A stretch of 64,000 bases of DNA from assembly GCA_963575745.1 (NCBI GenBank), contig CAUYUJ010016350.1, forward strand, positions 21,001-85,000, given 5' to 3'. The stretch comes from Prorocentrum cordatum. Its lineage: Eukaryota; Sar; Dinophyceae; Prorocentrales; Prorocentraceae. Under the pieces are notes generated by a model. That model did not search any database, was not told the DNA's origin, and saw only the letters and a list, made by a program, of their open reading frames with translations. A program made the position numbers and the translations under genes. This document shows positions 1-64,000 of this stretch, piece after piece; positions within the stretch are counted from its first letter, which is position 1; every line of letters starts with the position of its first letter.

Positions 1-2
1 GC

Positions 3-2024
3 ATGCCTGCGAAGAATCCCCCACCGGGTACTTTGCCTGGTGAAATCGTCATGGCGACCGGTGCTATCTATGGCACCCGTGACGCAGGACGGCAGTGGTA
101 TCTCTACGCCCAGAAGGTGTTCAAGGACCACGGTCTAATCGAGAGCAAGCTCGAGAAGGGTCTCTACTTTTTCTACGACTCCAAGGGCCTGGCCGCCGTC
201 ATACATTCCCATGTGGACGACTTCTTGATTGCTCAGCGCAAGGATTCAACAGAGTGGCAGCGTATCATTGATAGCCTTGGGAAGAAGCTGCATCTCAAGA
301 AGGTTGAAGGCATTATCAAATATTGCGGACGTACGATCTCAAAGTCTGACGAAGAGTTTCGCGTCACGCAGGCCACGGCTGCCAAGCAGGTCGACCCTGT
401 CGAGATCTTCTTCGCGAGGGGCCGCGCCCCCGACGACAAGCTGTCCATGGAGGAGGTATCCAGCTATCGACGCACTCTGGGTCAACTACTCTGGCTCGCT
501 GTTCAGACGCGAGTCGACATCGCCTGCCCGGTCAGCATGGCTGCCAGGCGCACGAACGTCGCTACCGTTGCCGACGCCAAGACGCTCAACAAGACGGTCA
601 ACTACGTTCACGGCTCTTCCGGCTTTGCCATCGTGCTGAAGCGCAATCTCATCAACCTGAACACCTGCACCACCGTTTGCTTCAGCGACGCCGCGTTCGC
701 CAACATCGACGGTTTGAAGAGCCAGTGGGGCATGGCCATGGGCCTTACCCACCGACCTCGCGATGTAGTCGGAGGCCGATACGATCTATGCCCACCAGTT
801 GCCTGGCATTCGGGTGCCGTCAAGAGGTCCGTGAAGTCCACGCTGGCCGCGGAGGGCTACGCCACCCTCGAGGGGACCGAAACCAACACATGGTTCCGCC
901 AGCTGCTCACCGAAGCCTACAACCCCAAGACGCCGCTCAAGGAGATCGACGATCTCAGCTTGAAGCGCCCTGGGGAGGTTTACAGCGACAGCAAGGGCCT
1001 CGTTACCCACATCCAGTCCGACGTGGGCCAGTCTTCCGACAAGCGGTTCCGCATCGTCGCCTCCATGATCAAGGAGGCCGTACATCCCAACAGCGAGCTG
1101 CGCTTGACTTGGGTTCCTACCTGGAGCATGGTTGCCGACTCGCTCACCAAGGTGATGGAGACCAGCTTGCTGCTCTCCTTCTTCGGCGCCAAGAAGCACA
1201 ACTTCGGCACCAGGCAGCCCAACGCCGCCATGATCGCCTCCGTGCTTGCCACGTGCATCGGCAAGGTCAAGGGTCAGCCGACTCCTTCGCCGCCACAGCC
1301 GTTCGACATGAACTACTACTGGTACACGTGCTACCTGACGTGCTTCTCGATGTTCGTGGGAATGATGGTGGGATTCAGCATCTTCGCCGTTATGTGGCAT
1401 GCGATGGCTCAGAACACCCTGGAGCCACCGCCGCAGGAGGGCAAGGCTGAGGGCGACCGGCACCCAGGCTGGGACGGGAGACGCCTCGGGAGGCGGAACA
1501 ACGCGCAGCCCGCGATTCCAGAGGAAGAGGACGCCGACGGATACATCTTCATGCCCGACGCCCTGGAGACCGTTGCCGCTGCCGCGGCCCAGAGCAGCTC
1601 ATCGACAGAGAACGCAGGTCCGGCTCCGAGGCCTTCAGCTGCTCCCGCGCCGGCATCGCTGCAGGACAGCTTCGCCCCATCATCGTCACCGAGCACGCCC
1701 ATGACGGTATCCAGCTCATCATCGGCAAGCATCGTGTCTTGGAATAACTCCACGCCGACGGTCTCGCCGATGGAGATCAACGAGTGTGCCGTGGCAGGGC
1801 GCAGCATTCGCGTAGGGTATAACCCGCACAGCGTCTACGCGACCTGCAGGACATGCAGGCGCCACTCGTCGTGGCTTCGCCGGAACCACAGAGTGCATCA
1901 GCCCGACTTCACGCGCGTGCACCACTCGCTGAAGCACGAGCTCCAGAGTCGATGGGCGCAGATGATGGGATGCGACGCGCCGAGCCGCACGACGCCGGAA
2001 AAAGGGACTAAGACGTCCACGTGA
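3..2024 (+). CDS. pol: Ty1/copia-type Pol, C-terminal part (RT end, RNase H, membrane tail)
   Basis: The frame is open from the window edge, so the Met at base 3 is probably not the true start. Residues 20-40 hold the copia RT block ending DAGRQWYLYAQKVF. Residues about 67-77 hold HSHVDDFLIA, a variant of the YVDD catalytic box. RNase H follows, with its acidic motifs at CFSDAAFA (about base 678), LAAEGYATLEG (about 843) and YSDSKGLVTHI (about 985), and the copia-typical VADSLTK near 1130. After RNase H, residues about 437-467 form one hydrophobic stretch (YLTCFSMFVGMMVGFSIF). A Pro/Ser-rich tail follows, then a Cys/Arg motif CRTCRRHSSW. This is replicative machinery of a retrotransposon, and the stretch present here has no internal stop. 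Gag, protease and integrase lie outside the window. Confidence 0.87.
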   Translation: MPAKNPPPGTLPGEIVMATGAIYGTRDAGRQWYLYAQKVFKDHGLIESKLEKGLYFFYDSKGLAAVIHSHVDDFLIAQRKDSTEWQRIIDSLGKKLHLKKVEGIIKYCGRTISKSDEEFRVTQATAAKQVDPVEIFFARGRAPDDKLSMEEVSSYRRTLGQLLWLAVQTRVDIACPVSMAARRTNVATVADAKTLNKTVNYVHGSSGFAIVLKRNLINLNTCTTVCFSDAAFANIDGLKSQWGMAMGLTHRPRDVVGGRYDLCPPVAWHSGAVKRSVKSTLAAEGYATLEGTETNTWFRQLLTEAYNPKTPLKEIDDLSLKRPGEVYSDSKGLVTHIQSDVGQSSDKRFRIVASMIKEAVHPNSELRLTWVPTWSMVADSLTKVMETSLLLSFFGAKKHNFGTRQPNAAMIASVLATCIGKVKGQPTPSPPQPFDMNYYWYTCYLTCFSMFVGMMVGFSIFAVMWHAMAQNTLEPPPQEGKAEGDRHPGWDGRRLGRRNNAQPAIPEEEDADGYIFMPDALETVAAAAAQSSSSTENAGPAPRPSAAPAPASLQDSFAPSSSPSTPMTVSSSSSASIVSWNNSTPTVSPMEINECAVAGRSIRVGYNPHSVYATCRTCRRHSSWLRRNHRVHQPDFTRVHHSLKHELQSRWAQMMGCDAPSRTTPEKGTKTST

Positions 2025-2047
2025 ATGAGCTCCCCGCCTGTTCATGC

Positions 2048-2173
2048 TTCGCCGCTATTTGGACGCTGCTGCCAGCAGCCGCTCACACTATCCGCATTCA
2101 GTTTGCTTTCGCCGCCACCCAGACGCTGCTTGCCAGCCGCTCACATTATCCGCATTCAGTGTGGTTCGCCGCC
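2048..2173. repeat. Two-and-a-bit copy tandem repeat, about 57-60 bp
   Basis: Copies start with TTCGCCGC at 2048, 2108 and (partial) 2165. Copies one and two share GACGCTGCT, CCGCTCACA(C/T)TATCC and GCATTCAGT in the same order. This is directly visible. Confidence 0.85.
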
Positions 2174-2289
2174 ACGCGGCCATTCGCAGCCTGTATGTTT
2201 CATCGCGCCTGGCCTGATCAGCCTCTGTGTGTGCTCTGTTTTTATGGTGATGACGATCACCAGCCAGATTGCTCTGCTACCAAAGGTTT

Positions 2290-2314
2290 TATCTTATTAC
2301 TAAGTAATAAGATA
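2290..2314. other. Perfect hairpin, 11-bp arms, 3-nt loop
   Basis: TATCTTATTAC is followed by TAA and then GTAATAAGATA. The arms are exact reverse complements in otherwise GC-rich DNA. Confidence 0.85.
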
Positions 2315-2431
2315 CCAGCCGAGTGCCCGTTGCGCCGAGAATTTATATCTCAGCAGGTGCGTGAAGCAGCACCCGTCAAATCGCCCCGTGGGCAGCCTGC
2401 TAGCATGCCGTGCGAGCCGTTTGCTCGCGAT

Positions 2432-2449
2432 AGATTATCAAGATAATCT
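2432..2449. other. Perfect hairpin, 8-bp arms, 2-nt loop
   Basis: AGATTATC-AA-GATAATCT. This is the second AT-rich hairpin within 150 bp, in the probable LTR of the first copia element. Confidence 0.8.
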
Positions 2450-2696
2450 GCTCCGTTTGTAATGAAGTTTTTGCGAGTGACTTGAAGTAGTCCCCGCTAC
2501 CAGGCGCCCGAGCGGCGACTAGGAGGAGTGTGAATCAAGCTCGCTCCCCAGGAGAGTAGAAGAAGGTTATTAGATCTCTTCCCCTGCCCTTGCTTCTGCG
2601 CTCTCACCCCCTGTTCTCCCGCAGCCGTTTTCTCTCAAAACGATTATAGGGCCCTTGGCCTTAGAGCTACGTTCCTCGCCGCGCGAGTAAAAGATA

Positions 2697-3215
2697 TCAA
2701 GCGATTATCTTCCATATCACAGGGGTGCCAGGCGTGTACGTGTGCGTCGGTCCATACGGCACTGCCCCCAGGGTATCTTGGACCGCGCGTCGGACCGCGC
2801 CCAGGTCGATTAGGCCTTCTGTGGCGACGTTCCAGCGTAGATGTGATCCTGCTTTTTGGTCCACATTGCGCGCCAGGGATGGGCCTCCTGTCCAGGGGTC
2901 GGCCATGGTGATTCGTCGAGGTGTTACCGCGCCTGGTTGACCGTTGCTGGCCAGCGCCGTAGGTACGCGCGAACAGATATATCGTATGATGGGCGCCGCC
3001 GCGGCTTCAGGTGCGTTGATCAGCATGATCCCGGATGCCGTGATGCCCACCCTGTGTTCCAGGGCCGCTGTGGCCTGCGCGGCGATGGGGTAGGCGAGAC
3101 AGAGGCTGCCCCGTCGCAGTGGGATATGGACGACGTCTGCGTTCTCGTGCAGTCTCCATACTGCGGTGGGGATGTCGGTGCGTGCCAGTTGCTGGGCCGC
3201 CGCCTGTACGCTCAC
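2697..3215 (-). CDS. C-terminal frame of an unknown - strand gene
   Basis: This 172-codon frame has protein-like composition, with an end near PGTPVIWKIIA and a stop at 2697. It directly follows the 3212-3514 frame, whose stop overlaps its start. I read the two as one protein separated by a frameshift or a spliced-out junction. I see no known domain. The hydrophobic patch LEHRVGITASGIMLINAPEA is too weak to call a membrane segment. It belongs with the RING-bearing frames upstream (3569-6653). Confidence 0.35.
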   Translation of the reverse strand: MSVQAAAQQLARTDIPTAVWRLHENADVVHIPLRRGSLCLAYPIAAQATAALEHRVGITASGIMLINAPEAAAAPIIRYICSRVPTALASNGQPGAVTPRRITMADPWTGGPSLARNVDQKAGSHLRWNVATEGLIDLGAVRRAVQDTLGAVPYGPTHTYTPGTPVIWKIIA

Positions 3216-3514
3216 GATGACGCGGCTGACGTCGGCAGGACTGGACTGGAGTTCCGCATGCGGATCTTGATGGCGTGATGGGCCAGTGGTTCTATCCCCT
3301 GTAGAAGAAACTCTGGGTTGCGCCCGAGCTGCGTGATGTTAGTGCCCCATTCCAGCTGGTGTACATGCTCCTCCATGTCCCGTTGGGCGCGCGTCATGAG
3401 AGCGACAACGTGTTCGTTGCCGGAGCCGGCGGTGAGGATGTGGAGGGTGCCCTTCAGGTCGGCACTGCCATTTCCCCAATGCACCACTACACTGGGGGCG
3501 TGTCGTAAGCGCAT
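3212..3514 (-). CDS. Middle frame of an unknown - strand gene
   Basis: This 100-codon frame overlaps the next downstream frame by 4 bases. It contains TRAQRDMEEHVHQLEWG, a plausible amphipathic helix. I recognise no family. It is interpreted as a segment of the same gene as 2697-3215 and 3569-4633, because order, strand and codon character agree. Confidence 0.35.
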   Translation of the reverse strand: MRLRHAPSVVVHWGNGSADLKGTLHILTAGSGNEHVVALMTRAQRDMEEHVHQLEWGTNITQLGRNPEFLLQGIEPLAHHAIKIRMRNSSPVLPTSAASS

Positions 3515-3568
3515 GGGCCTGGCCAGAAATTGATCTGCATGGCAAGAATCTGCATGGGGCCGCGGTGC

Positions 3569-4633
3569 TCAGCTAGCGGTCGTCCGACTGGTACCAGATG
3601 GTTGGCTCTGCTGAGTGTCCGGTGTCCCCAGAGAGTGCGCGCGGCGGCCGTCGTCCCAATCGGCGCCGGTGTCGACTGCCATGATGACGGGAGGCGGGGG
3701 CGGGACGTGTGCAACTGGACATTCGGTGGCTCTCCTTGAGTGGTCCAGGATCTCTCTCACTTTGTCGTGTCCGGCCTCGTTGGGGAACGTGAAAGTCGCT
3801 GCTGTGTTGTCGATGGGCCTGATTCCTACCAGTGCCCGCGGACATATCACGATGGTCGCTCGTAACTCGCGAATCGCTGCCGCGACTATGGACGTGGGCG
3901 CGTGGACTGGTCCTCTCGTGCGCCAGCGGTTAACTGCGTTAACTCTGACTACCACATTGCGCCACCTCTCGTGGGTGGCCAGGGGTCGCTGTTCCAGTCG
4001 CGCCCTCTCGCTGGGAGGCTCAGTCTCCGGGTGGCTGGATGCTGCTCTAGTGGGTTGAGTCCCTTCGCGTGGTGGCCCTTGCACCTCGGAGTTCCTTTCT
4101 GGCATCGCCTCATTCGCGGGCCCGGGGGAGCAGGTGGCCATGGCGGCCTTCCGTTGTGTGAACACACGCTGCCATCGGATCATGCGCCGTAGCCTGTCCA
4201 CGTCTTCGTGGGAGTGTGTCTGAGGCCGCGGGCCGGTGGTGCCGTCGGGTCGGAGCCATAAGACCCCCTCTAGGACGTTGGTGGCCCACTGCGTTTCGGC
4301 CTCCGTTGCTGGGGGTAGAAGGGTGTCCTCTTCCCGTCCGTCGCCGTTTTCTGCCATGCTGGCGTGGTCGTCTGTCGCGTTGGGCTGCGCGGGGGAGGCA
4401 GGGGCCGCGTTCCCACTCTCCGCCCCTGGCGCAGGTGCGCCTGCCGTTGTTGGAGCAGGTGGTTCGATGACCTGGAGGGTGTCACCGTTATCCTCGCCGC
4501 GGCACAGCGGACACTGACGCTCGTCCCTTCTCTGCCGCATTCTCCAGTCCTCGAGCAGTGAAAGTGCGCTCGGTGCCCACATGGTATTATGCTGGACACC
4601 CTCCCGATCATGATGTCCTGGCAAATCGGGCAT
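3569..4633 (-). CDS. Unknown protein frame carrying the second half of a RING zinc finger
   Basis: Early in the frame, LLEDWRMRQRRDERQCPLCRG gives the closing CPxC pair of a RING motif. The opening half lies in another frame (4270-4758), so the motif crosses a frame change near 4560. A Pro/Ala/Thr-rich linker follows. Then comes a more globular block around RWRNVVVRVNAVNRWRTRGP and TIVICPRALVGIRPIDN. RING fingers bind two zinc ions and commonly recruit E2 ubiquitin-conjugating enzymes. That role is only inferred here. The substrate is unknown and no flanking host gene helps. Confidence 0.5.
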   Translation of the reverse strand: MPDLPGHHDREGVQHNTMWAPSALSLLEDWRMRQRRDERQCPLCRGEDNGDTLQVIEPPAPTTAGAPAPGAESGNAAPASPAQPNATDDHASMAENGDGREEDTLLPPATEAETQWATNVLEGVLWLRPDGTTGPRPQTHSHEDVDRLRRMIRWQRVFTQRKAAMATCSPGPANEAMPERNSEVQGPPREGTQPTRAASSHPETEPPSERARLEQRPLATHERWRNVVVRVNAVNRWRTRGPVHAPTSIVAAAIRELRATIVICPRALVGIRPIDNTAATFTFPNEAGHDKVREILDHSRRATECPVAHVPPPPPVIMAVDTGADWDDGRRAHSLGTPDTQQSQPSGTSRTTAS

Positions 4634-4758
4634 CGCTCCTTCGTGGCATCCACCTGGGCGGGGGGGGCAGGCGGTGGGCTAGCCCTGGCCGCGGCGGCTG
4701 TCAGTTCGCTGTGTACGAAGCGCCCTTGTTGCCCCCCTGCTCTGGTGGAGTCCTGCAT
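4270..4758 (-). pseudogene. First half of the RING finger, in a shifted frame
   Basis: Only the part from about 4540 to 4758 looks real. It reads ERCPICQDIMIGRV, then IIPCGHRAHFHC, giving C-x2-C, then C-x-H-x2-H-x2-C-like spacing. Together with CPLC in the 3569-4633 frame this makes a RING-type set of eight ligands. Upstream of it is a Pro/Ala linker that continues the 4679-6316 frame. The split means a base was gained or lost near 4560, or an intron junction that I cannot see. The rest of this frame is a shadow. Confidence 0.55.
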
Positions 4759-6316
4759 GCAACATGAGGTGTCTTAGGGTGTCCACCATCGCGCCGGCGC
4801 TGAAGGGTTCGTATACAGGAAACGCCTCAGCGGGCATGCCGGTGGCCACTGTGGCAAAGCTCACGAGTTGCGCCGGCGATAGCACCGCGGCCCGTCTGAG
4901 CCATCTTGCGACAACGTCGAAGGGTCCTCCATCAACCTGCCTCCTCACGAGCAGCGGTCGTAGCAGAGAGCGATAGTGGGGGCGCAGGATGAACCACATC
5001 ACAGCCGATAGCCGCTGGCCTTGATTAGCGCCAGGGCTCGGGATGTCCCATAGCATGTCGTGTACCCTTTGCGCCGCGGCGCCGTCCACCGAACCGTCGT
5101 CGGGTAGCGCGGCGGGTGGAGCGTTGGCGTCTTCGTCGGTTTGGTCCCTGCGATCTAGTGCACTGGCGATGTCGTGGATGGTCAGGACCGTGCGCCATTC
5201 GGGCTGGTGTGGGGTGGGGCGTGGCAGGATTCGCACGCTCGATCCACTGAGGGTGCGATGGTCAGCGGGCGCGGCGATGCTGCTGTTGTCGACTGCGCGT
5301 CGGGCCTGTGGAGGTCCCTGAGGTGCGGGCGGTTCGCGCGCCATCTGAGGAGGCGGCGCGCGTGCTCCTTGTGGCCCTAACATCACGTCGGCTTGTGCCC
5401 ATCCGTGCGGGCCTGCGAGGTCCATCAGGTGCCCCTGTAGCCGCGCGTGTAGGTAGCCCCATTCCTGAGGGGAGGGGGCGTTCAGGCCGCTCCGCTGCGA
5501 GAGTGTGGGTGCCTCTCCTCGCAGGATCACGAGCGCGTCGCCGCTCGTCGTCACGTCACGTCCCTCCCACCATTCTATCGTGATCCGGAAGCCGTTGAGT
5601 GGCACTCCCGCGGTCCGCAACGACAGTCGTAGTGCCTCTCTGGTGGCCTCGACAGCCGAGAGCCAGAGGAAGGGGACCAGGTACCCGCTCCAAGTGTAGT
5701 TCTGTAGCGTGCGATTCGCCATGGCCTGTCTAACGCACGCAATCTCGTTTTGCATGGTCCGCGCTATCTGTCCAGCGCGGTCTGCGGGCCCGCCTGTCAC
5801 TCCTATGCGCGGCCTGTTGCTTCTTCTATGTCCCAGGTCGTGGGCTAGGTCGGCGGAGTGTCCTGCGTCGACTTCCATGGGGGTCGTGGACCCACCGCTG
5901 TTGAGGTGTGCTGGGGCTCCGCGCGCACTTTGGCCCCAGGAGGTGGGGGCGCGCGCGCGCTCGGCACGTTCGCCCGCAGCGGCGCTGGCTGCGCCAACTG
6001 TGTCGCTACAGGCGCGCGCTGGCGCGGCGGTCGTTTGGCCTGTCCTGGTGCTTGCGTTGGCGATATCCGGGCGGAGCCGTCTGACCACCATTCGCATCAA
6101 CGCTCTGTCCAGCGAGGTCATGGGTCGCAGGTTGGCGATGTCGTGGCGGCGTTCGTGCTGAGCCGCATCTGTGAGAACTGCGATCCCCTCTAGGGCTACC
6201 TCTTGCTCTTCGCCGGTCATGCCGCCCCCGTATTGGTGCCGTGCGAGACAGAGGGGGTCGTCGGGGAGTTCGGTCTGGTGTCTGCTGAGACCCGTCACGT
6301 GGGCAATCCAGTCCAC
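4679..6316 (-). CDS. Large unknown protein frame upstream of the RING motif
   Basis: This is the longest uninterrupted - strand frame in the region (545 codons). It looks protein-like rather than an antisense shadow. It has blocks such as QNYTWSGYLVPFLWLSAVEA and RLSAVMWFILRPHYRSLLRPL separated by Ala/Pro/Arg linkers, and its C-terminal end leads into the RING half. I recognise no family. It could be part of an unclassified mobile element or of a decayed host gene. The upstream sequence continues in another frame (6317-6653), so the Met at 6316 is probably not the original start. Confidence 0.45.
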   Translation of the reverse strand: MDWIAHVTGLSRHQTELPDDPLCLARHQYGGGMTGEEQEVALEGIAVLTDAAQHERRHDIANLRPMTSLDRALMRMVVRRLRPDIANASTRTGQTTAAPARACSDTVGAASAAAGERAERARAPTSWGQSARGAPAHLNSGGSTTPMEVDAGHSADLAHDLGHRRSNRPRIGVTGGPADRAGQIARTMQNEIACVRQAMANRTLQNYTWSGYLVPFLWLSAVEATREALRLSLRTAGVPLNGFRITIEWWEGRDVTTSGDALVILRGEAPTLSQRSGLNAPSPQEWGYLHARLQGHLMDLAGPHGWAQADVMLGPQGARAPPPQMAREPPAPQGPPQARRAVDNSSIAAPADHRTLSGSSVRILPRPTPHQPEWRTVLTIHDIASALDRRDQTDEDANAPPAALPDDGSVDGAAAQRVHDMLWDIPSPGANQGQRLSAVMWFILRPHYRSLLRPLLVRRQVDGGPFDVVARWLRRAAVLSPAQLVSFATVATGMPAEAFPVYEPFSAGAMVDTLRHLMLHAGLHQSRGATRALRTQRTDSRRGQG

Positions 6317-6653
6317 GTCCCTGTTTGGAGAGCCCGAGTTGCACGAGTCTGTACATGCCTCCTAGTTCGCTGAGGTCGTCGGCTTGCGCTTGGCAGTCGT
6401 TGGTGCCAAGGGCGGGTGGGATGGTCTCATGCGTGGTGGTGATGGCTCGCGGCAACCACTCTGCTACCGCGCGGTTCCTCAGGGCCTGCGCTCGGATGAC
6501 GCATGCTAAATCCGTGGCGCACCGCAGGTTCGATCCGCATAGCGCGGAGAGCGCCGCCGCGGCACCGCGTTGGTGATCGTTCGCCGCTGGGTTTGCCCAT
6601 GCGGAGTCCTCCGAATCGACCATCCATTTCCAGGCTAGGAGCAGCTCACCCAC
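6317..6653 (-). pseudogene. Upstream continuation of the unknown - strand gene
   Basis: The frame beginning at 6653 reads LLLAWKWMVDSEDSAWANPA, then LSELGGMYRLVQLGLSKQGR, and then becomes arginine-rich nonsense. At that point the 4679-6316 frame takes over. I therefore place a frameshift near 6316. No domain is recognised. Confidence 0.35.
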
Positions 6654-7380
6654 GAGCCAGGAGGGGGCGCAGCTGGCAAGCTGCCCTTCCCCCGGTGAGC
6701 ATAGCGGTTCGAATGCTCGTGCTGCGTGCGCCAGGGCTGAGCATCGCCCAGTCAGTCGAAAGGATGCCTTTGTATCCAGTCGCCTGGGACGACCTGGACA
6801 GGGATTGTTTGGTCGTAGTCGGATTATTGCATGGTCGCCCGACTGAATCTAAGGCAGGCAGGGCACATCCCTGCCAGGGGGCCCTCTCGGAACTTCCAGG
6901 AGCCGGAGGTGCCGCATTGGGCATGCATGTGCGAATTAAGACCGTGGGCCGTGAGATAGCACGAGGGGGGGGGGAGGGGGGCTTCTTGGCCACGTCGCCG
7001 TGACTGGCCTTGTCGTGGAGAGACGCATGTCTCCATCTCCGTCGGCGTTGGGCAGCAAGGGGGGGCACGTCCCCCGAGCCCCGCAGGTGTTGTCCCATGA
7101 CGTCTGGGCATGCCTTAGTGACGCCCGCGGGCGACGCGCCGATGGCATCCACCGCGCGGCCCGGGAAGGCGCCCGCTGCTGTGAGACGTGCCCATGTTAA
7201 CATGTCGCGCGTGGACGGGAAGGACATCCTGCCGCGCCTGCCTTCCGATATGAGCGCCCTTCTGACCAGTGTGCGGTCGGGGGGCCCTGCTTCTAGTCCG
7301 GCCAGGGGGAACATGTCGAGTCCTTGCCCTGCGCGCTGTGGTTGCAGCCCCATGTTGAGTTGCATTGCTGCCTCTTCCAT
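6646..7380 (-). CDS. Unknown protein frame, N-terminal to 6317-6653
   Basis: This 244-codon frame contains QGLDMFPLAGLEAGPPDRTL and RRGRMSFPSTRDMLTWARL. It ends in ARG just where the next frame resumes with LLLAWKW. That fits a third segment of the same broken gene. Its function is unknown. Confidence 0.35.
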   Translation of the reverse strand: MEEAAMQLNMGLQPQRAGQGLDMFPLAGLEAGPPDRTLVRRALISEGRRGRMSFPSTRDMLTWARLTAAGAFPGRAVDAIGASPAGVTKACPDVMGQHLRGSGDVPPLAAQRRRRWRHASLHDKASHGDVAKKPPSPPPRAISRPTVLIRTCMPNAAPPAPGSSERAPWQGCALPALDSVGRPCNNPTTTKQSLSRSSQATGYKGILSTDWAMLSPGARSTSIRTAMLTGGRAACQLRPLLARG

Positions 7381-8285
7381 GGTCTGCGAATGGGCGTTGG
7401 CGATGCTTTGTTCCGCCCGCGCTGCGGGGGGTCGGCCGAGCGGTTCGGGGCGCGCAATCTGGACACCCTGGTGAAGGTGCGCAAACCGTATCGCGAGGAG
7501 CTCCTACGCGCGCGGCTCTATCCCGCCTCGCCGGACCACCCGGTCGTGGCCGTTCAGGGACCAAAGAACCCTGGTGGCGTCGCCTGCGCCCAGTGCGCTC
7601 GTGGGCGCACTTACCTCTGCGCTGGCGGGGATGCCGTTTGTCTGGTTTGCCTCGCAGTCCTCACGCGGGTTTCCGCGCTGCGGTGGGTCTCGACGGTGCC
7701 CTTCCGCAAACCAGAGTTCATCATGTCAGTGAGGGCTGCGCTTTGTTGAGGAATTATGGGCGCCCACAACAGGTCGGCCTCGTCTTAAAGTGGGCCCCAC
7801 TGGTCGAAGTCCCTCGGTCATCCTTGGTCGCAGTGGGTGCAGCGCCCTTCGGTGATGGGCGTGAGTGCAGGGCACCCCTGGCACGGCCAGAGCACGTCGT
7901 TGCCCCGCATTCTCCAGTGCGTGCCGGGGTCGGGGCGCGCCCCTGGGCATGGTCTGTCTGTGATTTAGGGAAGATCCGCAAACGAACGCGGGCTTAAGCA
8001 GGCAAGCTGCAACGCAGGATGTTGGGACATGCGTATGTTGCAGGTCCACGCGACGACCAGCGCAACCGGCTCTGTTCCTGGAGGGGGTTCAGAGTCGCTC
8101 GTCCACTCGCACTGCACCCGACGTGCTGGGGCGTCGGCGGGGCCGCGCTCCACGTCCATGGAGTGTGCTGCACCAGCGGTGCGCGATGCCGCGGGCGTGG
8201 CAGCGCCCGCGACTACGCTGGGTACGTCTCCCCTGCCTTTCGGCGTGCAGCGAGCTCGGTTTGGAAGCCGGGACCGTTCGCTTCG
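7381..8285 (-). pseudogene. Decayed coding sequence with a Cys-rich patch
   Basis: Near 7835-7935 a - strand frame reads HWRMRGNDVLWPCQGC, then GRCTHCDQG and a stop. WRMR followed by paired cysteines echoes WRMRQRRDERQCPLC of the RING at 4.5 kb. This may therefore be a diverged duplicate, but the opening half of a RING is not visible. The rest of the stretch has short frames only. Confidence 0.3.
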
Positions 8286-9338
8286 CTATCTGTACTTCCT
8301 ACGGGGACGTGGGTGCCGTCTACGGAGGGAGGGGGGCAAATGGTTAGCGTTGGGGGGGATAGCGGGTCCAGAGGTGGCGCCTCGTTGGGCGGGGGGGGCA
8401 GGCCGCAGATCTGCCCCTTGATCGTCGCGCCGGGAGGGGGGAAAGGTCGCCTGGTCGGTCCACGCGGTCGGTCGTCCTGGGGAGTCGTGGCCGCTGCTCC
8501 GTGTTGTCTGCGGACTGCTGTGGCCTCGTGGCCGTCTGGTCGGCATGTCCCCACCTGCTATGGTGTCCAGGTCCTGTCCCGCGACGGCCTCTGAGTAGCT
8601 GGGGACCTCGGTGGTGCCGTTCCCGACAACTACGGGGGGGGCCGCGTCGCTGGCGTCCCTGCGCGATGGGCACAGGGTCACAGGTTGGTCGGTTGCTGCT
8701 TCCACCTGGGGGGAGGGAGGAGAGGTAGGATGGAGGCGGGCGGAGCCTTCGGCGGGTTCATCAGGGCGACTAACGGTCGCATAGCCAGAATGATCAGGCA
8801 AAAGGAACGGGAGAGGCTTGTTCGTCTGGCGGGGGTTCACGGGGACTAACGGTCGCAAAAACACGTGAGATAGAGGGAAAGGAGCCGAAGCGTCAGAATG
8901 TCGAGGGTCCGTCGGTAGCGGGTCACTCGTGGGTTCAGGGCGACACGCGGTCGCATTTCCATATTGAAGGCGGGTAGGGGATGAAAGGGTGGGAGCAGAG
9001 GGCGGGGCGTTCGGCAAGAGAGCTCTCGTCCCCGTGGGCGGGTCTATCGCCGTATTCCCCCTCTCCCCTGGGCCGCCTAGTCCTGGCGGCGGTGGGGGGC
9101 GGTCGGGGTTCAGGGTGTCAGCCGTTGAGGTATGACCAGTCGGATGTGAACGTGCAGTGCCTGCGGCAGCCCCATTGCTAGCTTGCACGCCCTGTAGTTC
9201 ACTCGACTCCCCAGTGGCGGTGGGCGCGGGGCCACCAGCCTCCAAAAATTCGCACCTCAGGACCTCCCCCCTCTCCTCCAGCCCCCGCTCGTCTCTAGGC
9301 GCGGCCGCAGACTCGGGATCAGGCACGCGTTGTCCCAC
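8286..9338 (-). CDS. Proline-rich open frame of doubtful status
   Basis: The 350 codons are dominated by Pro, Ser, Thr, Ala and Arg with no hydrophobic core. In DNA of this GC content such a frame can stay open by chance. It is kept because it lies directly upstream of, and on the same strand as, the RING-bearing frames. It could be a disordered N-terminal region. Confidence 0.22.
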   Translation of the reverse strand: MGQRVPDPESAAAPRDERGLEERGEVLRCEFLEAGGPAPTATGESSELQGVQASNGAAAGTARSHPTGHTSTADTLNPDRPPPPPGLGGPGERGNTAIDPPTGTRALLPNAPPSAPTLSSPTRLQYGNATACRPEPTSDPLPTDPRHSDASAPFPLSHVFLRPLVPVNPRQTNKPLPFLLPDHSGYATVSRPDEPAEGSARLHPTSPPSPQVEAATDQPVTLCPSRRDASDAAPPVVVGNGTTEVPSYSEAVAGQDLDTIAGGDMPTRRPRGHSSPQTTRSSGHDSPGRPTAWTDQATFPPSRRDDQGADLRPAPPAQRGATSGPAIPPNANHLPPSLRRRHPRPRRKYR

Positions 9339-9531
9339 CAGCTCCCGGTCACTGACCTCGGGGGGAGCAGGGGGGGGGCACGACAGAGGGCCAGATCAAA
9401 GAGGTGTCGTCGGCCATTCGGGGGGGATCGGTCGCGTCGAAGGGCAGCCGAGGGCGGCGCTAGGCGAGGGGCGCCGCCGGGGCGCGCGCGGGGGGCCGGC
9501 GCGCGGCCCAGGCGGTGCGTCGGACGCCTCC

Positions 9532-9573
9532 TTGAGCCAGGCTTGACTTGAGCCAGAGGCTTGAGCCAAAGGG
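9532..9573. repeat. Short TTGAGCCA tandem cluster
   Basis: TTGAGCCA occurs at about 9532, 9548 and 9561 with short spacers. It may mark the edge between the - strand region and the LINE. Confidence 0.6.
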
Positions 9574-9894
9574 GGGTACGGAGCCTTCTTCGCACACGCG
9601 TAAGAGTGAAAACGTTCAGCACCTTGCCACTAAATGTGATGATGTCGTTTGTTGCATCGAGTCGGGCGCTTTGAATGCTGTTGCCCATGATGTTTTTTAG
9701 TTCCCTGTCCGTGGGGGCGATCACGGTATATCATTGCACAGCGTCTTTCCTTGGTCTGGCAATTTGCGTTTCTCACCGCCTCCTTGAAGCACTCGGGATC
9801 GACTTCTTGGCGAGTTTGTCCGCTCACCGCAGGGTGCTGGTGGACGGAGCGGCCCATGCTTTTTGATAGAAGGTCGGTCATGCTACTCGCATGC

Positions 9895-10479
9895 ACGTGA
9901 ATGTTTACCTTGATCGCCATTCTGCAGCGACGCGAGCGCGGCAGTTGAGAGCATTGCGAACGGCGATGATACACTTCAGAAGTTAAATTCCAATGTCCGG
10001 GGGTGACCATAATTTCGTGGTCAATCCCCATTGAACATTTGTCCTTGCTGTGCACTTTTTGGCATCCAGGCGGGCCTGTTCTCGCGGCTTGGAACGACCT
10101 CCTGGGCGCCCTCCAGGCTGCCCCTGGGGGCGAGCTAGACGAGACGACGTTTTGTAGGACCGGCGTGAATCGTGCTGGCAGCGGGTGGTGGATTGCCAAC
10201 ACTTTTGATTTGGGACGCGTCTGTTGCAATACTTTGAGACATGTGCATCGCAAACAGCACGTGCGCATTGTGAAATCTATGTCCCATGTGCGCATTTCGG
10301 AACACGTTTCAGTGGCACTTACTTTCACGAGGCGGCCAGCGAGGCAGCGACGCATGCGACAAGAATCGGTCCACAAGCCGATGCCTGATTGGTTGATGCA
10401 TGACGCTCGTTGTCTAATCATTTTCTCCGAGGCGGTGCGAAGGTGGTCTGAAAGAAATTGCCAAGTCTGGGATTTGTGA
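9895..10479 (+). pseudogene. LINE endonuclease (EEP fold), C-terminal half
   Basis: VNVYLDRHSAATRARQLRAL is followed by a TAA and then SGGDHNFVV near 9997-10023, which corresponds to the GGDFN box of dinoflagellate LINE endonucleases. Further on, ISEHVSVALTF corresponds to the SDH active-site box. KPMPDWLMHDARC then matches the 'IPxWxxxxPxF' exit of the domain. The enzyme nicks target DNA for target-primed reverse transcription. The Phe-to-His change, the Asp-to-Glu change and at least one stop and one frameshift show that it is inactive. Confidence 0.65.
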
Positions 10480-11135
10480 TACTGCCGGGTCTTGCTCAGG
10501 CGTCGGCGGACACGCATATTCGATGCCATATTTTCTACATAAGTCGCGCACGGGAGCAGAGAGCTAGATTGACGGCAGAATTTACCAAGTGGATGGCAGT
10601 CGACCCTGTTCTGCGCACCCTTGTCGTTGCTGATTTTTGCACGATTCGCAGCACAGTTGACTTGGAGGGTGCCGAGAGATTGTTGGCCCATCTGCGCGAG
10701 TTGCGCGTTGACGTGGTCCGAGAGAACGTTTCCCGAGCGAAGCGGGACCAAAGTGCAGCCAGACAGGTGGAAACAACGGTTGGCGATGCGATCCCTGCGG
10801 GTCGCACATTCATGGTGTCTCGTCCGCATGAGGGAGTTGTGATCGATATGGCTGCCCTTTGCGAAGCTGACCGTTTCCAGCTCGACTGGCTGTGGGTCGT
10901 AGGCGCAAGCGATTTCGTCGACAGAGTGCCCGCAATCGGCAGTTGTTTGCGCCGAGCCACCCTTGAGCGCCAGGCTGCGCCGCGTTGCAGCCGACGGAGT
11001 TTCGACCGGATTTTGCAGGGATGGAACTTGACTTCTCAGAGGCGAGCGATGGGTCGTCACTATTTGGCCTTATTGCGCCTCTGCTTGGCATCCGTGAGCA
11101 CAGGCTGCACATGTCGCCGGGCACGACTGGCGTGA
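10458..11135 (+). pseudogene. LINE linker between endonuclease and RT
   Basis: This 225-codon frame has protein-like composition (ERLLAHLRELRVDVVREN, DRFQLDWLWVVGASDF). It sits exactly between the EEP and RT blocks. Connector regions in LINE proteins are poorly conserved, and no catalytic motif is expected or seen. The long - strand frame at 9630-11060 is its antisense shadow. Confidence 0.5.
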
Positions 11136-11418
11136 GAGGTCGTCTGTACAAGCTGCACGTTGGCGTCCTTGCCCAGTTTTCATGGAGGCTCTCCTGGACA
11201 TTAGCTCTATGCTGATGAGACTTATCCCTTGGGGATGTGAATGTGAATGAAAAGTTGGGTACCAGGGAGGATAATCGCCTTCTTCACGGAGGTATCGCGG
11301 TTAGGATGTCTGGATCGATCTTTCCGAGGATCAGAGCTACGATTGGAACTTTGGAGGGGATAGCAATGCAGTTCGCCCCCCCCCTGCCCGTGGTTGCAAT
11401 TGAACCACATTCAACCCT

Positions 11419-12626
11419 GTGGATCAACATATACAAGGGTTAAGTGGGGGATGCCTTGTTATCCACGGTTTGCGGTTACAGTTGATGAAGCAGCAATCCC
11501 GCAAAACCTTTCAGATTCTTTTCGGCATGCCGTGCCGAATCGCGCGGGGGGCGGATGTAGTGAAGGATTTGCGTGACCTTGGGCGTCCGAACGCGGATGC
11601 GACACTGTTGGGGCGCATGTTTGCCCTCATTCTCGAAGCCGCCAGTTCCCGGCAGTTGCGCCGCCGCGACAACAAGCTTTTGTCAACGGAGGGCAGATAG
11701 GTCACAATATTGCGGGGGTGTTGGAAGCAATTGCAGATGCACAGAGAAGCCCGAACACGTTGCGATTATTTTTGTTCTTGGATTGTTCAAAGGGCCTCAA
11801 CGCGTTGTCTTGGAAGTGGGTGCAGGCTGTTTTTGAGCGCAGTGGCCTGCCGCAGCCGCTGTTGCGAGGAATAGTCGCGTCTATGCATTCCCACAGGGCT
11901 TTCCTGAACCTGAGCGGGCATATCTTCCCGCCCGTTGTTTTCCTGTCCGGGCGCAGCCAAGGGCGTCCTCTGAGCGCTTACGTGTACATCATTGCATTTG
12001 GTTTTTCCCTCTTCCAGGCATCCCGCCTGGTCGGCGTCGTTGGAGTTCGGGGATTCTGCGACGACTGGAAACTTGACGTAAATGTGTCCATCTCGTTGCT
12101 GCTGGTGGTGCAATTAATTGGTGCCTTCGAGGAGGCATCTGGGCAGTCCATCAACCTGCAGAAAACCGCTTGTGTTCCCAACCGACTTCTGATTGAGGAA
12201 GAACGCGGCAGTTTACAAGCAGTTTGGCCAGACGCGCGCGTGGTGACGAAACATAAGTCCCTTGGTTCCTGTCCTGGCCCAGATGCCAGACTTGAGAATA
12301 TGATGCGTGGCCCCCTGGACAGGATGCGGGAGCGATTGCGCGTGGTCCGTCGTGCGCGCACCAGCCTTGCTACGCGCACCCTGGTGTGGAAGGTTTTTGT
12401 TGAGCCCACGTTGTCGCACGTCGCAGTATATGTTGTCTTTGACGCGCCCGCTGCCGTGCTTGCCGTGGCCTCCGATTTTTGCAATGAGTCACATGGTGTC
12501 CATTTCACCTTTTCTGTCACTCGCGCACGTTATTCCGCACCCTTGTGCAGGCACGCGCCCCCTTCCTCGCCACTGTTGCCGGCCTTGTTGCGACAGCCTT
12601 CCGCTTGGAGCGGTCTGGGGCATTGA
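11419..12626 (+). pseudogene. LINE reverse transcriptase
   Basis: The first frame ends near 11700 with RPNADATLLGRMFALIL, the RT 'RPI' block. A +1 shift near 11690 leads to GGQIGHNIAGVLEAIADA, LFLFLDCSKGLNALSWKWV (the LDFSKAFD block), SGRSQGRPLSAYVY (the GVRQGCPLS block) and RGFCDDWKLD, the catalytic YADD box with Tyr and Ala replaced by Phe and Cys. SGQSINLQKT closes the palm. The order and spacing are those of a LINE RT. The frameshift and altered boxes make it a dead copy. Confidence 0.85.
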
Positions 12627-13566
12627 CAACGACCCAGGTTTCGTCTTGGCCAGGAATGGGACGCGATGGATTGGCGCGCAGGCTGCGGCCCTTGTCGTTT
12701 TCGGGGGTTCTTGGCTTTTCATCGCATTACACGACACACTGTCAATGAGGTTCTCCGCGAGGCGCCGCCATGCCGTGGCGCCGATCGCAGTGCGAGCTGG
12801 GCCCTGTACCGTGCTTGATGAGTAGTGAACGACCGCTGGCTCGTGCCCTGGTGGCTGCGCGGTTCCGGGGCGGGCTGGCTTCATTGGGGGCCGGTCGAAC
12901 GCAATCTGCGCCGCGTGCCATCGACGGTGCCAGGAGAGCACCGGATAGCAATTATGCGCAGATTATTACGCGGTGAGCTCGTTGCCCGGCGGCTTTCTGC
13001 AGCCCGTGGGCAGGACGTTCGGCCGTAGCGATTTTGCGCGGAGCCTCGTTCAACGAAAGGAACGTTTGCGCCGTTTTGCGAGCCTTCCGATAGCAGCTTT
13101 CCGTCGATCACGCTGACCTCGGCGTGGCCGCACTTTGGTTGCAAACATGTGCAAACGGTGGGCACCAGCTGCAATGCATCCTCTCATTTTGCAGCGTGGT
13201 GTTTCGACTGCGTCGCCTGCTCTTGCAAGGTTGGGAGTTCAGTGCGAGAGGGAATTGCTTGCGCACGCAGCTCGACCAATACGTCGCGAGGAGAAAGACG
13301 CGCGATCCACGCCCGCTAGCCGCCAGAAGTCCGCGAAGGCTGGGTCACTTGGCCTCCGATGGCGCAGCCAGAGGTCAGGGCGACGCGCGCGGTCGCGCTT
13401 CATCCTGCGGTTGCGTGCGTTACCAGGCGGGTACGCGACCGACGCGTTGTTGCGTCATGCGGCAGATTTCTGGCGGACGCCACGAACAATACGGCATATT
13501 ATGATGGGTTCCACCTTGCCGGCGACCACGCGCTTGAGTGCCCAGCGTGTCGCGTATTGTTCCCAG
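12627..13566 (+). pseudogene. LINE region between RT and RNase H
   Basis: Short frames in alternating phases, such as WLVPWWLRGSGAGWLHWGPV and TAYYDGFHLAGDHALECPAC, correspond to the thumb and connection part of the element. The frame ending VAYCSQ at 13566 continues after the copia insertion as WTLFRKQEHIHYQ from 19730. That fixes the orientation and shows that both sides belong to one element. Confidence 0.5.
13562..13566. repeat. Target-site duplication, left copy (CCCAG)
   Basis: CCCAG directly precedes the 5' LTR and recurs directly after the 3' LTR at 19725-19729. Five bases is the usual size for Ty1/copia integrase. Confidence 0.9.
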
Positions 13567-13691
13567 TGTTGGTGTTTTGTAGGCAAGGCAAGGCGTAGGC
13601 GAGCATAGCATGACATGTTGTGTTCGATAGCCGTCGGCTCGAGGAGTTGAGGTGAGAAGCATCACATCACAAGCTCATGTAGATCGTAACA
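13567..13691 (+). repeat. 5' LTR of the copia element
   Basis: This 125-bp copy starts TGTTGGTGTTTTG and ends GATCGTAACA. It matches 19600-19724 without gaps, with six substitutions. Confidence 0.95.
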
Positions 13692-13718
13692 TGGTTACGC
13701 GGAGCTAGATTTCGATCC
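13692..13718 (+). promoter_or_regulatory. Candidate primer-binding site
   Basis: TGGTTACGCGGAGC begins directly after the LTR, as expected for the complement of a tRNA 3' end (CCA). Further on, TTTCGATCC is the complement of a GGATCGAAA T-arm like that of eukaryotic initiator tRNA-Met. The acceptor length is two bases too long for a clean match, so the tRNA identity is open. Confidence 0.55.
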
Positions 13719-13727
13719 ACGGACGGA

Positions 13728-14381
13728 ATGGCGACGCTCGAGCAGCTGGCCCAGGCACTCCAGGAGGTGCGCCAGCAGCTCGACGGAGAGCGAGCAGCAC
13801 GGCTCGCGGCAGGCGGCGCAGGAGCTGGACCGCAGAGAGCAGCTCGGATCGATGGCGGGCAGGAGCAGCGCATCGACCCGCGAGTGCTGAACAAGTGCCC
13901 GATCTTCAACGGCAGAGACGAAGCTTGGCAGGAGTGGTCCTTCATCTTCGAGAGAGCGTGCGGAATGGCTGATCTAGAGGACACCCTCGACGCAGCGTCG
14001 AGAGACCTGACAGACCTGAAGTTCAGCGTGTTCAGTCCAGAACAGCAGCAGAGGGCCAAGCAGCTCTACTTCCTGCTGGTCAACACAGTCAGGGGCAAAG
14101 CGCTGACGCTGGTGAGAGGCGCGGAGAAGCACAATGGCATCATCGCTTGGAAGAGGATCAAAGCTGAGTACGCGCCAGACGTCGGAGGTAGACACACCGC
14201 ACGGCTGATGGGGATCTTGCAACCAGGCTGGGACCAGAACGCGACAAGCCAGGAGTTCACGAACGAGCGGACAGAATGGGGGACCCGCATCACAGAGTAC
14301 GAGACGGGAAGCACCGAGACGGTCAGCGACGCGATGAAGATCGCAGCGCTGGCAAGCCATGCTCCAGAATCAGTTCGATAA
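13728..14381 (+). CDS. gag: Copia Gag, N-terminal part
   Basis: The ATG at 13728 lies 37 bases after the LTR. A coiled-coil-like start (LEQLAQALQEVRQQLDGERA) is followed by a helical capsid-like region containing PIFNGRDEAWQEWSFIFERA and LYFLLVNTVRGKALTLVRG, the kind of sequence found in copia Gag (UBN2-like) proteins. A TAA at 14379-14381 ends the frame. The same frame carries on in the next entry, so this is one gene with a premature stop. Confidence 0.8.
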   Translation: MATLEQLAQALQEVRQQLDGERAARLAAGGAGAGPQRAARIDGGQEQRIDPRVLNKCPIFNGRDEAWQEWSFIFERACGMADLEDTLDAASRDLTDLKFSVFSPEQQQRAKQLYFLLVNTVRGKALTLVRGAEKHNGIIAWKRIKAEYAPDVGGRHTARLMGILQPGWDQNATSQEFTNERTEWGTRITEYETGSTETVSDAMKIAALASHAPESVR

Positions 14382-15117
14382 ATGGTGAGACTGGCGACGG
14401 GGCCAGCGAACGGACGCGATAAGGAAGTGCAGCAGAGCATCCGAGAGCACCTCCAGCTCGGCAGGACTTTTAACAAGAACGGCAGAAGTGTTGGAGTCGA
14501 TGACCAGATGGGACCTGCACCGATGGACGTCGACGCAGCTTACAACAGCTGGAACGGTAGCGGAAAGGATCGCGGCAAAGGTGGCAGCGGCAACGGCAAA
14601 GGTGGTTGCTTCATCTGCGGTCGGCCTGGGCACGGAGCTGAGAACTGCAGATTGAAGTGCAAAGCCAAAGGTGACGGCTCAAAGGGTAAATGTCGAGGTG
14701 GAACAGCAGCAGGACCCAAGACCAGGTTCGAGGGCGACTGCAGGCACTGTGGCAGGAAAGGGCACAATCGGGCCGAATGCAAATCTCGACTCAGAGGAGA
14801 GCCACCAGCCAGCGAAGCCAGCGACGGCGGTCATCGAGGAGGTGAATGCGGACAGCGACGACGAGTACGGGTGCAAGCTGTGCGAGCACTGGGGCGACTA
14901 CAGCGACGTAGGGGGCCAGTACGAGGACACAGGCGAGCACGACGAGGATCCAGAGGTATACCCCTGGGAGGTCGAAGTCCACGAGTGCGAGGATAGCCAC
15001 GCGCATGGGCACGAGGGCCAGGCCGAGACCACCAACGTCGACGAGGTCGAGCCGCCAGAGGTTCAGGGCTACGACGGCCAAGAGGACGGCGACCAGAGCG
15101 ACGGTTGCGACAAGTAG
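14382..15117 (+). pseudogene. gag: Copia Gag, nucleocapsid part with two zinc knuckles
   Basis: This continues in the frame of the preceding part after its TAA. Two CCHC knuckles are visible, CFICGRPGHGAENC near 14608 and CRHCGRKGHNRAEC near 14740, which bind the RNA genome. Around 14800 the sensible frame shifts by one (frame of 14671-15117). It then reads an acidic region with CKLCEHWGDYSD and a TAG at 15115-15117. Confidence 0.8.
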
Positions 15118-15681
15118 GTGTTCAATTTGTGGAGAGAAGGCCTCGACCAGGCAGGTGGCGAGTTTCTTTCCTTGGATAGCGCTTGCGAGGAGCACACCTG
15201 CCCGTGGGACTTCGCCGAAGATGGAGTTGATGTCGGACCTGGTGGAGTTCGGCTTCGAGGCGCGAGCGGAGACAAGATCCCGTCAGGCCGGAAGATCCTT
15301 GTCGAGTATGTGGCGCTGGACATCAACGGCCACGCGATCGTCAACGCCAAGACGCCGTTCGTGCAGAGCGATGTGAAGAGAGCGTTCCTGAGCGTCGGCA
15401 AGCTCGCGAGGAACGGCGTCGACATGCACTTCAAGAAAGACGACCCGTGGCTGGAGATCGACGCCGACCGAGGACGAGTGAAAGTTCCAGTGCGCATGAA
15501 GGGACGCACGCTTGGACAACGAATCAAGAGGAAGCTATCGCCCAGCAAGCCGACGGCGATGATCGCGCCAGTCGGGGACGAGGCGATGCAGCTGGCACCA
15601 GGGAGCGCGGCGGCATCAAGTTCGGCAGCGGTTTCGAGCTCAGCGGCAGCAGCGGCGCCGCAGCCTGCGGCAGTCGCATGA
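15118..15681 (+). pseudogene. pol: Copia aspartic protease region
   Basis: This follows the TAG of the acidic linker in the same frame. EFLSLDSACEEHTCPWDF matches the active-site strand of dinoflagellate copia proteases, where the catalytic triad is Asp-Ser-Gly. Here the Gly is Ala (DSA), which would probably impair activity. VEYVALDINGHAIVNAKTPF and SVGKLARNGVDMHF look like the second half of the fold. The end is an Ala/Ser run whose TGA overlaps the ATG of the next frame (ATGA, 15678-15681). Confidence 0.7.
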
Positions 15682-17504
15682 GCACCTCAAGCGCCGACCC
15701 AGGTGCATCAGAAAGCGCTCGAATGGAACGAGAAGCAGAGCAGCTAGCTCAGCAATGGCTCGAAGTTCGACAGCGCGGCGAGCCAGTCGGCCAAGGCGGG
15801 CTCTTCAGCGGCAGCTCGGTGGACGACATGCGGAAGAGGCTGGAGGGGCTCAAGGCCCCGATCTGGGGTGCCGCGCAGCAGCTGCGGGGGCGCTTGGCGC
15901 ACGCGGAGGCGAAGCTCGAGTTGCAGGTCAGGGGCGACAAGTGGCTCGAGGAGCGCGCGAGGGAGCCGGCAGAAGCTGGAGGCCAGGGCGAGGTCATCGC
16001 ACCACGAGCTCCAGCTGAACCGACACCAGAAGAGCGAGCACGACACGAGGTCACGCACCTGCCTTATCAGCCGCGGTGCGCGTGACGCGTCATGGGTATG
16101 GGCATGGCCAAGCCGCGCGAGCAGAGGCCAGAGGGGACGAAGATGCTGCCAGAGTTCGAGATGGACTTCTGCTACCTGCTGCAGGACCCGAAGAGGAGGC
16201 ACACCCCTGGAGACCAGGCCTGGGCGACGACGCTGGCATTGGCGGGTACGGCAGCGCAGAACCCTATGGTAATCGCAGTCCCGACGAAGTCCGACGAGAC
16301 GAACTACATCTCATCAGCCTGCGCGCCCTTCGTCAAGCGGATGGCCTACCCGAAGGCGATACTCAAGGTGGACCCCGAGCAGGCGCTGGGAGTGATCGCA
16401 GAGAAGGCGAGGCAGAAGTGCCTGACCGACGGGATCAAGCTCGAGATCAAGAAAACGCCGAGGTTCAGCAGCCAGAGCGTGGGAGCTGCGGGCAGAGCTC
16501 AGCAATCAGCTGAGGGCCAGATCAGGACGATGAGGCTGGACGTGGAAGCGCGGTTGGGCACGCAGATCGACCCCTCCATGGACATCTGGCCCTGGATAGT
16601 GGGGCATGCTGGCTGGGTGCTCGAACGGTATCACGTGAAGGCGAACCACAGAACAGCGTACGAGGACAGCTACGGCAAAGCGTACCAAGGAGAAGTTCTG
16701 AAGTTCGGAGAAGCGGCGCTCTTCAAGTTATCGGTCACGGCGACGGGCAAGATACGAGGTGGAGTTAGGCAAGGACGAGCTGACGCCAGGTTCGAGAGAG
16801 GGATCTGGCTGGGCAAGACGATCGAGTCGGACGAGCACTTGCTCGGGACCAGCGAGGGCGTGTTCACCACCAGGACGGTCAAGAGGGTGCCAGTCTCAGA
16901 GCAGAACCGAGCGGACCTCATCAAGGCCATCAAGGGCACGCCGTGGGATAGGTTCGCAGGCAGACCGATGGGAATACCGAGAAAGAGACCCAAGGCGCCG
17001 CAGGCTGTGCCACTTGCGGTGCCAGGGCCGCCCGCGGCCGCAGGGGCATCCGAGCCGAGAGCTCAGGTGCGCCCGGAGCCACAAGGTGGCGCTGCAGGAG
17101 CGGCAGCCCCAAGTCAGGCAGCAGCTCCAGCTGGGGGCGACGGTGCAGCTCCAGCTGGGGGCGACAGTGCAGCAAGCATGGATGCGAACGCACAGCGACG
17201 CCAAGACAAAGCTCAGTCAGCAGGGCCGGCTCCGTCAAGACAGAGACCACCACCATCGCCCATCAAGCGAGACGTGGAGGAGTCGCTGGGCATCAGGACG
17301 CCGACCGAGAAGAAGGCGAGGGTGGACGAGTTGGTCACGATGGACGCGGAGGAGTACCAGGCGGACTTCGACGACGGCGCCGACCTGCAGGAGGACTGGG
17401 ACGAGTACCAGGGCGCTGACCCTGACACAGCGAAGGCCATTCTCAATGGGAAAGGAGAAGGAGATGAACGCGATGGAGGAGTTCGACATCTTCGACGTTG
17501 TTGA
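15678..17504 (+). pseudogene. pol: Copia integrase
   Basis: The N-terminal zinc domain is visible as ARHEVTHLPYQPRCA followed by a TGA at 16083-16085. The same frame then continues with VMGMGMAKPREQ, so the HHCC motif is broken by the stop and by loss of its last Cys. The core has Asp in EFEMDFCYL, Asp in KVDPEQALGV and Glu-like spacing near SVGAAGRAQQSAEGQIRTM, although the usual 'AER' reads 'AGR'. RFERGIWLGKTIESDEHL corresponds to the C-terminal domain. The tail is Ala/Pro/Gln-rich. Integrase would join the cDNA to target DNA. Confidence 0.82.
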
Positions 17505-18257
17505 TAAGATCCCTGATGACGCAGACCTTCTGTCCACGAGATGGGAAAACGTACCAAGAGGCACAGACGAGTGGAGATGCAGATTCGTGGCGAGAGAGTT
17601 CAAGAGCGACGATCCTGACCTAGAAGGGCTGTTCACGGCAGGAGCTACCAGCAGCACTGGAAGGCTCATAGACCAGCACGCGGCTGCAACTCGATGGTCC
17701 TGGACGCCCAGAACGCGCACTTCCACGCCGACGAGGACGAGGAGGTGTACGTGGATCCGCCAGTTGAGCGGGTCAAGCGGCACCGCGCTCGCGGCGGCAA
17801 GATCGAGAGGCCGTGGTGGAAGATGAAGAAGCAGCTCTACGGGAAGCGCAAGGCTTCGAATAAGTTCAACCAGTACGTGACGGACCAGACCAAGATGCTC
17901 GGGTTCGACCAGTGCCCCGAGCAGCCCAGCATCTTCAGAAGGCCAGGCTCGACGCTGGTGTTCGAGGTGCATCAGGACGACATCTACTCGTCAGGGAGCG
18001 ACACGGAGTTGAAGTGGCTGAAGGAGAATTTAGCGCCAGTACTCAAGCTCAGAGAGGCGAATAGCATGAAGGTCGGATCGGTGTACTCGTACCTCAGAGC
18101 GACGCGCACCAGAGTCGATAAGCACACGATCCACATCGCGCCGAGGCCAAAGTACATCGAAGACGTCTTGCGCGAGCTCGGGTTGGCCAACTGCAAGGAC
18201 GTGCCGTGCCGACGCCGATGGTCAACACGCGGAAGAAAGAGGACCTGGAGTTGCTAG
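17464..18257 (+). pseudogene. pol: Copia reverse transcriptase
   Basis: Two frames are needed. From 17464, EFDIFDVVDKIPDDADLLST then VPRGTDEWRCRFVAREF give the N-terminal RT block. From about 17690 another frame reads VLDAQNAHFHADEDEEVYVDPP (normally DVxxAFL), KMKKQLYGKRKASNKFNQYV (the YGLKQAPR block) and FEVHQDDIYSSG, the YVDD box altered to HQDD. A stop closes the frame at 18257. Missing and altered residues make it inactive. Confidence 0.85.
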
Positions 18258-18355
18258 TCGTGAGCCCAGTCGACAAGAAGCCGTACAACAAGTGCGTTGG
18301 GATCCTCAGGCATCTTCTGAAGTACAGGCCAGACATCCCGTAGGCAGTTCACGGG

Positions 18356-19430
18356 TTGAGCAAGTCACTTAGCGCACCGAGGGGCCCAGACATACAGGGG
18401 CTCAGACGGTTGGCAAGGTATTTGAAGGGCACGGCAGACTACGGGATCTTGGACACGAAGAGCGACGACACCGAGTACCTGGACGCCTACTCAGACGCAG
18501 ACTGGGCAGGAGACGTTAACGACAGGAAGAGCACATCAGGCTGCGCGCTGAAGTTCGGCACGACGAACCTCAGGGAGTTCACGAAGGGCCAGAATTGCCA
18601 GGCACTCCCTCAGGAGAGAGCGAGTACTACGCGGCAGCCACCACGGTGGCGGAGGGCCTCCACACGCAGAAGCTGATGGAGTTCATAGGGTTCCCATTGG
18701 AGCTCAAGCACAGGCTGGGCTCGACAGCGGCTCGCGGTATCATATCAAGGACTGGATGTGGAGCGCTCGAGCACATAGAGACGAGGCTGCTGTGGCTGCA
18801 AGCGAAGTACGACGAGAAGAAGCTCAAAGTTCACAAAGAGCGGACTGCTGCCAACACGGCAGACGGCTACACCAAGTCACTGCAGAACGCGAAGTTCGTG
18901 GAGCGGAGAGCGAGGCTTGGCATGGGATTCGACAACGGAGACAGACCCGAGACCAGCAAGCGTGAGGCGCTCAGTGGCGACAGTGGCCAGTGGGCAGGCG
19001 GAAGCAAAGGACCAAGGGCGTTGTTGGCGGCAGCGATGATGCTCATTACGACGAAGGCGGAGAACCAGATAGCAGTGGTGGGCCGCTACGAGGTGGCGAG
19101 TCCGACGACGGTGACACCATGCACAACATCACAGATGAGTTGGGCCATGCTGCTCATGATCATGATGATCAGTCCAGTGGTTGGCTGCGTGATGCACCAC
19201 TACGCGGTTTAGAAGCTCACGGAGTTCCGCGGCACTTCCCTGGAGGCCGTCGGGGAGGTGCGGGCGAAGAAGCCCAAGCTGAAGGGCGCGAGGCGGGCCG
19301 CGGCTACACAATCGATGACGACGTACGCCAGAGGCCGACAGCAGCCCCGTTTCATTCTGACTCCTACCGCATGCGAGGGTTGCTGGAGTCAAGACGAGAG
19401 ACTCGATCGGAACGACAGGTGAAGGCTTGA
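18356..19430 (+). pseudogene. pol: Copia RNase H and C-terminal membrane tail
   Basis: The first frame has LRRLARYLKGTADYGI and AYSDADWAGDVNDRKSTSG (first Asp). After a shift near 18600, SGESEYYAAATTVAEGLH (Glu), IETRLLWLQ and NTADGYTKSL complete copia RNase H. A hydrophobic tail follows (SWAMLLMIMMISPVVGCV, about 19140-19190). A TAG at 19210 and more in-frame sequence to 19430 (YARGRQQPRFIL) come next. The tail resembles in position the one in the first copia element at 3-2024. Confidence 0.85.
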
Positions 19431-19590
19431 GCGGCTGCGGCAAGAGTGAACCCACCTGGCGGTCGGACGCCAGATTGGGCGGTCGAGCCAGGTTGCCGCG
19501 CGGAAGCGGCGCGGAAGCAGGCGCACAGGCGGCGAGTTTCAGACGGGGTGGAAAATTGTCCCGCATGACCTCCGCAAGCTACTGTTTGCC

Positions 19591-19599
19591 GAGGGGGCG
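19591..19599 (+). promoter_or_regulatory. Polypurine tract of the copia element
   Basis: GAGGGGGCG abuts the 3' LTR, the expected site for plus-strand priming. Confidence 0.65.
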
Positions 19600-19724
19600 T
19601 GTTGGTGTTTTATAGGCAAGGCAAGGCGTAGGCGAGCATAGCATGACACGTTGTGTTCGATAGCCTTCGGCTCGAGGAGTTGAGGTGAGAAGCATCGCAT
19701 CACAAGCTAACGTAGATCGTAACA
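19600..19724 (+). repeat. 3' LTR of the copia element
   Basis: This 125-bp partner of 13567-13691 has six substitutions and no gaps. It is followed by the second CCCAG (19725-19729). Confidence 0.95.
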
Positions 19725-19987
19725 CCCAGTGGACTCTGTTTCGGAAACAGGAGCATATACATTACCAGTGGCAGGCTGTTTTTTTTTTTCAATCCCAGGA
19801 TTTTGTTTGGGTCGGGGACGGCGCCGGGGCGGTGTGGTGTATATTTGTTCCCCCGATTCCCCGGGGAAACATCGACGAATGTATGCGCCAGGGTCCCGTG
19901 TGCACTAGGATCCGCTCTCCAGTTCAAATTTCAATGCAGGGCCTGAAGAAGCGTCGGTGTATAGAGTTCGATCCCCTACTGTTTGTC
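19725..19987 (+). pseudogene. LINE middle segment: first half of RNase H
   Basis: Reading on from the pre-copia frame, WTLFRKQEHIHYQWQAV leads to FVWVGDGAGAVW, which has the form of the first RNase H Asp box. GNIDECMRQG could carry the Glu. The frame ends at KKRRCIEFDPLLFV exactly where the giant element begins. It continues in phase at 50911 as GRTFSCQWRC. The T run at 19780-19790 is part of this decayed coding. Confidence 0.65.
19983..19987. repeat. Target-site duplication, left copy (TTGTC)
   Basis: TTGTC precedes the left terminal repeat of the giant element and recurs at 50906-50910 directly after the right one. Confidence 0.85.
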
Positions 19988-20329
19988 AGTAAATCTGCTC
20001 CTCTCCGCCTCGTACTCAATTAGAACTTAACTTAGTTTGCATGCAATGAACTGTCCGCGTGAACTGAAGCTGCGTTTCTGCAGCTGTATAACTGCTCAAA
20101 CCAGACGACCTCGGCTGGCAGGAGAGAAAAGGAGCGCGCTGGGGCGCGCGGGCGATTCGTCGTCGTCCGTTCTCGGCCTTCCTCCTCCCTTCCTATTCCT
20201 GATAGAGTGGTTTAGCTTAATGGATATCTGTTTTATCAATGTCTCATCCCGCCTCCGCTCTCCCTGAGCAGAGTGAACATGAGATTCTAATTCCGTCGTC
20301 ATCTTACCCCGATTCTCAGAGGAAAGACT
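19988..20329 (+). repeat. 5' LTR of the giant element
   Basis: 342 bp, starting AGTAAATCTGCTCC and ending GAGGAAAGACT. It matches 50564-50905 without gaps, with about 16 substitutions. The terminal AGT/ACT is a 3-bp inverted repeat instead of the usual TG/CA. The long Gag frame starts inside it at 20239. Confidence 0.9.
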
Positions 20330-21302
20330 GGTTATCAGCCGAATCGCGCGACTCAGTCGACGCGGTGCCATTAGATATACAAGAAGACCTTTCCGTCGTG
20401 CCCCGCGATTCAGCCGCTGCGGGAGAGAGCTATGATAAGACGGACATCGTGCCTAATATCTCGAGAAGCGCTGAAGGGCGCGTTGAACAACATGATGGAC
20501 ACGATACATATAGAGTCGGTCCTATTCAAGACCGAATCCCTTCTTCAACTATCGCCCATCGGATCATGAGGGAGAGAAGTACCGATGGGATCACCGAAAT
20601 GTCGGTAGACGTATCCACAGTAGGGGCTCCGATAGGTGATCGTGAGCAAACCCCCGACCCTCACGGGCGAGACGGCGTCACGCCAAGGCCCAGGCGAGGT
20701 GCATTCTCTTCGAGGTTGAGTGCCAACCCGACGGAGTCGATAAGTCCCATCCAGAATGCTCCACTAGCTACTGCCATTGCCGCTGGCGAAGCCAGCCGGC
20801 CAGGGGAAGCCCAAGGGAATCCGAATGCGTATCGTAATATCCCCGTAGATTGGGCGGGTATGCATGTTACTGCCCCAACCCCTATAGCACTTAACGGACA
20901 ATTCGGTCAGGATAGCGATGATCCGATAGACAAAGATCACGAAATATATCCCATGGAACAAAATTTCGACAGTATCAATAATGATATTTCCCTGAGCCGA
21001 GCGTTGTCCGTGATGATGGATGAAGGCGCCCCTGCTCGAGACAAAAGCTGGTCTCCAGATGGATCCGATGAAGACACCAGTATCCTGACGCCTCAGGCGG
21101 ACAGGACGGAGACTCAAACGAAGCATGATAGGGAGGCCATTGGGCGAACTCCTGCGCCTAACCTCAAGAAACAACGGAATGAGGACTATGAGCTAAACGT
21201 CTCGCCATTAAAGGAAGGCTTCTTCCGTAACGCCACCACCTCAGGTGAGTGGCAGCCCACCATTCCGGCTGTTGTTGAGGATGAAGAAATGGTCGGACAA
21301 CA

Positions 21303-21350
<48 letters not shown>

Positions 21351-21831
21351 TCAGCTAATCAAACAAGACGAAAAGGATGAGGAGCTCTTAAATGCGCCCA
21401 AGCCACCAGAAAGCACTTTTACTCGCCCAAGATCGAACGCTTCGAGCAGGGGAAGACCCAGAATACCAAGATCAGGGGCGAGGTCTACTTCTAGGAGCAA
21501 CAGTACAGTTTCAATGATGGAGGTATGTTGGAATCCCAATCCTGGCTGTGCGCCTCAGGCGGAGAACAGATGCCCAGGAACAGCCAACAAGCCTGAAGGC
21601 GCATGTAGGAACCCAGCGTGCAGGAATTGCTCCGACGTTTGCAACAAGTGTAACATACAATGGCTGTGCACAGAGTGCTACCCAATGGACGAGCACAAGT
21701 GCACGTACCTCTTCCTACAGTCGATTCAAGACCAGGCCAGGCTAGCAGAGGCTAACACTCAGAGAGAGCTTCTGACTAATGAGGCGCATCTGGCTGAAAA
21801 GGGCTCGATTGGACAGAGAAGAATTAGTTGA
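20239..21831 (+). CDS. gag: Giant-element Gag-like protein, first frame
   Basis: This is a 530-codon frame whose first 30 codons are LTR sequence. The body is polar and acidic (SERRDs-type disorder) with a run of alternating Ile-Tyr from an in-frame AT repeat at 21304-21349. The C-terminal third has a dense Cys cluster (VCWNPNPGC, then CRNPACRNCSDVCNKCNIQW, then LCTECYPMDEHKC), probably a multi-zinc module. It ends with a TGA at 21829-21831. The coiled-coil sequence that should follow lies in another frame (21779-21973), so Gag is broken here. Confidence 0.65.
20329..20340 (+). promoter_or_regulatory. Candidate primer-binding site of the giant element
   Basis: TGGTTATCAGCC begins on the last base of the LTR. 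It resembles the TGGTATCAGAG-type site for initiator tRNA-Met used by many copia elements. It shares TGGTTA with the candidate site of the 13.6-kb copia element. Confidence 0.5.
21304..21349. repeat. AT dinucleotide microsatellite inside Gag
   Basis: An uninterrupted run of alternating A and T, about 46 bases. It stays in frame and would encode Ile-Tyr repeats in the 20239-21831 frame. Confidence 0.9.
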
Positions 21832-21973
21832 AGCTGTGATCGAAGCCAGAAAAACGCTTGAGGCTGAGCAGATCGCCATAGCTATGGCCGCTAGAGAGCG
21901 TGAACAAGCGCTGATAAAACATCTGTACAATCAGACTGAAGTCGTGAAATGGCAAGTGGAGAGGGAAGCATAA
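21779..21973 (+). pseudogene. gag: Gag coiled-coil segment in a shifted frame
   Basis: LDREELVEAVIEARKTLEAE and AIAMAAREREQALIKHLY form heptad-like Ala/Leu/Glu helices. The frame ends with tandem stops (TAATAA, 21971-21976). The helical pattern continues in a third phase from 21989. Its position between the Cys cluster and the long Gag frame suggests a coiled coil broken by two frameshifts. Confidence 0.55.
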
Positions 21974-21988
21974 TAAAAATACAGGGAA

Positions 21989-24874
21989 TTGTTGACTTCG
22001 GAGAGACGGGCCGCCATGATGGCGAACGAAGAATCTGCGGACGCCCACGCGGTTGCCGCTGCCGTCGCAGTGGCCAACATAGAAGGAGAACAAATCGCGA
22101 CAGCCGTGGCGGAACGAGAAAAGCAGGGATTACAAGAAGAGCTCAGAGCCGCCAGGCTGAAAGCAGACAACACCCAAGCTGTAGCTGCGAAGATAACCGA
22201 CCAGAACAATCTCTATCTGGAAGAGCTTAAATCGCATGAGGGGGCCAGATCGTCTCTTCAGCGTATAATGTCGAGCAACACCAAACGCCCGCCGGCTAAG
22301 CCGTTCGGGTCGAACATGCACCAGCTATCGACGGCCCAGTCGTCGAGCATCGCATCTGCCCCTACGCAATTCGACCAGACGACCGCGGCAAATGCGGGAG
22401 CATCGACCATGCTGGTAGGAGGTGCAACACGCCCTCCTCCCGATGGGAATGGAATCACGCTTCCCGTGGACCAGTTTTGTGCCGTTTGTGTTCGTCCAAA
22501 GACAGACAACTGCGTCGGATGTGGCAGCTCGGCTTGCGACGAGCATATCGATGCGAGTACGAGGAGATGCTCTAGATGCGACCTGTGGAAGAGTGAAAGG
22601 TCAGCGGCTAACATGCGAGAAGAAGTGATTGCATTGAACGCGGCTAACAGAGAGATAGGAAAGATGAGACTTAAGGCTATCATCACTGACCCGAATCCGT
22701 ATTCTGAAACTAAACGCGAAGTCGGACTCACATCGAAGTCGTTCGGATTTCCGTTGTTTTCGCAAGAAACCCCCGTGAGGCCGTTGTTGCATCAACGCTA
22801 TTCTGTCCCAGGACCTGCCCTTGAAGGCCCGGCTAAGCCGAGCACCGCTGAAAATGGACCCCCTGTAGGGATGAGGCTAACTGGACTTAACGAAAATAAC
22901 ACTCTTGCCAATATCCGCACAACCTATGGAGACGACCCTAAGAGAACGACGGCGACTAAGTCGTCGGGCAATGCAGGACAGGGCGGAGAAGATGACGACA
23001 AGAGCGACGCTCCCAACACTGAGATCGTATCTTCGCACGAAGATGATCGAGGCAGAGGACCACGAGGATCGTCTCCGGGGAGTCCAGGGGGGTCAGAAAC
23101 CTCTGATGGCGGGGGTGGACGCAGCGGGCCTCAAGGCCCCGGCGGACCGCACGACTCGATAGTAATTGACGAGAGCACGCCGTTAGATCAGTGGAGACAG
23201 GTTGGTAACCACCAGAAAATTGATCTGTTGGACATCCCTGACGGTGCGAACATTCGTGAGTGGAATATGCACGCAATGCGCTCCATCGCTGGGTCATCGC
23301 CCGAGAGCCAGGCAGCGCAGCACTGGATTGCCGAGGTAATGGATCCAGCCGTGGAAGATGAGCAACTCAAAGATGCTGGACGATTCCAGCGTCCCGACCT
23401 TATGATCGCAACGAATCTGATCGAGAAATTCAACAAGATGCGAAATAATCGATATCAGCCTCCCCATCATACTCATTCCCTTCAACAAGTTCCTCGCATG
23501 GAATTCAGCGCCCAGGCCGAGGGAAGGCTCATGACTGGACGCGAGATGGTGCGGGCGATTTGTCACTGGTGTTCGGTAAGGTCGGAGTTGGGACAACATC
23601 GCATTTCGCGTGACCTCTTCAAAGTGAAGATAGACCCGCACAAGCCTGATGCTGACCTGCATCATGTCTACAATGAATGGACAGACGTATATCAACAGCT
23701 TTATGGCGCCAAGCCTCCGTCCGATGAGATGAGGGCCTCGATTCATGCACACTTTCTTGAGCAATGCAGAAAGCCGAACAAACTGGATTTTGTATGTGAA
23801 TTATATGACTTGTCAAAAGACAGACCGGGAGGCGTCGAGACTTACGAGTGGCTGATGGAGCAGATTGAAGAAATGATGTTGCGAGAAAAAGAAGAGTGGA
23901 ATATCAGCGTGCATGAGGGAACCTTAAACCAACGTGCCAGACAAGCACGATTCGGCGGAGGCGGAGGCAATGACAATCGGAGGAACGCAGGCAATAAAGC
24001 CGCCCCGGCAGAGATTGCCATTAAGTTGGGACAATCCTCGGATGTCATGAAAAGCGGGAGAACCAAGGGCGAAACCACGTGCAGATACGTTACCAAGGGC
24101 GAAACTTGCCCGTGCGCAGGAAAAGGCTGCCCCGTCAATCACAAGAAGCCCAAGAACGCCGCGCCGGCTCAGCCGAGCGCGGGACGAAAGTCCAGTGCCG
24201 CCCCTGCCCAGGATAAGAACCCTAGAGGTAGATCAAAGGACAGGGGCCGAAAGGGGCAGGGCCGATCCCAGACCCCGAATGGAAACCGTGGGAAAGGAGG
24301 ACAGCAGAAGAATAGAAGTCAGTCGCGTGGGAAAGACAGTAATATCCCGTGTTACGCATATTCCCGAGACCCCACGAATTGTCGAGGATCCGAAGACGGA
24401 TGCCACAAGGCCCATAGAAGGCTAACCGATGCTGAGAAGCTGAAGCGTGACAAGTGGGAACAAGCGAAACTTCACGCTGGACAATCTTTGGGATATGAGC
24501 GTACATCCAAACAGGCCAATGCCGCTGCTGCCAAGATCTCTTCGACGGGAAGTAATGGTGGCTCCAGAGCCACTAGTGCTGACTCCGACAAACGACAAAC
24601 GCAAAGGCGGCGGCAAAGGCAAGGACATGGTCTGTCGCTCTTACAGAGAAACGGGAAAGTTCTCACGCGGAAAAGAATGCTGGTTCGCCAAGACCACCCC
24701 AGGTCATCCAGTTACGTGACAATGGCTCCACACTGGCGGCTCAGCCGTCAGTGCTGGAGGGATGACAGACATAATTTTGTTCATGGTATTATTTCTTACC
24801 GTCCTCGTTCGGCAGACGTGGCGAAGCTTGCGTCGGTTGAGCAGGAAACGGGGGGGCTGGAAGAGACCCAGTGA
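21989..24874 (+). CDS. gag: Giant-element Gag-like protein, main frame
   Basis: 961 codons. The frame starts with a coiled coil (AAVAVANIEGEQIATAVAER). A second Cys/His module follows near 22480-22590 (FCAVCVRPKTDNCVGC, SACDEH, CSRCDLW), B-box-like in spacing. A long disordered, Gly/Ser/Asp-rich part is followed by a helical capsid-like region at about 23170-23930 (VRAICHWCSVRSELGQHRIS, YNEWTDVYQQLYGAKPPSDE). Then come Cys motifs TCRYVTKGETCPCAGKGC and PCYAYSRDPTNCRGSEDGC-x3-H, which look like CCCH RNA-binding fingers. The last 60 codons are probably a shadow, because a neighbouring frame (24447-24719) reads a CCCH-like VCRSYRETGKFSRGKECWF. Confidence 0.7.
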   Translation: MLTSERRAAMMANEESADAHAVAAAVAVANIEGEQIATAVAEREKQGLQEELRAARLKADNTQAVAAKITDQNNLYLEELKSHEGARSSLQRIMSSNTKRPPAKPFGSNMHQLSTAQSSSIASAPTQFDQTTAANAGASTMLVGGATRPPPDGNGITLPVDQFCAVCVRPKTDNCVGCGSSACDEHIDASTRRCSRCDLWKSERSAANMREEVIALNAANREIGKMRLKAIITDPNPYSETKREVGLTSKSFGFPLFSQETPVRPLLHQRYSVPGPALEGPAKPSTAENGPPVGMRLTGLNENNTLANIRTTYGDDPKRTTATKSSGNAGQGGEDDDKSDAPNTEIVSSHEDDRGRGPRGSSPGSPGGSETSDGGGGRSGPQGPGGPHDSIVIDESTPLDQWRQVGNHQKIDLLDIPDGANIREWNMHAMRSIAGSSPESQAAQHWIAEVMDPAVEDEQLKDAGRFQRPDLMIATNLIEKFNKMRNNRYQPPHHTHSLQQVPRMEFSAQAEGRLMTGREMVRAICHWCSVRSELGQHRISRDLFKVKIDPHKPDADLHHVYNEWTDVYQQLYGAKPPSDEMRASIHAHFLEQCRKPNKLDFVCELYDLSKDRPGGVETYEWLMEQIEEMMLREKEEWNISVHEGTLNQRARQARFGGGGGNDNRRNAGNKAAPAEIAIKLGQSSDVMKSGRTKGETTCRYVTKGETCPCAGKGCPVNHKKPKNAAPAQPSAGRKSSAAPAQDKNPRGRSKDRGRKGQGRSQTPNGNRGKGGQQKNRSQSRGKDSNIPCYAYSRDPTNCRGSEDGCHKAHRRLTDAEKLKRDKWEQAKLHAGQSLGYERTSKQANAAAAKISSTGSNGGSRATSADSDKRQTQRRRQRQGHGLSLLQRNGKVLTRKRMLVRQDHPRSSSYVTMAPHWRLSRQCWRDDRHNFVHGIISYRPRSADVAKLASVEQETGGLEETQ

Positions 24875-26600
24875 TTCAATCAGCTTGGGTGCCGTCGCGT
24901 GCCCCGCCCCATTATTCCGGGGCTTTCCGGGGCAGAAACAAAACAGCCCTAATTTTTTGGCCATTGCAACTAGTGCCGATGGAGGAGACCATTGGGATAC
25001 CTCCAAAGGTGAGTTTCAACAGGACGGCAGGAAACAGGTCGAGAGTCTCGTCAATGTACTTGCGAATTTCCTGCATCCTCTTTCTCGGGGCGCGATCAAA
25101 AAGTACTGGTGCGTTCCCCCTAGTAAGAGTTGCATACGACATCGGGATAGTAATCGATGCAATCTCCGCGTCCGTTTTCACCCCTCTACTGAGGGGCCGA
25201 CTATCACTTGGAGGAAGGCGCGTCGCCACGATTTGAAAGAGATGCCTTCAAGTACCAGATATAGATGGAAGCTCCCAGGAGAAATGCGTCGACAGATACA
25301 GTCAAGGGCGTCTGTCGCTGAGGCTTTGATCAGAGCATCAGACCGGCAAGATCACGTCTGGCATCTCTGGTTAAAGGACGAAGAGGGGAAAGAAAGCCCG
25401 CACGGCTCAGCCGCTGCTGGATGCACAGACAAAGACGCTGCGTATCTGGGGGCATTGAGCTTCATGATAGACACCGGGTGTGGGTACAACCTAATTGCGG
25501 AGAAATACATTAGGAGCGCAGGTGCAATGAGATTGATACGAAAGCTTCCGCAATCGATCACTCTGAACACTGCCGGGGGAGAATCTAAGGCCCTCGGTTC
25601 AGTTCGCATCGCGTGTCCCAAGTTTAAGGGTGGTAGTTTTACTGCTTTAGTCATGCCGGAGACCCCGTGCGTGATTTGGGTAGGAGAGCGGTGCATGGAT
25701 CGCGGCTTTAGCTTCTTTTGGCCAGCCGGCCAAAGGCCCTACCTACTGTTGCCCAACGGCCAAAGAGTGGACCTAGCCGTTGAGGGCAAGATACCGTACT
25801 TGACCCTATCAGGCAAAGAGGCGCTGGGTCAGTGGATGTACGCAGCTGCCGCCGGAAGGAGTGAGCCCCTCGAGCGGTGGTGTTGCGTGACGCCGGGCGC
25901 CAAGGCATTCTTGGACAACGTGGAATATGCGGGAGGCCCTCCGCCCCACGCTGTCCAGACTCTCGTAACCGTAGACCTGCACACACATGAGCTGATTGGT
26001 ACCCACAGCTACGCTGATGGGCGGCCCACCGAGATCGCGCCCGTTTTCCCGTCTTCGATAGACTCTGCGGAAACCATCACCTACTTCTACTATTCGCCTC
26101 AGTTGGCCAGCGAATGCGGTTGGAATCGGACGCCAATCGGTATTGCTGCCTCCAAAAGTCTCTCAGTTTTGCTCGACCACGGTCAAGCCGTCGGTCCATT
26201 CGACGAGCAGCCCGGCAAAGCCGAGGCTTGTGCTGCCGCATGTAGATGCCATTTTGGATGTGGAGTTTCAGGATACCTCCCGTCCGAAGCAAGTAGAGGA
26301 TTTGACTCCGATGCGTGCAACGCGGCCCCAGGACCCGAGGAGGGTGAAATTGGAGACGCTGACGGCGTCGACTTGGTCGACGTCGACGCACCGCCAAATT
26401 TTGACCCAGACGTTGCGGAGGTTGAGGTGTCGGAGACCCTTGCCAAGCGGCTCACTCCTAAGAACCCATATTGCCCGGTGTGCAATTGGGCCAAAGCTAT
26501 CAGAAAGCAACAGCGTAAAGCGCAGAACAAAGGGCTAAAGGTTCCTCGCCCGTACGCTAACCCCACTTCGTTCGGACAACTGACGACGATGGATCATTAG
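24762..26600 (+). CDS. pol: Giant-element protease and integrase zinc domain
   Basis: The 612-codon frame holds SFMIDTGCGYNLIAEKYI near 25460-25510, a retropepsin active-site strand with intact Asp-Thr-Gly. ITLNTAGGESKALGSVRI and VIWVGERCMDRGFSFFW supply the rest of the fold. Much further on come KRLTPKNPYCPVCNWAKAIR, the zinc-binding N-terminus of integrase, and FGQLTTMDH at the start of the integrase core. The TAG at 26598-26600 falls right after DH, so the core is cut off. A hydrophobic N-terminal stretch (DIILFMVLFLTVLV) may be fortuitous. Confidence 0.8.
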   Translation: MTDIILFMVLFLTVLVRQTWRSLRRLSRKRGGWKRPSDSISLGAVACPAPLFRGFPGQKQNSPNFLAIATSADGGDHWDTSKGEFQQDGRKQVESLVNVLANFLHPLSRGAIKKYWCVPPSKSCIRHRDSNRCNLRVRFHPSTEGPTITWRKARRHDLKEMPSSTRYRWKLPGEMRRQIQSRASVAEALIRASDRQDHVWHLWLKDEEGKESPHGSAAAGCTDKDAAYLGALSFMIDTGCGYNLIAEKYIRSAGAMRLIRKLPQSITLNTAGGESKALGSVRIACPKFKGGSFTALVMPETPCVIWVGERCMDRGFSFFWPAGQRPYLLLPNGQRVDLAVEGKIPYLTLSGKEALGQWMYAAAAGRSEPLERWCCVTPGAKAFLDNVEYAGGPPPHAVQTLVTVDLHTHELIGTHSYADGRPTEIAPVFPSSIDSAETITYFYYSPQLASECGWNRTPIGIAASKSLSVLLDHGQAVGPFDEQPGKAEACAAACRCHFGCGVSGYLPSEASRGFDSDACNAAPGPEEGEIGDADGVDLVDVDAPPNFDPDVAEVEVSETLAKRLTPKNPYCPVCNWAKAIRKQQRKAQNKGLKVPRPYANPTSFGQLTTMDH

Positions 26601-27707
26601 TTTGCGATGGATGAACTCGCGGGGACTTCACGACGAGACCGCGTGTGTGACTTTTCGCGACCGAGCTGCAGATTTTCTCGCCGCTCAGGGTGTACACGAC
26701 AAGTCTGCGGTTCACGTTTGTAACTTTTTAGTGACCCTTAGAGCCCCGGAGGAAAAGTTATAATATTGTTATACAGATGGTGCAAGAGAGCTTGCCTGGG
26801 CATGTTGCGAGCTCAATATTGCCCGTGATCCTACCATCCCAGGAAACAAGAAACAAAATGCTGTCGCCGAGCGTGCGAACGGCGTGGTGCAGATGGGAGC
26901 TGAGCCTTACTCATGCAGGCTGGTCTTCCACCACCATTTTGGACCTATGCAGTTCGATACTTCTGCTTATGCTACAATACAAGGACCCCTGCTGAAGGGC
27001 AGTCCAGTTGGGAAAGACGCTTCGGATGCCAGTTCAATGCTCCGCTTCTTCCGTTCGGATCGCTTATCCGTTATGTGCCTCCGCCTGAATCCCGTTTTCG
27101 CACTGCCCAGACTGGGGCGACGATGATTCCAGGGATATACTTGGGGTATGTGCACAAAGCGGGGGGATTGGTTGGACCCGATAGTTATGTCATACCTCTG
27201 AGACAATTGGACGGACTGAATATGGAGTCAGGGCGCACTCCAGAGGGAAAACGACCCACGATCGAGAAGTCTGACCAAGTGTACAGCAACATCTTAGATG
27301 GTACTGCTGACGACCAATCGCCTCAGTTTCCTTTGCGACAAGCATACGAGAAAGCGGCGACGGAGGCACGTTCCGTCACAATCCCTACAGAAACAGGAGA
27401 GGGTGCGGCCGTCTCAGACGGACCGCAACCAGCCACAGGGATAAGACCGGACAGCATGTTTAATGTGGATGATCCTGCCATTCTGGTGCCACCGCCTCCT
27501 CAGGAAGGCGAGGACGCACCGCGTATTTACTCTGAGGCCGATCTTGATGACGACGGCCCTGGGGGTTTGTATGTGGGTGATGTGCCTTTGGTAGTTGACG
27601 GCATAGACCCTCAGCGCGACTCCCATCCTGCAGACAAAAAACCAAAAACTAGGACTCGCACAACTCGAGTATCGTTTGGACAGACAGTCCAACTTCTCAG
27701 CGGCTAA
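26601..27707 (+). pseudogene. pol: Giant-element integrase core and C-terminal domain
   Basis: Past the TAG, one frame reads HDETACVTFRDRAADFLA, a stop near 26760, then YCYTDGARELAWACCELNI (second catalytic Asp) and KKQNAVAERANGVVQMG (catalytic Glu in AVAER). A shift near 26900 leads to MQAGLPPPFWTYAVRYF, FGCQFNAPLLPFGSLIRYV and IPGIYLGYVHKAGG, which close the integrase. The remainder to 27707 is a Pro/Asp-rich linker ending near VSFGQTVQLLSG. DDE residues are present, but the frame is broken twice. Confidence 0.78.
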
Positions 27708-28644
27708 GCCGCGTGAGAAAGTCCCAGGGAAAGGGCAGCTTCTTGCCCGAACAATTCAAAATTTGGATACATTGGTATATTTCGAAGACAGACGGATTTT
27801 TGCTGGAGTTACAAAAGACGAATTATCTCAGAAACTCTCGTTGACAGGTCGTCGACAGACATGTAGCATACGAGTTGTTCTTTATTATGACCTTGATTAT
27901 GTGCCTATAACCCGAGTGTGGGTCACAGACCCAGACCCAACATACAGTGCCCACTGGTTAAAGAAGTTACCCGAGTCTACCAACCCCGGGATACATCCTG
28001 GACGATGGTTCAACATGGCCCAAGCGCAGCGTCGACAGGCCGTGGAACAATACAAGGCTGAAAAGAGAGGGTTCTTCGGTATAGAGGATTGTCTTTGCCT
28101 AGGTCTTCTGTGTGATATTGGTCTGGATGTGGATGACCCACCGACGCCGCCCGATCCCGCAGTGGCTCAGCCACTTACGGCTCTCCCCGAAGCCAGGCTA
28201 ACTGCACCTAAGGTGGCTGAGCAGCTACGTCGAATACAAAACGGCAGCCTGTGCTATGCCCCTGGCAGTGGGCGAGGGGCGGCGTCGCGAAATACCCAGG
28301 GCTGTCCAACCACATCTCAAACTGACGATCCATTAGAAGAAGACGTTCCTAACGGACACCTGTCAGACGACGAAGACATGTGGTGGAAACAAACATGGTA
28401 TGGAGGCACTATAGCAAGAGACGGGCTACCCTCTGGCTCAGCCGATAGGGGTCCTTTATCCGATGATGATAACGGACAATCTGAGGACAACGAAGAGGCA
28501 AGCCTGACCTCGAGTCCGGCGGCCGCCGCGTCGCGGCGAAGCGTGCCTCGAATGCCATTACGAGATAATCAGACACAGATATCAGTCATCGTGACAAAGA
28601 AAAAATTGATTTGCAATGCGTCTATAATCCATTCACAGATATAA
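27676..28644 (+). CDS. Linker between integrase and RT in the giant element
   Basis: This 322-codon frame overlaps the end of the integrase frame by 32 bases. It is mostly polar, with RRQTCSIRVVLYYDLDYVP and HWLKKLPESTNPGIHPGRWF as its more ordered parts. It contains two of the CGGCT-type palindromes (27701, 28163) and several decayed ones. I recognise no domain. Such connectors between integrase and RT are normal in copia Pol. Confidence 0.5.
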   Translation: MDRQSNFSAAKPREKVPGKGQLLARTIQNLDTLVYFEDRRIFAGVTKDELSQKLSLTGRRQTCSIRVVLYYDLDYVPITRVWVTDPDPTYSAHWLKKLPESTNPGIHPGRWFNMAQAQRRQAVEQYKAEKRGFFGIEDCLCLGLLCDIGLDVDDPPTPPDPAVAQPLTALPEARLTAPKVAEQLRRIQNGSLCYAPGSGRGAASRNTQGCPTTSQTDDPLEEDVPNGHLSDDEDMWWKQTWYGGTIARDGLPSGSADRGPLSDDDNGQSEDNEEASLTSSPAAAASRRSVPRMPLRDNQTQISVIVTKKKLICNASIIHSQI

Positions 28645-29644
28645 TAACTGTCATCGATGAGCCTTCCCAACTTCCCAATGACTGGCAATGCGCTCGCATA
28701 GATGCCGCCGTAGCCAGATCCGTCTAGAAAGACGATGCAAATTCAAACAAAGACGCGCAAGCTGCCTTGAGAAAAGAGTGGGACAGACTGCGGGACATTG
28801 GCACGCGGCTCGAAGATGGTGCCAGGGAATATTCCGACGTTGTTGCCGAAATCAAAGGGAAGACGGCTCATTTTGGCAGCTTATTTGCGATCCTTGTTGA
28901 AAAGAACTCAGAGTTACCACTAGGACACAAAGACCGCAAGTAAAAAGGTCGGGTGGTCTTTGACGGTTCGAGTGTTAGAGATCAAGACAAAGATGCGGCA
29001 CTATTTCAGGAACTTTCCAGCAGTCCCGCGACAATGCAGGCCAGCAAAGCAGCCGATACTTACGGGCTGTTTGAAGGCCACAGCATCGAACAAGCCGGCG
29101 CTCGACAAGCTTACACACAGTCAAAGTTGGGAGGCACTCGTACTTGGGTTTTCTTGCCTCGTGACGAATGGCCCAAAGCATGGCCCAACATGAGAAACCC
29201 CGTATGTCCTCTGTACTTATCCCTGTGCGGACATCCTGATTCGGGCGGGCACTGTGAACAGCATTGCGAGGGACATGTCACGGCGAAAGGTTTTGTGAAA
29301 TGTAGTCCGTGGCGAAGCTGTTATTTCCACAAACAGAATTGCAAATGTCCTTGATCATTTATGTCGATGATTTCAAATTGTCGGGACCTGCCGACAAGCT
29401 GGCCCAGGGATGGAAGTTACTTCAAGAACCTTCGGGGAATTGCCCTAAGGGCATAGAAATAGATCCTCCAACAGCTGTTGGACGATATTTAGGATGCGAG
29501 CATAGATTATCAACTCAGACAATTGAGTGGCACGGAGAGTTACCTACGGCACTCGACCCGCCTCCTCCAAAAGTTAAGAAAACGCCTCCGTCACAGACGA
29601 GAGTAATGAGGAGGAAACGGGGGGTGACTCGGCATCTCAGATGA
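28645..29644 (+). pseudogene. pol: Giant-element reverse transcriptase
   Basis: In one frame, after a TAG, ALRKEWDRLRDIGTRLEDG and AHFGSLFAILVEKNSELPLG give the RT N-terminus. After a TAA near 28942 the frame continues KGRVVFDGSSVRDQDKDAAL, SSSPATMQASKAADTYG, QAYTQSKLGGTRTWVFLPRD and LCGHPDSGGHCEQHCEGHV. A shift near 29330 leads to SLIIYVDDFKLSGPADKL, an intact YVDD catalytic box, and PTAVGRYLGCEHRL. The wording matches dinoflagellate copia RTs closely. Two stops and one shift disrupt it. Confidence 0.88.
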
Positions 29645-30791
29645 CCGAGCCGTACCAGCCGAGAGAACCGAAATTAGTTAAAGTTATCGAATACGATATG
29701 ACCGAGTTTTTCGATTCCTGCGTTACCTTATACGCTCAATTGACGGACGCAGACCCGGCCACATATCCGGCCGCGGGTACCCCGTTCGGTCCAGAACTTA
29801 CTGACTTAGAAGACGGACAGGGCGGCCCCAGAGGAGAGATCTACTCCCCGGCTGAGGAGGCTATAGCATCAGCGCTACAGATCAACGTTGACACCGGCCC
29901 TCCTGACCAAGAATTAGAGGTGATTGGCCTCGATGCCGCAGCAGCTAGCCCTGATGACCCTGAGCCACCGACTCAGACGGGAGTGCTTCAGCCAATTGCA
30001 GCAAAAGTCCTGATGCTAATACTTTACGGGGCTAGACTGGCGAGATACGACCTACTCCGTGCCGTGTGTCAAACTGCCAGCTGCATCGCAAAATGGGCAG
30101 ATCAACAAGACATGGACCTCTTCCGCCTCATATGTTACATAAAATGTTCATATCCTTATCGTATGACCTCGAGGGTGGGTGATAAAAAGGAGGATGTTCT
30201 GCTAAAACAATACTCTGATGCAGATATGGCGAGTGACATCCGAACACACAGGAGCACGAGCGCTAGCTACCAAGCAATATGGGGCCCATATACACGGGCA
30301 GGCCAGTCGTTGAGTTCGCAAAGACAAACATGCGCATCTCATAGTACACTTTGGGCCGAGATCGTTGCGGCAGACCTTGCGTTACGCAAGGAACTGCTTG
30401 CGGCATTACCGCTGTGGGAGATCCTGCTGGATAGACCTGCGCGATGTTTATTCTTGGAAGATAACCAAGCAGTTTGCAAAGTCACCAAGGCAGGCGGGTC
30501 AATGAAGCCGATGCATCTAGCAAGAACGCATCGAATCGATGCCGCAGCTGTGTCCGAAGAATTTCTCGTGGCCTTGTTCAATTACAATACGAAAGAACAC
30601 AAAACGAGGCTGCTGATATTGGAACAAGACGATTCGTTGACCCAATGGCGTGGGTCAAAGTATTATACCTCGTCAACACAGTGACGCCTAAGTTCTGGGC
30701 CGCTAAGCGGTGCCAATATTATCTCGACTCAATGTTTTCTGACGGACTTCCCCTGGAACCCGGGGGGATTCCAAGCCCCGCCTGGGCCTAG
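29641..30791 (+). pseudogene. pol: Giant-element RNase H
   Basis: ARLARYDLLRAVCQTASCI precedes KQYSDADMASDIRTHRSTSA (first Asp), STLWAEIVAADLALRKEL (Glu) and LEDNQAVCKVTKAGGSMKPM (second Asp region). A frameshift near 30590 moves the sense frame to 30474-30791, where TQNEAADIGTRRFVDPMAW gives the copia-type exit. This end of Pol is followed by the cargo region. Confidence 0.85.
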
Positions 30792-31040
30792 TTCGGCCTT
30801 GCGGAGAGGAGCTGCCATACCTCGCAAAAAGTCAAACAAAAAGAAATGCGCCCCAACAAAGGCAAACCCGTCGTGGCTGCCCCCGGCCAAGCCGAGGAAT
30901 TGTTAAAGACAAAGAATGCAGTCAGCTCAGCTGATGTTGCAGGTAATGCCACTCCTCGGATGGGCAAATAATGTCACAGCAGAAGCTCAGAGAAAACGAG
31001 AGCGATCGAACACACAACAAAAAGAAGCTCTGATCGTGAG
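30792..31040. other. Gap between Pol and the first cargo frame
   Basis: No gene is seen. It contains a TCAGCT-C-AGCTGA palindrome (30922-30934) and a decayed CGGCCAAGCCG (30884-30894), members of the dispersed family. Confidence 0.5.
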
Positions 31041-32984
31041 ATGAAAACCATGTTTGGAATATCGGACAGTGAAAGCGAATCAGAGCCTTCCATGAGACAT
31101 GAAAACAGGGGGGCTGCTTCTAACGACGGTCGCCCGCTTCACAGTCCGCGCTCTGCGCTGGCTGCCAGCTTCCCTGACAAAAGGGATGAATGGATGAGGC
31201 AAGGGCAGAATTTGACACGACATCATTATGTTTCGAGACTTGTCACATTTATGCCGACAATCGGGGATAGTCCCGTCGAGCTTGATAAGCTTGATGATAA
31301 ACGTCGCACATACGCCGTCAACTCCCAACAAGGTTTGGCAATATATCGCATCGACAATTGGCGTGATGAAGAAAGTAGATATCATCTCCCATTGGAATAT
31401 GACTCAGATGGCGATTCTAGCGACGGTGACTATTGCCTCAGCAAATGGACGGGAAACACAGCATTTAAATCCGAGAAGATCTGCGCCCCGGCCACTCAGT
31501 GGACCGGGGAAAGACTTTTATTAGAGTACTGTTGCGGCCCCCAAAGTAGAATAGGAGACCCGAAGAATTTCGCTGACAACTCATGTAAAGTGATTCGATA
31601 CACCGAGGAAGAAGACATGAGGACGGATGAGGGACTCAAAATAGCGCTTAACGACATAGCTGCGTTTAAGGGAAAACATATCACGTTGTGGGGCTCCATG
31701 CCGTGTACAGGAGGCCCCCCTTGGCAGTACGTGAACGAGGCGCATTATTTCCGCGCCGGAAACCACAGGGCCATGCGCAGACTTCGGGGCATTAGAACTG
31801 ATTTCCGTTATCTATTTTGGTATTTCCGTGAGATTGCCCGTGCCGCGCACACAGCGGGGGGCGTTGTATGCATTGAATGGCCTGCCCAATGTAATTATTG
31901 GAGAGACCCTCAGGTAAAGAGTTTTCTTCGAGAGTTGGGATTTGCCAAGGCGGCGTTGCGCGGGTGCGCGTGCGGATTGAAGGGTAGCAAGGGCAATTTC
32001 ATGAAAAAGCCCTGGACGATAGCCACCACCTCTCCCATTGTTGCGGAGGAGTTAGATCGTAGATGTGATGGCACACACGAGCATGTTGAGGCTAGGGGGC
32101 GAGAGTGTAAGAGCGCTGATAATTACACCGATGATTTTGCCAAGCAAGTTCATTTTGCCGTCGCCAACGCCGCAGAGAGAGTTGGGTCGTCTCGTCGTCG
32201 TCCGACCTCCTTTCCTAGTCCTATATGCGCCGCTGCCGTTTCGGCTCAACAGCCTGCGCGGGCTGCCCCGCGACCCGCCCCCCGTAGAGGCGAGCGGTTT
32301 CCTTGCCGCGACTGCTCGAATCTCGCTTGCCGCGGTTTCCGCGTGCCGGAGACGCCGATGACCGAACCCATGTGTCGTCCGCTGGGGAAGAAGGCGGACG
32401 GATCACTGGGTGATGACGCGATCTCAATCCATTCTGACCACATCGTGGATGAAATTGATTCCGACGTTGTTGCTGACAAGGGCAGAGAGGAAGAGGATTA
32501 CAATAATGCTCTCCTCGCCACAATTCGAAAAGCCTCGACGCCGGCTCAGCCGAGCGGGATGGCTTGCCCACCGGTTCGGCCGGATGGGGCTGGACATGAA
32601 CACTTCAGCCCACATGACATTATATCAGAAAATGATGCTGAAATGGAAACTGCCCCGCAGGACAATTCTCGCTCAAAGAAAGTGACTGACCCCAATGTAG
32701 AAGACGTCGAAGCACGGAGGGATAAAGAAGTCTTCAAGCGCCTCCCTGATGAACTGAGGGAGTGGTCCCGTGCGGGACCCAAAGACGGAACCATCAAGTT
32801 TGTGCCGTCAAAGGGCTGGGGTTGGCGCTACACGATGTGGAAGAACGACGTTCTTGACGCGAGAAATGACGCCGTCGTGATTGCATTGAGGGCGGACCTG
32901 GAAACAACGTCTCAGACGATATTACAGCGTTTTATACTCCCAGATCTCCCAGGACCCGTGGACCGTGCATTGGATTATGTTTGA
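31041..32984 (+). CDS. Cargo protein with a C5-methyltransferase-like domain
   Basis: The 647-codon frame is intact. After a disordered acidic start, residues about 155-350 read RLLLEYCCGPQSRIGDP (SAM-binding-loop-like), CKVIRYTEEEDMRTDEGL, HITLWGSMPCTGGPPWQYVN (PC motif like catalytic motif IV of cytosine-C5 enzymes), GGVVCIEWPAQCNYW (Glu motif, like ENV) and LRGCACGLKGSKGNFMKKPW. The order fits a cytosine-C5-type fold, and cytosine methyltransferases are known passengers of some dinoflagellate retrotransposons. Catalytic competence is not shown. A Cys pair (FPCRDCSNLACRGF) and a Trp-rich end (SKGWGWRYTMWKNDVLD) follow. Confidence 0.6.
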   Translation: MKTMFGISDSESESEPSMRHENRGAASNDGRPLHSPRSALAASFPDKRDEWMRQGQNLTRHHYVSRLVTFMPTIGDSPVELDKLDDKRRTYAVNSQQGLAIYRIDNWRDEESRYHLPLEYDSDGDSSDGDYCLSKWTGNTAFKSEKICAPATQWTGERLLLEYCCGPQSRIGDPKNFADNSCKVIRYTEEEDMRTDEGLKIALNDIAAFKGKHITLWGSMPCTGGPPWQYVNEAHYFRAGNHRAMRRLRGIRTDFRYLFWYFREIARAAHTAGGVVCIEWPAQCNYWRDPQVKSFLRELGFAKAALRGCACGLKGSKGNFMKKPWTIATTSPIVAEELDRRCDGTHEHVEARGRECKSADNYTDDFAKQVHFAVANAAERVGSSRRRPTSFPSPICAAAVSAQQPARAAPRPAPRRGERFPCRDCSNLACRGFRVPETPMTEPMCRPLGKKADGSLGDDAISIHSDHIVDEIDSDVVADKGREEEDYNNALLATIRKASTPAQPSGMACPPVRPDGAGHEHFSPHDIISENDAEMETAPQDNSRSKKVTDPNVEDVEARRDKEVFKRLPDELREWSRAGPKDGTIKFVPSKGWGWRYTMWKNDVLDARNDAVVIALRADLETTSQTILQRFILPDLPGPVDRALDYV

Positions 32985-33276
32985 GCGAAAGGATACTTGC
33001 CGTTTCGATTGTGCCCCTCCTGACGTCGACAAAATACCCGTGGGAACGTTCCTCCAAACGTATCCTGACGAAAAGACGAAGTTGATCAGTAGGGTGTACA
33101 CACAACCCCCAGAAGAGAGCCTTCGTGGTATAATCCGAACACTCGAGCCGGGAGAAGTGTTTGGTCCCACCGTCGGCCCAGCCGTTCAGTGCGAGACCCA
33201 CTGGGGCAGTTATGTGAGTGTACCAGTGAGGGATCACAGGGAAAAAGGCTCTCAAAAGGACTGGATTGATATTTAG
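32965..33276 (+). CDS. Small cargo frame after the methyltransferase-like protein
   Basis: This 103-codon frame overlaps the end of 31041-32984 by 20 bases. It includes VDKIPVGTFLQTYPDEKTKL and GIIRTLEPGEVFGPTVGPAV. It stops with TAG at 33274, and the same frame stays open to the next ORF. It could be the C-terminal part of the upstream protein after a frameshift, or the N-terminus of the downstream one. No family is recognised. Confidence 0.4.
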   Translation: MHWIMFERKDTCRFDCAPPDVDKIPVGTFLQTYPDEKTKLISRVYTQPPEESLRGIIRTLEPGEVFGPTVGPAVQCETHWGSYVSVPVRDHREKGSQKDWIDI

Positions 33277-33333
33277 AGGCCTTCCTCTCGAAAGCCTCCC
33301 CACGGCTCAGCCGTTGCGGAAGGGTGGGGAACG

Positions 33334-34503
33334 ATGTTCGCTTTTCCAGTGATTAAAGGAAAATACAGTGCACCCGTGCACGTTGTCGAGGAAGCCCTTA
33401 CTGCCGCCGCAAAGGCGGCGTACTTCGAGGACGCACCTAAGCAGGCAGTGCACTGGAGGAAAAGACAACGCCCCTGGAAGAGGCCACAGAACTTTGAGAA
33501 ATGGCTTGCCGAAGACGGACTCAACCCGGATGCTGATGAGGACTCGCCGCAAAAGAAGCCGAAGACTGCAACGGAGGCGCCCGACGACTCGACCGCCGAG
33601 GCTTGCCGATCAGCTGTTGTGGGCCAATATGAGCCATCAGTGGATGACCATGGGAATGCGAAACAGGCGGCTGGCGAACCACCAGCCGGCCAGCCTCCCA
33701 ACATTGAGAATCTTCTTGGCTTAGCCAGTGGAGGCAGTGGTGGTGCCCCCCCTCGCGGCTCAGCCGGCGATGATGGGGATCAACCGCCATCTGGCGGGTT
33801 CCCCTCACGCGACGACCCCCCCTCAGGGGGAGGAGGAGGAGGTGGGCCGCCTGACTCGGGACCCGCAGCGTCAGATCCCGAGCCCGAAGACAAACCTTAC
33901 ATCGGTCGCGGCCCGTGGAACGCCCTTGAGCATCTTCGCATGAAAGGGAGCTTTGGGCGTGTTCCGCCCCCCCGGGACGAATGGCGAGCAATAGTGGGCG
34001 AAATCCTTGACCTTTATATGGAAGTCACAGACCCAAAATTGAGATTCTGGTCAGGCAACCTGGATTTTGCCGAGAAATGTGAGGCGATCACAAAGATCGC
34101 CGAGGTTCATGGTCACTCGTGGATTCCATTCACCGGAGAAGACCTCGCCACTATGTCGTCCACGGGGAAGTCTGTGACGGACTTCTTCCGACCGCTGACC
34201 CAGATGACGAATGGGTCTTATCGTAGTTGGTCATGTTACGTTCATATCGTGTCTGACTCCACACTTACGTCCAAGGACACATCAGGGGCGCCTCAGCCGA
34301 GCCTTATGCCTGAGTACCACCTGCGAAATTCGGCATTTGGAAGCGCACAATCGGCTAAGAGCGGAGCACTATTCAACGGCATTGCCGCCGACTCTGCGAA
34401 CTTTCAGTGGGCAAACAATGGTATTACAATGAAGGGACTCACACCCCAATTCGCTTCACTTTTTGGAATCTCAACGACATTGTTGACCAATCGGGCAAAT
34501 TGA
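33334..34503 (+). CDS. Unknown cargo protein A
   Basis: 389 codons from an ATG. A basic, Lys/Arg-rich N-terminal third (HWRKRQRPWKRPQNFEKWL) precedes a long Gly/Pro/Ser/Asp linker. A globular end follows (PRDEWRAIVGEILDLYMEV, FWSGNLDFAEKCEAITKIAE). Palindromes at 33303, 33717 and 33756 lie just before it or in its linker. No known motif is seen. It overlaps the next frame by about 100 bases, and one of the two is probably frame-shifted there. Confidence 0.45.
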   Translation: MFAFPVIKGKYSAPVHVVEEALTAAAKAAYFEDAPKQAVHWRKRQRPWKRPQNFEKWLAEDGLNPDADEDSPQKKPKTATEAPDDSTAEACRSAVVGQYEPSVDDHGNAKQAAGEPPAGQPPNIENLLGLASGGSGGAPPRGSAGDDGDQPPSGGFPSRDDPPSGGGGGGGPPDSGPAASDPEPEDKPYIGRGPWNALEHLRMKGSFGRVPPPRDEWRAIVGEILDLYMEVTDPKLRFWSGNLDFAEKCEAITKIAEVHGHSWIPFTGEDLATMSSTGKSVTDFFRPLTQMTNGSYRSWSCYVHIVSDSTLTSKDTSGAPQPSLMPEYHLRNSAFGSAQSAKSGALFNGIAADSANFQWANNGITMKGLTPQFASLFGISTTLLTNRAN

Positions 34504-36020
34504 ACGGAGTCGGCACTGGAGGCAAAATCACTGAGAAACCGTTTACTTTCGCAGGGAGCCTCAGGCAGATGGTAAAGGACGCCGTGGATTTGATCGACGA
34601 TATAATGAAACGGTCCCAACAAGGGACTATAGAAATAATGTATGTCGGCGGGGGCTCGACGCGTTGGCAAGTAGATGATGACGGCGTCGGCCCGATGTGG
34701 GCCGATGTTGCCACTATGGTCCGAGCCAGAATGAACCGTTGGATTGAACACTTTAAAACGATAGGATTGTTCCCCAGAATAATGATCCTCGACGGTGTCA
34801 GCCTATACCGCCAGTTTAGGCACCGCAATGAGGATGCTTTCCATTTCTGTGCTTCCCATGATGATTATCAAGTTTTTGACGGGGGGGAATCCCGGAAGGT
34901 CCTTGCCGCGGAATTGTGTGTCGAATACATGATTAAATCGGCCAAACTGGCTGTGCCACTTTTCTGTCAGCCTGCCGGCGGCTCAACCGTCGGGGAAGGC
35001 CGCGTAACCTGCCCGGTGAGGGAGGACAAGTACGCCCAACAGGAGGCAAAAGTCGAAGATCTTGTCATGTATTGGCAGGACTGGTCCCCGACAGAAGGTA
35101 ACATTCCCAGGTCGATACATGGCGCGCTCCCATTTAAGGAAAGACTGACCGACGAACGCTTCCCTGTCGTTTCTAACGGAGCTGGAGGCAGTGCTAGATA
35201 TTCGTCCTATTCGAACGAATTTAAAGACTTCCTTAAAAGGGGAGGTGTCTATGAGGACTTCTTCCCATGGAAAGATGATGCTTACTTTTTGCCCCGAGGA
35301 GAAATCTTCTGTCCTGGAATGCCACCGAGGGGGAAGACCCAGAGACCAGCGACCGAGGGAGTCCAGAATGATGAGCCAATGCGTGCCGTACTCGAGGAAC
35401 TCCACAAAGCAGCACCAACGGCGATGCCGAGCGGCTTAGCCGTTGCGGCGAGTAGTGCAACGCCAAGTGACATTGCGGCCCCTGTGTTTACAAAAGTTTT
35501 GACCGGCCAGGCCGGCGTTGTTGTCGCAACTGACAAGGCCAAACCCGTCGGCTCAGCCGGAACGGGCTCTGGTTCTAGCGCAATGACGGCTCAGTCACCA
35601 CGCGCCGATCCGCTGGCTCCTGCGACCAATATCAAGGATATCGAAAACCCCGGGGAAACAGCTGAAAGGACTATTCGTGAGAACTGCCCCGAGGGTAGAT
35701 TGTCTTTGATTAGTAAGAGGCAAAAGAGCAATATCCCAAGGAGACCGCAAGAAGGACGACCTGGAGAAGAAGAATGTTTGTGGCCGATCCATAAGGAGTA
35801 TCAGCAGATAAAGAATCTGCCGATAAAAGATGCAAAGACTGGTGAGGTTACTCGTCGCAATGTCCTTTGCCCATTCACGGTCGCCAGCGGCAATCTTCAC
35901 CGGGGCATGATGCCGTTTAATGCGTACCCAGGCGAAAAGGGCCAGGCTGCTGAGGTCGCTGAGGGAAGAGATCCCCCTTCACAGCTCGGAACGGAAAACG
36001 ATCCTAAAAGATGCGAGTAG
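34407..36020 (+). CDS. Unknown cargo protein B
   Basis: 537 codons. The N-terminal 200 residues look globular, with beta-strand-like GTIEIMYVGGGSTRWQVDD, FKTIGLFPRIMILDGVSLYR and RNEDAFHFCASHDDYQVF. The GGGS and DAFHF placement loosely recalls blocks III and V of SGNH hydrolases, but the block I GDS is not visible, so I do not assign that family. A linker with palindromes (35432, 35549) follows. The end (EYQQIKNLPIKDAKTGEVTR) is basic. Confidence 0.45.
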   Translation: MGKQWYYNEGTHTPIRFTFWNLNDIVDQSGKLNGVGTGGKITEKPFTFAGSLRQMVKDAVDLIDDIMKRSQQGTIEIMYVGGGSTRWQVDDDGVGPMWADVATMVRARMNRWIEHFKTIGLFPRIMILDGVSLYRQFRHRNEDAFHFCASHDDYQVFDGGESRKVLAAELCVEYMIKSAKLAVPLFCQPAGGSTVGEGRVTCPVREDKYAQQEAKVEDLVMYWQDWSPTEGNIPRSIHGALPFKERLTDERFPVVSNGAGGSARYSSYSNEFKDFLKRGGVYEDFFPWKDDAYFLPRGEIFCPGMPPRGKTQRPATEGVQNDEPMRAVLEELHKAAPTAMPSGLAVAASSATPSDIAAPVFTKVLTGQAGVVVATDKAKPVGSAGTGSGSSAMTAQSPRADPLAPATNIKDIENPGETAERTIRENCPEGRLSLISKRQKSNIPRRPQEGRPGEEECLWPIHKEYQQIKNLPIKDAKTGEVTRRNVLCPFTVASGNLHRGMMPFNAYPGEKGQAAEVAEGRDPPSQLGTENDPKRCE

Positions 36021-36558
36021 CCCCGTGTGGCTTGCCCACCAGATGCTCCAGCCAACGACGAGAGTTCCACCGATGACAAAGAACTATCTAGTGCCGAACT
36101 GGGCTCGTTTCTTCAGGATTAAAGCAGACAGGTCGATACGAACGCTGAATGCCACCGTGGCCGATCGCTTGAATTGGGCAGAGTTGAGGTTGACATCCCA
36201 CAAAGTGGGCAAAGCCCATTGCGTCGAATTAGCGGTGCCTTTCTTCCTGACAAGAGATAAGCTTGCGGAGGTCTCAGACCCATCCACCAGCTGGACAAAG
36301 CAGTCGCATGGTACATCAGTATCAACACTTCATGCTATTTTGGAGGGACATCAACTGCTTCCCTCAAATCCTCAATACGGCGGAAGCGTGAAAACACATG
36401 TGGCTGGTGTGTATTAATTCCCATGTACTGACAATCCCAGCACGCGCACCACTTACCCCATTGCGGAGGAGACCTTTGGAGATGGCATTTGGGTTACGGC
36501 CGAGATTGTCTACTATGCCAAGACGACCAAATCTATTAGAGGATCACCGACACAGTAC
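35920..36558 (+). pseudogene. Cargo protein C, N-terminal part (HGT...GVY motif)
   Basis: From about 36070 the frame reads NYLVPNWARFFRIKADRSIR and ends QSHGTSVSTLHAILEGHQLL, then HVAGVY and a TAA at 36415. The sequence after a shift reads EETFGDGIWVTAEIVYYAK and joins the 36559-38070 frame. An HGT box, then GVY, then FGDG is a pattern I associate with a protein family repeated in dinoflagellate genomes. The HGT-GVY pair also recalls ADP-ribosyl/2'-phosphotransferase folds. The function is not assigned. Confidence 0.4.
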
Positions 36559-38070
36559 GTGAGTAATCCAGAGACTGATGTTTTATTCGAACTGCGACTC
36601 TATCATTGGACTGCAGCAGCCGTGTGGGTTACTCAAGCATGGACACATTTGCTGCATGTTGCCAGGGATAAAGGATGGAATCTCGAAGTGGACTTCGAGT
36701 TTGAGAGATACCGAGACCCAGAACGGACTGAGCACACGAACAAGGTCCGGGATGCTCAAAAGGCTTGGGCCCCCGGCTTGACCTCTTTCGAGTGGCAAAA
36801 GGGGGCGCGCCCCCATTTGAGGGGGGAAGGCGAAACAGACTCAGAAAAATATGATGATATTTGGCCGTGGCTTCAAGTCAAAGGAGTCAGACTGATTAAG
36901 ATTCACCCTATACATAGGGATGAGGCTCCGGATAGATCAGTTCAGTTGGTTGAGCAGAATGCAAAGGATGAAGAGAGGGCAGGTGGAGGGGGCGAAAAGG
37001 AGCTGCCGGCGGCTAAGACGCCCGGCGATCCGTTTTCGATGGATAGAAAGGACTTCTCTGATCTTGGAAGGGCGCCTGCGAAGCCCGATAGGGCCTACAA
37101 GGCGCCACCCCCGAGGGCTGCCAGTCGGCCCCCTGTCCCTCCCCCTCCTGGCGGGCCGAAAGAAATTCCCGCCAAGAAGGCTCCGCCAGCGATTCGCATT
37201 CCATCGAGTCCTCCGGGCCAACGGCCGAATGTCACTGGGCAGGCGCATGCTCCGCCTGCGAAAGAGGTTTCTTCCAAGAAGGCCCCTCCTCCGAGGACCG
37301 ATCCCGGGTCGGAGAACTTAGGGCAACCGCCGGCGAAGATGCCTCGATATGATGTAGACCCCGCTACTTCTATGACTGCCCAACCACCGGCTAAGTCGAG
37401 TGGCTCAGGTGCAGTTGGTAGCAGACCTTGGAGGCCGAGCGTTCCTGATCCTCCGTCAGAATTAAATATATTCGCCGGGGCCAACGTTTCTGGCTCCTCG
37501 TCTGTTACACGGAGCCATCAGACAAATGAGCTTCGCTCCAAACAAGCACCTTCCATGCAGGCACCCAGTTGGACCAGGCGCTGGGACGCCCCGCCCCGCG
37601 GCGACGGCGGCCCCGCGGGCGAGCGACCCCGGTCTGCGCATGCCACGCCTGGAGAGGCGAAGGCTGCATCGGATGATGCTGGTGTTCCTGAAAGAGATGG
37701 AAAAGGCAATGTAACGAACTGGCGCGACGTTAGCCCCGCGGCTCAGTCGGACGGGGACCATTCATCTCAGCATTCGCCTGACTTGGAAGGAGATGATGAC
37801 TTTACTACCATCATAATGACAATCAAAGAGGTCTCGTGCTTGCATTTTGAATATCCGAGATCTAGTTCAGTGTTGAGAAATGAAAAATATTTATTTTACC
37901 ACTTGCGAGGGCTACAGTCGAGAGCAAATGACACCCAGGACAACACTATACTGCTGAAAAAGGTTCAGAGTCACTGCTGCACCATACATCAAGGCAGCGA
38001 AATGCATTTACGAGGTGAGTACACCAGACGAGCTGGAGCAGATAAACACATATCCCCCCGCGTGGAATGA
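36559..38070 (+). CDS. Unknown cargo protein C, main frame
   Basis: 503 codons. The GTG at 36559 is not a natural start, because the frame is open upstream to about 36420 with FGDG-type sequence. The first 120 residues are globular and Trp-rich (RLYHWTAAAVWVTQAWTHLL, WNLEVDFEFERYRDPERTEH). The middle 280 residues are Pro/Ala/Lys repeats of the 'xxPPAKxxxKKAPPP' kind, typical disorder. The end (LRGLQSRANDTQDNTILLKK) has no recognisable domain. Confidence 0.45.
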   Translation: MSNPETDVLFELRLYHWTAAAVWVTQAWTHLLHVARDKGWNLEVDFEFERYRDPERTEHTNKVRDAQKAWAPGLTSFEWQKGARPHLRGEGETDSEKYDDIWPWLQVKGVRLIKIHPIHRDEAPDRSVQLVEQNAKDEERAGGGGEKELPAAKTPGDPFSMDRKDFSDLGRAPAKPDRAYKAPPPRAASRPPVPPPPGGPKEIPAKKAPPAIRIPSSPPGQRPNVTGQAHAPPAKEVSSKKAPPPRTDPGSENLGQPPAKMPRYDVDPATSMTAQPPAKSSGSGAVGSRPWRPSVPDPPSELNIFAGANVSGSSSVTRSHQTNELRSKQAPSMQAPSWTRRWDAPPRGDGGPAGERPRSAHATPGEAKAASDDAGVPERDGKGNVTNWRDVSPAAQSDGDHSSQHSPDLEGDDDFTTIIMTIKEVSCLHFEYPRSSSVLRNEKYLFYHLRGLQSRANDTQDNTILLKKVQSHCCTIHQGSEMHLRGEYTRRAGADKHISPRVE

Positions 38071-38151
38071 CTTTGCTAATGCTATCGTCGAACAAATTTT
38101 GAAGGTGGACAGAAATTTTGTGCGCACTCCGATGATAGCGGACGGACCTCG

Positions 38152-39648
38152 ATGTCAAGACGTAAGAAGGCAGAAGATTCTGGGGGCATGGTCAGAGTGC
38201 GCACCCCTCCTGCCCCTCCGCCCGGCTCAGCCGGAGCGGAACAAGAGAGCCGCCGTGATGCACAAGATGAGCAGTCGAATCCGACACAAGTGCCGTCGGA
38301 CGAAGGAACGTCACGCATTAACGATGATGGGACAAAACATGTTCCCAAAGGCCGAGCTCCGTCGCCACCGGGGGCCTCGGCCCACCCGGAAGCACAAGAA
38401 ATGGACGAAGAATCGGAGGACTCTTGCACAAAGCTTCCGCACGAGAAGGATCCTCAATTTCTGGAGTCAATGGATGGCGAAAGTTTTCCACATGGACCCG
38501 CGTCTACGAGTATGTTCCGAAGATTGCGCCTTCCGCCTACTCCAGATAAAAGACAGGGACGGCCGCAGCACAGGGATCCTTACGATGGGGACCGAGAAGT
38601 AACGGTGGGACATGCTGCTGAATTTAAAGGGAGACGATTGTATGTGACAACAGATGAACGCCATCGCATACTTCAAGCTACACCTGGGCCTCTAAAGCAG
38701 ATGCTCCAGGACGCCCATATCACGGGCCCTGTGCCACCCAACGTCGAAGCCATCCGTGAGCAAACGGAAATTACGCTTCGATACATGGCAGAATTCGTGG
38801 AATATCCAATCTTTGCAATATTGGTGGGTCTCAATCAAGACGACGGATCTTTCGCGCATGCAGAGGACTATATGAGAGCCGAGTGTCATTCCGATGACTG
38901 TCCTGATGGTTTTTCTCCGGGCGCCTATGCGTGCTTGCGGCCACTCATAGTTGGAGAAGATGACGGTGAAAACCCGGCTGCCTTAGGCAGTTCGGACACC
39001 TGGAGTGGCCTGAGTTCCCGAGCGGATGATTTGGCCAAAATATGTGGTCAATGTGCTGTATACATCGCGAGGCATTGTTCGGACTATGCTAGATCGTCAG
39101 GAGGCTGGGTCTAACTTGGAGACCTGGTGCAGAAGTTATATGATGACGGTTTTACTTTCCAATCATACGCTTTGGCTGCACACAGCTTAGCTGCGTTGTC
39201 GGCAGGGACAATCGATGTTCTGGGGATTTCACCAAAAGACAGCCCCAAGATTGCTGGGGCACTTATCCACGCTCTGTGGGACAAACACAATAAAAGATCT
39301 CTACAAGAGATCAATGGCAGAGAAATGCCCATACCGATATTCTATAGGGCATGTCAGGGACATTCAACGTTTACCGCTTCGATTGAAAGAATGTATGTCC
39401 CGTGCGACCCTGGCCAAGTCAGGAGTCACGGATCCCTTCTACATATTACGAGCCTACAGGCATTTTTGGAGTCTACGAGTGGAAATGCTTGCTGTCCAAA
39501 GGGCAGCTCTGGGCTGCGTCATGCCGCAGATTGCGATGTATTGCGTTTGCTTCCAGCACACAACTGCCCAACCATGCCTGACCCCTCGGATTTTCCTCCG
39601 TGGCTAACGCCACCTCTGGCCATGTCTCCCCAATCTCAAGCATCATGA
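38152..39648 (+). pseudogene. Unknown cargo protein D, split by one stop
   Basis: The frame runs from 38152 to a TAA at 39112-39114 and then stays open in the same phase to 39648, so this is one gene with a premature stop. It has a charged N-terminal third. A globular part follows (AIREQTEITLRYMAEFVEYP, ICGQCAVYIARHCSDYARSS), then, after the stop, FQSYALAAHSLAALSAGTID and IPIFYRACQGHSTFTASIER. Cys pairs (ECHSDDC, CGQC) may bind metal, but no family is recognised. Confidence 0.45.
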
Positions 39649-40003
39649 ACAATGGGATATTATCATTGTTTCCACTGGCAGAGTACTCACTCGCATCTCG
39701 TACAGAGTATGCCTAGACGGGACATTGGTGTCCCGGGAGGTACCGAGATTCACGGACATCGGCAAAGCCGTCTCACTCGTGAGGCAGATGAATCAGATGC
39801 GCTGGGCGGTACTCTTTGACCGCGAATTATCCTCATACGAGGCCACTTTCGACAACGCGTCGATTATTGCTTGGGTTAATACAGACGAGAGACTGATTAT
39901 TAATTGGGGCCATGAACCAAGATTGGAAACCTCGATTTAAGATCGAATTATATCTACCCCGTGGGACGACGATGGGAGATTTCTTTGTTTCCGTTACCAC
40001 TGG
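39649..40003 (+). pseudogene. Cargo remnant with one short frame
   Basis: The only protein-like piece is 39725-39940, with FTDIGKAVSLVRQMNQMRWA and ASIIAWVNTDERLIINWGHE. It may be the tail of cargo protein D after a shift. A CGGC-AAA-GCCG palindrome occurs near 39760. Confidence 0.35.
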
Positions 40004-40211
40004 GTGAGGGCGGGTTTTGCCAATGGTCCCATCTGTAATTTCCCGATCCGATATAAATATAGGGTTTCACATGATTACATGACCCAGACATGGAGGTGCA
40101 AACCTATTCCGCAATCCCTTGAGGCACATGGTATTTTGATAATTGTGGAGGATGAAGGAGCTCTGTCATGGGATCGTCATGTATATATGGATGCGCGGAT
40201 AAGAAGACAAG
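40004..40211 (+). pseudogene. Cargo frame interrupted by the DIRS-like element, left part
   Basis: The frame open from 40004 reads ICNFPIRYKYRVSHDYM and HVYMDARIRRQ, then meets the DIRS-like end at 40212. With 40212-48161 removed, the codon straddling the join is GGG. The same phase then stays open for 65 more codons, to a TAA at 48359-48361. This supports a clean insertion without target duplication. The protein is not recognised. Confidence 0.5.
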
Positions 40212-40522
40212 TTTACATTGACGCCTCTTAAAGTTAGCCAGCTTTGTCTGAGAGCACGTGGGGACCTTGAAAGTGGGGGCAGGCGGAGCTGGAGCGACAA
40301 CCCTACTGAACACCAACGGCCTGCCATGCAGCAACACGAATATCCAACACAGCAGCAGAAGGCACAGAAGCAAGTGCCGCCAGCGAGCCTAGAGGGGGAG
40401 GTCCCCCCGAAAGGTGTTCAAGAGGCGAGCCCGAGCCACCTTGGGCCCAAGTCCAGAGCGGTGCCTGACCTGGCCTCAGGCCTATCAGGGCCCGCGATAA
40501 AACTCGGAAACGCATCGGTCCC
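40212..40522 (-). repeat. B2, right-end split direct repeat of the DIRS-like element
   Basis: 311 bp, gap-free match to 40663-40973 with about 4 substitutions. Its outer end TTTACATT at 40212 is the 3' terminus of the element. Confidence 0.93.
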
Positions 40523-40541
40523 TGGGATTTAGCCCCCAGGG
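40520..40541. other. Hairpin between B2 and A2
   Basis: CCCTGGG, eight bases, then CCCAGGG: perfect 7-bp arms at the inner edge of B2, in the only stretch (40523-40554) not shared with B1 or A1. Confidence 0.8.
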
Positions 40542-40554
40542 TGGGGGCGGTGGG

Positions 40555-40662
40555 GCCGAAACTGCAGCCAAACAATAGTAATGACATGCAACAAATGGGT
40601 GCACTGAAGGCGGCTAGATACATTGACGATGCTACTGTAAAAGTGTATTTGTAAAACGCGTA
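40555..40662 (-). repeat. A2, internal copy of the DIRS-like 5' terminus
   Basis: It shares GCCGAAACTGCAGCC, ATGACATGCAACAAATGG and GACGATGCTACTGTAAAAGT with A1 in order. It ends ACGCGTA exactly where B1 starts. The A2/B1 boundary therefore equals the joined ends of a circular form. Confidence 0.9.
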
Positions 40663-40973
40663 TTTACATTGACGCCTCTTAAAGTTAGCCAGCTTTGTTT
40701 GAGAGCACATGGGGACCTTGAAAGTGGGGGCAGGCGGAGCTGGAGCGACAACCCTACTGAACACCAACGGCCTGCCATGCAGCAACACGAATATCCAACA
40801 CAGCAGCAGAAGGCACAGAAGCAAGTGCCGCCAGCGAGCCTAGAGGGGGAGGCCCCCCCGAAAGGTGTTCAAGAGGCGAGCCCGAGCCACCTTGGGCCCA
40901 AGTCCAGAGCGGTGCCTGACCTGGCCTCAGGCCTATCAGGGCCCGCGATAAAACTCGGAAGCGCATCGGTCCC
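40663..40973 (-). repeat. B1, internal split direct repeat of the DIRS-like element
   Basis: 311-bp partner of B2, abutting A2 at 40662/40663 with no spacer. Confidence 0.93.
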
Positions 40974-41242
40974 AACCCCATCAAATCGAGACTGGCATAC
41001 ATGCCTAAACACCAGCCTTCAGCAGATAAGGGAGGGAGGGAAGGGTTCTTATCTATGTTGTGCTCCAGCCCCCTTGTTTTATGTAAGACCCCCGGTCCAG
41101 ATCTTGCTCTATCTTCTGTTCAGGAATACATGTGAGGACAGGGGGCGCGTCGACACGCCTCCAGGCAGGCTCCAGCTATATCAAACGATAATCATAATTA
41201 TCACTAGCCGCGAGCAACTCTCGTCTTGCGGCTGTGACGGGC

Positions 41243-42417
41243 TCAGGGCGCTGCACTCGGGCGGCCCGTCGTCAGCACCCGCCCGCCATCAAAGCAGGGG
41301 ATCTCAACATGCGCCCCCTGCACCCCCGCCAGCTCCTCCAGCAACTGCTTTGCCAGGGGAGTCTGAGCGGCGGGGGACTCTACGATGAAAGTCATCAGTG
41401 CCTCGTCCGGCCTTGCCCAAAAACTGGCGCCCGTCTTCACCTGCTCCTCTGACATCTTCGCGAGCTGGCTGACGAGCATATGCGTCTTCGTGTAGCGTGC
41501 CAAGGCCGACGCGGTCTGCCACCTGCCTTGCGCCTCGCCGCCTCTAGGCAGCCGCCGCCCGCCACGAATGTGGCCGCCCCTGAGTGCCGAATGGCGTGGG
41601 GGGGGCCCATGCCGGCGAGGCCCTCGTCCTTGAGCGCCTTGTGCCACTCGCGCCTGAACCTGTCCTGCGAGCAAGGCGCAGCTCCGCAGCAGGGCCCGCA
41701 CCACGGCCGCGGTCACCGGCCACGAGAGTACCGCGCCCTGGTTGGCGCCCGTCTTGACCTTCTCGCCCCTCTCACGCCTGCCGAGGGTGAAGGCCAGCTG
41801 CCCCCCTGGCCCCTCGGAGACGTCCTCGGCCCTGAGCTGGCCCCAGTCTTGCTCCCTGAGCCAGCCGTCCAGTTGCGTGAGCACCGCTGCGCCCTCGATG
41901 AGCCTCCCCGTGCGGAACATCCTGCTGATGACCAGCCCGACCGCCTCCATGGGAACAGGAGCGCCTTCCCCCAGTTCGCCGAGCCGTGCCCACGCCTTCA
42001 ACGCTCTCGCCGCCGTGGGCAGACGGTCCCGGTGGTCCTGGAAGACGCGCACGAACCCGTTGAACAGACTATTGCCTCGCCCGAACCCGAGCCGGCGCAC
42101 GTAGCTCATGTCCGAAATGTAGTCTGCCAACGCCTGGTCCCTGGCCTCGTAAGTGGTGAAGTCCAGCTGGTTCCTCTTGACGTCCACCAGGAACTCGCGC
42201 ACAGCCTTCTGGTAGACCAGGTTCGTCGCGTCATCCACGGCGTGGATGACCAGGCGGTTCGTGTAGCGCAGCTTGTCATGCTGCGCCTCCTCCCACGCCC
42301 GCGCCCCCTTCTTTGCCAGGGGCGGCTGCGCGCTCGCTCCTCGTGGTCTGGCAGCCCTTGGACTCGGACTGTCCTGGTCGCCCACGGCACCTCCTCGCGT
42401 CACCAGCGTAGCAAAGA
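41243..42417 (-). pseudogene. Tyrosine recombinase of the DIRS-like element
   Basis: The frame reads RYTNRLVIHAVDDATNLVYQ, LADYISDMSYVRRLGFGRGN and LREQDWGQLRAEDV (first catalytic Arg region), then ERGEKVKTGANQGAVLSW (Lys region). Near 41580-41620 a neighbouring frame gives MGPPHAIRHSGAATFVAGG, the H-x-x-R-H-x-G-A box. One base is missing near 41530, after which the main frame reads GRWQTASALARYTKTHM with the nucleophilic Tyr. All parts of the active site are recognisable, but at least two frameshifts separate them. The enzyme would insert a circular cDNA. Confidence 0.82.
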
Positions 42418-45084
42418 CTACAAGTGCACTGACCCAGCGGCTGGGCCTTGAGGGCCTCGATGCTGAAACAAAAGTCGCTGCAGCCTCTGAGGCACCCCCC
42501 GAGCGACGTGCAACTTGACCGTCTCCTCCGCCGCGCCGATGGGCAGCCCCCTCGAGGGCCCGTCCGCCAGGTTCAGCTCCGACGGCACCCAGCGGTAGTA
42601 GCCTCTGATCCTGCACACCATCTGGATGATCCCCGCGATGCGGCACAGGTGCAGGACGTCCTTCGCCGAAGAGCGCCCCTTCTGCAGCGCCCCCAGCGAC
42701 ACCAACGAGTCCGTGAAGATCAGGATCCTGTGCCCCCATGCCTGCGAGGTCCTGCTCAGATGCCTCAGCGTGGCCACCACCGTCCGAAGCTCCAGGATGT
42801 TGTTGTGCTCCTGGTCCCCCCACTTCCCGCAGAAGAGGACGTGCCAGTGGTGCTCCAGCCACGCGGGCCTGAGAGGCATGGTCGTCCCCGTCGCCTTGGC
42901 GATCTGGGTCCTGCCTCCTCGCAGCCTCAGCCGGGCCCCCGCTGGTATCGTTCCCCACGCAGGCTCGAGCTCCTTCATGATCTCGGCGTAGCACCTGCAG
43001 AGCTCGAGTGGGTACGCGCATGCCAGCTGTGTCCACCTGAGCCCACATGGTGACTTCCCCCTCAGTTCCTGATGAGGCCCCCGCGTGCGACTGCAGCAGC
43101 GAAAGGTACCTGTACACTTCCTCGCCAGCTTCGTCATCTCCCTCACGCTCGTGACAAACGCGGTGGGCTTCTTCCAGACCCCGCCAAACATGCAGTAGTC
43201 CAGCTCCACCCTCCAGACGTCTGCCTTCACAAGCACCTCCACCAGCGGTGGGAAAGCCCAAATGTAGCTCCCAGCAGGATTCTCCAAGCTGAAGGGGATC
43301 GCCAGCGTCACGCAGACCTTCAACACTTCCACCGCCACCAGGCACAGCAGGTTGCCCTCCTCGAGCTTGGTCTGACTTGGTCCGTCCAAAGTGGGCAGCC
43401 CCCAGATGCACTCGGTCGACCTCAGAGGCGGCACCCGAGCTTTCGAGAAGGTGGCACAAGGCGGCGCTAGGTGAACCCACCAGTACCACCCCTGCCGCAG
43501 CCTCCTCAGCAGCAGCTCCAGGTTCTCGCACACCAGCACGTCGTACTCGGCCCCCTCCGAGATGTCCCACGCCTCCCCCCAGGAGTTCGTGAGGTCATTG
43601 ACGGCATCCAGCAACCTCGACGACCCCGAAAACAACTCCAGCACCCCCGGGCGGCCAGCCTGGGGTCGGGCCGGAAGATCCTCCTCGTCGCCCTCGGCCT
43701 CCACCGTCCTCTCCACCTCGGTGTACAAATCCTCCACCAGGGGGCCCCAGAGACCTTCCGTCCCCCGTGCCGCTTCCGCTCTCGCCTCCTCGGGATCGCA
43801 GTCGCAGGCCAGGGCTCCGTATCCGCTCTCCGAGGCGTCCGCCATGTACGCACGTGGCCACCAGGGGGCCTCCAGGTCCGCCTCCATGTAGATCGAGAGG
43901 CTGACCAGGGCCGCGAGCTCGCTCTTGACGATCTCGGGCAGCCTCCTGGGCACGACCGCCTCCTCCAGCTCCCAGCTCCGAACCCATCTGTAGGTCTCGT
44001 CCAGGATGGCGAACGCGGGCCTGAACACCATCATGGTCCACGTCCAGTGGCCCACCAGACTCGACAAGACTGCTGGCTGAGCAGCGTCCTCCGTCAGCAG
44101 GGCCTCCGTCGCCAAGACCAGCTCCGCCAACTTCTTCGTCTGGACCCTCAGGACGTAGGGCCTGGCCGTAGGTATCGTGAGTCCAAGCCCCGCGCTGAGC
44201 CCCTCTCCCCAGTCCTCCTTGTGGATCGCGAGGCCCTTGCTGTTCAGGAGCTCCTTCACCTCCTCCTTGTCCTTCACGATGTCCTCCTCCTCGCCTGGGC
44301 CCTTCAGAGTAAAACCAATGTAATCGTCGATACACAGCATCAGGATGAGCTTCGCCGCCACCTCCTCGGCCGTCCCGTCCTCCACCGCCTCGGTCACGCT
44401 TGGGGGAAGATCCCCCTGCTGCAACGAAGGTCGAGTGGCTGACGTCGGGCTCCGAAAGCTTGGGGTCGGCTTCCCATAGGTAATACTCGGCGCCCGCAAT
44501 GACTCGAAACGCGCTTCCAGGCAGGTGCGTGCCAAGAAGACCGCCCAGGCCGAGCCCATCACCGGGCTCGCTGCTCCAAGACCGATCTCCGTACCCAAGG
44601 GCACTCTGAAGTTCAAGCCCTTCTCCTGCCCGTACTGGCACAGCTCCCGCGGCGACACGCCCTCCACGACAAAGAACTCCGCCAGTTCCGAGCCCCAGTG
44701 CAGTCGATAAAACCAATCGGGTACGTCGCCCTGGAATGAGAAGAGCCGCCGCCCATGTAGGATGACCTCGTCCAACTCCAGCAAAGCCAGACCGGCGGGA
44801 CTCCCAAGCGGCACCCACGGAGGCTCGTGAAAAAGAACGTTGACCTTCCGGCAGTCCCAGATCAGGCGGCTCTTGAGCACTACCCCTGAGCCGGGGTCGA
44901 CGTCCTTGGCCACTGTGAAGAGACCGACCTTCACCCTCACCTCCTTCACGTAGTCGAGCATCCCCGCCTGGCACATGCGCGCCAGGAGCTCCAGCTTCTC
45001 GGTCCTGCTTCTCAGCGCCGGGTCCGAGTAGCTCTTCGTCTTCTCGTATCGCTCCCAGTCCACCTCGCCAGGGCTCTTGATCAT
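42418..45084 (-). CDS. RT/RNase H of the DIRS-like element with an internal methyltransferase-like module
   Basis: 888 codons. RT: LKSRLIWDCRKVNVLFHEPP, FQGDVPDWFYRLHW and LILMLCIDDYIGFTL (YxDD-type box, near 44330). RNase H starts with AYMADASESGYGALACD (near 43830). About 300 residues later it resumes with NNILELRTVVATLRHLSR, ILIFTDSLVSLGALQKGR and YRWVPSELNLADGPSRG. Between them lies VLELFSGSSRLLDAVND, WVHLAPPCATFSKARVP, PFSLENPAGSYIWAF and LDYCMFGGVWKKPTAF, the motif order of a cytosine-C5-type methyltransferase (SAM loop, PPC, ENP, and a late motif). The frame is intact here and stops at 42418. Its N-terminus continues upstream in other frames. Confidence 0.82.
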   Translation of the reverse strand: MIKSPGEVDWERYEKTKSYSDPALRSRTEKLELLARMCQAGMLDYVKEVRVKVGLFTVAKDVDPGSGVVLKSRLIWDCRKVNVLFHEPPWVPLGSPAGLALLELDEVILHGRRLFSFQGDVPDWFYRLHWGSELAEFFVVEGVSPRELCQYGQEKGLNFRVPLGTEIGLGAASPVMGSAWAVFLARTCLEARFESLRAPSITYGKPTPSFRSPTSATRPSLQQGDLPPSVTEAVEDGTAEEVAAKLILMLCIDDYIGFTLKGPGEEEDIVKDKEEVKELLNSKGLAIHKEDWGEGLSAGLGLTIPTARPYVLRVQTKKLAELVLATEALLTEDAAQPAVLSSLVGHWTWTMMVFRPAFAILDETYRWVRSWELEEAVVPRRLPEIVKSELAALVSLSIYMEADLEAPWWPRAYMADASESGYGALACDCDPEEARAEAARGTEGLWGPLVEDLYTEVERTVEAEGDEEDLPARPQAGRPGVLELFSGSSRLLDAVNDLTNSWGEAWDISEGAEYDVLVCENLELLLRRLRQGWYWWVHLAPPCATFSKARVPPLRSTECIWGLPTLDGPSQTKLEEGNLLCLVAVEVLKVCVTLAIPFSLENPAGSYIWAFPPLVEVLVKADVWRVELDYCMFGGVWKKPTAFVTSVREMTKLARKCTGTFRCCSRTRGPHQELRGKSPCGLRWTQLACAYPLELCRCYAEIMKELEPAWGTIPAGARLRLRGGRTQIAKATGTTMPLRPAWLEHHWHVLFCGKWGDQEHNNILELRTVVATLRHLSRTSQAWGHRILIFTDSLVSLGALQKGRSSAKDVLHLCRIAGIIQMVCRIRGYYRWVPSELNLADGPSRGLPIGAAEETVKLHVARGVPQRLQRLLFQHRGPQGPAAGSVHL

Positions 45085-45905
45085 CAGCTTCTGGCACGGA
45101 TCGATATAGCTGCCTGCGCAAGCCGAGAGGTCCTGGACACGAAGAGGCGCCGTGCCCGGGGGATGGTAGGGAGACCTGACCAGCTCGAAGGGGGCACAGA
45201 TCCCCCTTTTTGTATCTTGTCACCTTCTTCTTCTCCATCTCCATCTTCTTCCTTACCGTTGTGAAGTAGCCGCTGCCCGCCGTCTCCTCGAGGCGGCCAA
45301 GAGCCACCTTGCCGTCGCTGATGGTGCCCCAGCCCGCCCGCGCGGCGTGCCGGTCCCAGATGTCGCTGACGATCCTCTTCTGGAGCGGGCTGCTCGCTGT
45401 CCACTTCTCCTTTGCCACCTCCTCCGTCTTCAGTGGCGATGGGGTAAGCCAGCCACTCGCACGGCCCGAAGCCATACTCCTGATCGCCGAAACCGTCCTC
45501 CCCACCCTCCTCCACGTAACACGCAGACTGACAGAACTCAAACCCGCACTTGATCTCCTCGTACACAGTGGAAAGGGGAGGTCGGGGAGTGATCTCAGCG
45601 GATCGCGCTCTCGAGGATCCATTCACGACGCCTGGGAAAGCTCCCACCTGGTGACCTGCACCACGACGCACTGGTTGACTTGCCTGCGGCAGTGGAGCCT
45701 CGAACAGGTCGACACCGACCTCTTCAGACTCGAAAATCGCCTGGGCGGGTAGGCCCTCCCAGACACGCTCGATGAACACCCAGCCCAGCAGGCGCCCGAG
45801 GAACCCGATCAGGATGACGGCCTGAGGCGGGCGGCGAGAGGTCGCCGGCCCCCCCAAGCAGCGTGGTGCGGTGCCTGTAGCACGCTCTTGGCCAGTGGTT
45901 ACCAC
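45085..45905 (-). pseudogene. Frame-shifted N-terminal part of the DIRS-like Pol
   Basis: Protein-like sequence alternates between two frames. 45084-45905 gives PQAVILIGFLGRLLGWVFIE and EEIKCGFEFCQSACYVEEG. The frame of 43595-45622 gives SPLQKRIVSDIWDRHAARAG and GYFTTVRKKMEMEKKKVTRY. It returns to the first near 45190 (SRTSRLAQAAIS), just before the long RT frame opens. At least two frameshifts are therefore needed. No catalytic motif is expected here. Confidence 0.5.
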
Positions 45906-45923
45906 GATCCCACCGGCCGCAAC

Positions 45924-48116
45924 CTATTCGCCGTCGGCACCGCCTGCCCCGCCGCCACCTGCGTTCAGGTGCTTGTTGAGGGTCGCGCGGCGCCTTAACT
46001 TCTCCAGGACTTCCTCATCGGCCTTCAGGTTCTCGCTGTCCCGATCTCCGTCCAGCCTCAGGTACTCCTCCGCCAAACTCCAGTCGACCTTGGACTTCCA
46101 CTTGCCCCCGTTCTGCTGCTTGGGCCTCTGCCAGTCTGCCCTGCACTGGACCCGCTCGTAGGCCTTCCAGATCGAGTAGAGCCGCAAGCAGGTCAGCTCG
46201 GACGCCTGGCTATTGATCAGCGCGTCGTGCTCCCCCGAGGTCATCATGCGGTCCAGCACCATGGCTAACATGTTCACCTCGTTCGCCACCGTCGCGCCCT
46301 GCAGCTCCTTGCTGCGAAGCCACTCCTGCGTCTCGACGCGGGCCGCCCTACCTCCACGGTAGAGCTTCGCCAACACCGTCGGCGCGACCCGAGTCCGGAC
46401 CCCGCCGACCTGACCGCCCACCGCGGGCCGGTACTGCTGCAGCACCGTCAGGAGGCTGTCCTTCGGGTTGGTCGACTCCAACTTCAGCTGCACGATCTGG
46501 CCCTTCATGGGATCGTCGAGCTCGGCGCCAATCTTCTCCCACGAGCCGCTGCTCCCACTGCTGCTCACAGGCGTCGCCGAGCCCGCCGTCGCCTTCGCCG
46601 AGTCCCTCGCCACGACCCCCTCGTGCTCGTTCAGCTTCCGAATGAACGCGTCGATGTCGCCCCCACTCGGCTCCGACACGCCAGGCGTCCGAGCCCCCTC
46701 TGGGGACTCTTCTCGGCGTGTGGCCTGGCCTGCGGGCGCCTGAGCAGGGTGCGACGTGGGCGCCCTTGCCTCGGCCTCCTCGCGCATCCGGTCCTTCAGG
46801 TCGACCGCCGCTGAGGCCAGCTCCGCTTGACCCCTCGCCAGCTCCGAGAACAAGGCCTTCGCATCGGGCTCCTCGTCACTGTCGCTCACATCTCGTCCCC
46901 CGATGATGGCCGTCCCGTCGTCGCTGTCGCTCTCGCTGTCCGAGCTGTCACCTCGACCCTCGCCGCCGTAGGCGTAGTACATCCAGATCGTGTATCCTGC
47001 CACCGCGATCCCACCGACCGTGCAGGCGATCTTCTCCAGGTCCCCGTTCTCGTACATGTCGTTGACCAGCTCCCTCACGGACTGCAGGTCCTCGAACGCC
47101 TGGAAGCCCGCCTTCACGGTGTGGTAGCCGCCGCTCAGCCACGACCCCAGCTCCAGGTAGCGCCACACGCGCCACCCAAGAAAAGCCGCCGAGCCCCACG
47201 CGCCGGCGGTGCAGTAGCTCCAGCCGGCCACAGCAGCCGTGCTCACCCCCATGAACATCCAGCTAGCCATCGCCGTCTTGGAGCTCGACTTCTTCTTCTG
47301 GGCCTGCTTCACCTTCTCCGTGCGCGCCTCGGCCTCCTTCAGCTCCGAGCGAGCTATGAGGCGCTCGGAGGCGATCAGCGCGGCATCCCGCTGCTTCTCG
47401 GTGAGGCCAGGGTGCTCCGTCCACACGATCCCCTGCTTGGGCTTGCTGAGAGCGAACTTCTTGTCACGTACATTCACCAGCACCACCCGCTGCGTCGGGT
47501 CCACCGCCGTCCACAAGGTGGACTTGGCCCCTCCGACCTTGGTGATCAGGAGGAGCACCACCCCCGTCGGCTTCGACTGCGACAGTAGGTACAGGCGGTT
47601 CCAGCGCGCCCACGGCGCCATGTAGTTGGGCCGACTCCCCCTGAACAGATCCTCCACGCCGTCCTGCCCCGCGGGCGCTGAGAAGAGCGGCTCGCTGTCG
47701 CTCTCGCCCTCCTCCGCGCTGGCCTCCCACAGGCCCGGCAGCAGCGCCTCCCACTCGCTGGCCACGATCGCCAGCGCCAGGGCCCACCCGACAGGCCCCG
47801 CACGCGCCGTGGCGACGCGAGGCCACGTGGCGCGGCGCGCCCGTGGCAGAGGCGGCGCCCGCCGCCCAGGGTGGCCCACGCCCGTGTCGCCGCGGGCTGC
47901 GGCGGGCACGGGCCAGCGGCCGCGCTGCAGGCCCCAGCGGGGCCGCGATCGCCCGCGAGCGCGCGGGCGCCTCGAACACCTGAAGGCTGGTGTGCTCGAA
48001 GGCTCGAGAAATGGCGGGCCTGCCCGCCTCTCAAACCTCTCGAGCCGAAACTGCAGCCAAACAATAGTAATGACATGCAACAAATGGATGCAATGAAGGA
48101 AAATGACATGCAACAA
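45924..48116 (-). CDS. ORF1 of the DIRS-like element, membrane-anchored Gag-like protein
   Basis: 730 codons. The first 150 lie in or near the A1 repeat and are Arg/Pro/Ala-rich, so translation may start later, for example near MAPWARWNRLYLLSQSKP. A charged helix (LIARSELKEAEARTEKVKQA) is followed by hydrophobic segments SWMFMGVSTAAVAGWSY and ACTVGGIAVAGYTIWMYYAY. Then come an acidic Ser/Asp run (SDSESDSDDGT), a disordered region and a helical C-terminal third (SKVDWSLAEEYLRLDGDRDS). Its position upstream of RT fits the Gag slot of DIRS elements. Two membrane segments in that slot are unusual. Confidence 0.6.
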   Translation of the reverse strand: MLHVIFLHCIHLLHVITIVWLQFRLERFERRAGPPFLEPSSTPAFRCSRRPRARGRSRPRWGLQRGRWPVPAAARGDTGVGHPGRRAPPLPRARRATWPRVATARAGPVGWALALAIVASEWEALLPGLWEASAEEGESDSEPLFSAPAGQDGVEDLFRGSRPNYMAPWARWNRLYLLSQSKPTGVVLLLITKVGGAKSTLWTAVDPTQRVVLVNVRDKKFALSKPKQGIVWTEHPGLTEKQRDAALIASERLIARSELKEAEARTEKVKQAQKKKSSSKTAMASWMFMGVSTAAVAGWSYCTAGAWGSAAFLGWRVWRYLELGSWLSGGYHTVKAGFQAFEDLQSVRELVNDMYENGDLEKIACTVGGIAVAGYTIWMYYAYGGEGRGDSSDSESDSDDGTAIIGGRDVSDSDEEPDAKALFSELARGQAELASAAVDLKDRMREEAEARAPTSHPAQAPAGQATRREESPEGARTPGVSEPSGGDIDAFIRKLNEHEGVVARDSAKATAGSATPVSSSGSSGSWEKIGAELDDPMKGQIVQLKLESTNPKDSLLTVLQQYRPAVGGQVGGVRTRVAPTVLAKLYRGGRAARVETQEWLRSKELQGATVANEVNMLAMVLDRMMTSGEHDALINSQASELTCLRLYSIWKAYERVQCRADWQRPKQQNGGKWKSKVDWSLAEEYLRLDGDRDSENLKADEEVLEKLRRRATLNKHLNAGGGGAGGADGE

Positions 48117-48161
48117 ATGATGTGACGATGCTACTGTAAAAGTGTGTTTGTAAAACGCGTA
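48044..48161 (-). repeat. A1, 5' terminal repeat of the DIRS-like element
   Basis: About 118 bp, matching A2 (40555-40662) with a roughly 10-bp length difference in the middle, where ATGACATGCAACAAATG is duplicated in A1. The outer end is ACGCGTA at 48161. Confidence 0.88.
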
Positions 48162-48361
48162 GGAGAGCTTCTGCTAACGTTGCGAAAAAAACGTCGCCAA
48201 CAACAATCAGCAGGGGCGAAAATGGGAAACCAGCTTTGTCACAATGGCGGCTGCTGGCACAATATTTGGCAACAGCCAGCAGGGAAACTTTCCAGCCTAG
48301 GCCCCAGAAAACGCCGAGGCTCAGCCCCTGGCGCGACATGCTCCTTTCTTTCAATATCTAA
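48162..48361 (+). pseudogene. Cargo frame interrupted by the DIRS-like element, right part
   Basis: In the phase set by 40004-40211, this stretch is open for 65 codons (RASANVAKKTSP, PALSQWRLLAQYLATASR) up to a TAA at 48359-48361. It is basic and of unknown function. Confidence 0.5.
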
Positions 48362-48366
48362 GGCCT

Positions 48367-49578
48367 TTGGTCAAGAGATTTAGATCGTGGTTCGAACACT
48401 CGGCCACACATGTGCGGAGGCGAACCCCGCCGATTAACAAATGGTGGCCAAAATTGTGGGCGACTGGTTTTGATCAGTATGCCCGCCCCAGGTCCTGCCC
48501 AGCACTACAAGCATTTCACTGGCCTAATGAACCAGATGATTTGATCACTCCTAGGATTGGCTGGGCACAATGGTTCAACAACATGAGGAGAGCAAACCTC
48601 TTTGTTCCTACACATGCCACAGTGGATGATGCCATACAGTTTGACATGTCATGGTTCGGCGTATTTCCTGAAGATATTGGAAACAACGCCAACAACGACA
48701 ACCCTCCTGCGAGGTTACCGGTCGCCTGGGAGGACAATTTTAGAGCGCGACCGACTCGCAGTTCTCACTCCGTTGCAAGACGGGTCAGCATGTGTCGGGG
48801 CCATCGTCTCATAGTTCCCGTGTTGCGACATGCCTCCGGCTCAGCCGCGAGGGCACGTGAACAGTCACAAATGGATCTGGACCTCAAAGTGACCAGCGGG
48901 CCTAAGGTTGCGTCGATAACTGACGGATTCCTCACACTTGATGAACCTGATCGACACGTATACTTTCATCATGAGGACCGCCTGATTAAAATAAGATTGT
49001 TCGGGGACGAAGTTCGAGAAGTTGCCGCTCATTACATAATTGAACGCACGGGAATAAACCCTACTACACCCGGCAGGGTTACCCTGACTGGAACGGCAGA
49101 CTATGCGATCCCGGCGATCATCAAGAAAATCGTGGATGACAATTGGTTAGTACCAACACAAAACATGGAGCTGGGCCTTAGACCCATAAGGATTTTCGCA
49201 ATTATTCGTGAGATAATCAGCTGTTTCATATCGGAGGACCATTTCATTGGTTACCCGGGGCGAATCATTCGTCCCGAAATGATGAGCACGGATCAAACCG
49301 AATCAAAGAAACGAACCGACGCATATGCCTTGGACTGTCGAATTCGTGTAGCTGTTGAGACAGACGACATTATAGAAACATGGGCCCACAAGATGGGCAG
49401 GAAAGTACAGAACGACGTCCGTCACCATGGTGCTATAATACAGGAGGCCATAACTTGGCTACAGGACAAGTATCCTGACCCCGGTACCGATCTTCAGGAC
49501 AAGGAAGATGGTCCTTTCCGCACTGCGTGCGGACTATATGGTGTCGCTGCAGCAACTGCTGCCAGAAGTATATTGTAA
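48367..49578 (+). CDS. Unknown cargo protein E
   Basis: The 403-codon frame is intact and opens six bases after the stop of the previous frame, so one stop may separate parts of a single protein. It has alternating globular blocks: KWWPKLWATGFDQYARP, DRHVYFHHEDRLIKIRLFGD, YAIPAIIKKIVDDNWLVPTQ and IFAIIREIISCFISEDHFIG. Its AT content is higher than the GC-rich surroundings. One CGGCT palindrome (48837) encodes a Gly-Ser-Ala insert. It is not recognised. Confidence 0.5.
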   Translation: MVKRFRSWFEHSATHVRRRTPPINKWWPKLWATGFDQYARPRSCPALQAFHWPNEPDDLITPRIGWAQWFNNMRRANLFVPTHATVDDAIQFDMSWFGVFPEDIGNNANNDNPPARLPVAWEDNFRARPTRSSHSVARRVSMCRGHRLIVPVLRHASGSAARAREQSQMDLDLKVTSGPKVASITDGFLTLDEPDRHVYFHHEDRLIKIRLFGDEVREVAAHYIIERTGINPTTPGRVTLTGTADYAIPAIIKKIVDDNWLVPTQNMELGLRPIRIFAIIREIISCFISEDHFIGYPGRIIRPEMMSTDQTESKKRTDAYALDCRIRVAVETDDIIETWAHKMGRKVQNDVRHHGAIIQEAITWLQDKYPDPGTDLQDKEDGPFRTACGLYGVAAATAARSIL

Positions 49579-49597
49579 TTTATGAACGGTAGGGATA

Positions 49598-50062
49598 ATG
49601 ACCCTGAGCACGATGGCGAAGCCGAGATCGTGGGGCCACGTGCGCCTGCTGGACCAAAGGCAATACCTTTGTCTCGCACCGTCTCTTCGACCTGGCATCT
49701 CAGATGCTCAGGCGTCTGAGGAGGCCACTGGTTCCCCACGTTCTGCCGCCGGCTCAGCCGCGCCGACCAGAGAGGCTAACCTACAAGATCCCAACACGAG
49801 GGATCGGTCGGATTTGCGACGCGCGCGCGATGCAGCCACGGATGATGCCTCTGTCGCGGCCGCCGATGATGCCGCCGGCCTTGCGCTGCCCGCGGCGGTG
49901 GGCGCCGCCGCAGGCGCGGCCTCGGACGCTGCCAACAGCGCCGCAGGACACGGCTCCACATGCGACCCTGACCAGTCCTCCCCGACCCACGTGAATGGAA
50001 TCCTTGTTGGATATCACCTCCATCGGAACAGGATCACGCGGCTTAATAACGATGAAATGTAG
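49598..50062 (+). CDS. Ala/Asp-rich cargo frame
   Basis: 154 codons, largely Ala/Asp/Ser/Arg (DDASVAAADDAAGLALPAA), probably disordered. It carries the palindrome at 49750. It is short and low in complexity, so a real product is uncertain. Confidence 0.3.
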   Translation: MTLSTMAKPRSWGHVRLLDQRQYLCLAPSLRPGISDAQASEEATGSPRSAAGSAAPTREANLQDPNTRDRSDLRRARDAATDDASVAAADDAAGLALPAAVGAAAGAASDAANSAAGHGSTCDPDQSSPTHVNGILVGYHLHRNRITRLNNDEM

Positions 50063-50552
50063 AATTTGCCTTACTGGACCCGGCTGTCAAAGCGAGAGCA
50101 CGATCATCATTTCCCGCCGAGAGAGGCGGCACAGGATGGAAATACTGACAGAGGGAAAGGGCGGTCTCGCACGCCTCGTGGCATGGACGTACAGACGGGA
50201 GGATCGGCGACTTCAAACCCGCCGCCTCCGGCGCCGCCCAGGCGAGAGAGTTCGTGGAATCCGTGGGGGGGGCTCAACTGAGCGCGGCCCGCGTGACTCC
50301 GTCCGCGGCATGCGCGCGCCAAACACTTTACCCACGCGCTAAGCGCGCTGGGCGCGGACCTCCCTACTGGTCGGCTAAGCCGGTCCAGCGGAGAGAAACT
50401 ATTTATAACTATGGTGGGAAACGTCGAGCCTCTTCGGCCCTTGGCCCCCTGGCAGCCACCGTTGACCCGTGAAGGCTTTTTCGGGTTGGCTCCGGTGGTT
50501 GTGCAAATGTACAGGCCGGGGGTGCTGTGGCTGGATGGGCTCTACGCGGCCC
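50063..50552. other. 3' untranslated part of the giant element
   Basis: Only short frames are present. It holds the last palindrome of the dispersed family (50372-50382), flanked by CTGG and CCAG. No gene is assigned. Confidence 0.5.
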
Positions 50553-50563
50553 GCCGCGGGGGG
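50553..50563 (+). promoter_or_regulatory. Polypurine tract of the giant element
   Basis: A G run (CGCGGGGGG) lies immediately before the 3' LTR, where plus-strand synthesis should be primed. Confidence 0.5.
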
Positions 50564-50905
50564 AGTAAATATGCTCCTCTCCACCTCATACTCAATTAGA
50601 ACTTAACTTCGTTTGCATGCAATGAACTGTCCGCGTGAACTAAAGCTGCGTTTCTGCAGCTGTATAACTGCTCAAACCAGCCGACCTCGGCTGGCAGGAG
50701 AGAAAAGGAGCGCGCTGGGGCGCGCGGGCGATTCGTCGTCGTCCGTCCTCGGCCTTCCTCCTCCCTTCTTATTCCTGATAGAGTGGTTTAGCTTAACGGA
50801 TATCTGTCTTATCAATGTCTCATCCCGCCTCCGCTCTCTCTGAGCAGAGTGAGCATGAGATCTTAATTCCTTTGTCATCTTACCCCGATTCTCAGAGGAA
50901 AGACT
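50564..50905 (+). repeat. 3' LTR of the giant element
   Basis: 342 bp, gap-free partner of 19988-20329. It is followed by the right TTGTC (50906-50910). Confidence 0.92.
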
Positions 50906-51100
50906 TTGTCGGGAGGACGTTTTCTTGTCAATGGCGGTGTTTTGCGGCACATCGGGCAGTTTACGAGCACAGGTTGGAGATCATCTCGACTCTGCGGTCC
51001 GTGGTTGGCGTAGTAGACGCAGTGAAAGTCTGCCATGTGTATCGCGAGTTTAATGCCGATGCTGACGGCGTCCATCTGCAATGCGGTTCTTTGGAAGACG
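50906..51100 (+). pseudogene. LINE 3' segment: second half of RNase H
   Basis: After the right TTGTC the frame reads GRTFSCQWRCFAAHRAVY, EHRLEIISTLRSVVGVVDAV and CHVYREFNADADGVHLQ. The HVYREFNxxAD box is the usual end of LINE RNase H. It is in phase with the half-domain that ends at 19987. Confidence 0.75.
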
Positions 51101-51553
51101 CCGGCGCCCCCCCAGACGCCCACCAGCACCGCTGCACCATCTTTCTGGAAATCAGTTCGTGGCTGAACCGGCGAGCGAGGTGCTCGTCGCCCTCCCAGCT
51201 TCCTCGCCGTTTGGGTTTCCCCCCCGCCTGGGGTTCCCCTTTTGTCCGTCGGTCGTCCGGCTTCGCTGCCCTCTCTTGCATTGCCTTCGGCCATGGCGTT
51301 AGTCCTTGTTTCGGCCAGGCTCGACCGGCAGCTGCACTTGAGACGATATTCGTTTTGACCACCATGACGGTTTGTCATATTTCGCCTTAGCCAGGCTCGC
51401 AGCCTCGACCTATACCCTGCCAGGACATTCCGCTTGTTGAGCAAATCGCAAATACACATGTATAAGTTGTATGTTATGATTTGTTTCTCGTCCGGCTGTT
51501 GAATGTATTGTATGTTTGCCGAAAGAAAAAGAAAAACAACTAAGAAAAACAAT
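51101..51553 (+). mobile_element. LINE 3' tail
   Basis: No coding is recognised. The stretch ends in an A-rich tract (about 51522-51553, AAAGAAAAAGAAAAACAAC-like), a plausible LINE 3' end just before simple repeats begin. Confidence 0.45.
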
Positions 51554-51587
51554 TCGCCCCCCCCCACCCCCCGACAAATTGGATCAC

Positions 51588-51630
<43 letters not shown>
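51588..51630. repeat. GAC trinucleotide microsatellite
   Basis: Near-perfect (GAC)n with one GGC interruption. Confidence 0.9.
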
Positions 51631-51804
51631 ACCTGCAGGACGACGGCGGCGGCGCCCTCCTTCCAGAGCGCACGCGAGGACTCCGAGCTCCTTGACCTGG
51701 CCTCAGAGGCGCCGGCTCTATGCTACGAGGACCGGCGACCAGGGCGCGGACGGCGGCGTCGCTGTCGTCGTCGCCGCGCAGGTCGTCGTCATTACTCTTA
51801 CGTA

Positions 51805-51925
51805 GTGGTAGTCCTGCAGGTAACTGTCGTCGTCCTTCAGGTGGTCGTTATCGTCGTGCTGCAGGTCGACTTTGTCGTCGTGCTGCAGGTTGACGTCGCC
51901 GTCCTGCAGGTCGTCGTGTCGGAGC
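51805..51925. repeat. CTGCAGGT-based minisatellite, 21-24 bp period
   Basis: C(T/C)GCAGGT or CTTCAGGT recurs about every 21-24 bases with GTCGTCGT fillers. Confidence 0.75.
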
Positions 51926-52265
51926 AGGACGGGGGAGGAGAAGGAGGAGGCGGAAGTGGAAGGAAGAGCACGAGGAGGAGCAGGAGGAGCAGGAGGAGGA
52001 GAGGGAGGAGGAGGAGGAGCAGCAGCAGCAGGCGGAGAAGGACGAGGTCGAGGAAGGAGTGAAAAGAGAAAGAGCGGGACGTTGGGGTAGGAGGGACAAG
52101 GGGGAGGGGCGGAAGGGGAGGAGGATTAGGAGAAAGACAGGGACGAGGGGCAGGAGGAGTGGGGGAGAAAGAGGAGGGGGAAGGGGAAGGAGGCGGAAGA
52201 GGGGGAAGGAAGAGGAGTGGGAGAGGAGGAAGGAGGAGTGGGGGAGAGGGAGGGCGAGGAGGAGG
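51920..52265. repeat. About 345-bp polypurine tract
   Basis: The + strand is almost only A and G, mainly GGA/GAG triplets with rare pyrimidines. The long - strand Ser/Leu/Pro frame here is a composition artefact. Confidence 0.85.
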
Positions 52266-52723
52266 CCTTGGCCCACAAGGACTGCCCGCGGGAGCTGCTG
52301 TCAGGGGCCCACGAGCTCCTGACCGAGTTGGTGGGCAGCATCGAGGAGGGCCCTGCCAGAGCGGGCCTCGTCGAGGGGCCCAGCGGTGTCGCAAGAGGGT
52401 CCGACAGTCATTTAAAGGAACAGAACGTCACCAGCGCTGCCCTTGCATCCCCTTGCAGTCCCAGGCTTTTCGTGATAACTTCGGCGCCGTTTCAGGTGGC
52501 TGACCGTGCCGAGTCATGTTGCCCTTGCATCCTTGCCCGCCAGGCCCGTCGTGGCCTGCCAGGCCCATCCTCGCCTGTTCGGCCGAGGGTTCCTGCACCA
52601 TCATGGAACAAGGACGGCTGACCGTACATTGACTTGCCTCCATGCGCGGTCGTGTGCGCTGGCTGCGCCGCCTTGCTCATCCGTTGCACCGCCCCCGAGT
52701 GACGGCAGGGTCCATTCCGATCC

Positions 52724-52922
52724 GATCGATACGTGTCATATTCGATTCCGCCCGGCCCGATTGGATTCCGACATTCCGAAGATATGCCCCAGACCAAATT
52801 TTGTTCATGGCGTTGTTGCGCATCTTTGCGCAGCCGACCCGATTCAATTCCGATTCCGTGTCGATGCAGCCCGATGCGACGCACAGTTCGATTCGACACG
52901 ATTCCCCGATTCGATGCTGACT
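52724..52922. repeat. GATTCGAT-rich dispersed repeat, copy 1
   Basis: It contains ATGGCG(T/C)TG-TGCGCAT-CAGCCGA, GATGCAGCCCG and the end CGATTCGATGCTG, all in the same order as in copy 2 (53566-53752). Confidence 0.7.
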
Positions 52923-53565
52923 GACCCCGGAGTGGGCCTCCTGGCGCCCGACCTGCGGGGCCCCCGCCGCCCCCAGCCGGGCAAGACCGTGGCCATCCTC
53001 GTCTGAGGCGAGCGAAGGGCCGACCCCATATCCGCATCGGTGGACCCACGAGCTCATCCCTGCCCCTAGGACCGACAGGTCCACAGAGATGACAATCTCA
53101 GAGATATGCCCTAAGAGACTGGGCGAGTCCCCACCATCGGCACCGAAATAAGGCGACGTCAGTCTTGGGGTTGCAAGCTGGTCAGCGAGTCCCAGCGGCG
53201 AGCTGGCGGGAAGCCAGACAGAGGCGACTCGGCTCAGCCCAGCGGAAGCTCGGCGGGCCCTCAGATCCAGGCAGCGCCACAAAATTCGCGGCGGCCGTTT
53301 TTGGAGGAGAAGGGAGATCGACCTCCAGATAGAGTATGCTTCGATCATTGTTGCATTTGTCCGCTCTGAACTTTGTCGACCCTCTGTTGCTACAGGGGCC
53401 AAGTACTCGGACATCTCGTCCCTTTCCCGTTGGACGCGCTCTCCATCCTGATGTCCCCCAGGGGCCCCGAGAGCGGCGTCCAGGAGGCCAGGATCGGGCA
53501 GGAGAGCGCCAGCATTGAAGAATCCTTTGGGCGCTCCGAGGGCTGCAGCACGGGCGAGAACAGTG
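52923..53565. other. No gene recognised
   Basis: Unique-looking sequence between the two GATTCGAT repeats. Both strands have only short or low-complexity frames. Confidence 0.5.
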
Positions 53566-53752
53566 TCAGTTCTCGACCCGATCGATCCGATTCGACATCG
53601 ATCGCTGCCAGTTCGATCCGATTCGATTTCGTTGCATGGCGCTGCTGTGCATCCTGGCGCGGCCGATTCGAGTCGATTCGACTCAATGGCGATGCAGCCC
53701 GGTTCGTGGCACATTCCGATCCCATCCGATTCCGCGATTCGATGCTGGGTGT
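53566..53752. repeat. GATTCGAT-rich dispersed repeat, copy 2
   Basis: Direct-orientation partner of 52724-52922, clearly diverged. It ends CGATTCGATGCTGGG. Confidence 0.7.
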
Positions 53753-54299
53753 TCCTGGAATAAATAAGCCAGGGGTGGGGCGTACACATTCGTTTTCGAG
53801 CGTCGTCGAACAGGCGGGCGATTGGAGCCACAAGATAAGTCAAACCCGCCTGAAGGATGAGCCTTTGGGAGCAAGGCGCGCTGACACACCCCGATGATCG
53901 ACATCTTCTGCACGCTGTCTGCTTCTGTCCAAGGGCAATTACCCTGGCACTTTGGCGCGCTCGAGGTGCTGTGCATCCCTGCACTCAACCCTTCTGGCTG
54001 GTTCTGACATACACGTGGTGCCCGTACCCTCTGGCAAAGGAGCCCCCCGTATCCGTTCCCCAGACCTCCGACGTCATGGCTTGTTCACAACGCGGACTAG
54101 GTCTTCATCTCTTCATCCATTCCTTAGGACTGGCGTTTCATCCCGAGCCGTTTCTTAATATAGCTGGTGACGGCCTCCCAGATACCGAAAGCGGTAAAAC
54201 AAGCAAGAAGAACATGCGAGAAGAGGATAAGTAGAACATCGCGGCCGTACCCTCCTGGCCTCGCCACAGGCGTGGAAGGTCAACCGCATATTGATTTGT
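53753..54299. other. No gene recognised
   Basis: Short frames only, with no motif on either strand. Confidence 0.5.
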
Positions 54300-55541
54300 T
54301 TACGTGATTTCATGCGCCAGGAGTCGGGGACGAAGAGGGGAGTCAGGACAAGGGGGGGAGTACGACGGCCGAGGCCATGACCTCTCCCCAATGTCATACT
54401 CCCTTCTGTTTATTTCAGCACGTCCCCTGGTTTCCCTCAGCGCACACGAAGGAGCCGGCGAGAGAGCATGATTAGCGCCCTCGCCGCGGCGGGAAGCAGA
54501 AACGCATAAATTCGAGCAGTCCAAGGCGTGCGACCCTCGAGCGCTTCGGCGCTGCACTTCTTGAACCTGTTTTTTTTGGGGGGGGGGTTCTCGCGAAACC
54601 CAGGAGGTGGGCGCTGCTCGACTGCTCTTGACGTTTTTGTTACTGCTCTCATATTGTTTATTGCTGTTCCCTAACCTCCTGTGGTTTGGGCCCTTGCTTT
54701 GGATTCGCATCGCCGCGCCCCGCATTCTCTTTCTCCTTCTCCTCCTCCTCCTCCTCCTCCTCCTCAGCAGCAGTATCATCATCACCATCCGTAGCAGATT
54801 GGGCTCACGGAGCAACGCCGTAGTGGCAGCGGTTCCCCCGTTCGAGTTTCGCGCTGTTCGGGTAATTTCCTCATCAGTTGGCCCGTTCGAGCTTCGCGCT
54901 GTCCGGGCATTCATGGCAGTCGCGGCGCCAGACGCCACTGCCGCCCTGGCGCCGCTTGGTTCGAGCGGCAGCCGAAGGCGCGGCAGCGGGAGGCTCTGCG
55001 AGGCGCAGCATCGCGGCCGCCGCGGCCGCCGCGGCGCGCGTCGGTGCTGAGTTGATCGGGGGCTGGGCTGCAGATGGAGCCAGCGAGGAGGAGGAGGATG
55101 ACGCCGAGCTTGCTTTGCGGCTTCGGGCCATCCGGCCAGCCCTGGCGCGCCTGATCTCCGCAGCGAGAGGCTTCGGGCGCCGAGCGGGCGTCTCGGAACC
55201 TCGGGGCCCACGCCTTCCTCGGTGAAGGCGCCGAGGTCCTCGAGGCCGCGCTCGAGCGGCCGCAGGTCAGCCAACGCCGCGGGCGGCCTGGCGCCCTCGC
55301 CCCAACGGATTTGGGGTCTCTCGGCCGCCCGCTCTCTGAGACGGGATGGCGACCCAGCCTGGAGGCGAGGTGCCGCAGCACGGGATAGATATCTAACGCG
55401 GTGCTTGGCTTTGCTGCGGACCCGAGCGCCGACGGCGAGAATCCCGTAGAGGCGCCGCCCACGGACGAGTGCGGCTACAACGGCGATGGTAAGCACTACG
55501 ATTACGGGCGCGAGCAGCATCACGCGCAGCTGCTCAAGCAA
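54300..55541 (-). CDS. Doubtful frame with an N-terminal hydrophobic segment
   Basis: 413 codons. The start (LLAPVIVVLTIAVVAALVRG, then basic residues) could be a signal anchor. The rest is Arg/Ala/Pro/Ser-rich. It includes an Arg run encoded by the CTC repeat at 54728-54770, so most of it is probably not coding. No family is recognised. Confidence 0.15.
   Translation of the reverse strand: MLEQLRVMLLAPVIVVLTIAVVAALVRGRRLYGILAVGARVRSKAKHRVRYLSRAAAPRLQAGSPSRLRERAAERPQIRWGEGARPPAALADLRPLERGLEDLGAFTEEGVGPEVPRRPLGARSLSLRRSGAPGLAGWPEAAKQARRHPPPPRWLHLQPSPRSTQHRRAPRRPRRPRCCASQSLPLPRLRLPLEPSGARAAVASGAATAMNARTARSSNGPTDEEITRTARNSNGGTAATTALLREPNLLRMVMMILLLRRRRRRRRRRRKRMRGAAMRIQSKGPNHRRLGNSNKQYESSNKNVKSSRAAPTSWVSREPPPQKKQVQEVQRRSARGSHALDCSNLCVSASRRGEGANHALSPAPSCALRETRGRAEINRREYDIGERSWPRPSYSPPCPDSPLRPRLLAHEIT
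54728..54770. repeat. CTC trinucleotide microsatellite
   Basis: (CTC/TCC)n run of about 40 bases. Confidence 0.85.
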
Positions 55542-57800
55542 CGCGAGTCCAATTACGACACCGGCGACGACGAGCTCGATGCTACGACAGCGAGCGCGGG
55601 CTTGAGGAGGTCAGGCTCGAAGCCAGGCCGTAGCTCGGGGAGTGCGTCGGCGAGGACGCGCGCGGCCAGCACGGCGAGCAGCGCCAGCTCGCGGCCCGTA
55701 GACACGAGCCCGAGGAGGCCACGCTCGCCCCCCAGTCCGATTTCGGGCACTCCGACGGCGAGGGCGCTCGAGGCCAGCACGGCAGCGGGGAGCATCAGCA
55801 GCCTGCGCCTCGCCATCGGCGGCCGCGCAGGCGCCCGCAGCGGCGGCGCGCCCAGTCGGCCACGGAGGCCCAGGCGGGTCCTTCCCCGGCACCCGCGGCG
55901 CCGGCGGCGATGGCGGCGGGCGGGCAGGCCGCGTCATCGGGCTGGCAGGCCGTGGCGTTGCGCGGGAGGCCCAGGCGTGGCCGCGTTTTCGTCTTGGCGG
56001 ATCGGGTTCGCTCGGCCCCTGCGCCTTCTGCGCCTCCTATTGCAGAGGGTCCCAAGTGGTGGCGGTGGGATAAGGAGGCGCTGGGGAGCAGCGCCCCAGC
56101 CCTCAGCGATGACCAGCAGCAGGGCACCGTCTGGAGGGGCGCCAGGTTTGGCGACGACGTTGGGCCATGTGATTCCCAGCAGTACGCCGGTACCGATTCG
56201 ATGGGGCCCGAGGACTCCGTGCCGGGCCAGGAATTGGAGCTGGAGGCCAAGGAGACTTCGGCATCGGATTCGCGTCCGCGGTTGTGCCGAAGCGCGCCGC
56301 GATTCATGCGGTCTCCGAGCAGCAGTCCGACGGGTGCCAAGAATGCGACTCCGAGCAGCACGACGTGGAACGGGAGCCCAGCACGCTCGACTCTGTTCCC
56401 GTCGACGATGTGCACCATCGGGCCATTGGACCCATGTGCACCAGCAGAACGACCTCGAGCAGCAAGTGGATGAGGTTCTGGCTGGGCGGCCGCATTCAGG
56501 GAGCCCCGCCGCGGCAATGGGGGGCCCCAGTTGCCAGCGTTGTTCTCCCCTCCCAGATATGCCGCAGAAGGGGCGGCAGCAGCGCCCCTAGGAGCGGGCT
56601 GAGCTCGAAGCGCTGCGGGCCAGGTGAAATGGGCCGATGGCTGGGGCTGGCGCCGCCTTTGGCGCCAAGCTGCGCGCCGTTCGCCAGGCGCGCGGCAGGC
56701 GTCGACGGATGCGATCTGTCCCGGCAGTTTCTCGCATTTCTTCTGCCGCGCTCCTGCGGCACTCCGCCTGAATGTAGCTTCTGAGGCCCTGCGGCTCGGG
56801 CCCCGTGGGTCTGCCGAGCGCGGCGCCGTTGTGCTCGCGGCGCCAGGCGGGCCCGAGGATCACGAATGCTCGCGACGAGCTTATTTGCAATTCTGCTGCC
56901 TACGAGGTCCTGTTTTTCGCGCTGCTCTCGCTTCGTTGCGGGCTGCGTCGCCGCGGCTGCTCGGGCGCCGTGACTTTCGCCTGCTTCGACTAGGGCGGCG
57001 CGCTTTGATGGCGCGCGGGCGAATCTGCGAGGGCGCGCCGAGGCGCGCGAGACCGAGCGCTGCAGCCGCAGGACCATAGGGGGAACGCCTCGGTCTGAGG
57101 GGCAATGCGAGCTGGGGGCTCCTGGCCCCTTGGGACGCATGGATCAGTGCCATCGTCATCATCGTCGTCACCGTCGCCCTTGGCACTCGAGGTACCGTTA
57201 TCGCAATGATCGTCAGCATCGTCGTCGCCCTCATCAGAGGCCCCAGTGGCAGCGTTTGCATAGTGGCCCTGCCCGTTTCGGAACACCTTTCGCGCATTTG
57301 GCGGCCCCCTTTTGGAGCTCCACCAAGGCGCCCCCCGAAGGAGGGCGCGGCGGCAGCATGCGCCATCCTGTCGGGCGCGGTGGCCGGAAAAGCGACCGCG
57401 ATCATCAGCAGATTCGCCCGCTCACGCGCGCTTGAATCCATGGAACACTTCGCGACCCTCCCCCTCGAGCACGCGCGTGCATTTCCTGTCGTCGCCGCTG
57501 CCGCTGACGTTCAAGCTCGGGCGACTCGAGGGCCTTCGCAGCGCGCGCAGCTCTCGACTCGGACCGTCTCGCCGAGCAGCGCCCAGAGGTTGGAAGGTGC
57601 CCCCCGCGCACGCGCGCGCGCGCACGCCGCCAATCGCACCCCCCATGCCACCTCCCACAGGCGGGGTGTCTGGGCAAACGGTGCGGCCGCGGATTCCGCG
57701 CGCGCAGAGGCGCACCTCGTCTTCCACGCGCCCCCATTATCCATTCCCCTCGACGACGTCTCCCTGGCATAGCAGCCAGCGTCGCAGCACGCGCAGGGCA
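55542..57800. other. GC-rich stretch, no gene assigned
   Basis: Both strands have long frames of Ala/Arg/Pro/Ser that are best explained by composition. The one non-random-looking piece is a + strand hydrophobic run at about 57120-57240 (SAIVIIVVTVALG, then VIAMIVSIVVALI), two membrane-helix-like segments in the frame of 57206. Part of it sits on a simple (ATCGTC)n-like stretch, which weakens it. Confidence 0.3.
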
Positions 57801-59365
57801 GGTTCTTGCCATTCCAGGGGCATTTGGCCCCATTAAAGGAAGCATCGCCGTTGGCGAAGACACCTACGGGATACGTCCCACAGCGCGGTGCAAAGGGGTG
57901 CGGCGAAAACTCTATGTCGATCGGATGCGCACGCTTGCAATGCTGCCGGCGCGTCTTCTCAGTAAACCGCCCACAGAACCAGAGGCTGGCGTAGACCCAG
58001 ATGGGTTCCCGTCGCCGCGTTCCCCGACATCGTCGCCCCCAGGAGACTGGTTGCATTATCTTGGATGACATCGCTCTCCAGACCCCACGCAGGGACCCCG
58101 GCTCCCTTTTCTCGGGCCCTTTCCTCGAGATGGACCGTTAGGGCGATGTTTGGGGTTGCTGAACTGACGCATTGACTACAGGTGGTGGTTTCTAACGTCT
58201 ACATGTGTTCTCCGATGTGTCCGATGTCATGCAGCTGATGGGGATGCGAAGGCTGATCTACGCCCTGTCCGTTTCGAATTGCCCCGTCCAGCGCAGCGCG
58301 CAGCTGGAATTACCGCGGCAGGGGCGTTCGCTTGCTGCCTGAAGTTCGGCTTCAAGACACTGTTGCGTCCTAGTGGTCGTTGCCATCGACCCCAACGGCG
58401 CTATCCACCCTCTCCTCCTTGCTACACTATCTCGGTGGCTTGCCCTTTCGCGGCGGAAAGAAGCTAGTTTTCCGGGGGCAGTACATCTTTATGGCAATTG
58501 CGAACATCGTTGTCGCGTCAGGTATCTTACTGGTTTCACGTACCTACCAACAGTCATCAACACCGTCGTGGGCGGCGCACGTTCTTCGACTGCTACCGAC
58601 GCAATGGCTGCATCTCTGCCATCCCTTGAAGTTAGACGGTCGCGGGGCTCAGTTGGCGAGAGAGGCGTCGGTCTCTTTCGCCGCGCATGGTGCGGTAGAG
58701 CTGTCATCGAGCGTCTACATCCTGTTCAAATTCTGGCATGCACGCTGGAAGAAGAAAACAAACAACTCAGACGGGCGGGGATATCAGGCGGCCGTTTTCA
58801 GAACATGTCAGGCGCATGCTTTGCCCGACCTATGGTGGCAGTACTTGGCCCAGGTATGTCATTATTCGCAGGGGCCTCGGTGACCTCGCCCTCCTGCCAG
58901 TGCTGCTCTTGCCGACGCCGTCTGCGGCCTACAGCTACGATGCTCGGATAATCCGACGATTCCCACCTCTTCGCAGCGCGGCTGACTCCTCGCAGGACGC
59001 CAGGTTTCACGGCGCCCCGCGCAAGCGCCCTCCGCGATGTAGGCGCAAGCGTATCTAACGCGCCCGCGCGCCGCGTGCCCCCATGGCTCCATTCAGTCCA
59101 ACCAGGCACTTTATCAGCCCAACGTTCCTCTACACGGTTCACCCCACCAGCTGACCTCCTTCCTGGCGCATTGCCTCACATTGATTCTTTTTCCCGGAAA
59201 TGGCTCAGGCCAACGGTTCTCTTCTAGCGCGTCCAACCCCGGTTCTGACGGCTGCGGCGTCGGCGAAGTTATTTTGCGATACATAACGAGTGCGCGTAGG
59301 GGTGGCGGAATTATTTTTGGGGGCGTCTCGGGCGCAACGCTTGTTGTTCAGAACTGGTTGAGGAT
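57801..59365. other. No gene recognised
   Basis: Frames up to about 190 codons occur (58373-58951, 58380-58883 +) but overlap in different phases, and none shows a domain. Confidence 0.4.
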
Positions 59366-59599
59366 GTCTCGAGCGAAACGCTTGTTTTGCGTTGTGGATT
59401 GCCCTCTTTTGGAAACCAGAATTCAGATGGTCTCTCAAGTGAAATGCTCGTTTTCAGGAGGGCAAAAAAAAACACAGACACAATTAATCGTCGATCCCAA
59501 GATAAAATGGAAATTATAGGAGGGGGGAGACAAACAATGAGAAATTCAGGAAAATATTGGACATCTTTTTTTTATGTGTGCGCATTTATCGGGGCCCCT
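59366..59599. repeat. Decayed outlying copies of the 75-bp repeat
   Basis: GTCTCGAGCGAAACGCTTG at about 59367 and a diverged TCTCAAGTGAAATGCTCG at about 59431 resemble the unit of the array that follows, but at irregular spacing. Confidence 0.6.
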
Positions 59600-60400
59600 T
59601 CATGTTTTCACGTGCCCAGGTTTTGAGGATGCTTCGAGCGAGACGCTTGCTTTCACGCCTCCAGGTTGCCCGGGCAGAGGTTTAGCGCCAGGGTTCGTTG
59701 AGGGTGTCTCGAGCGAGACGCTTGGTTTCACGCGCCCTCGTCGCCCAGGCGGATGTCTAGCATGAGGATGTGTTGAGGAAGTCTCGATCGAGATGCTTGT
59801 TTTCACGTGTCCAGGTTCCCCAGACGGATGCTTAGCATGAGGACGCGTTGAGACTGTCTCGAGAGATACGCATGTTTTCACGTGTCCAGGTCGCCCGGGC
59901 GGATGTGTAACATGAAGATGTGTTGATGATGTCTCGAGCGAGACGTTTGCTTTCACGTGTACACGTCGCCCAGGCGGATGTCTAGAATGAGGAGGTGTTG
60001 AAAATGTCTCGAGCGAAACGCTTGTTTTCACGTGCCCAGGTCACCCAGGCAGGCGCCTCACATGAAGATGCGTTGAGGATATCTCGAGCGAAGCATCTGT
60101 TTTCACGTGTCCAGTTCGCCCAGGCGGATCTCTAGCATGAGATTATGTGGGGGATGTGTTGAGCGAAACGCATGTTTTCACGTGCCCAGGTCACCCAGGC
60201 GGACGTCTCACATGAAGATGCGTTGAGGATATCTCGAGCGAAGCACTTGTTTTCACGTGTCCAGTTCGCCCAGGCGGATCTCTAGCATGAGAATGTGTGG
60301 GGGATGTGTTGAGCGAAACGCATGTTTTCACGTGTCCAGGTCGCCCAGGCGGATGTCTAGCATGAGGATTTTGACAGGATGTCTCGAGCGAAACGCTTGT
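59600..60400. repeat. 75-bp minisatellite, about 10-11 copies
   Basis: The TCTCGAGCGA start recurs at 59632, 59707, 59782, 59857, 59932, 60007, 60082, 60157, 60232, 60307 and 60382, always 75 bases apart. The units at 60007/60082 and 60157/60232 are near-identical pairs, so a 150-bp dimer was duplicated. On the - strand the array is open and encodes a 25-residue repeat of the type KTSVSLETSSTHPHARHPPG. Confidence 0.95.
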
Positions 60401-60406
60401 CCCCAG

Positions 60407-60530
60407 CACGTTCCGTAGCGCGTCCCCTTGGCACGTCCCGTGGTGCGTCCCCATGGCACGTCCCATGGCACGTCGCTTGGCGCGTCCCTTGGGACGTTCC
60501 GCGGCCTGTCCTCCTGGCATGTCCCCCTGC
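60407..60530. repeat. 12-bp minisatellite
   Basis: About ten variants of CACGTCCCATGG in tandem, directly after the 75-bp array. Confidence 0.85.
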
Positions 60531-61202
60531 CAATTAGCTCTGGGGCAGCTACTATGTGTTCAGGCAGCTCGAGCTTAAGATACAGATCAGTTCGGTCAGG
60601 GCTCGGATGCAAAGGAGGACTCGATCCACGACGCTATAGAGCACAATCGCGGCATGGCACATCGCAATTCAGCACGGTGCAGCACAGTACAGCCCTCGGC
60701 AGGGTACACTCAGCATTGCGTTTGCCCGTCACCCAATCAGGTTTCTTTGAAAACGTTGCCACGCGTTACATTGCTATATTCCTCTCCGGGTTCGTGGGTC
60801 GATCATGTTCGATTCTCCGCGTGGTGCAGCAGCGCCAACATTTTGTTGATGCCGGGGAAACTTGCCCACCCTGGTTGCGGGAATTTCATCGGATAGGCTT
60901 GTTCCCGGCGTGGCTTCCTCGGCCGCGTGCCCCCTTCGCATGCCAAGATGGCCAGCGCAGCAGTCAGCGCCCTCTCTAGATTGAGCCGCCACCTTGGCGC
61001 CACCCTTACTCCAGCCGCACAGTTTTATTGTAGTGGCCTTCGGCCAGTGCCGCCGATCCGGGTCGCTCGGGGTTATTCTCCAGACGCAGAAATTATGGGC
61101 GCACACTCAAACGCACACACACAGTCACACCACTTAACCTGCGCCGCAGACATGCGCACACAGCATCACCCACACACACATACTAGTTGGGAAACGCTCC
61201 TG
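60531..61202. other. No gene recognised
   Basis: Only short frames. A CA-rich patch lies at 61100-61180. Confidence 0.5.
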
Positions 61203-61248
61203 TAGTACTAGTAGTAGTATTAGTAGTAGTAGTAGTAGTAGTAGTAGC

Positions 61249-61311
<63 letters not shown>

Positions 61312-61338
61312 TGTGGTAGTAGTGGTAGTAGTAGTAGA
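61203..61338. repeat. AGT trinucleotide microsatellite
   Basis: Long (AGT)n with a few interruptions. The Val or Thr/Tyr runs in the frames here are artefacts. Confidence 0.95.
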
Positions 61339-61410
61339 GGCCTCGTTCCGCGGCTTCTCTCGACTTCCCGCGGTCTCTCTCAAGTTTCGAGCACGCGGTG
61401 AGTTTCACGA

Positions 61411-61670
61411 TATATGTGTGTGTATGTACGCGTGCATGCATGTATGCATGCATTGATCATGTGTGCCTGTGTGTAGGTACGTATGTATGTATGTATGCTT
61501 GTGCGCGTATGTATGTATTTAGTTTGTATGTATGTTTGTATGTGTGTATGATAATATGTGTGTATGTGTGTGAATGTAAGTATGTATGTCTGGAAGATTG
61601 TTTTTCTATGTATGCAAATGTGTTTAAATGTAGGTATGTATGCATGTGTGTATGGATGTGCGTTTGAAGA
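61411..61670. repeat. TATG/TGTA-rich microsatellite region
   Basis: Degenerate (TATG)n and TGTG tracts. Confidence 0.85.
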
Positions 61671-61814
61671 GCGAGGATGTTTCAAAGAAGAGGCACTCGG
61701 TGACGCGATCGTTGAGGGATAGGAGTGAGGTCGCAGAGGAGGAGGAGGAGAATGAGGAAGAGGCGATAACTTGAAGGAAAACGATGAGACGGAGGACATC
61801 CTGCCGGTGGCGCC

Positions 61815-62390
61815 CTGGGCGGTGCCGCGGAAGAAACCGGGGGCCTGCCGGAGGCAGTCTGGAGGCCTCTGGGGAGCTGTTTTGGGGCCTCTTGGAACCT
61901 CTTTTGGGCCTCTTGTGGGCTTCTTGGGGCCCCTTGGGGGTCTCTTGGGGCCTCCTGGGGGCCTCTTGGGGCGGAAAGCTCGGTTCTTTCGGTTCGTGGT
62001 CCCCCTCTTGGGCCCCTCTTGGGGCTCTCTTGGGGCCTTCTTGGGCTGTCCAGAGGCCCTCTTGGGCCGTCTTGGGGCCCTCTTGGGCCGTCTTGGGGCT
62101 CTCTTGGGCCGTGTTGGAAGCATCGTGGGCCGTCTTGGGACGGACTTGGGGGCCTCTTGGGCCGTCTTCGAGCGTCGGACGCCCGAAAAGGCAAGAACGC
62201 TAAAAACCCTGAGAAAACCAATGAAAATCAACGATTCTGGCCTCTTGGGGCCCTCTTGGGAGGCCTCTTGGAAGCTTCTTGGGGCGTCTTGGAGACACCT
62301 TGGGCCGTCTGGAGGCCATCTCGGGCGTCTTGGAGCGATTTTTCGGCGACTCGGGGCCCTCTTGGAACCCCTTGGGGGTCTCTTGGGCCC
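61815..62390. repeat. TCTTGGGGCC minisatellite, 15-21 bp period
   Basis: Variants of TCTTGGGGCCCTCTTGGGCC follow one another. The period is 21 bp around 62040-62120 and shorter on the 5' side. Gly/Leu/Trp frames on + and Pro/Arg/Lys frames on - follow from it. Confidence 0.85.
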
Positions 62391-62392
62391 CC

Positions 62393-62656
62393 CCCCTCCT
62401 CCAAAGCGCCGGAAAAAGCGGAGCATGGCGCCCCCCCCCCCCCTATCTTCCACTCCCCCGGAGCGGCCCCGGGGTTCGCCGGAAACTCGCACCCCCCCCC
62501 CCCCACCCCCCCTTCCCCGGCAGAGCCACCCCGGCGACCCCCCCAGAGGCTGAAGCTCAGCCTCGAGGCAGACCCCCCCCCCCCCCCCCCCACCCCTCCT
62601 TCCCCGGCAGAGCCACCCCGGCGACCCCCCCAGAGGCTGAAGCTCAGCCTCGAGGC
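62393..62656. repeat. Poly-C runs with an 87-bp tandem duplication
   Basis: The block CAGAGCCACCCCGGCGA... starts at 62521 and again at 62608, 87 bases apart, separated by long C runs. GAGGCTGAAGCTCAGCCTCG, itself palindromic, ends both copies. Confidence 0.85.
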
Positions 62657-63770
62657 TGTAGCTGAGACTCCTTGAAACTCACACGCCGGATCGGCGGATT
62701 TTCCACGCGTGCAATATAATATGATCGACGTCATGCTGCTGAAGCGGCGACGGGTTCCTTGCACGCTTATCCCAGTAATTGTTATCCCGTGCGAGCTGAA
62801 ACGTGGACGGCATCATCAGTGGTTTCGCTCGGAGGTCATGCGTCTGGTGTCCCCTGCAAAGCTTGAGGGCTCTAGGAGGTGTATTCACAGCAGGCGCAGG
62901 TTCACCGTTGGACGCCAGCCGACGTGGAAGGATCAGATAAACACACGCCGACCTTCTGCCACGCCTACAAGGTGAGGGACCTACCTGGCCCGACGAGCGG
63001 TTCGCGCCCTCCCCCTCCTCGTGGACCTCGGTGCCTACAGGGTATCCTGCTTTATCCACGGTGGTCTTCACCCAAGCGCTTGGCTGCTCAGCGCACTGCG
63101 ATTGTTCACCATTGGGGCCAGCGCGTTGAAATCCACCGCACTCAGCTACGCCGCGCGCTCGCCAGACTACGCGACGGCCCGGGCCAGACGAGTGCGTCAG
63201 CATCGCCGGAGAGGCGCCCGACCTCGCGCGCGCGCGCTCGACATCTACAGCGTCAACATCCCCATCCTCCTCGCTGGTCTCCTCGTGGGCCGCAGGCCCC
63301 GCGTGCCCGCTGCCAGGTGGGCCGCCGCCTGCGCGGGGCGAATTCGTGCAGGCGATGCCTGCTGCATTGCACAACGCAGATCAATGCGTCATCATCGGCG
63401 ATGATAAACATGCTGACCGTGTCTAGACCGTAAACGGCCCGCGCGTGGTTCGCTACCTGCTCCACTCAATCTCTGAGGACCCAGCGTGGCGACATCGTCG
63501 TGATCTTTCGGAGGAAAACGTTTGCGCGTGGGAGTGGGAGAGAGCGCTTTCAGCCCTTCCTGCGTGGTTCCGTGGTCCATCTTTGCCCCCGCACCCCCAT
63601 GCCCCGTCTCGCCCTCCGATCGCATTCCCGCTTGCGAAGTCCAAGTTCCTTTTTCCCCTACCTAGGCTCTGCCTAGAAGGGTTCTTACTCGGTATGCTTA
63701 AAGGGCCGGGCAGTGCAACTCGCCCTGGGCGGTTCCCCCAGTATCCGCCCCGCGGTTCCCCCAGTTACGT
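62657..63770. other. No gene recognised
   Basis: Frames of 184 codons (62879-63433 +) and 231 codons (62679-63374 -) oppose each other. Neither shows a domain or clear protein-like composition. Confidence 0.4.
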
Positions 63771-64000
63771 CCCCTTAGCTTGGCGTTGTTTATCTCATCT
63801 TATCGTAGCTTATTTCATAGTCGCTTAGCTTAGCTTCATCTTAGCTCAGTTTATCTTAGCTTAGCTTACCTTCATCTTAGCTTCGCTGAGCTTTAGCATA
63901 GCAGAGCACAGCATAGCATAGCAGAGCGTAGCACAGCACAGCGCAGCACAGCATATCAGAGCAAAGCCCAGCATAGCACAGCATAGCGCAGCATCGCATA
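63771..64000. repeat. 5/10-bp TTAGC and CATAG/CACAG simple repeat at the window edge
   Basis: CTTAG units (63771-63890) switch to AGCATAGC/AGCACAGC units (63890-64000), which run off the window. Confidence 0.85.

Follow-up and report, generated by a model that had tools for sequence, protein, structure and literature searches.

A strand-specific stem-loop family dispersed through a giant copia-like LTR element of Prorocentrum cordatum

Introduction

Coat proteins of single-stranded RNA (ssRNA) phages typically read features such as a small, conserved loop on a stem that is interrupted. The psi and Ty1 packaging signals are local structures located mainly near the 5' end, and REP, MITE and RPE are small palindromic mobile repeats. 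As outlined in PMC8880383, dozens of similar stem-loops are found along the sense RNA of ssRNA phages such as MS2 and Qbeta, the latter having 33 operator-like structures among its 77 stem-loops. The packaging signals of retroviruses and LTR retrotransposons (psi, Ty1) are presented in PMC8096270 as cis-acting RNA structures for Gag recognition, and Ty1-copia elements are reported from the dinoflagellate S. microadriaticum in PMC11453091. The dispersed packaging signals of RNA viruses are characterised as degenerate or diverse in sequence (PMC4751978, PMC8880383), and are thus hard to prove from sequence.

Here we describe a comparable array of hairpins in a giant LTR element. Like the ssRNA phages, it carries dozens of similar stem-loops on its sense strand, but it is a ~23-kb LTR retroelement within a large genome and its reader protein is putative. 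In contrast to the 'diverse sequence motifs' ascribed to Qbeta (PMC8880383), its motif and loop are more uniform; the bulge, moreover, lies on the 3' side and the loop letter switches between copies. Whereas psi and Ty1 are local, the giant element has some forty equal units over its internal region. It shares with REP, MITE and RPE the repetition of short palindromes every ~0.5-1 kb, although its arms are not copied from each other, its loop is strand-specific and its orthologues are in place. No retroelement with such a hairpin array was found among the titles and abstract openings of the open-licence literature. With one sharp motif repeated about forty times, covariation both between sites and between copies, and natural loop-letter variants, the element makes the idea of many sites and one reader protein testable from sequence.

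Results and discussion

Organisation of the giant element

The hairpin-carrying element was found at 19988-50905 of the window (the whole 64-kb stretch of DNA that was analysed). Its 342-bp LTRs lie on the + strand at 19988..20329 and 50564..50905 with 95.3% identity, and TTGTC on the outer side of each is a 5-bp target-site duplication, as in an LTR retrotransposon. Copia-like pol pieces (protease, integrase, RT and RNase H) occupy 24720..30681 (+) in several broken frames. Their putative copia-type order is drawn from a weak profile match of the protease piece (gag-asp_proteas, E 0.013, under the family cut-off), from P0003-P0022, which are related to the RNase H part and include RVT_2 in P0017, and from assignment of integrase and RT by eye. 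Downstream, an ORF at 30972..32981 (+) with a conserved methylase-like domain, named by eye, has the relatives P0001 and P0002 and matched no Pfam family. A nested DIRS-like insertion (40212..48161) stands outside the hairpin family, and locus L012 provides its empty site, with 5620/5622 aligning to window positions 40211/48163. The element resembles Ty1/copia-type elements in having LTRs flanked by a target-site duplication, and in its copia-like protease, its RNase H and their relatives, but differs from them in its size (~31 kb with the nested insert, ~23 kb without it), its extra ORFs without a Pfam family, the lack of a detectable CCHC knuckle, and its hairpin array.

A 22-nt hairpin with a bulged stem and a restricted triloop

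The initial annotation had reported 15 exact copies of a palindromic 11-mer, CGGCTNAGCCG, at 22293-50382. This observation of a dispersed palindrome was confirmed, and its interpretation was partly supported. All 15 copies lie within that span and none elsewhere in the window, against a mean of 0.10 (largest 1) in 100 shuffles of the window and of 0.04 (max 2) in 200 shuffles of the element without its nested insert. The five variants with both arms changed were also present (TGGCT/AGCCA at 28163 and 33717, CCGCT/AGCGG at 30700, CAGCT/AGCTG at 30923 and 39183), as were the longer matched flanks at 24737, 27701, 35549 and 50372, which proved to belong to a larger hairpin, as its outer stem. As a class, the 11-mer was real but undersized: 37 of the 82 CT[ACT]AG cores in the element carry three more perfect pairs, and their inner arms are of 15 different kinds. 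The reported span was likewise too short, the wider class starting at 20344, just past the 5' LTR.

The full unit is a 22-nt hairpin, of which CGGCTNAGCCG is the commonest form. It consists of a 5-bp outer stem, a 1-nt 3' bulge, a 4-bp inner stem closed by C-G, and a triloop U-H-A (H = not G). Leaving out site 27829 for poor pairing reduced 43 sites to 42 hairpins, all on the + strand and spread over coding and non-coding parts of the element from 20344 to 50388, the nested DIRS excluded. The gaps in the 43-site list ranged from 36 to 1887 nt, plus 9134 across the nested DIRS, and no periodicity was seen by eye. Five of the 42 have one non-Watson-Crick inner pair (sites 28439, 37015, 37393, 37744 and 48322).

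Hairpins 1-18, all below 30 kb, have the loop UCA at 20344..20365, 21084..21105, 21232..21253, 21546..21567, 24160..24181, 24732..24753, 25398..25419, 27405..27426, 28158..28179, 28429..28450 (with one U-G pair) and 29628..29649, the loop UAA at 22288..22309, 22825..22846, 22948..22969, 27696..27717, 28200..28221 and 29437..29458, and the loop UUA at 27285..27306. A covariance model was built from these 18 and the other 24 (hairpins 19-42) were held out, of which it recovered 22 on the + strand. Those recovered have the loop UCA at 30918..30939, 31487..31508, 32537..32558, 32903..32924, 33298..33319, 33751..33772, 33814..33835, 35544..35565, 37734..37755 (one inner G-U), 38218..38239, 48312..48333 (one inner mismatch), 48832..48853, 49691..49712 and 49745..49766, the loop UAA at 30695..30716 (within a conserved coding stretch), 37005..37026 (one inner mismatch), 37383..37404 (one inner G-U), 50331..50352 and 50367..50388, and the loop UUA at 33712..33733, 35427..35448 and 38974..38995. 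The two missed on this strand were 36265..36286 (UCA) and 39178..39199 (UUA). The 64-kb window gave 47 model matches at E<1, all inside the element, 43 of them on the + strand and four on the - strand that mirrored + matches. Possible variant hairpins on the + strand were matched at 25999..26024 (loop UAC, E 0.48), 29582..29607 (ACA, E 0.12) and 33167..33192 (CCA, E 0.67).

The reported confinement to the element held for model matches, none of which (at E<1) occurs in the 41 kb outside, but paired arms were present on four of the 76 outside CTHAG cores, two of these four sitting in the nested DIRS. Nor was the 11-mer rare genome-wide, with 9436 places against 8304 for a reversed-pattern control in the 4.1-Gb genome that is the source of the window and of all compared copies; the places listed include tight clusters that are copies of the giant-element family.

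Pairing, reading frame and strand

Pairing was analysed over all 82 unselected CT[ACT]AG cores of the element. Watson-Crick pairs of the inner stem were observed at 47, 55 and 50 against 23, 28 and 32 expected, and those of the outer stem, at the one-nucleotide offset, at 38, 45, 41 and 34 against 21, 24, 24 and 26. No comparable pattern was seen in the element's 25 CTGAG cores or in the 76 CTHAG cores outside it. The 42 hairpins were 82.8% paired, compared with 56.8% in shuffles, with a covariation score of 0.617 compared with 0.169; since the inner stem had helped to choose these 42 rows, pairing is more freely tested by the outer stem. The proposal that the stem itself is kept was strongly supported by covariation, both within the element and between copies (below). 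Within a 101-nt context, the inner stem had a pairing probability >0.5 in only 27 of the 42 hairpins. AAA loops showed a small stem excess (5/52 cores) with no clear covariation.

The sites had been said to fall in all reading phases and between genes. The statement on phases was only partly right: among 37 ORF memberships, from the 36 hairpins within the 15 listed ORFs, the loop centre was at codon position 2 in 19, at position 1 in 17 and at position 3 in one; the other six of the 42 hairpins lie outside these ORFs. This avoidance of position 3, a point in favour of an artefact of composition or of protein repeats, indicates that the coding frame matters somewhat. However, such stems numbered 0.8 in dinucleotide shuffles and at most 4 in any of 200, as against the 37 observed, and the use of two frames plus non-coding sites and the covariation also speak against an artefact, which was rejected as having a practically negligible probability.

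The loop is strand-specific. Stems were present at 23 of 53 CTCAG, nine of 19 CTAAG and five of 10 CTTAG cores of the element, and at none of 25 CTGAG cores. As CTHAG is armed and CTGAG is not, one strand folds, and most simply this is the element RNA. The initial annotation had also suggested a recombination site; in its double-stranded form this suggestion is unsupported because the loop is strand-specific. Strand specificity would suit any single strand, and thus also a single-stranded DNA signal in minus-strand cDNA, such as a site for pausing, strand transfer or a recombinase that acts in reverse transcription or integration. In line with this, the outer stem has fewer G-U pairs (12) than the shuffled mean of 20.2, although these are somewhat less depleted than A-C (7, shuffled mean 22.6), and one-sided changes between copies gave G-U:A-C = 27:20 versus 859:814 in controls (p 0.46). 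With G-U not clearly favoured over A-C, wobble pairing leaves RNA rather than minus-strand cDNA unproved. Against a cDNA signal, some forty dispersed copies, many of them in ORFs, would have no obvious role in reverse transcription, and we regard it as improbable.

Conservation among copies

We compared seven other copies or copy parts on four contigs of the same genome, found via the 11-mer itself; two of these, C4a and C4b, may belong to a single copy that was rearranged. In the seven copy groups, substitutions per site were 0.082 in the inner stem, 0.08 at the loop centre, 0.05 at the loop A and 0.153 in the outer stem, compared with 0.213 in the flanks, and hairpin conservation exceeded the coding background. 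The 4-bp stem was kept in full at 90 of 117 orthologous sites and not in full at 27, compared with 112/342 kept for other triloop stems (p 7e-17). Arm covariation across copies was recovered, as 17 of 40 changed inner-pair cells were compensatory compared with 239 of 3169 in the control (p 2e-9). Compensatory changes were seen, for example, at 21232..21253 in L010 and at 22948..22969 in L010 and L011; the arms CAT/ATG of 29628..29649 are CGT/ACG in L006 and CGG/CCG in L007 and L015, CAG/CTG of 39178..39199 is CGG/CCG in L009 and L013, and CAT/ATG of 49691..49712 is CGT/ACG in L009. The lower substitution rates and compensatory changes indicate selection on structure, the folding strand probably being RNA. 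In 160 kb of other loci the model gave 103 matches at E<=1, with none in L020 and three in L016-L018, which lack an aligned copy; L016-L018 and L001-L004, having been chosen for holding the 11-mer, are not random controls.

The same alignments bear on the suggestion of a tiny mobile hairpin, MITE- or REP-like, with many insertions. This could be envisaged from the occurrence of one 11-mer in 15 copies, from local 30-nt tandem hairpin repeats (L015, 6737/6767/6797) and from L011, where a single insertion of 27 nt occurs at site 28439. However, the arms are unlike: the 37 perfect copies have 15 types of inner arm, and outer arms vary too, so that the copies have no arm sequence in common. A 4-mer test showed no flanking direct repeats, no 4-mer cell exceeding 4/42. 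Orthologous sites were filled in place: 107 of the 117 site-by-locus alignments were gap-free, and 82 of the 107 retained the whole inner stem, the largest deletion was 9 nt, and none of the 117 showed a clean empty site for the 22-nt unit. At site 30705 (hairpin 19) the coding length equals that of P0001, by eye. The mobile hairpin was thus rejected, and we give it very little credence.

A loop-letter switch throughout one copy

Copy C4c (C4:553953-578479, with LTRs at both ends) differs from the window by a U to C change at the first loop letter along its whole length. Stems occurred at 51 of 173 C[CHA]G and six of 53 C[THA]G cores in C4c (4/60 and 3/51, respectively, on the minus strand), compared with 37 of 81 THA and four of 82 CHA cores in the window (p 3e-16). 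At orthologous sites, T was replaced by C in 13 of 19, as against a background of 0.19 (p 3.6e-6), and CHA exceeded THA in each of six C4c blocks. C49, which groups with C4c in the tree (support 0.993), is also mainly CHA (12 versus 3). The rule is not absolute: the C69 copies are mixed (THA 16, CHA 10), C4b has GHA stems at eight of 75, and one C4c block has equal numbers of AHA and CHA stems, three each. In a tree over 24511-28900, C4c stands beside the window and C4a (support 0.969); the copy trees are unrooted and give no direction for the loop change.

Template switching in reverse transcription, which perfects imperfect palindromes, would act on one strand and leave perfect arms, so that the hairpins could be a mutational by-product. 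However, it leaves unexplained the Y-H-A loop, the exclusion of G, the 3' bulge, the reduced substitution rates and the lineage-wide loop change, and other triloops in the element show a small stem excess at most. It is thus disfavoured, and appears very improbable. A host RNA-binding protein acting in export, stability, translation or silencing could also read the hairpins, which the element would have acquired or retained either on that account or in spite of it. Their sense-strand stem-loop architecture and their presence in both coding and non-coding parts would agree with a host reader, but one shared factor would not produce loop letters that differ along copies of one genome, and the 41 kb without a model match also argues against it. 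We consider a host reader rather unlikely, though less so than a cDNA signal.

A putative packaging signal and candidate readers

Among the three suggestions of the initial annotation, the data favour an RNA packaging or stability signal, given the one-strand loop, the bulged stem-loop, the compensatory conservation and the lineage-wide loop switch. As with dispersed packaging signals, many similar stem-loops lie on the sense strand (42 on +) and share recognition features (a YHA loop, closure by C-G and a bulge on the 3' side) while their covarying stems are free in sequence. The hairpins are best read as analogous to the operator-like stem-loops of ssRNA phages, with a putative role in packaging and in capsid binding, for which the loop switch is indirect evidence only.

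Specifically, we propose, with about an even chance of being right, that they are dispersed recognition or packaging signals in the sense RNA, and that their reader is an RNA-binding protein which is specific to the lineage and probably encoded by the element. Some 40-50 stem-loops with a Y-H-A loop would be spread over the internal region of this RNA, and a single protein would read all the hairpins of one element. Because copies of one genome use different loop letters, which would not fit one shared host factor, the reader may be encoded by the element itself, possibly as its capsid or nucleocapsid protein, and each lineage would package its own 23-25-kb RNA through these dispersed packaging or assembly signals. 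A more tentative extension, which we hold to be somewhat doubtful, is that the 40-50 hairpins of each lineage form a self/non-self address code. The U or C loop letter would serve as the address, and its reader would be a capsid or nucleocapsid domain, encoded by the element and co-evolving with the code, in place of the usual zinc knuckle; lineages would package only their own RNA, and the code could change at dozens of sites together. The loop-letter variants offer a route to the reader protein by co-variation.

With regard to candidate readers, the window's giant element was found to have no CCHC zinc knuckle in any of its frames, and two are present in the left flank. A Pfam scan gave no RNA-binding family at cut-off in the ORFs that it covered, the only such match being dsRBD2 (E 0.13) in the ORF 48301-49575. 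Viral-contig searches with three queries and a protein search with 34359-36017 returned no relative, and an Rfam search of 19988-50905 gave seven matches up to E 10, none at the gathering score. One ORF, searched against PDB sequences, had two matches at E ~0.1.

A palindrome of the giant element

The genome holding the window amounts to 4.13 Gb in 21,875 contigs (window G+C 0.589), and about 4.15 Gbp has been described for Prorocentrum cordatum (PMC10449503). All of the palindromes lie inside a giant copia-like LTR retroelement at 19988-50905, the LTRs of which measure 342 bp each with 95.3% identity, with TTGTC on either outer side. Its pol pieces, from about 24.7 to 30.7 kb, have broken reading frames, and the ORFs that were scanned against Pfam showed no family at the cut-off. 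An element named DIRS-like by the initial annotation is nested at 40212-48161, and another genomic copy of the giant element (L012) provides the empty site for this insertion. The 11-mer CGGCTNAGCCG was found in 15 copies in the window, all within 22293-50382, against an expectation of 0.10 when the window was shuffled and 0.04 when the element, less its nested insert, was shuffled. The initial annotation was thus right in reporting a scattered CGGCT-N-AGCCG palindrome, which is enlarged here, and the paired variants and longer flanks that it named are present in the sequence. The genome-wide count of CGGCTNAGCCG is not high.

Architecture of the hairpin

Arms of five perfect pairs were carried by 37 of the 107 C-T-N-A-G cores in the element, compared with 2-8% of the other listed cores, and these 37 perfect hairpins used 15 different inner arms. 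Sorted by middle base, stems were formed by 23/53 CTCAG, 9/19 CTAAG, 5/10 CTTAG and 0/25 CTGAG cores. As CTCAG and CTGAG are reverse complements of each other, a double-stranded site would give both equal stems; the hairpin therefore belongs to one strand, and the earlier suggestion of a recombination site is unsupported by the same counts. The folding strand is the sense strand of the element or, formally, any single-stranded form.

Pairing over all 82 unselected CTHAG cores of the element (H, not G) placed the inner stem at positions 2-5. The outer stem runs from positions 6/7 to 10, its 3' side shifted by one base, and little pairing was seen further out. A comparable pattern was absent from the 25 CTGAG cores in the element and from 76 CTHAG cores outside it. 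Outer stems of at least 4 bp were present in 17/37 perfect hairpins, while re-dealing the flanks among hairpins (2000 re-deals) gave a mean of 3.6 and a maximum of 11. The pairing pattern and outer-stem excess thus define a unit of 22 nt, comprising an outer stem of 5 bp, a 3' bulge of 1 nt, an inner stem of 4 bp and a loop of 3 nt.

A covariance model trained on the 18 hairpins that lie below 30 kb recovered 22 of the 24 held out above 30 kb; on the sense strand, those at 36275 and 39188 were missed. Across the whole window it gave 47 matches with E<1, all in the element; 43 were on the sense strand and the remaining four were mirror images. Folding predictions for isolated 26-mers gave the inner stem and loop in 38/42 hairpins, and the predicted inner-pair probability exceeded 0.5 for 27/42 in a 101-nt context.

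Sites and paired changes in other copies

Homologous copies were located via genomic clusters of the 11-mer and grouped as C4a, C4b, C4c, C45, C49, C69a and C69b; the sample thus comprises copies on four contigs of a single genome, all found through the 11-mer. The 42 window sites yielded 117 site-by-locus alignments, of which 107 were gap-free, and 82 of these 107 had all four inner pairs. In the ten gapped alignments, the longest deletion measured 9 nt and the longest insertion 27 nt. With 107/117 alignments gap-free and deletions no larger than 9 nt, the tiny mobile hairpin proposed in the initial annotation is not supported. Hairpins do recur at 30-nt spacing, at 6737, 6767 and 6797 of locus L015 and at 285697/285727 and 299003/299033 of the C4 record, which suggests that they are able to multiply by short duplications whose length is a multiple of three.

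Counted per copy group, 90/117 aligned sites retained the 4-bp stem, vs 112/342 for other triloop stems. Inner-pair cells had changed in 40/346 cases, 17 of the 40 being two-sided Watson-Crick changes, compared with 239 of the 3169 changes among 8436 control-pair cells (p 2e-9). At site 29638, for example, the window's CAT/ATG inner arms correspond to CGT/ACG in L006 and to CGG/CCG in both L007 and L015; the arms alternate between CGA/TCG and CGG/CCG at 22958, CAC/GTG and CGC/GCG at 21242, CAT/ATG and CGT/ACG at 49701, and CAG/CTG and CGG/CCG at 39188. Substitution rates were 0.08 in inner and 0.15 in outer stems against 0.21, with codon rhythm, in the flanks, and 0.33, 0.08 and 0.05 at the first, second and third loop bases.

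Over the 160 kb of fetched loci the hairpin model matched 103 times at E<=1; three of these matches fall in L016-L018, which lack an aligned copy, and L020 has none. Around site 30705 an outside protein relative (P0001) has, by eye, equal protein length, and its residues at the hairpin differ.

The C4 record (L006-L008) carries two head-to-tail equivalents of window 24511-34752, at a distance of about 10 kb (further on, 13 kb) and with 14% divergence over 24511-28900, representing either an internal duplication or two joined copies. C4a and C4b, lying head to tail, may be one rearranged copy.

A switch of the first loop letter

Copy C4c (C4:553953-578479) has LTR-like ends at both sides, 239 bp of which are 92% identical. 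Its sense strand carries 51 C-CHA-G and 6 C-THA-G hairpins and its minus strand 4 and 3, respectively, while in the window element THA loops number 37 and CHA loops 4. When C4c was divided into six blocks, CHA outnumbered THA in 6/6, with AHA equalling CHA (3 each) in one. Unselected CHA cores of C4c displayed inner and outer stems as in the window, with equal offset, while its C-CGA-G cores (n=47) displayed no inner-stem pairing. At orthologous sites the first loop base had gone from T to C at 13/19, compared with 0.19 elsewhere in C4c (p 3.6e-6); drift alone does not account for the fast change of this base.

C49 is also chiefly CHA (12 vs 3). A tree over 38521-39640 grouped C49 with C4c (support 0.993), and a tree over 24511-28900, where C49 is without data, joined C4c to the window element and C4a (support 0.969); as both are unrooted, the direction of the U/C change cannot be read from them. 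Exceptions to the loop rule are the C69 copies, which are mixed (THA 16, CHA 10), and C4b, with GHA in 8/75.

A putative reader and its role

If a single reader bound all of the hairpins and its preference shifted, the same loop letter would be expected to change across dozens of sites. Such a reader would more likely be element-encoded than a host protein, since copies with different loop letters share one genome. The window copy of the giant element has no CCHC knuckle in any frame. Under a relaxed pattern the fetched copies yielded three matches, and none of these looked convincing when inspected by eye; as the copies are decayed, this evidence is circumstantial. Two clear CCHC knuckles are present in the left flank, at 14607 and 14739.

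The RNA signal suggested in the initial annotation is supported as a structure, its function being inferred. The avoidance of one codon phase by the hairpins and the decay of some sites count against this reading, as do a genome-wide CGGCTNAGCCG count that is not high and the sampling of copies through the 11-mer on four contigs of one genome. In ssRNA phages, coat proteins are described as contacting an array of operator-like stem-loops during assembly (PMC10610835, PMC8880383, PMC4751978). This array is the nearest analogue of that in the element, and we thus favour dispersed packaging or assembly signals as the putative role of the hairpins. Folding could instead take place in minus-strand cDNA, and the wobble data are compatible with either form; RNA is favoured on plausibility.

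Other features of the element and its flanks

Two proteins labelled Pyramimonas sp. AAC.1 in EukProt (P0003 and P0009) have 81% and 87% identity to parts of the element RNase H region (window 28944-30681), which reflects either horizontal transfer or another organism's sequence within the green-alga data set. The ORF at 30972-32981 contains a conserved domain resembling, by eye, a degenerate methyltransferase; Pfam gave no match for this ORF, and a protein search with it found as relatives only P0001 and P0002, on contigs of 1270 and 2493 bases. A (TA)n run lies at 21304-21349 within the first ORF, where the alignment of locus L005 breaks. The left flank at 13566-19724 has a 126-bp direct repeat with copies 6 kb apart, and the hairpin model found no match with E<1 there. 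Downstream of the element, 59543-60442 and 61853-62393 hold a 75-bp tandem array together with an array of the GGCCTCTTGG type, the latter with a step of about 10.5 bp.
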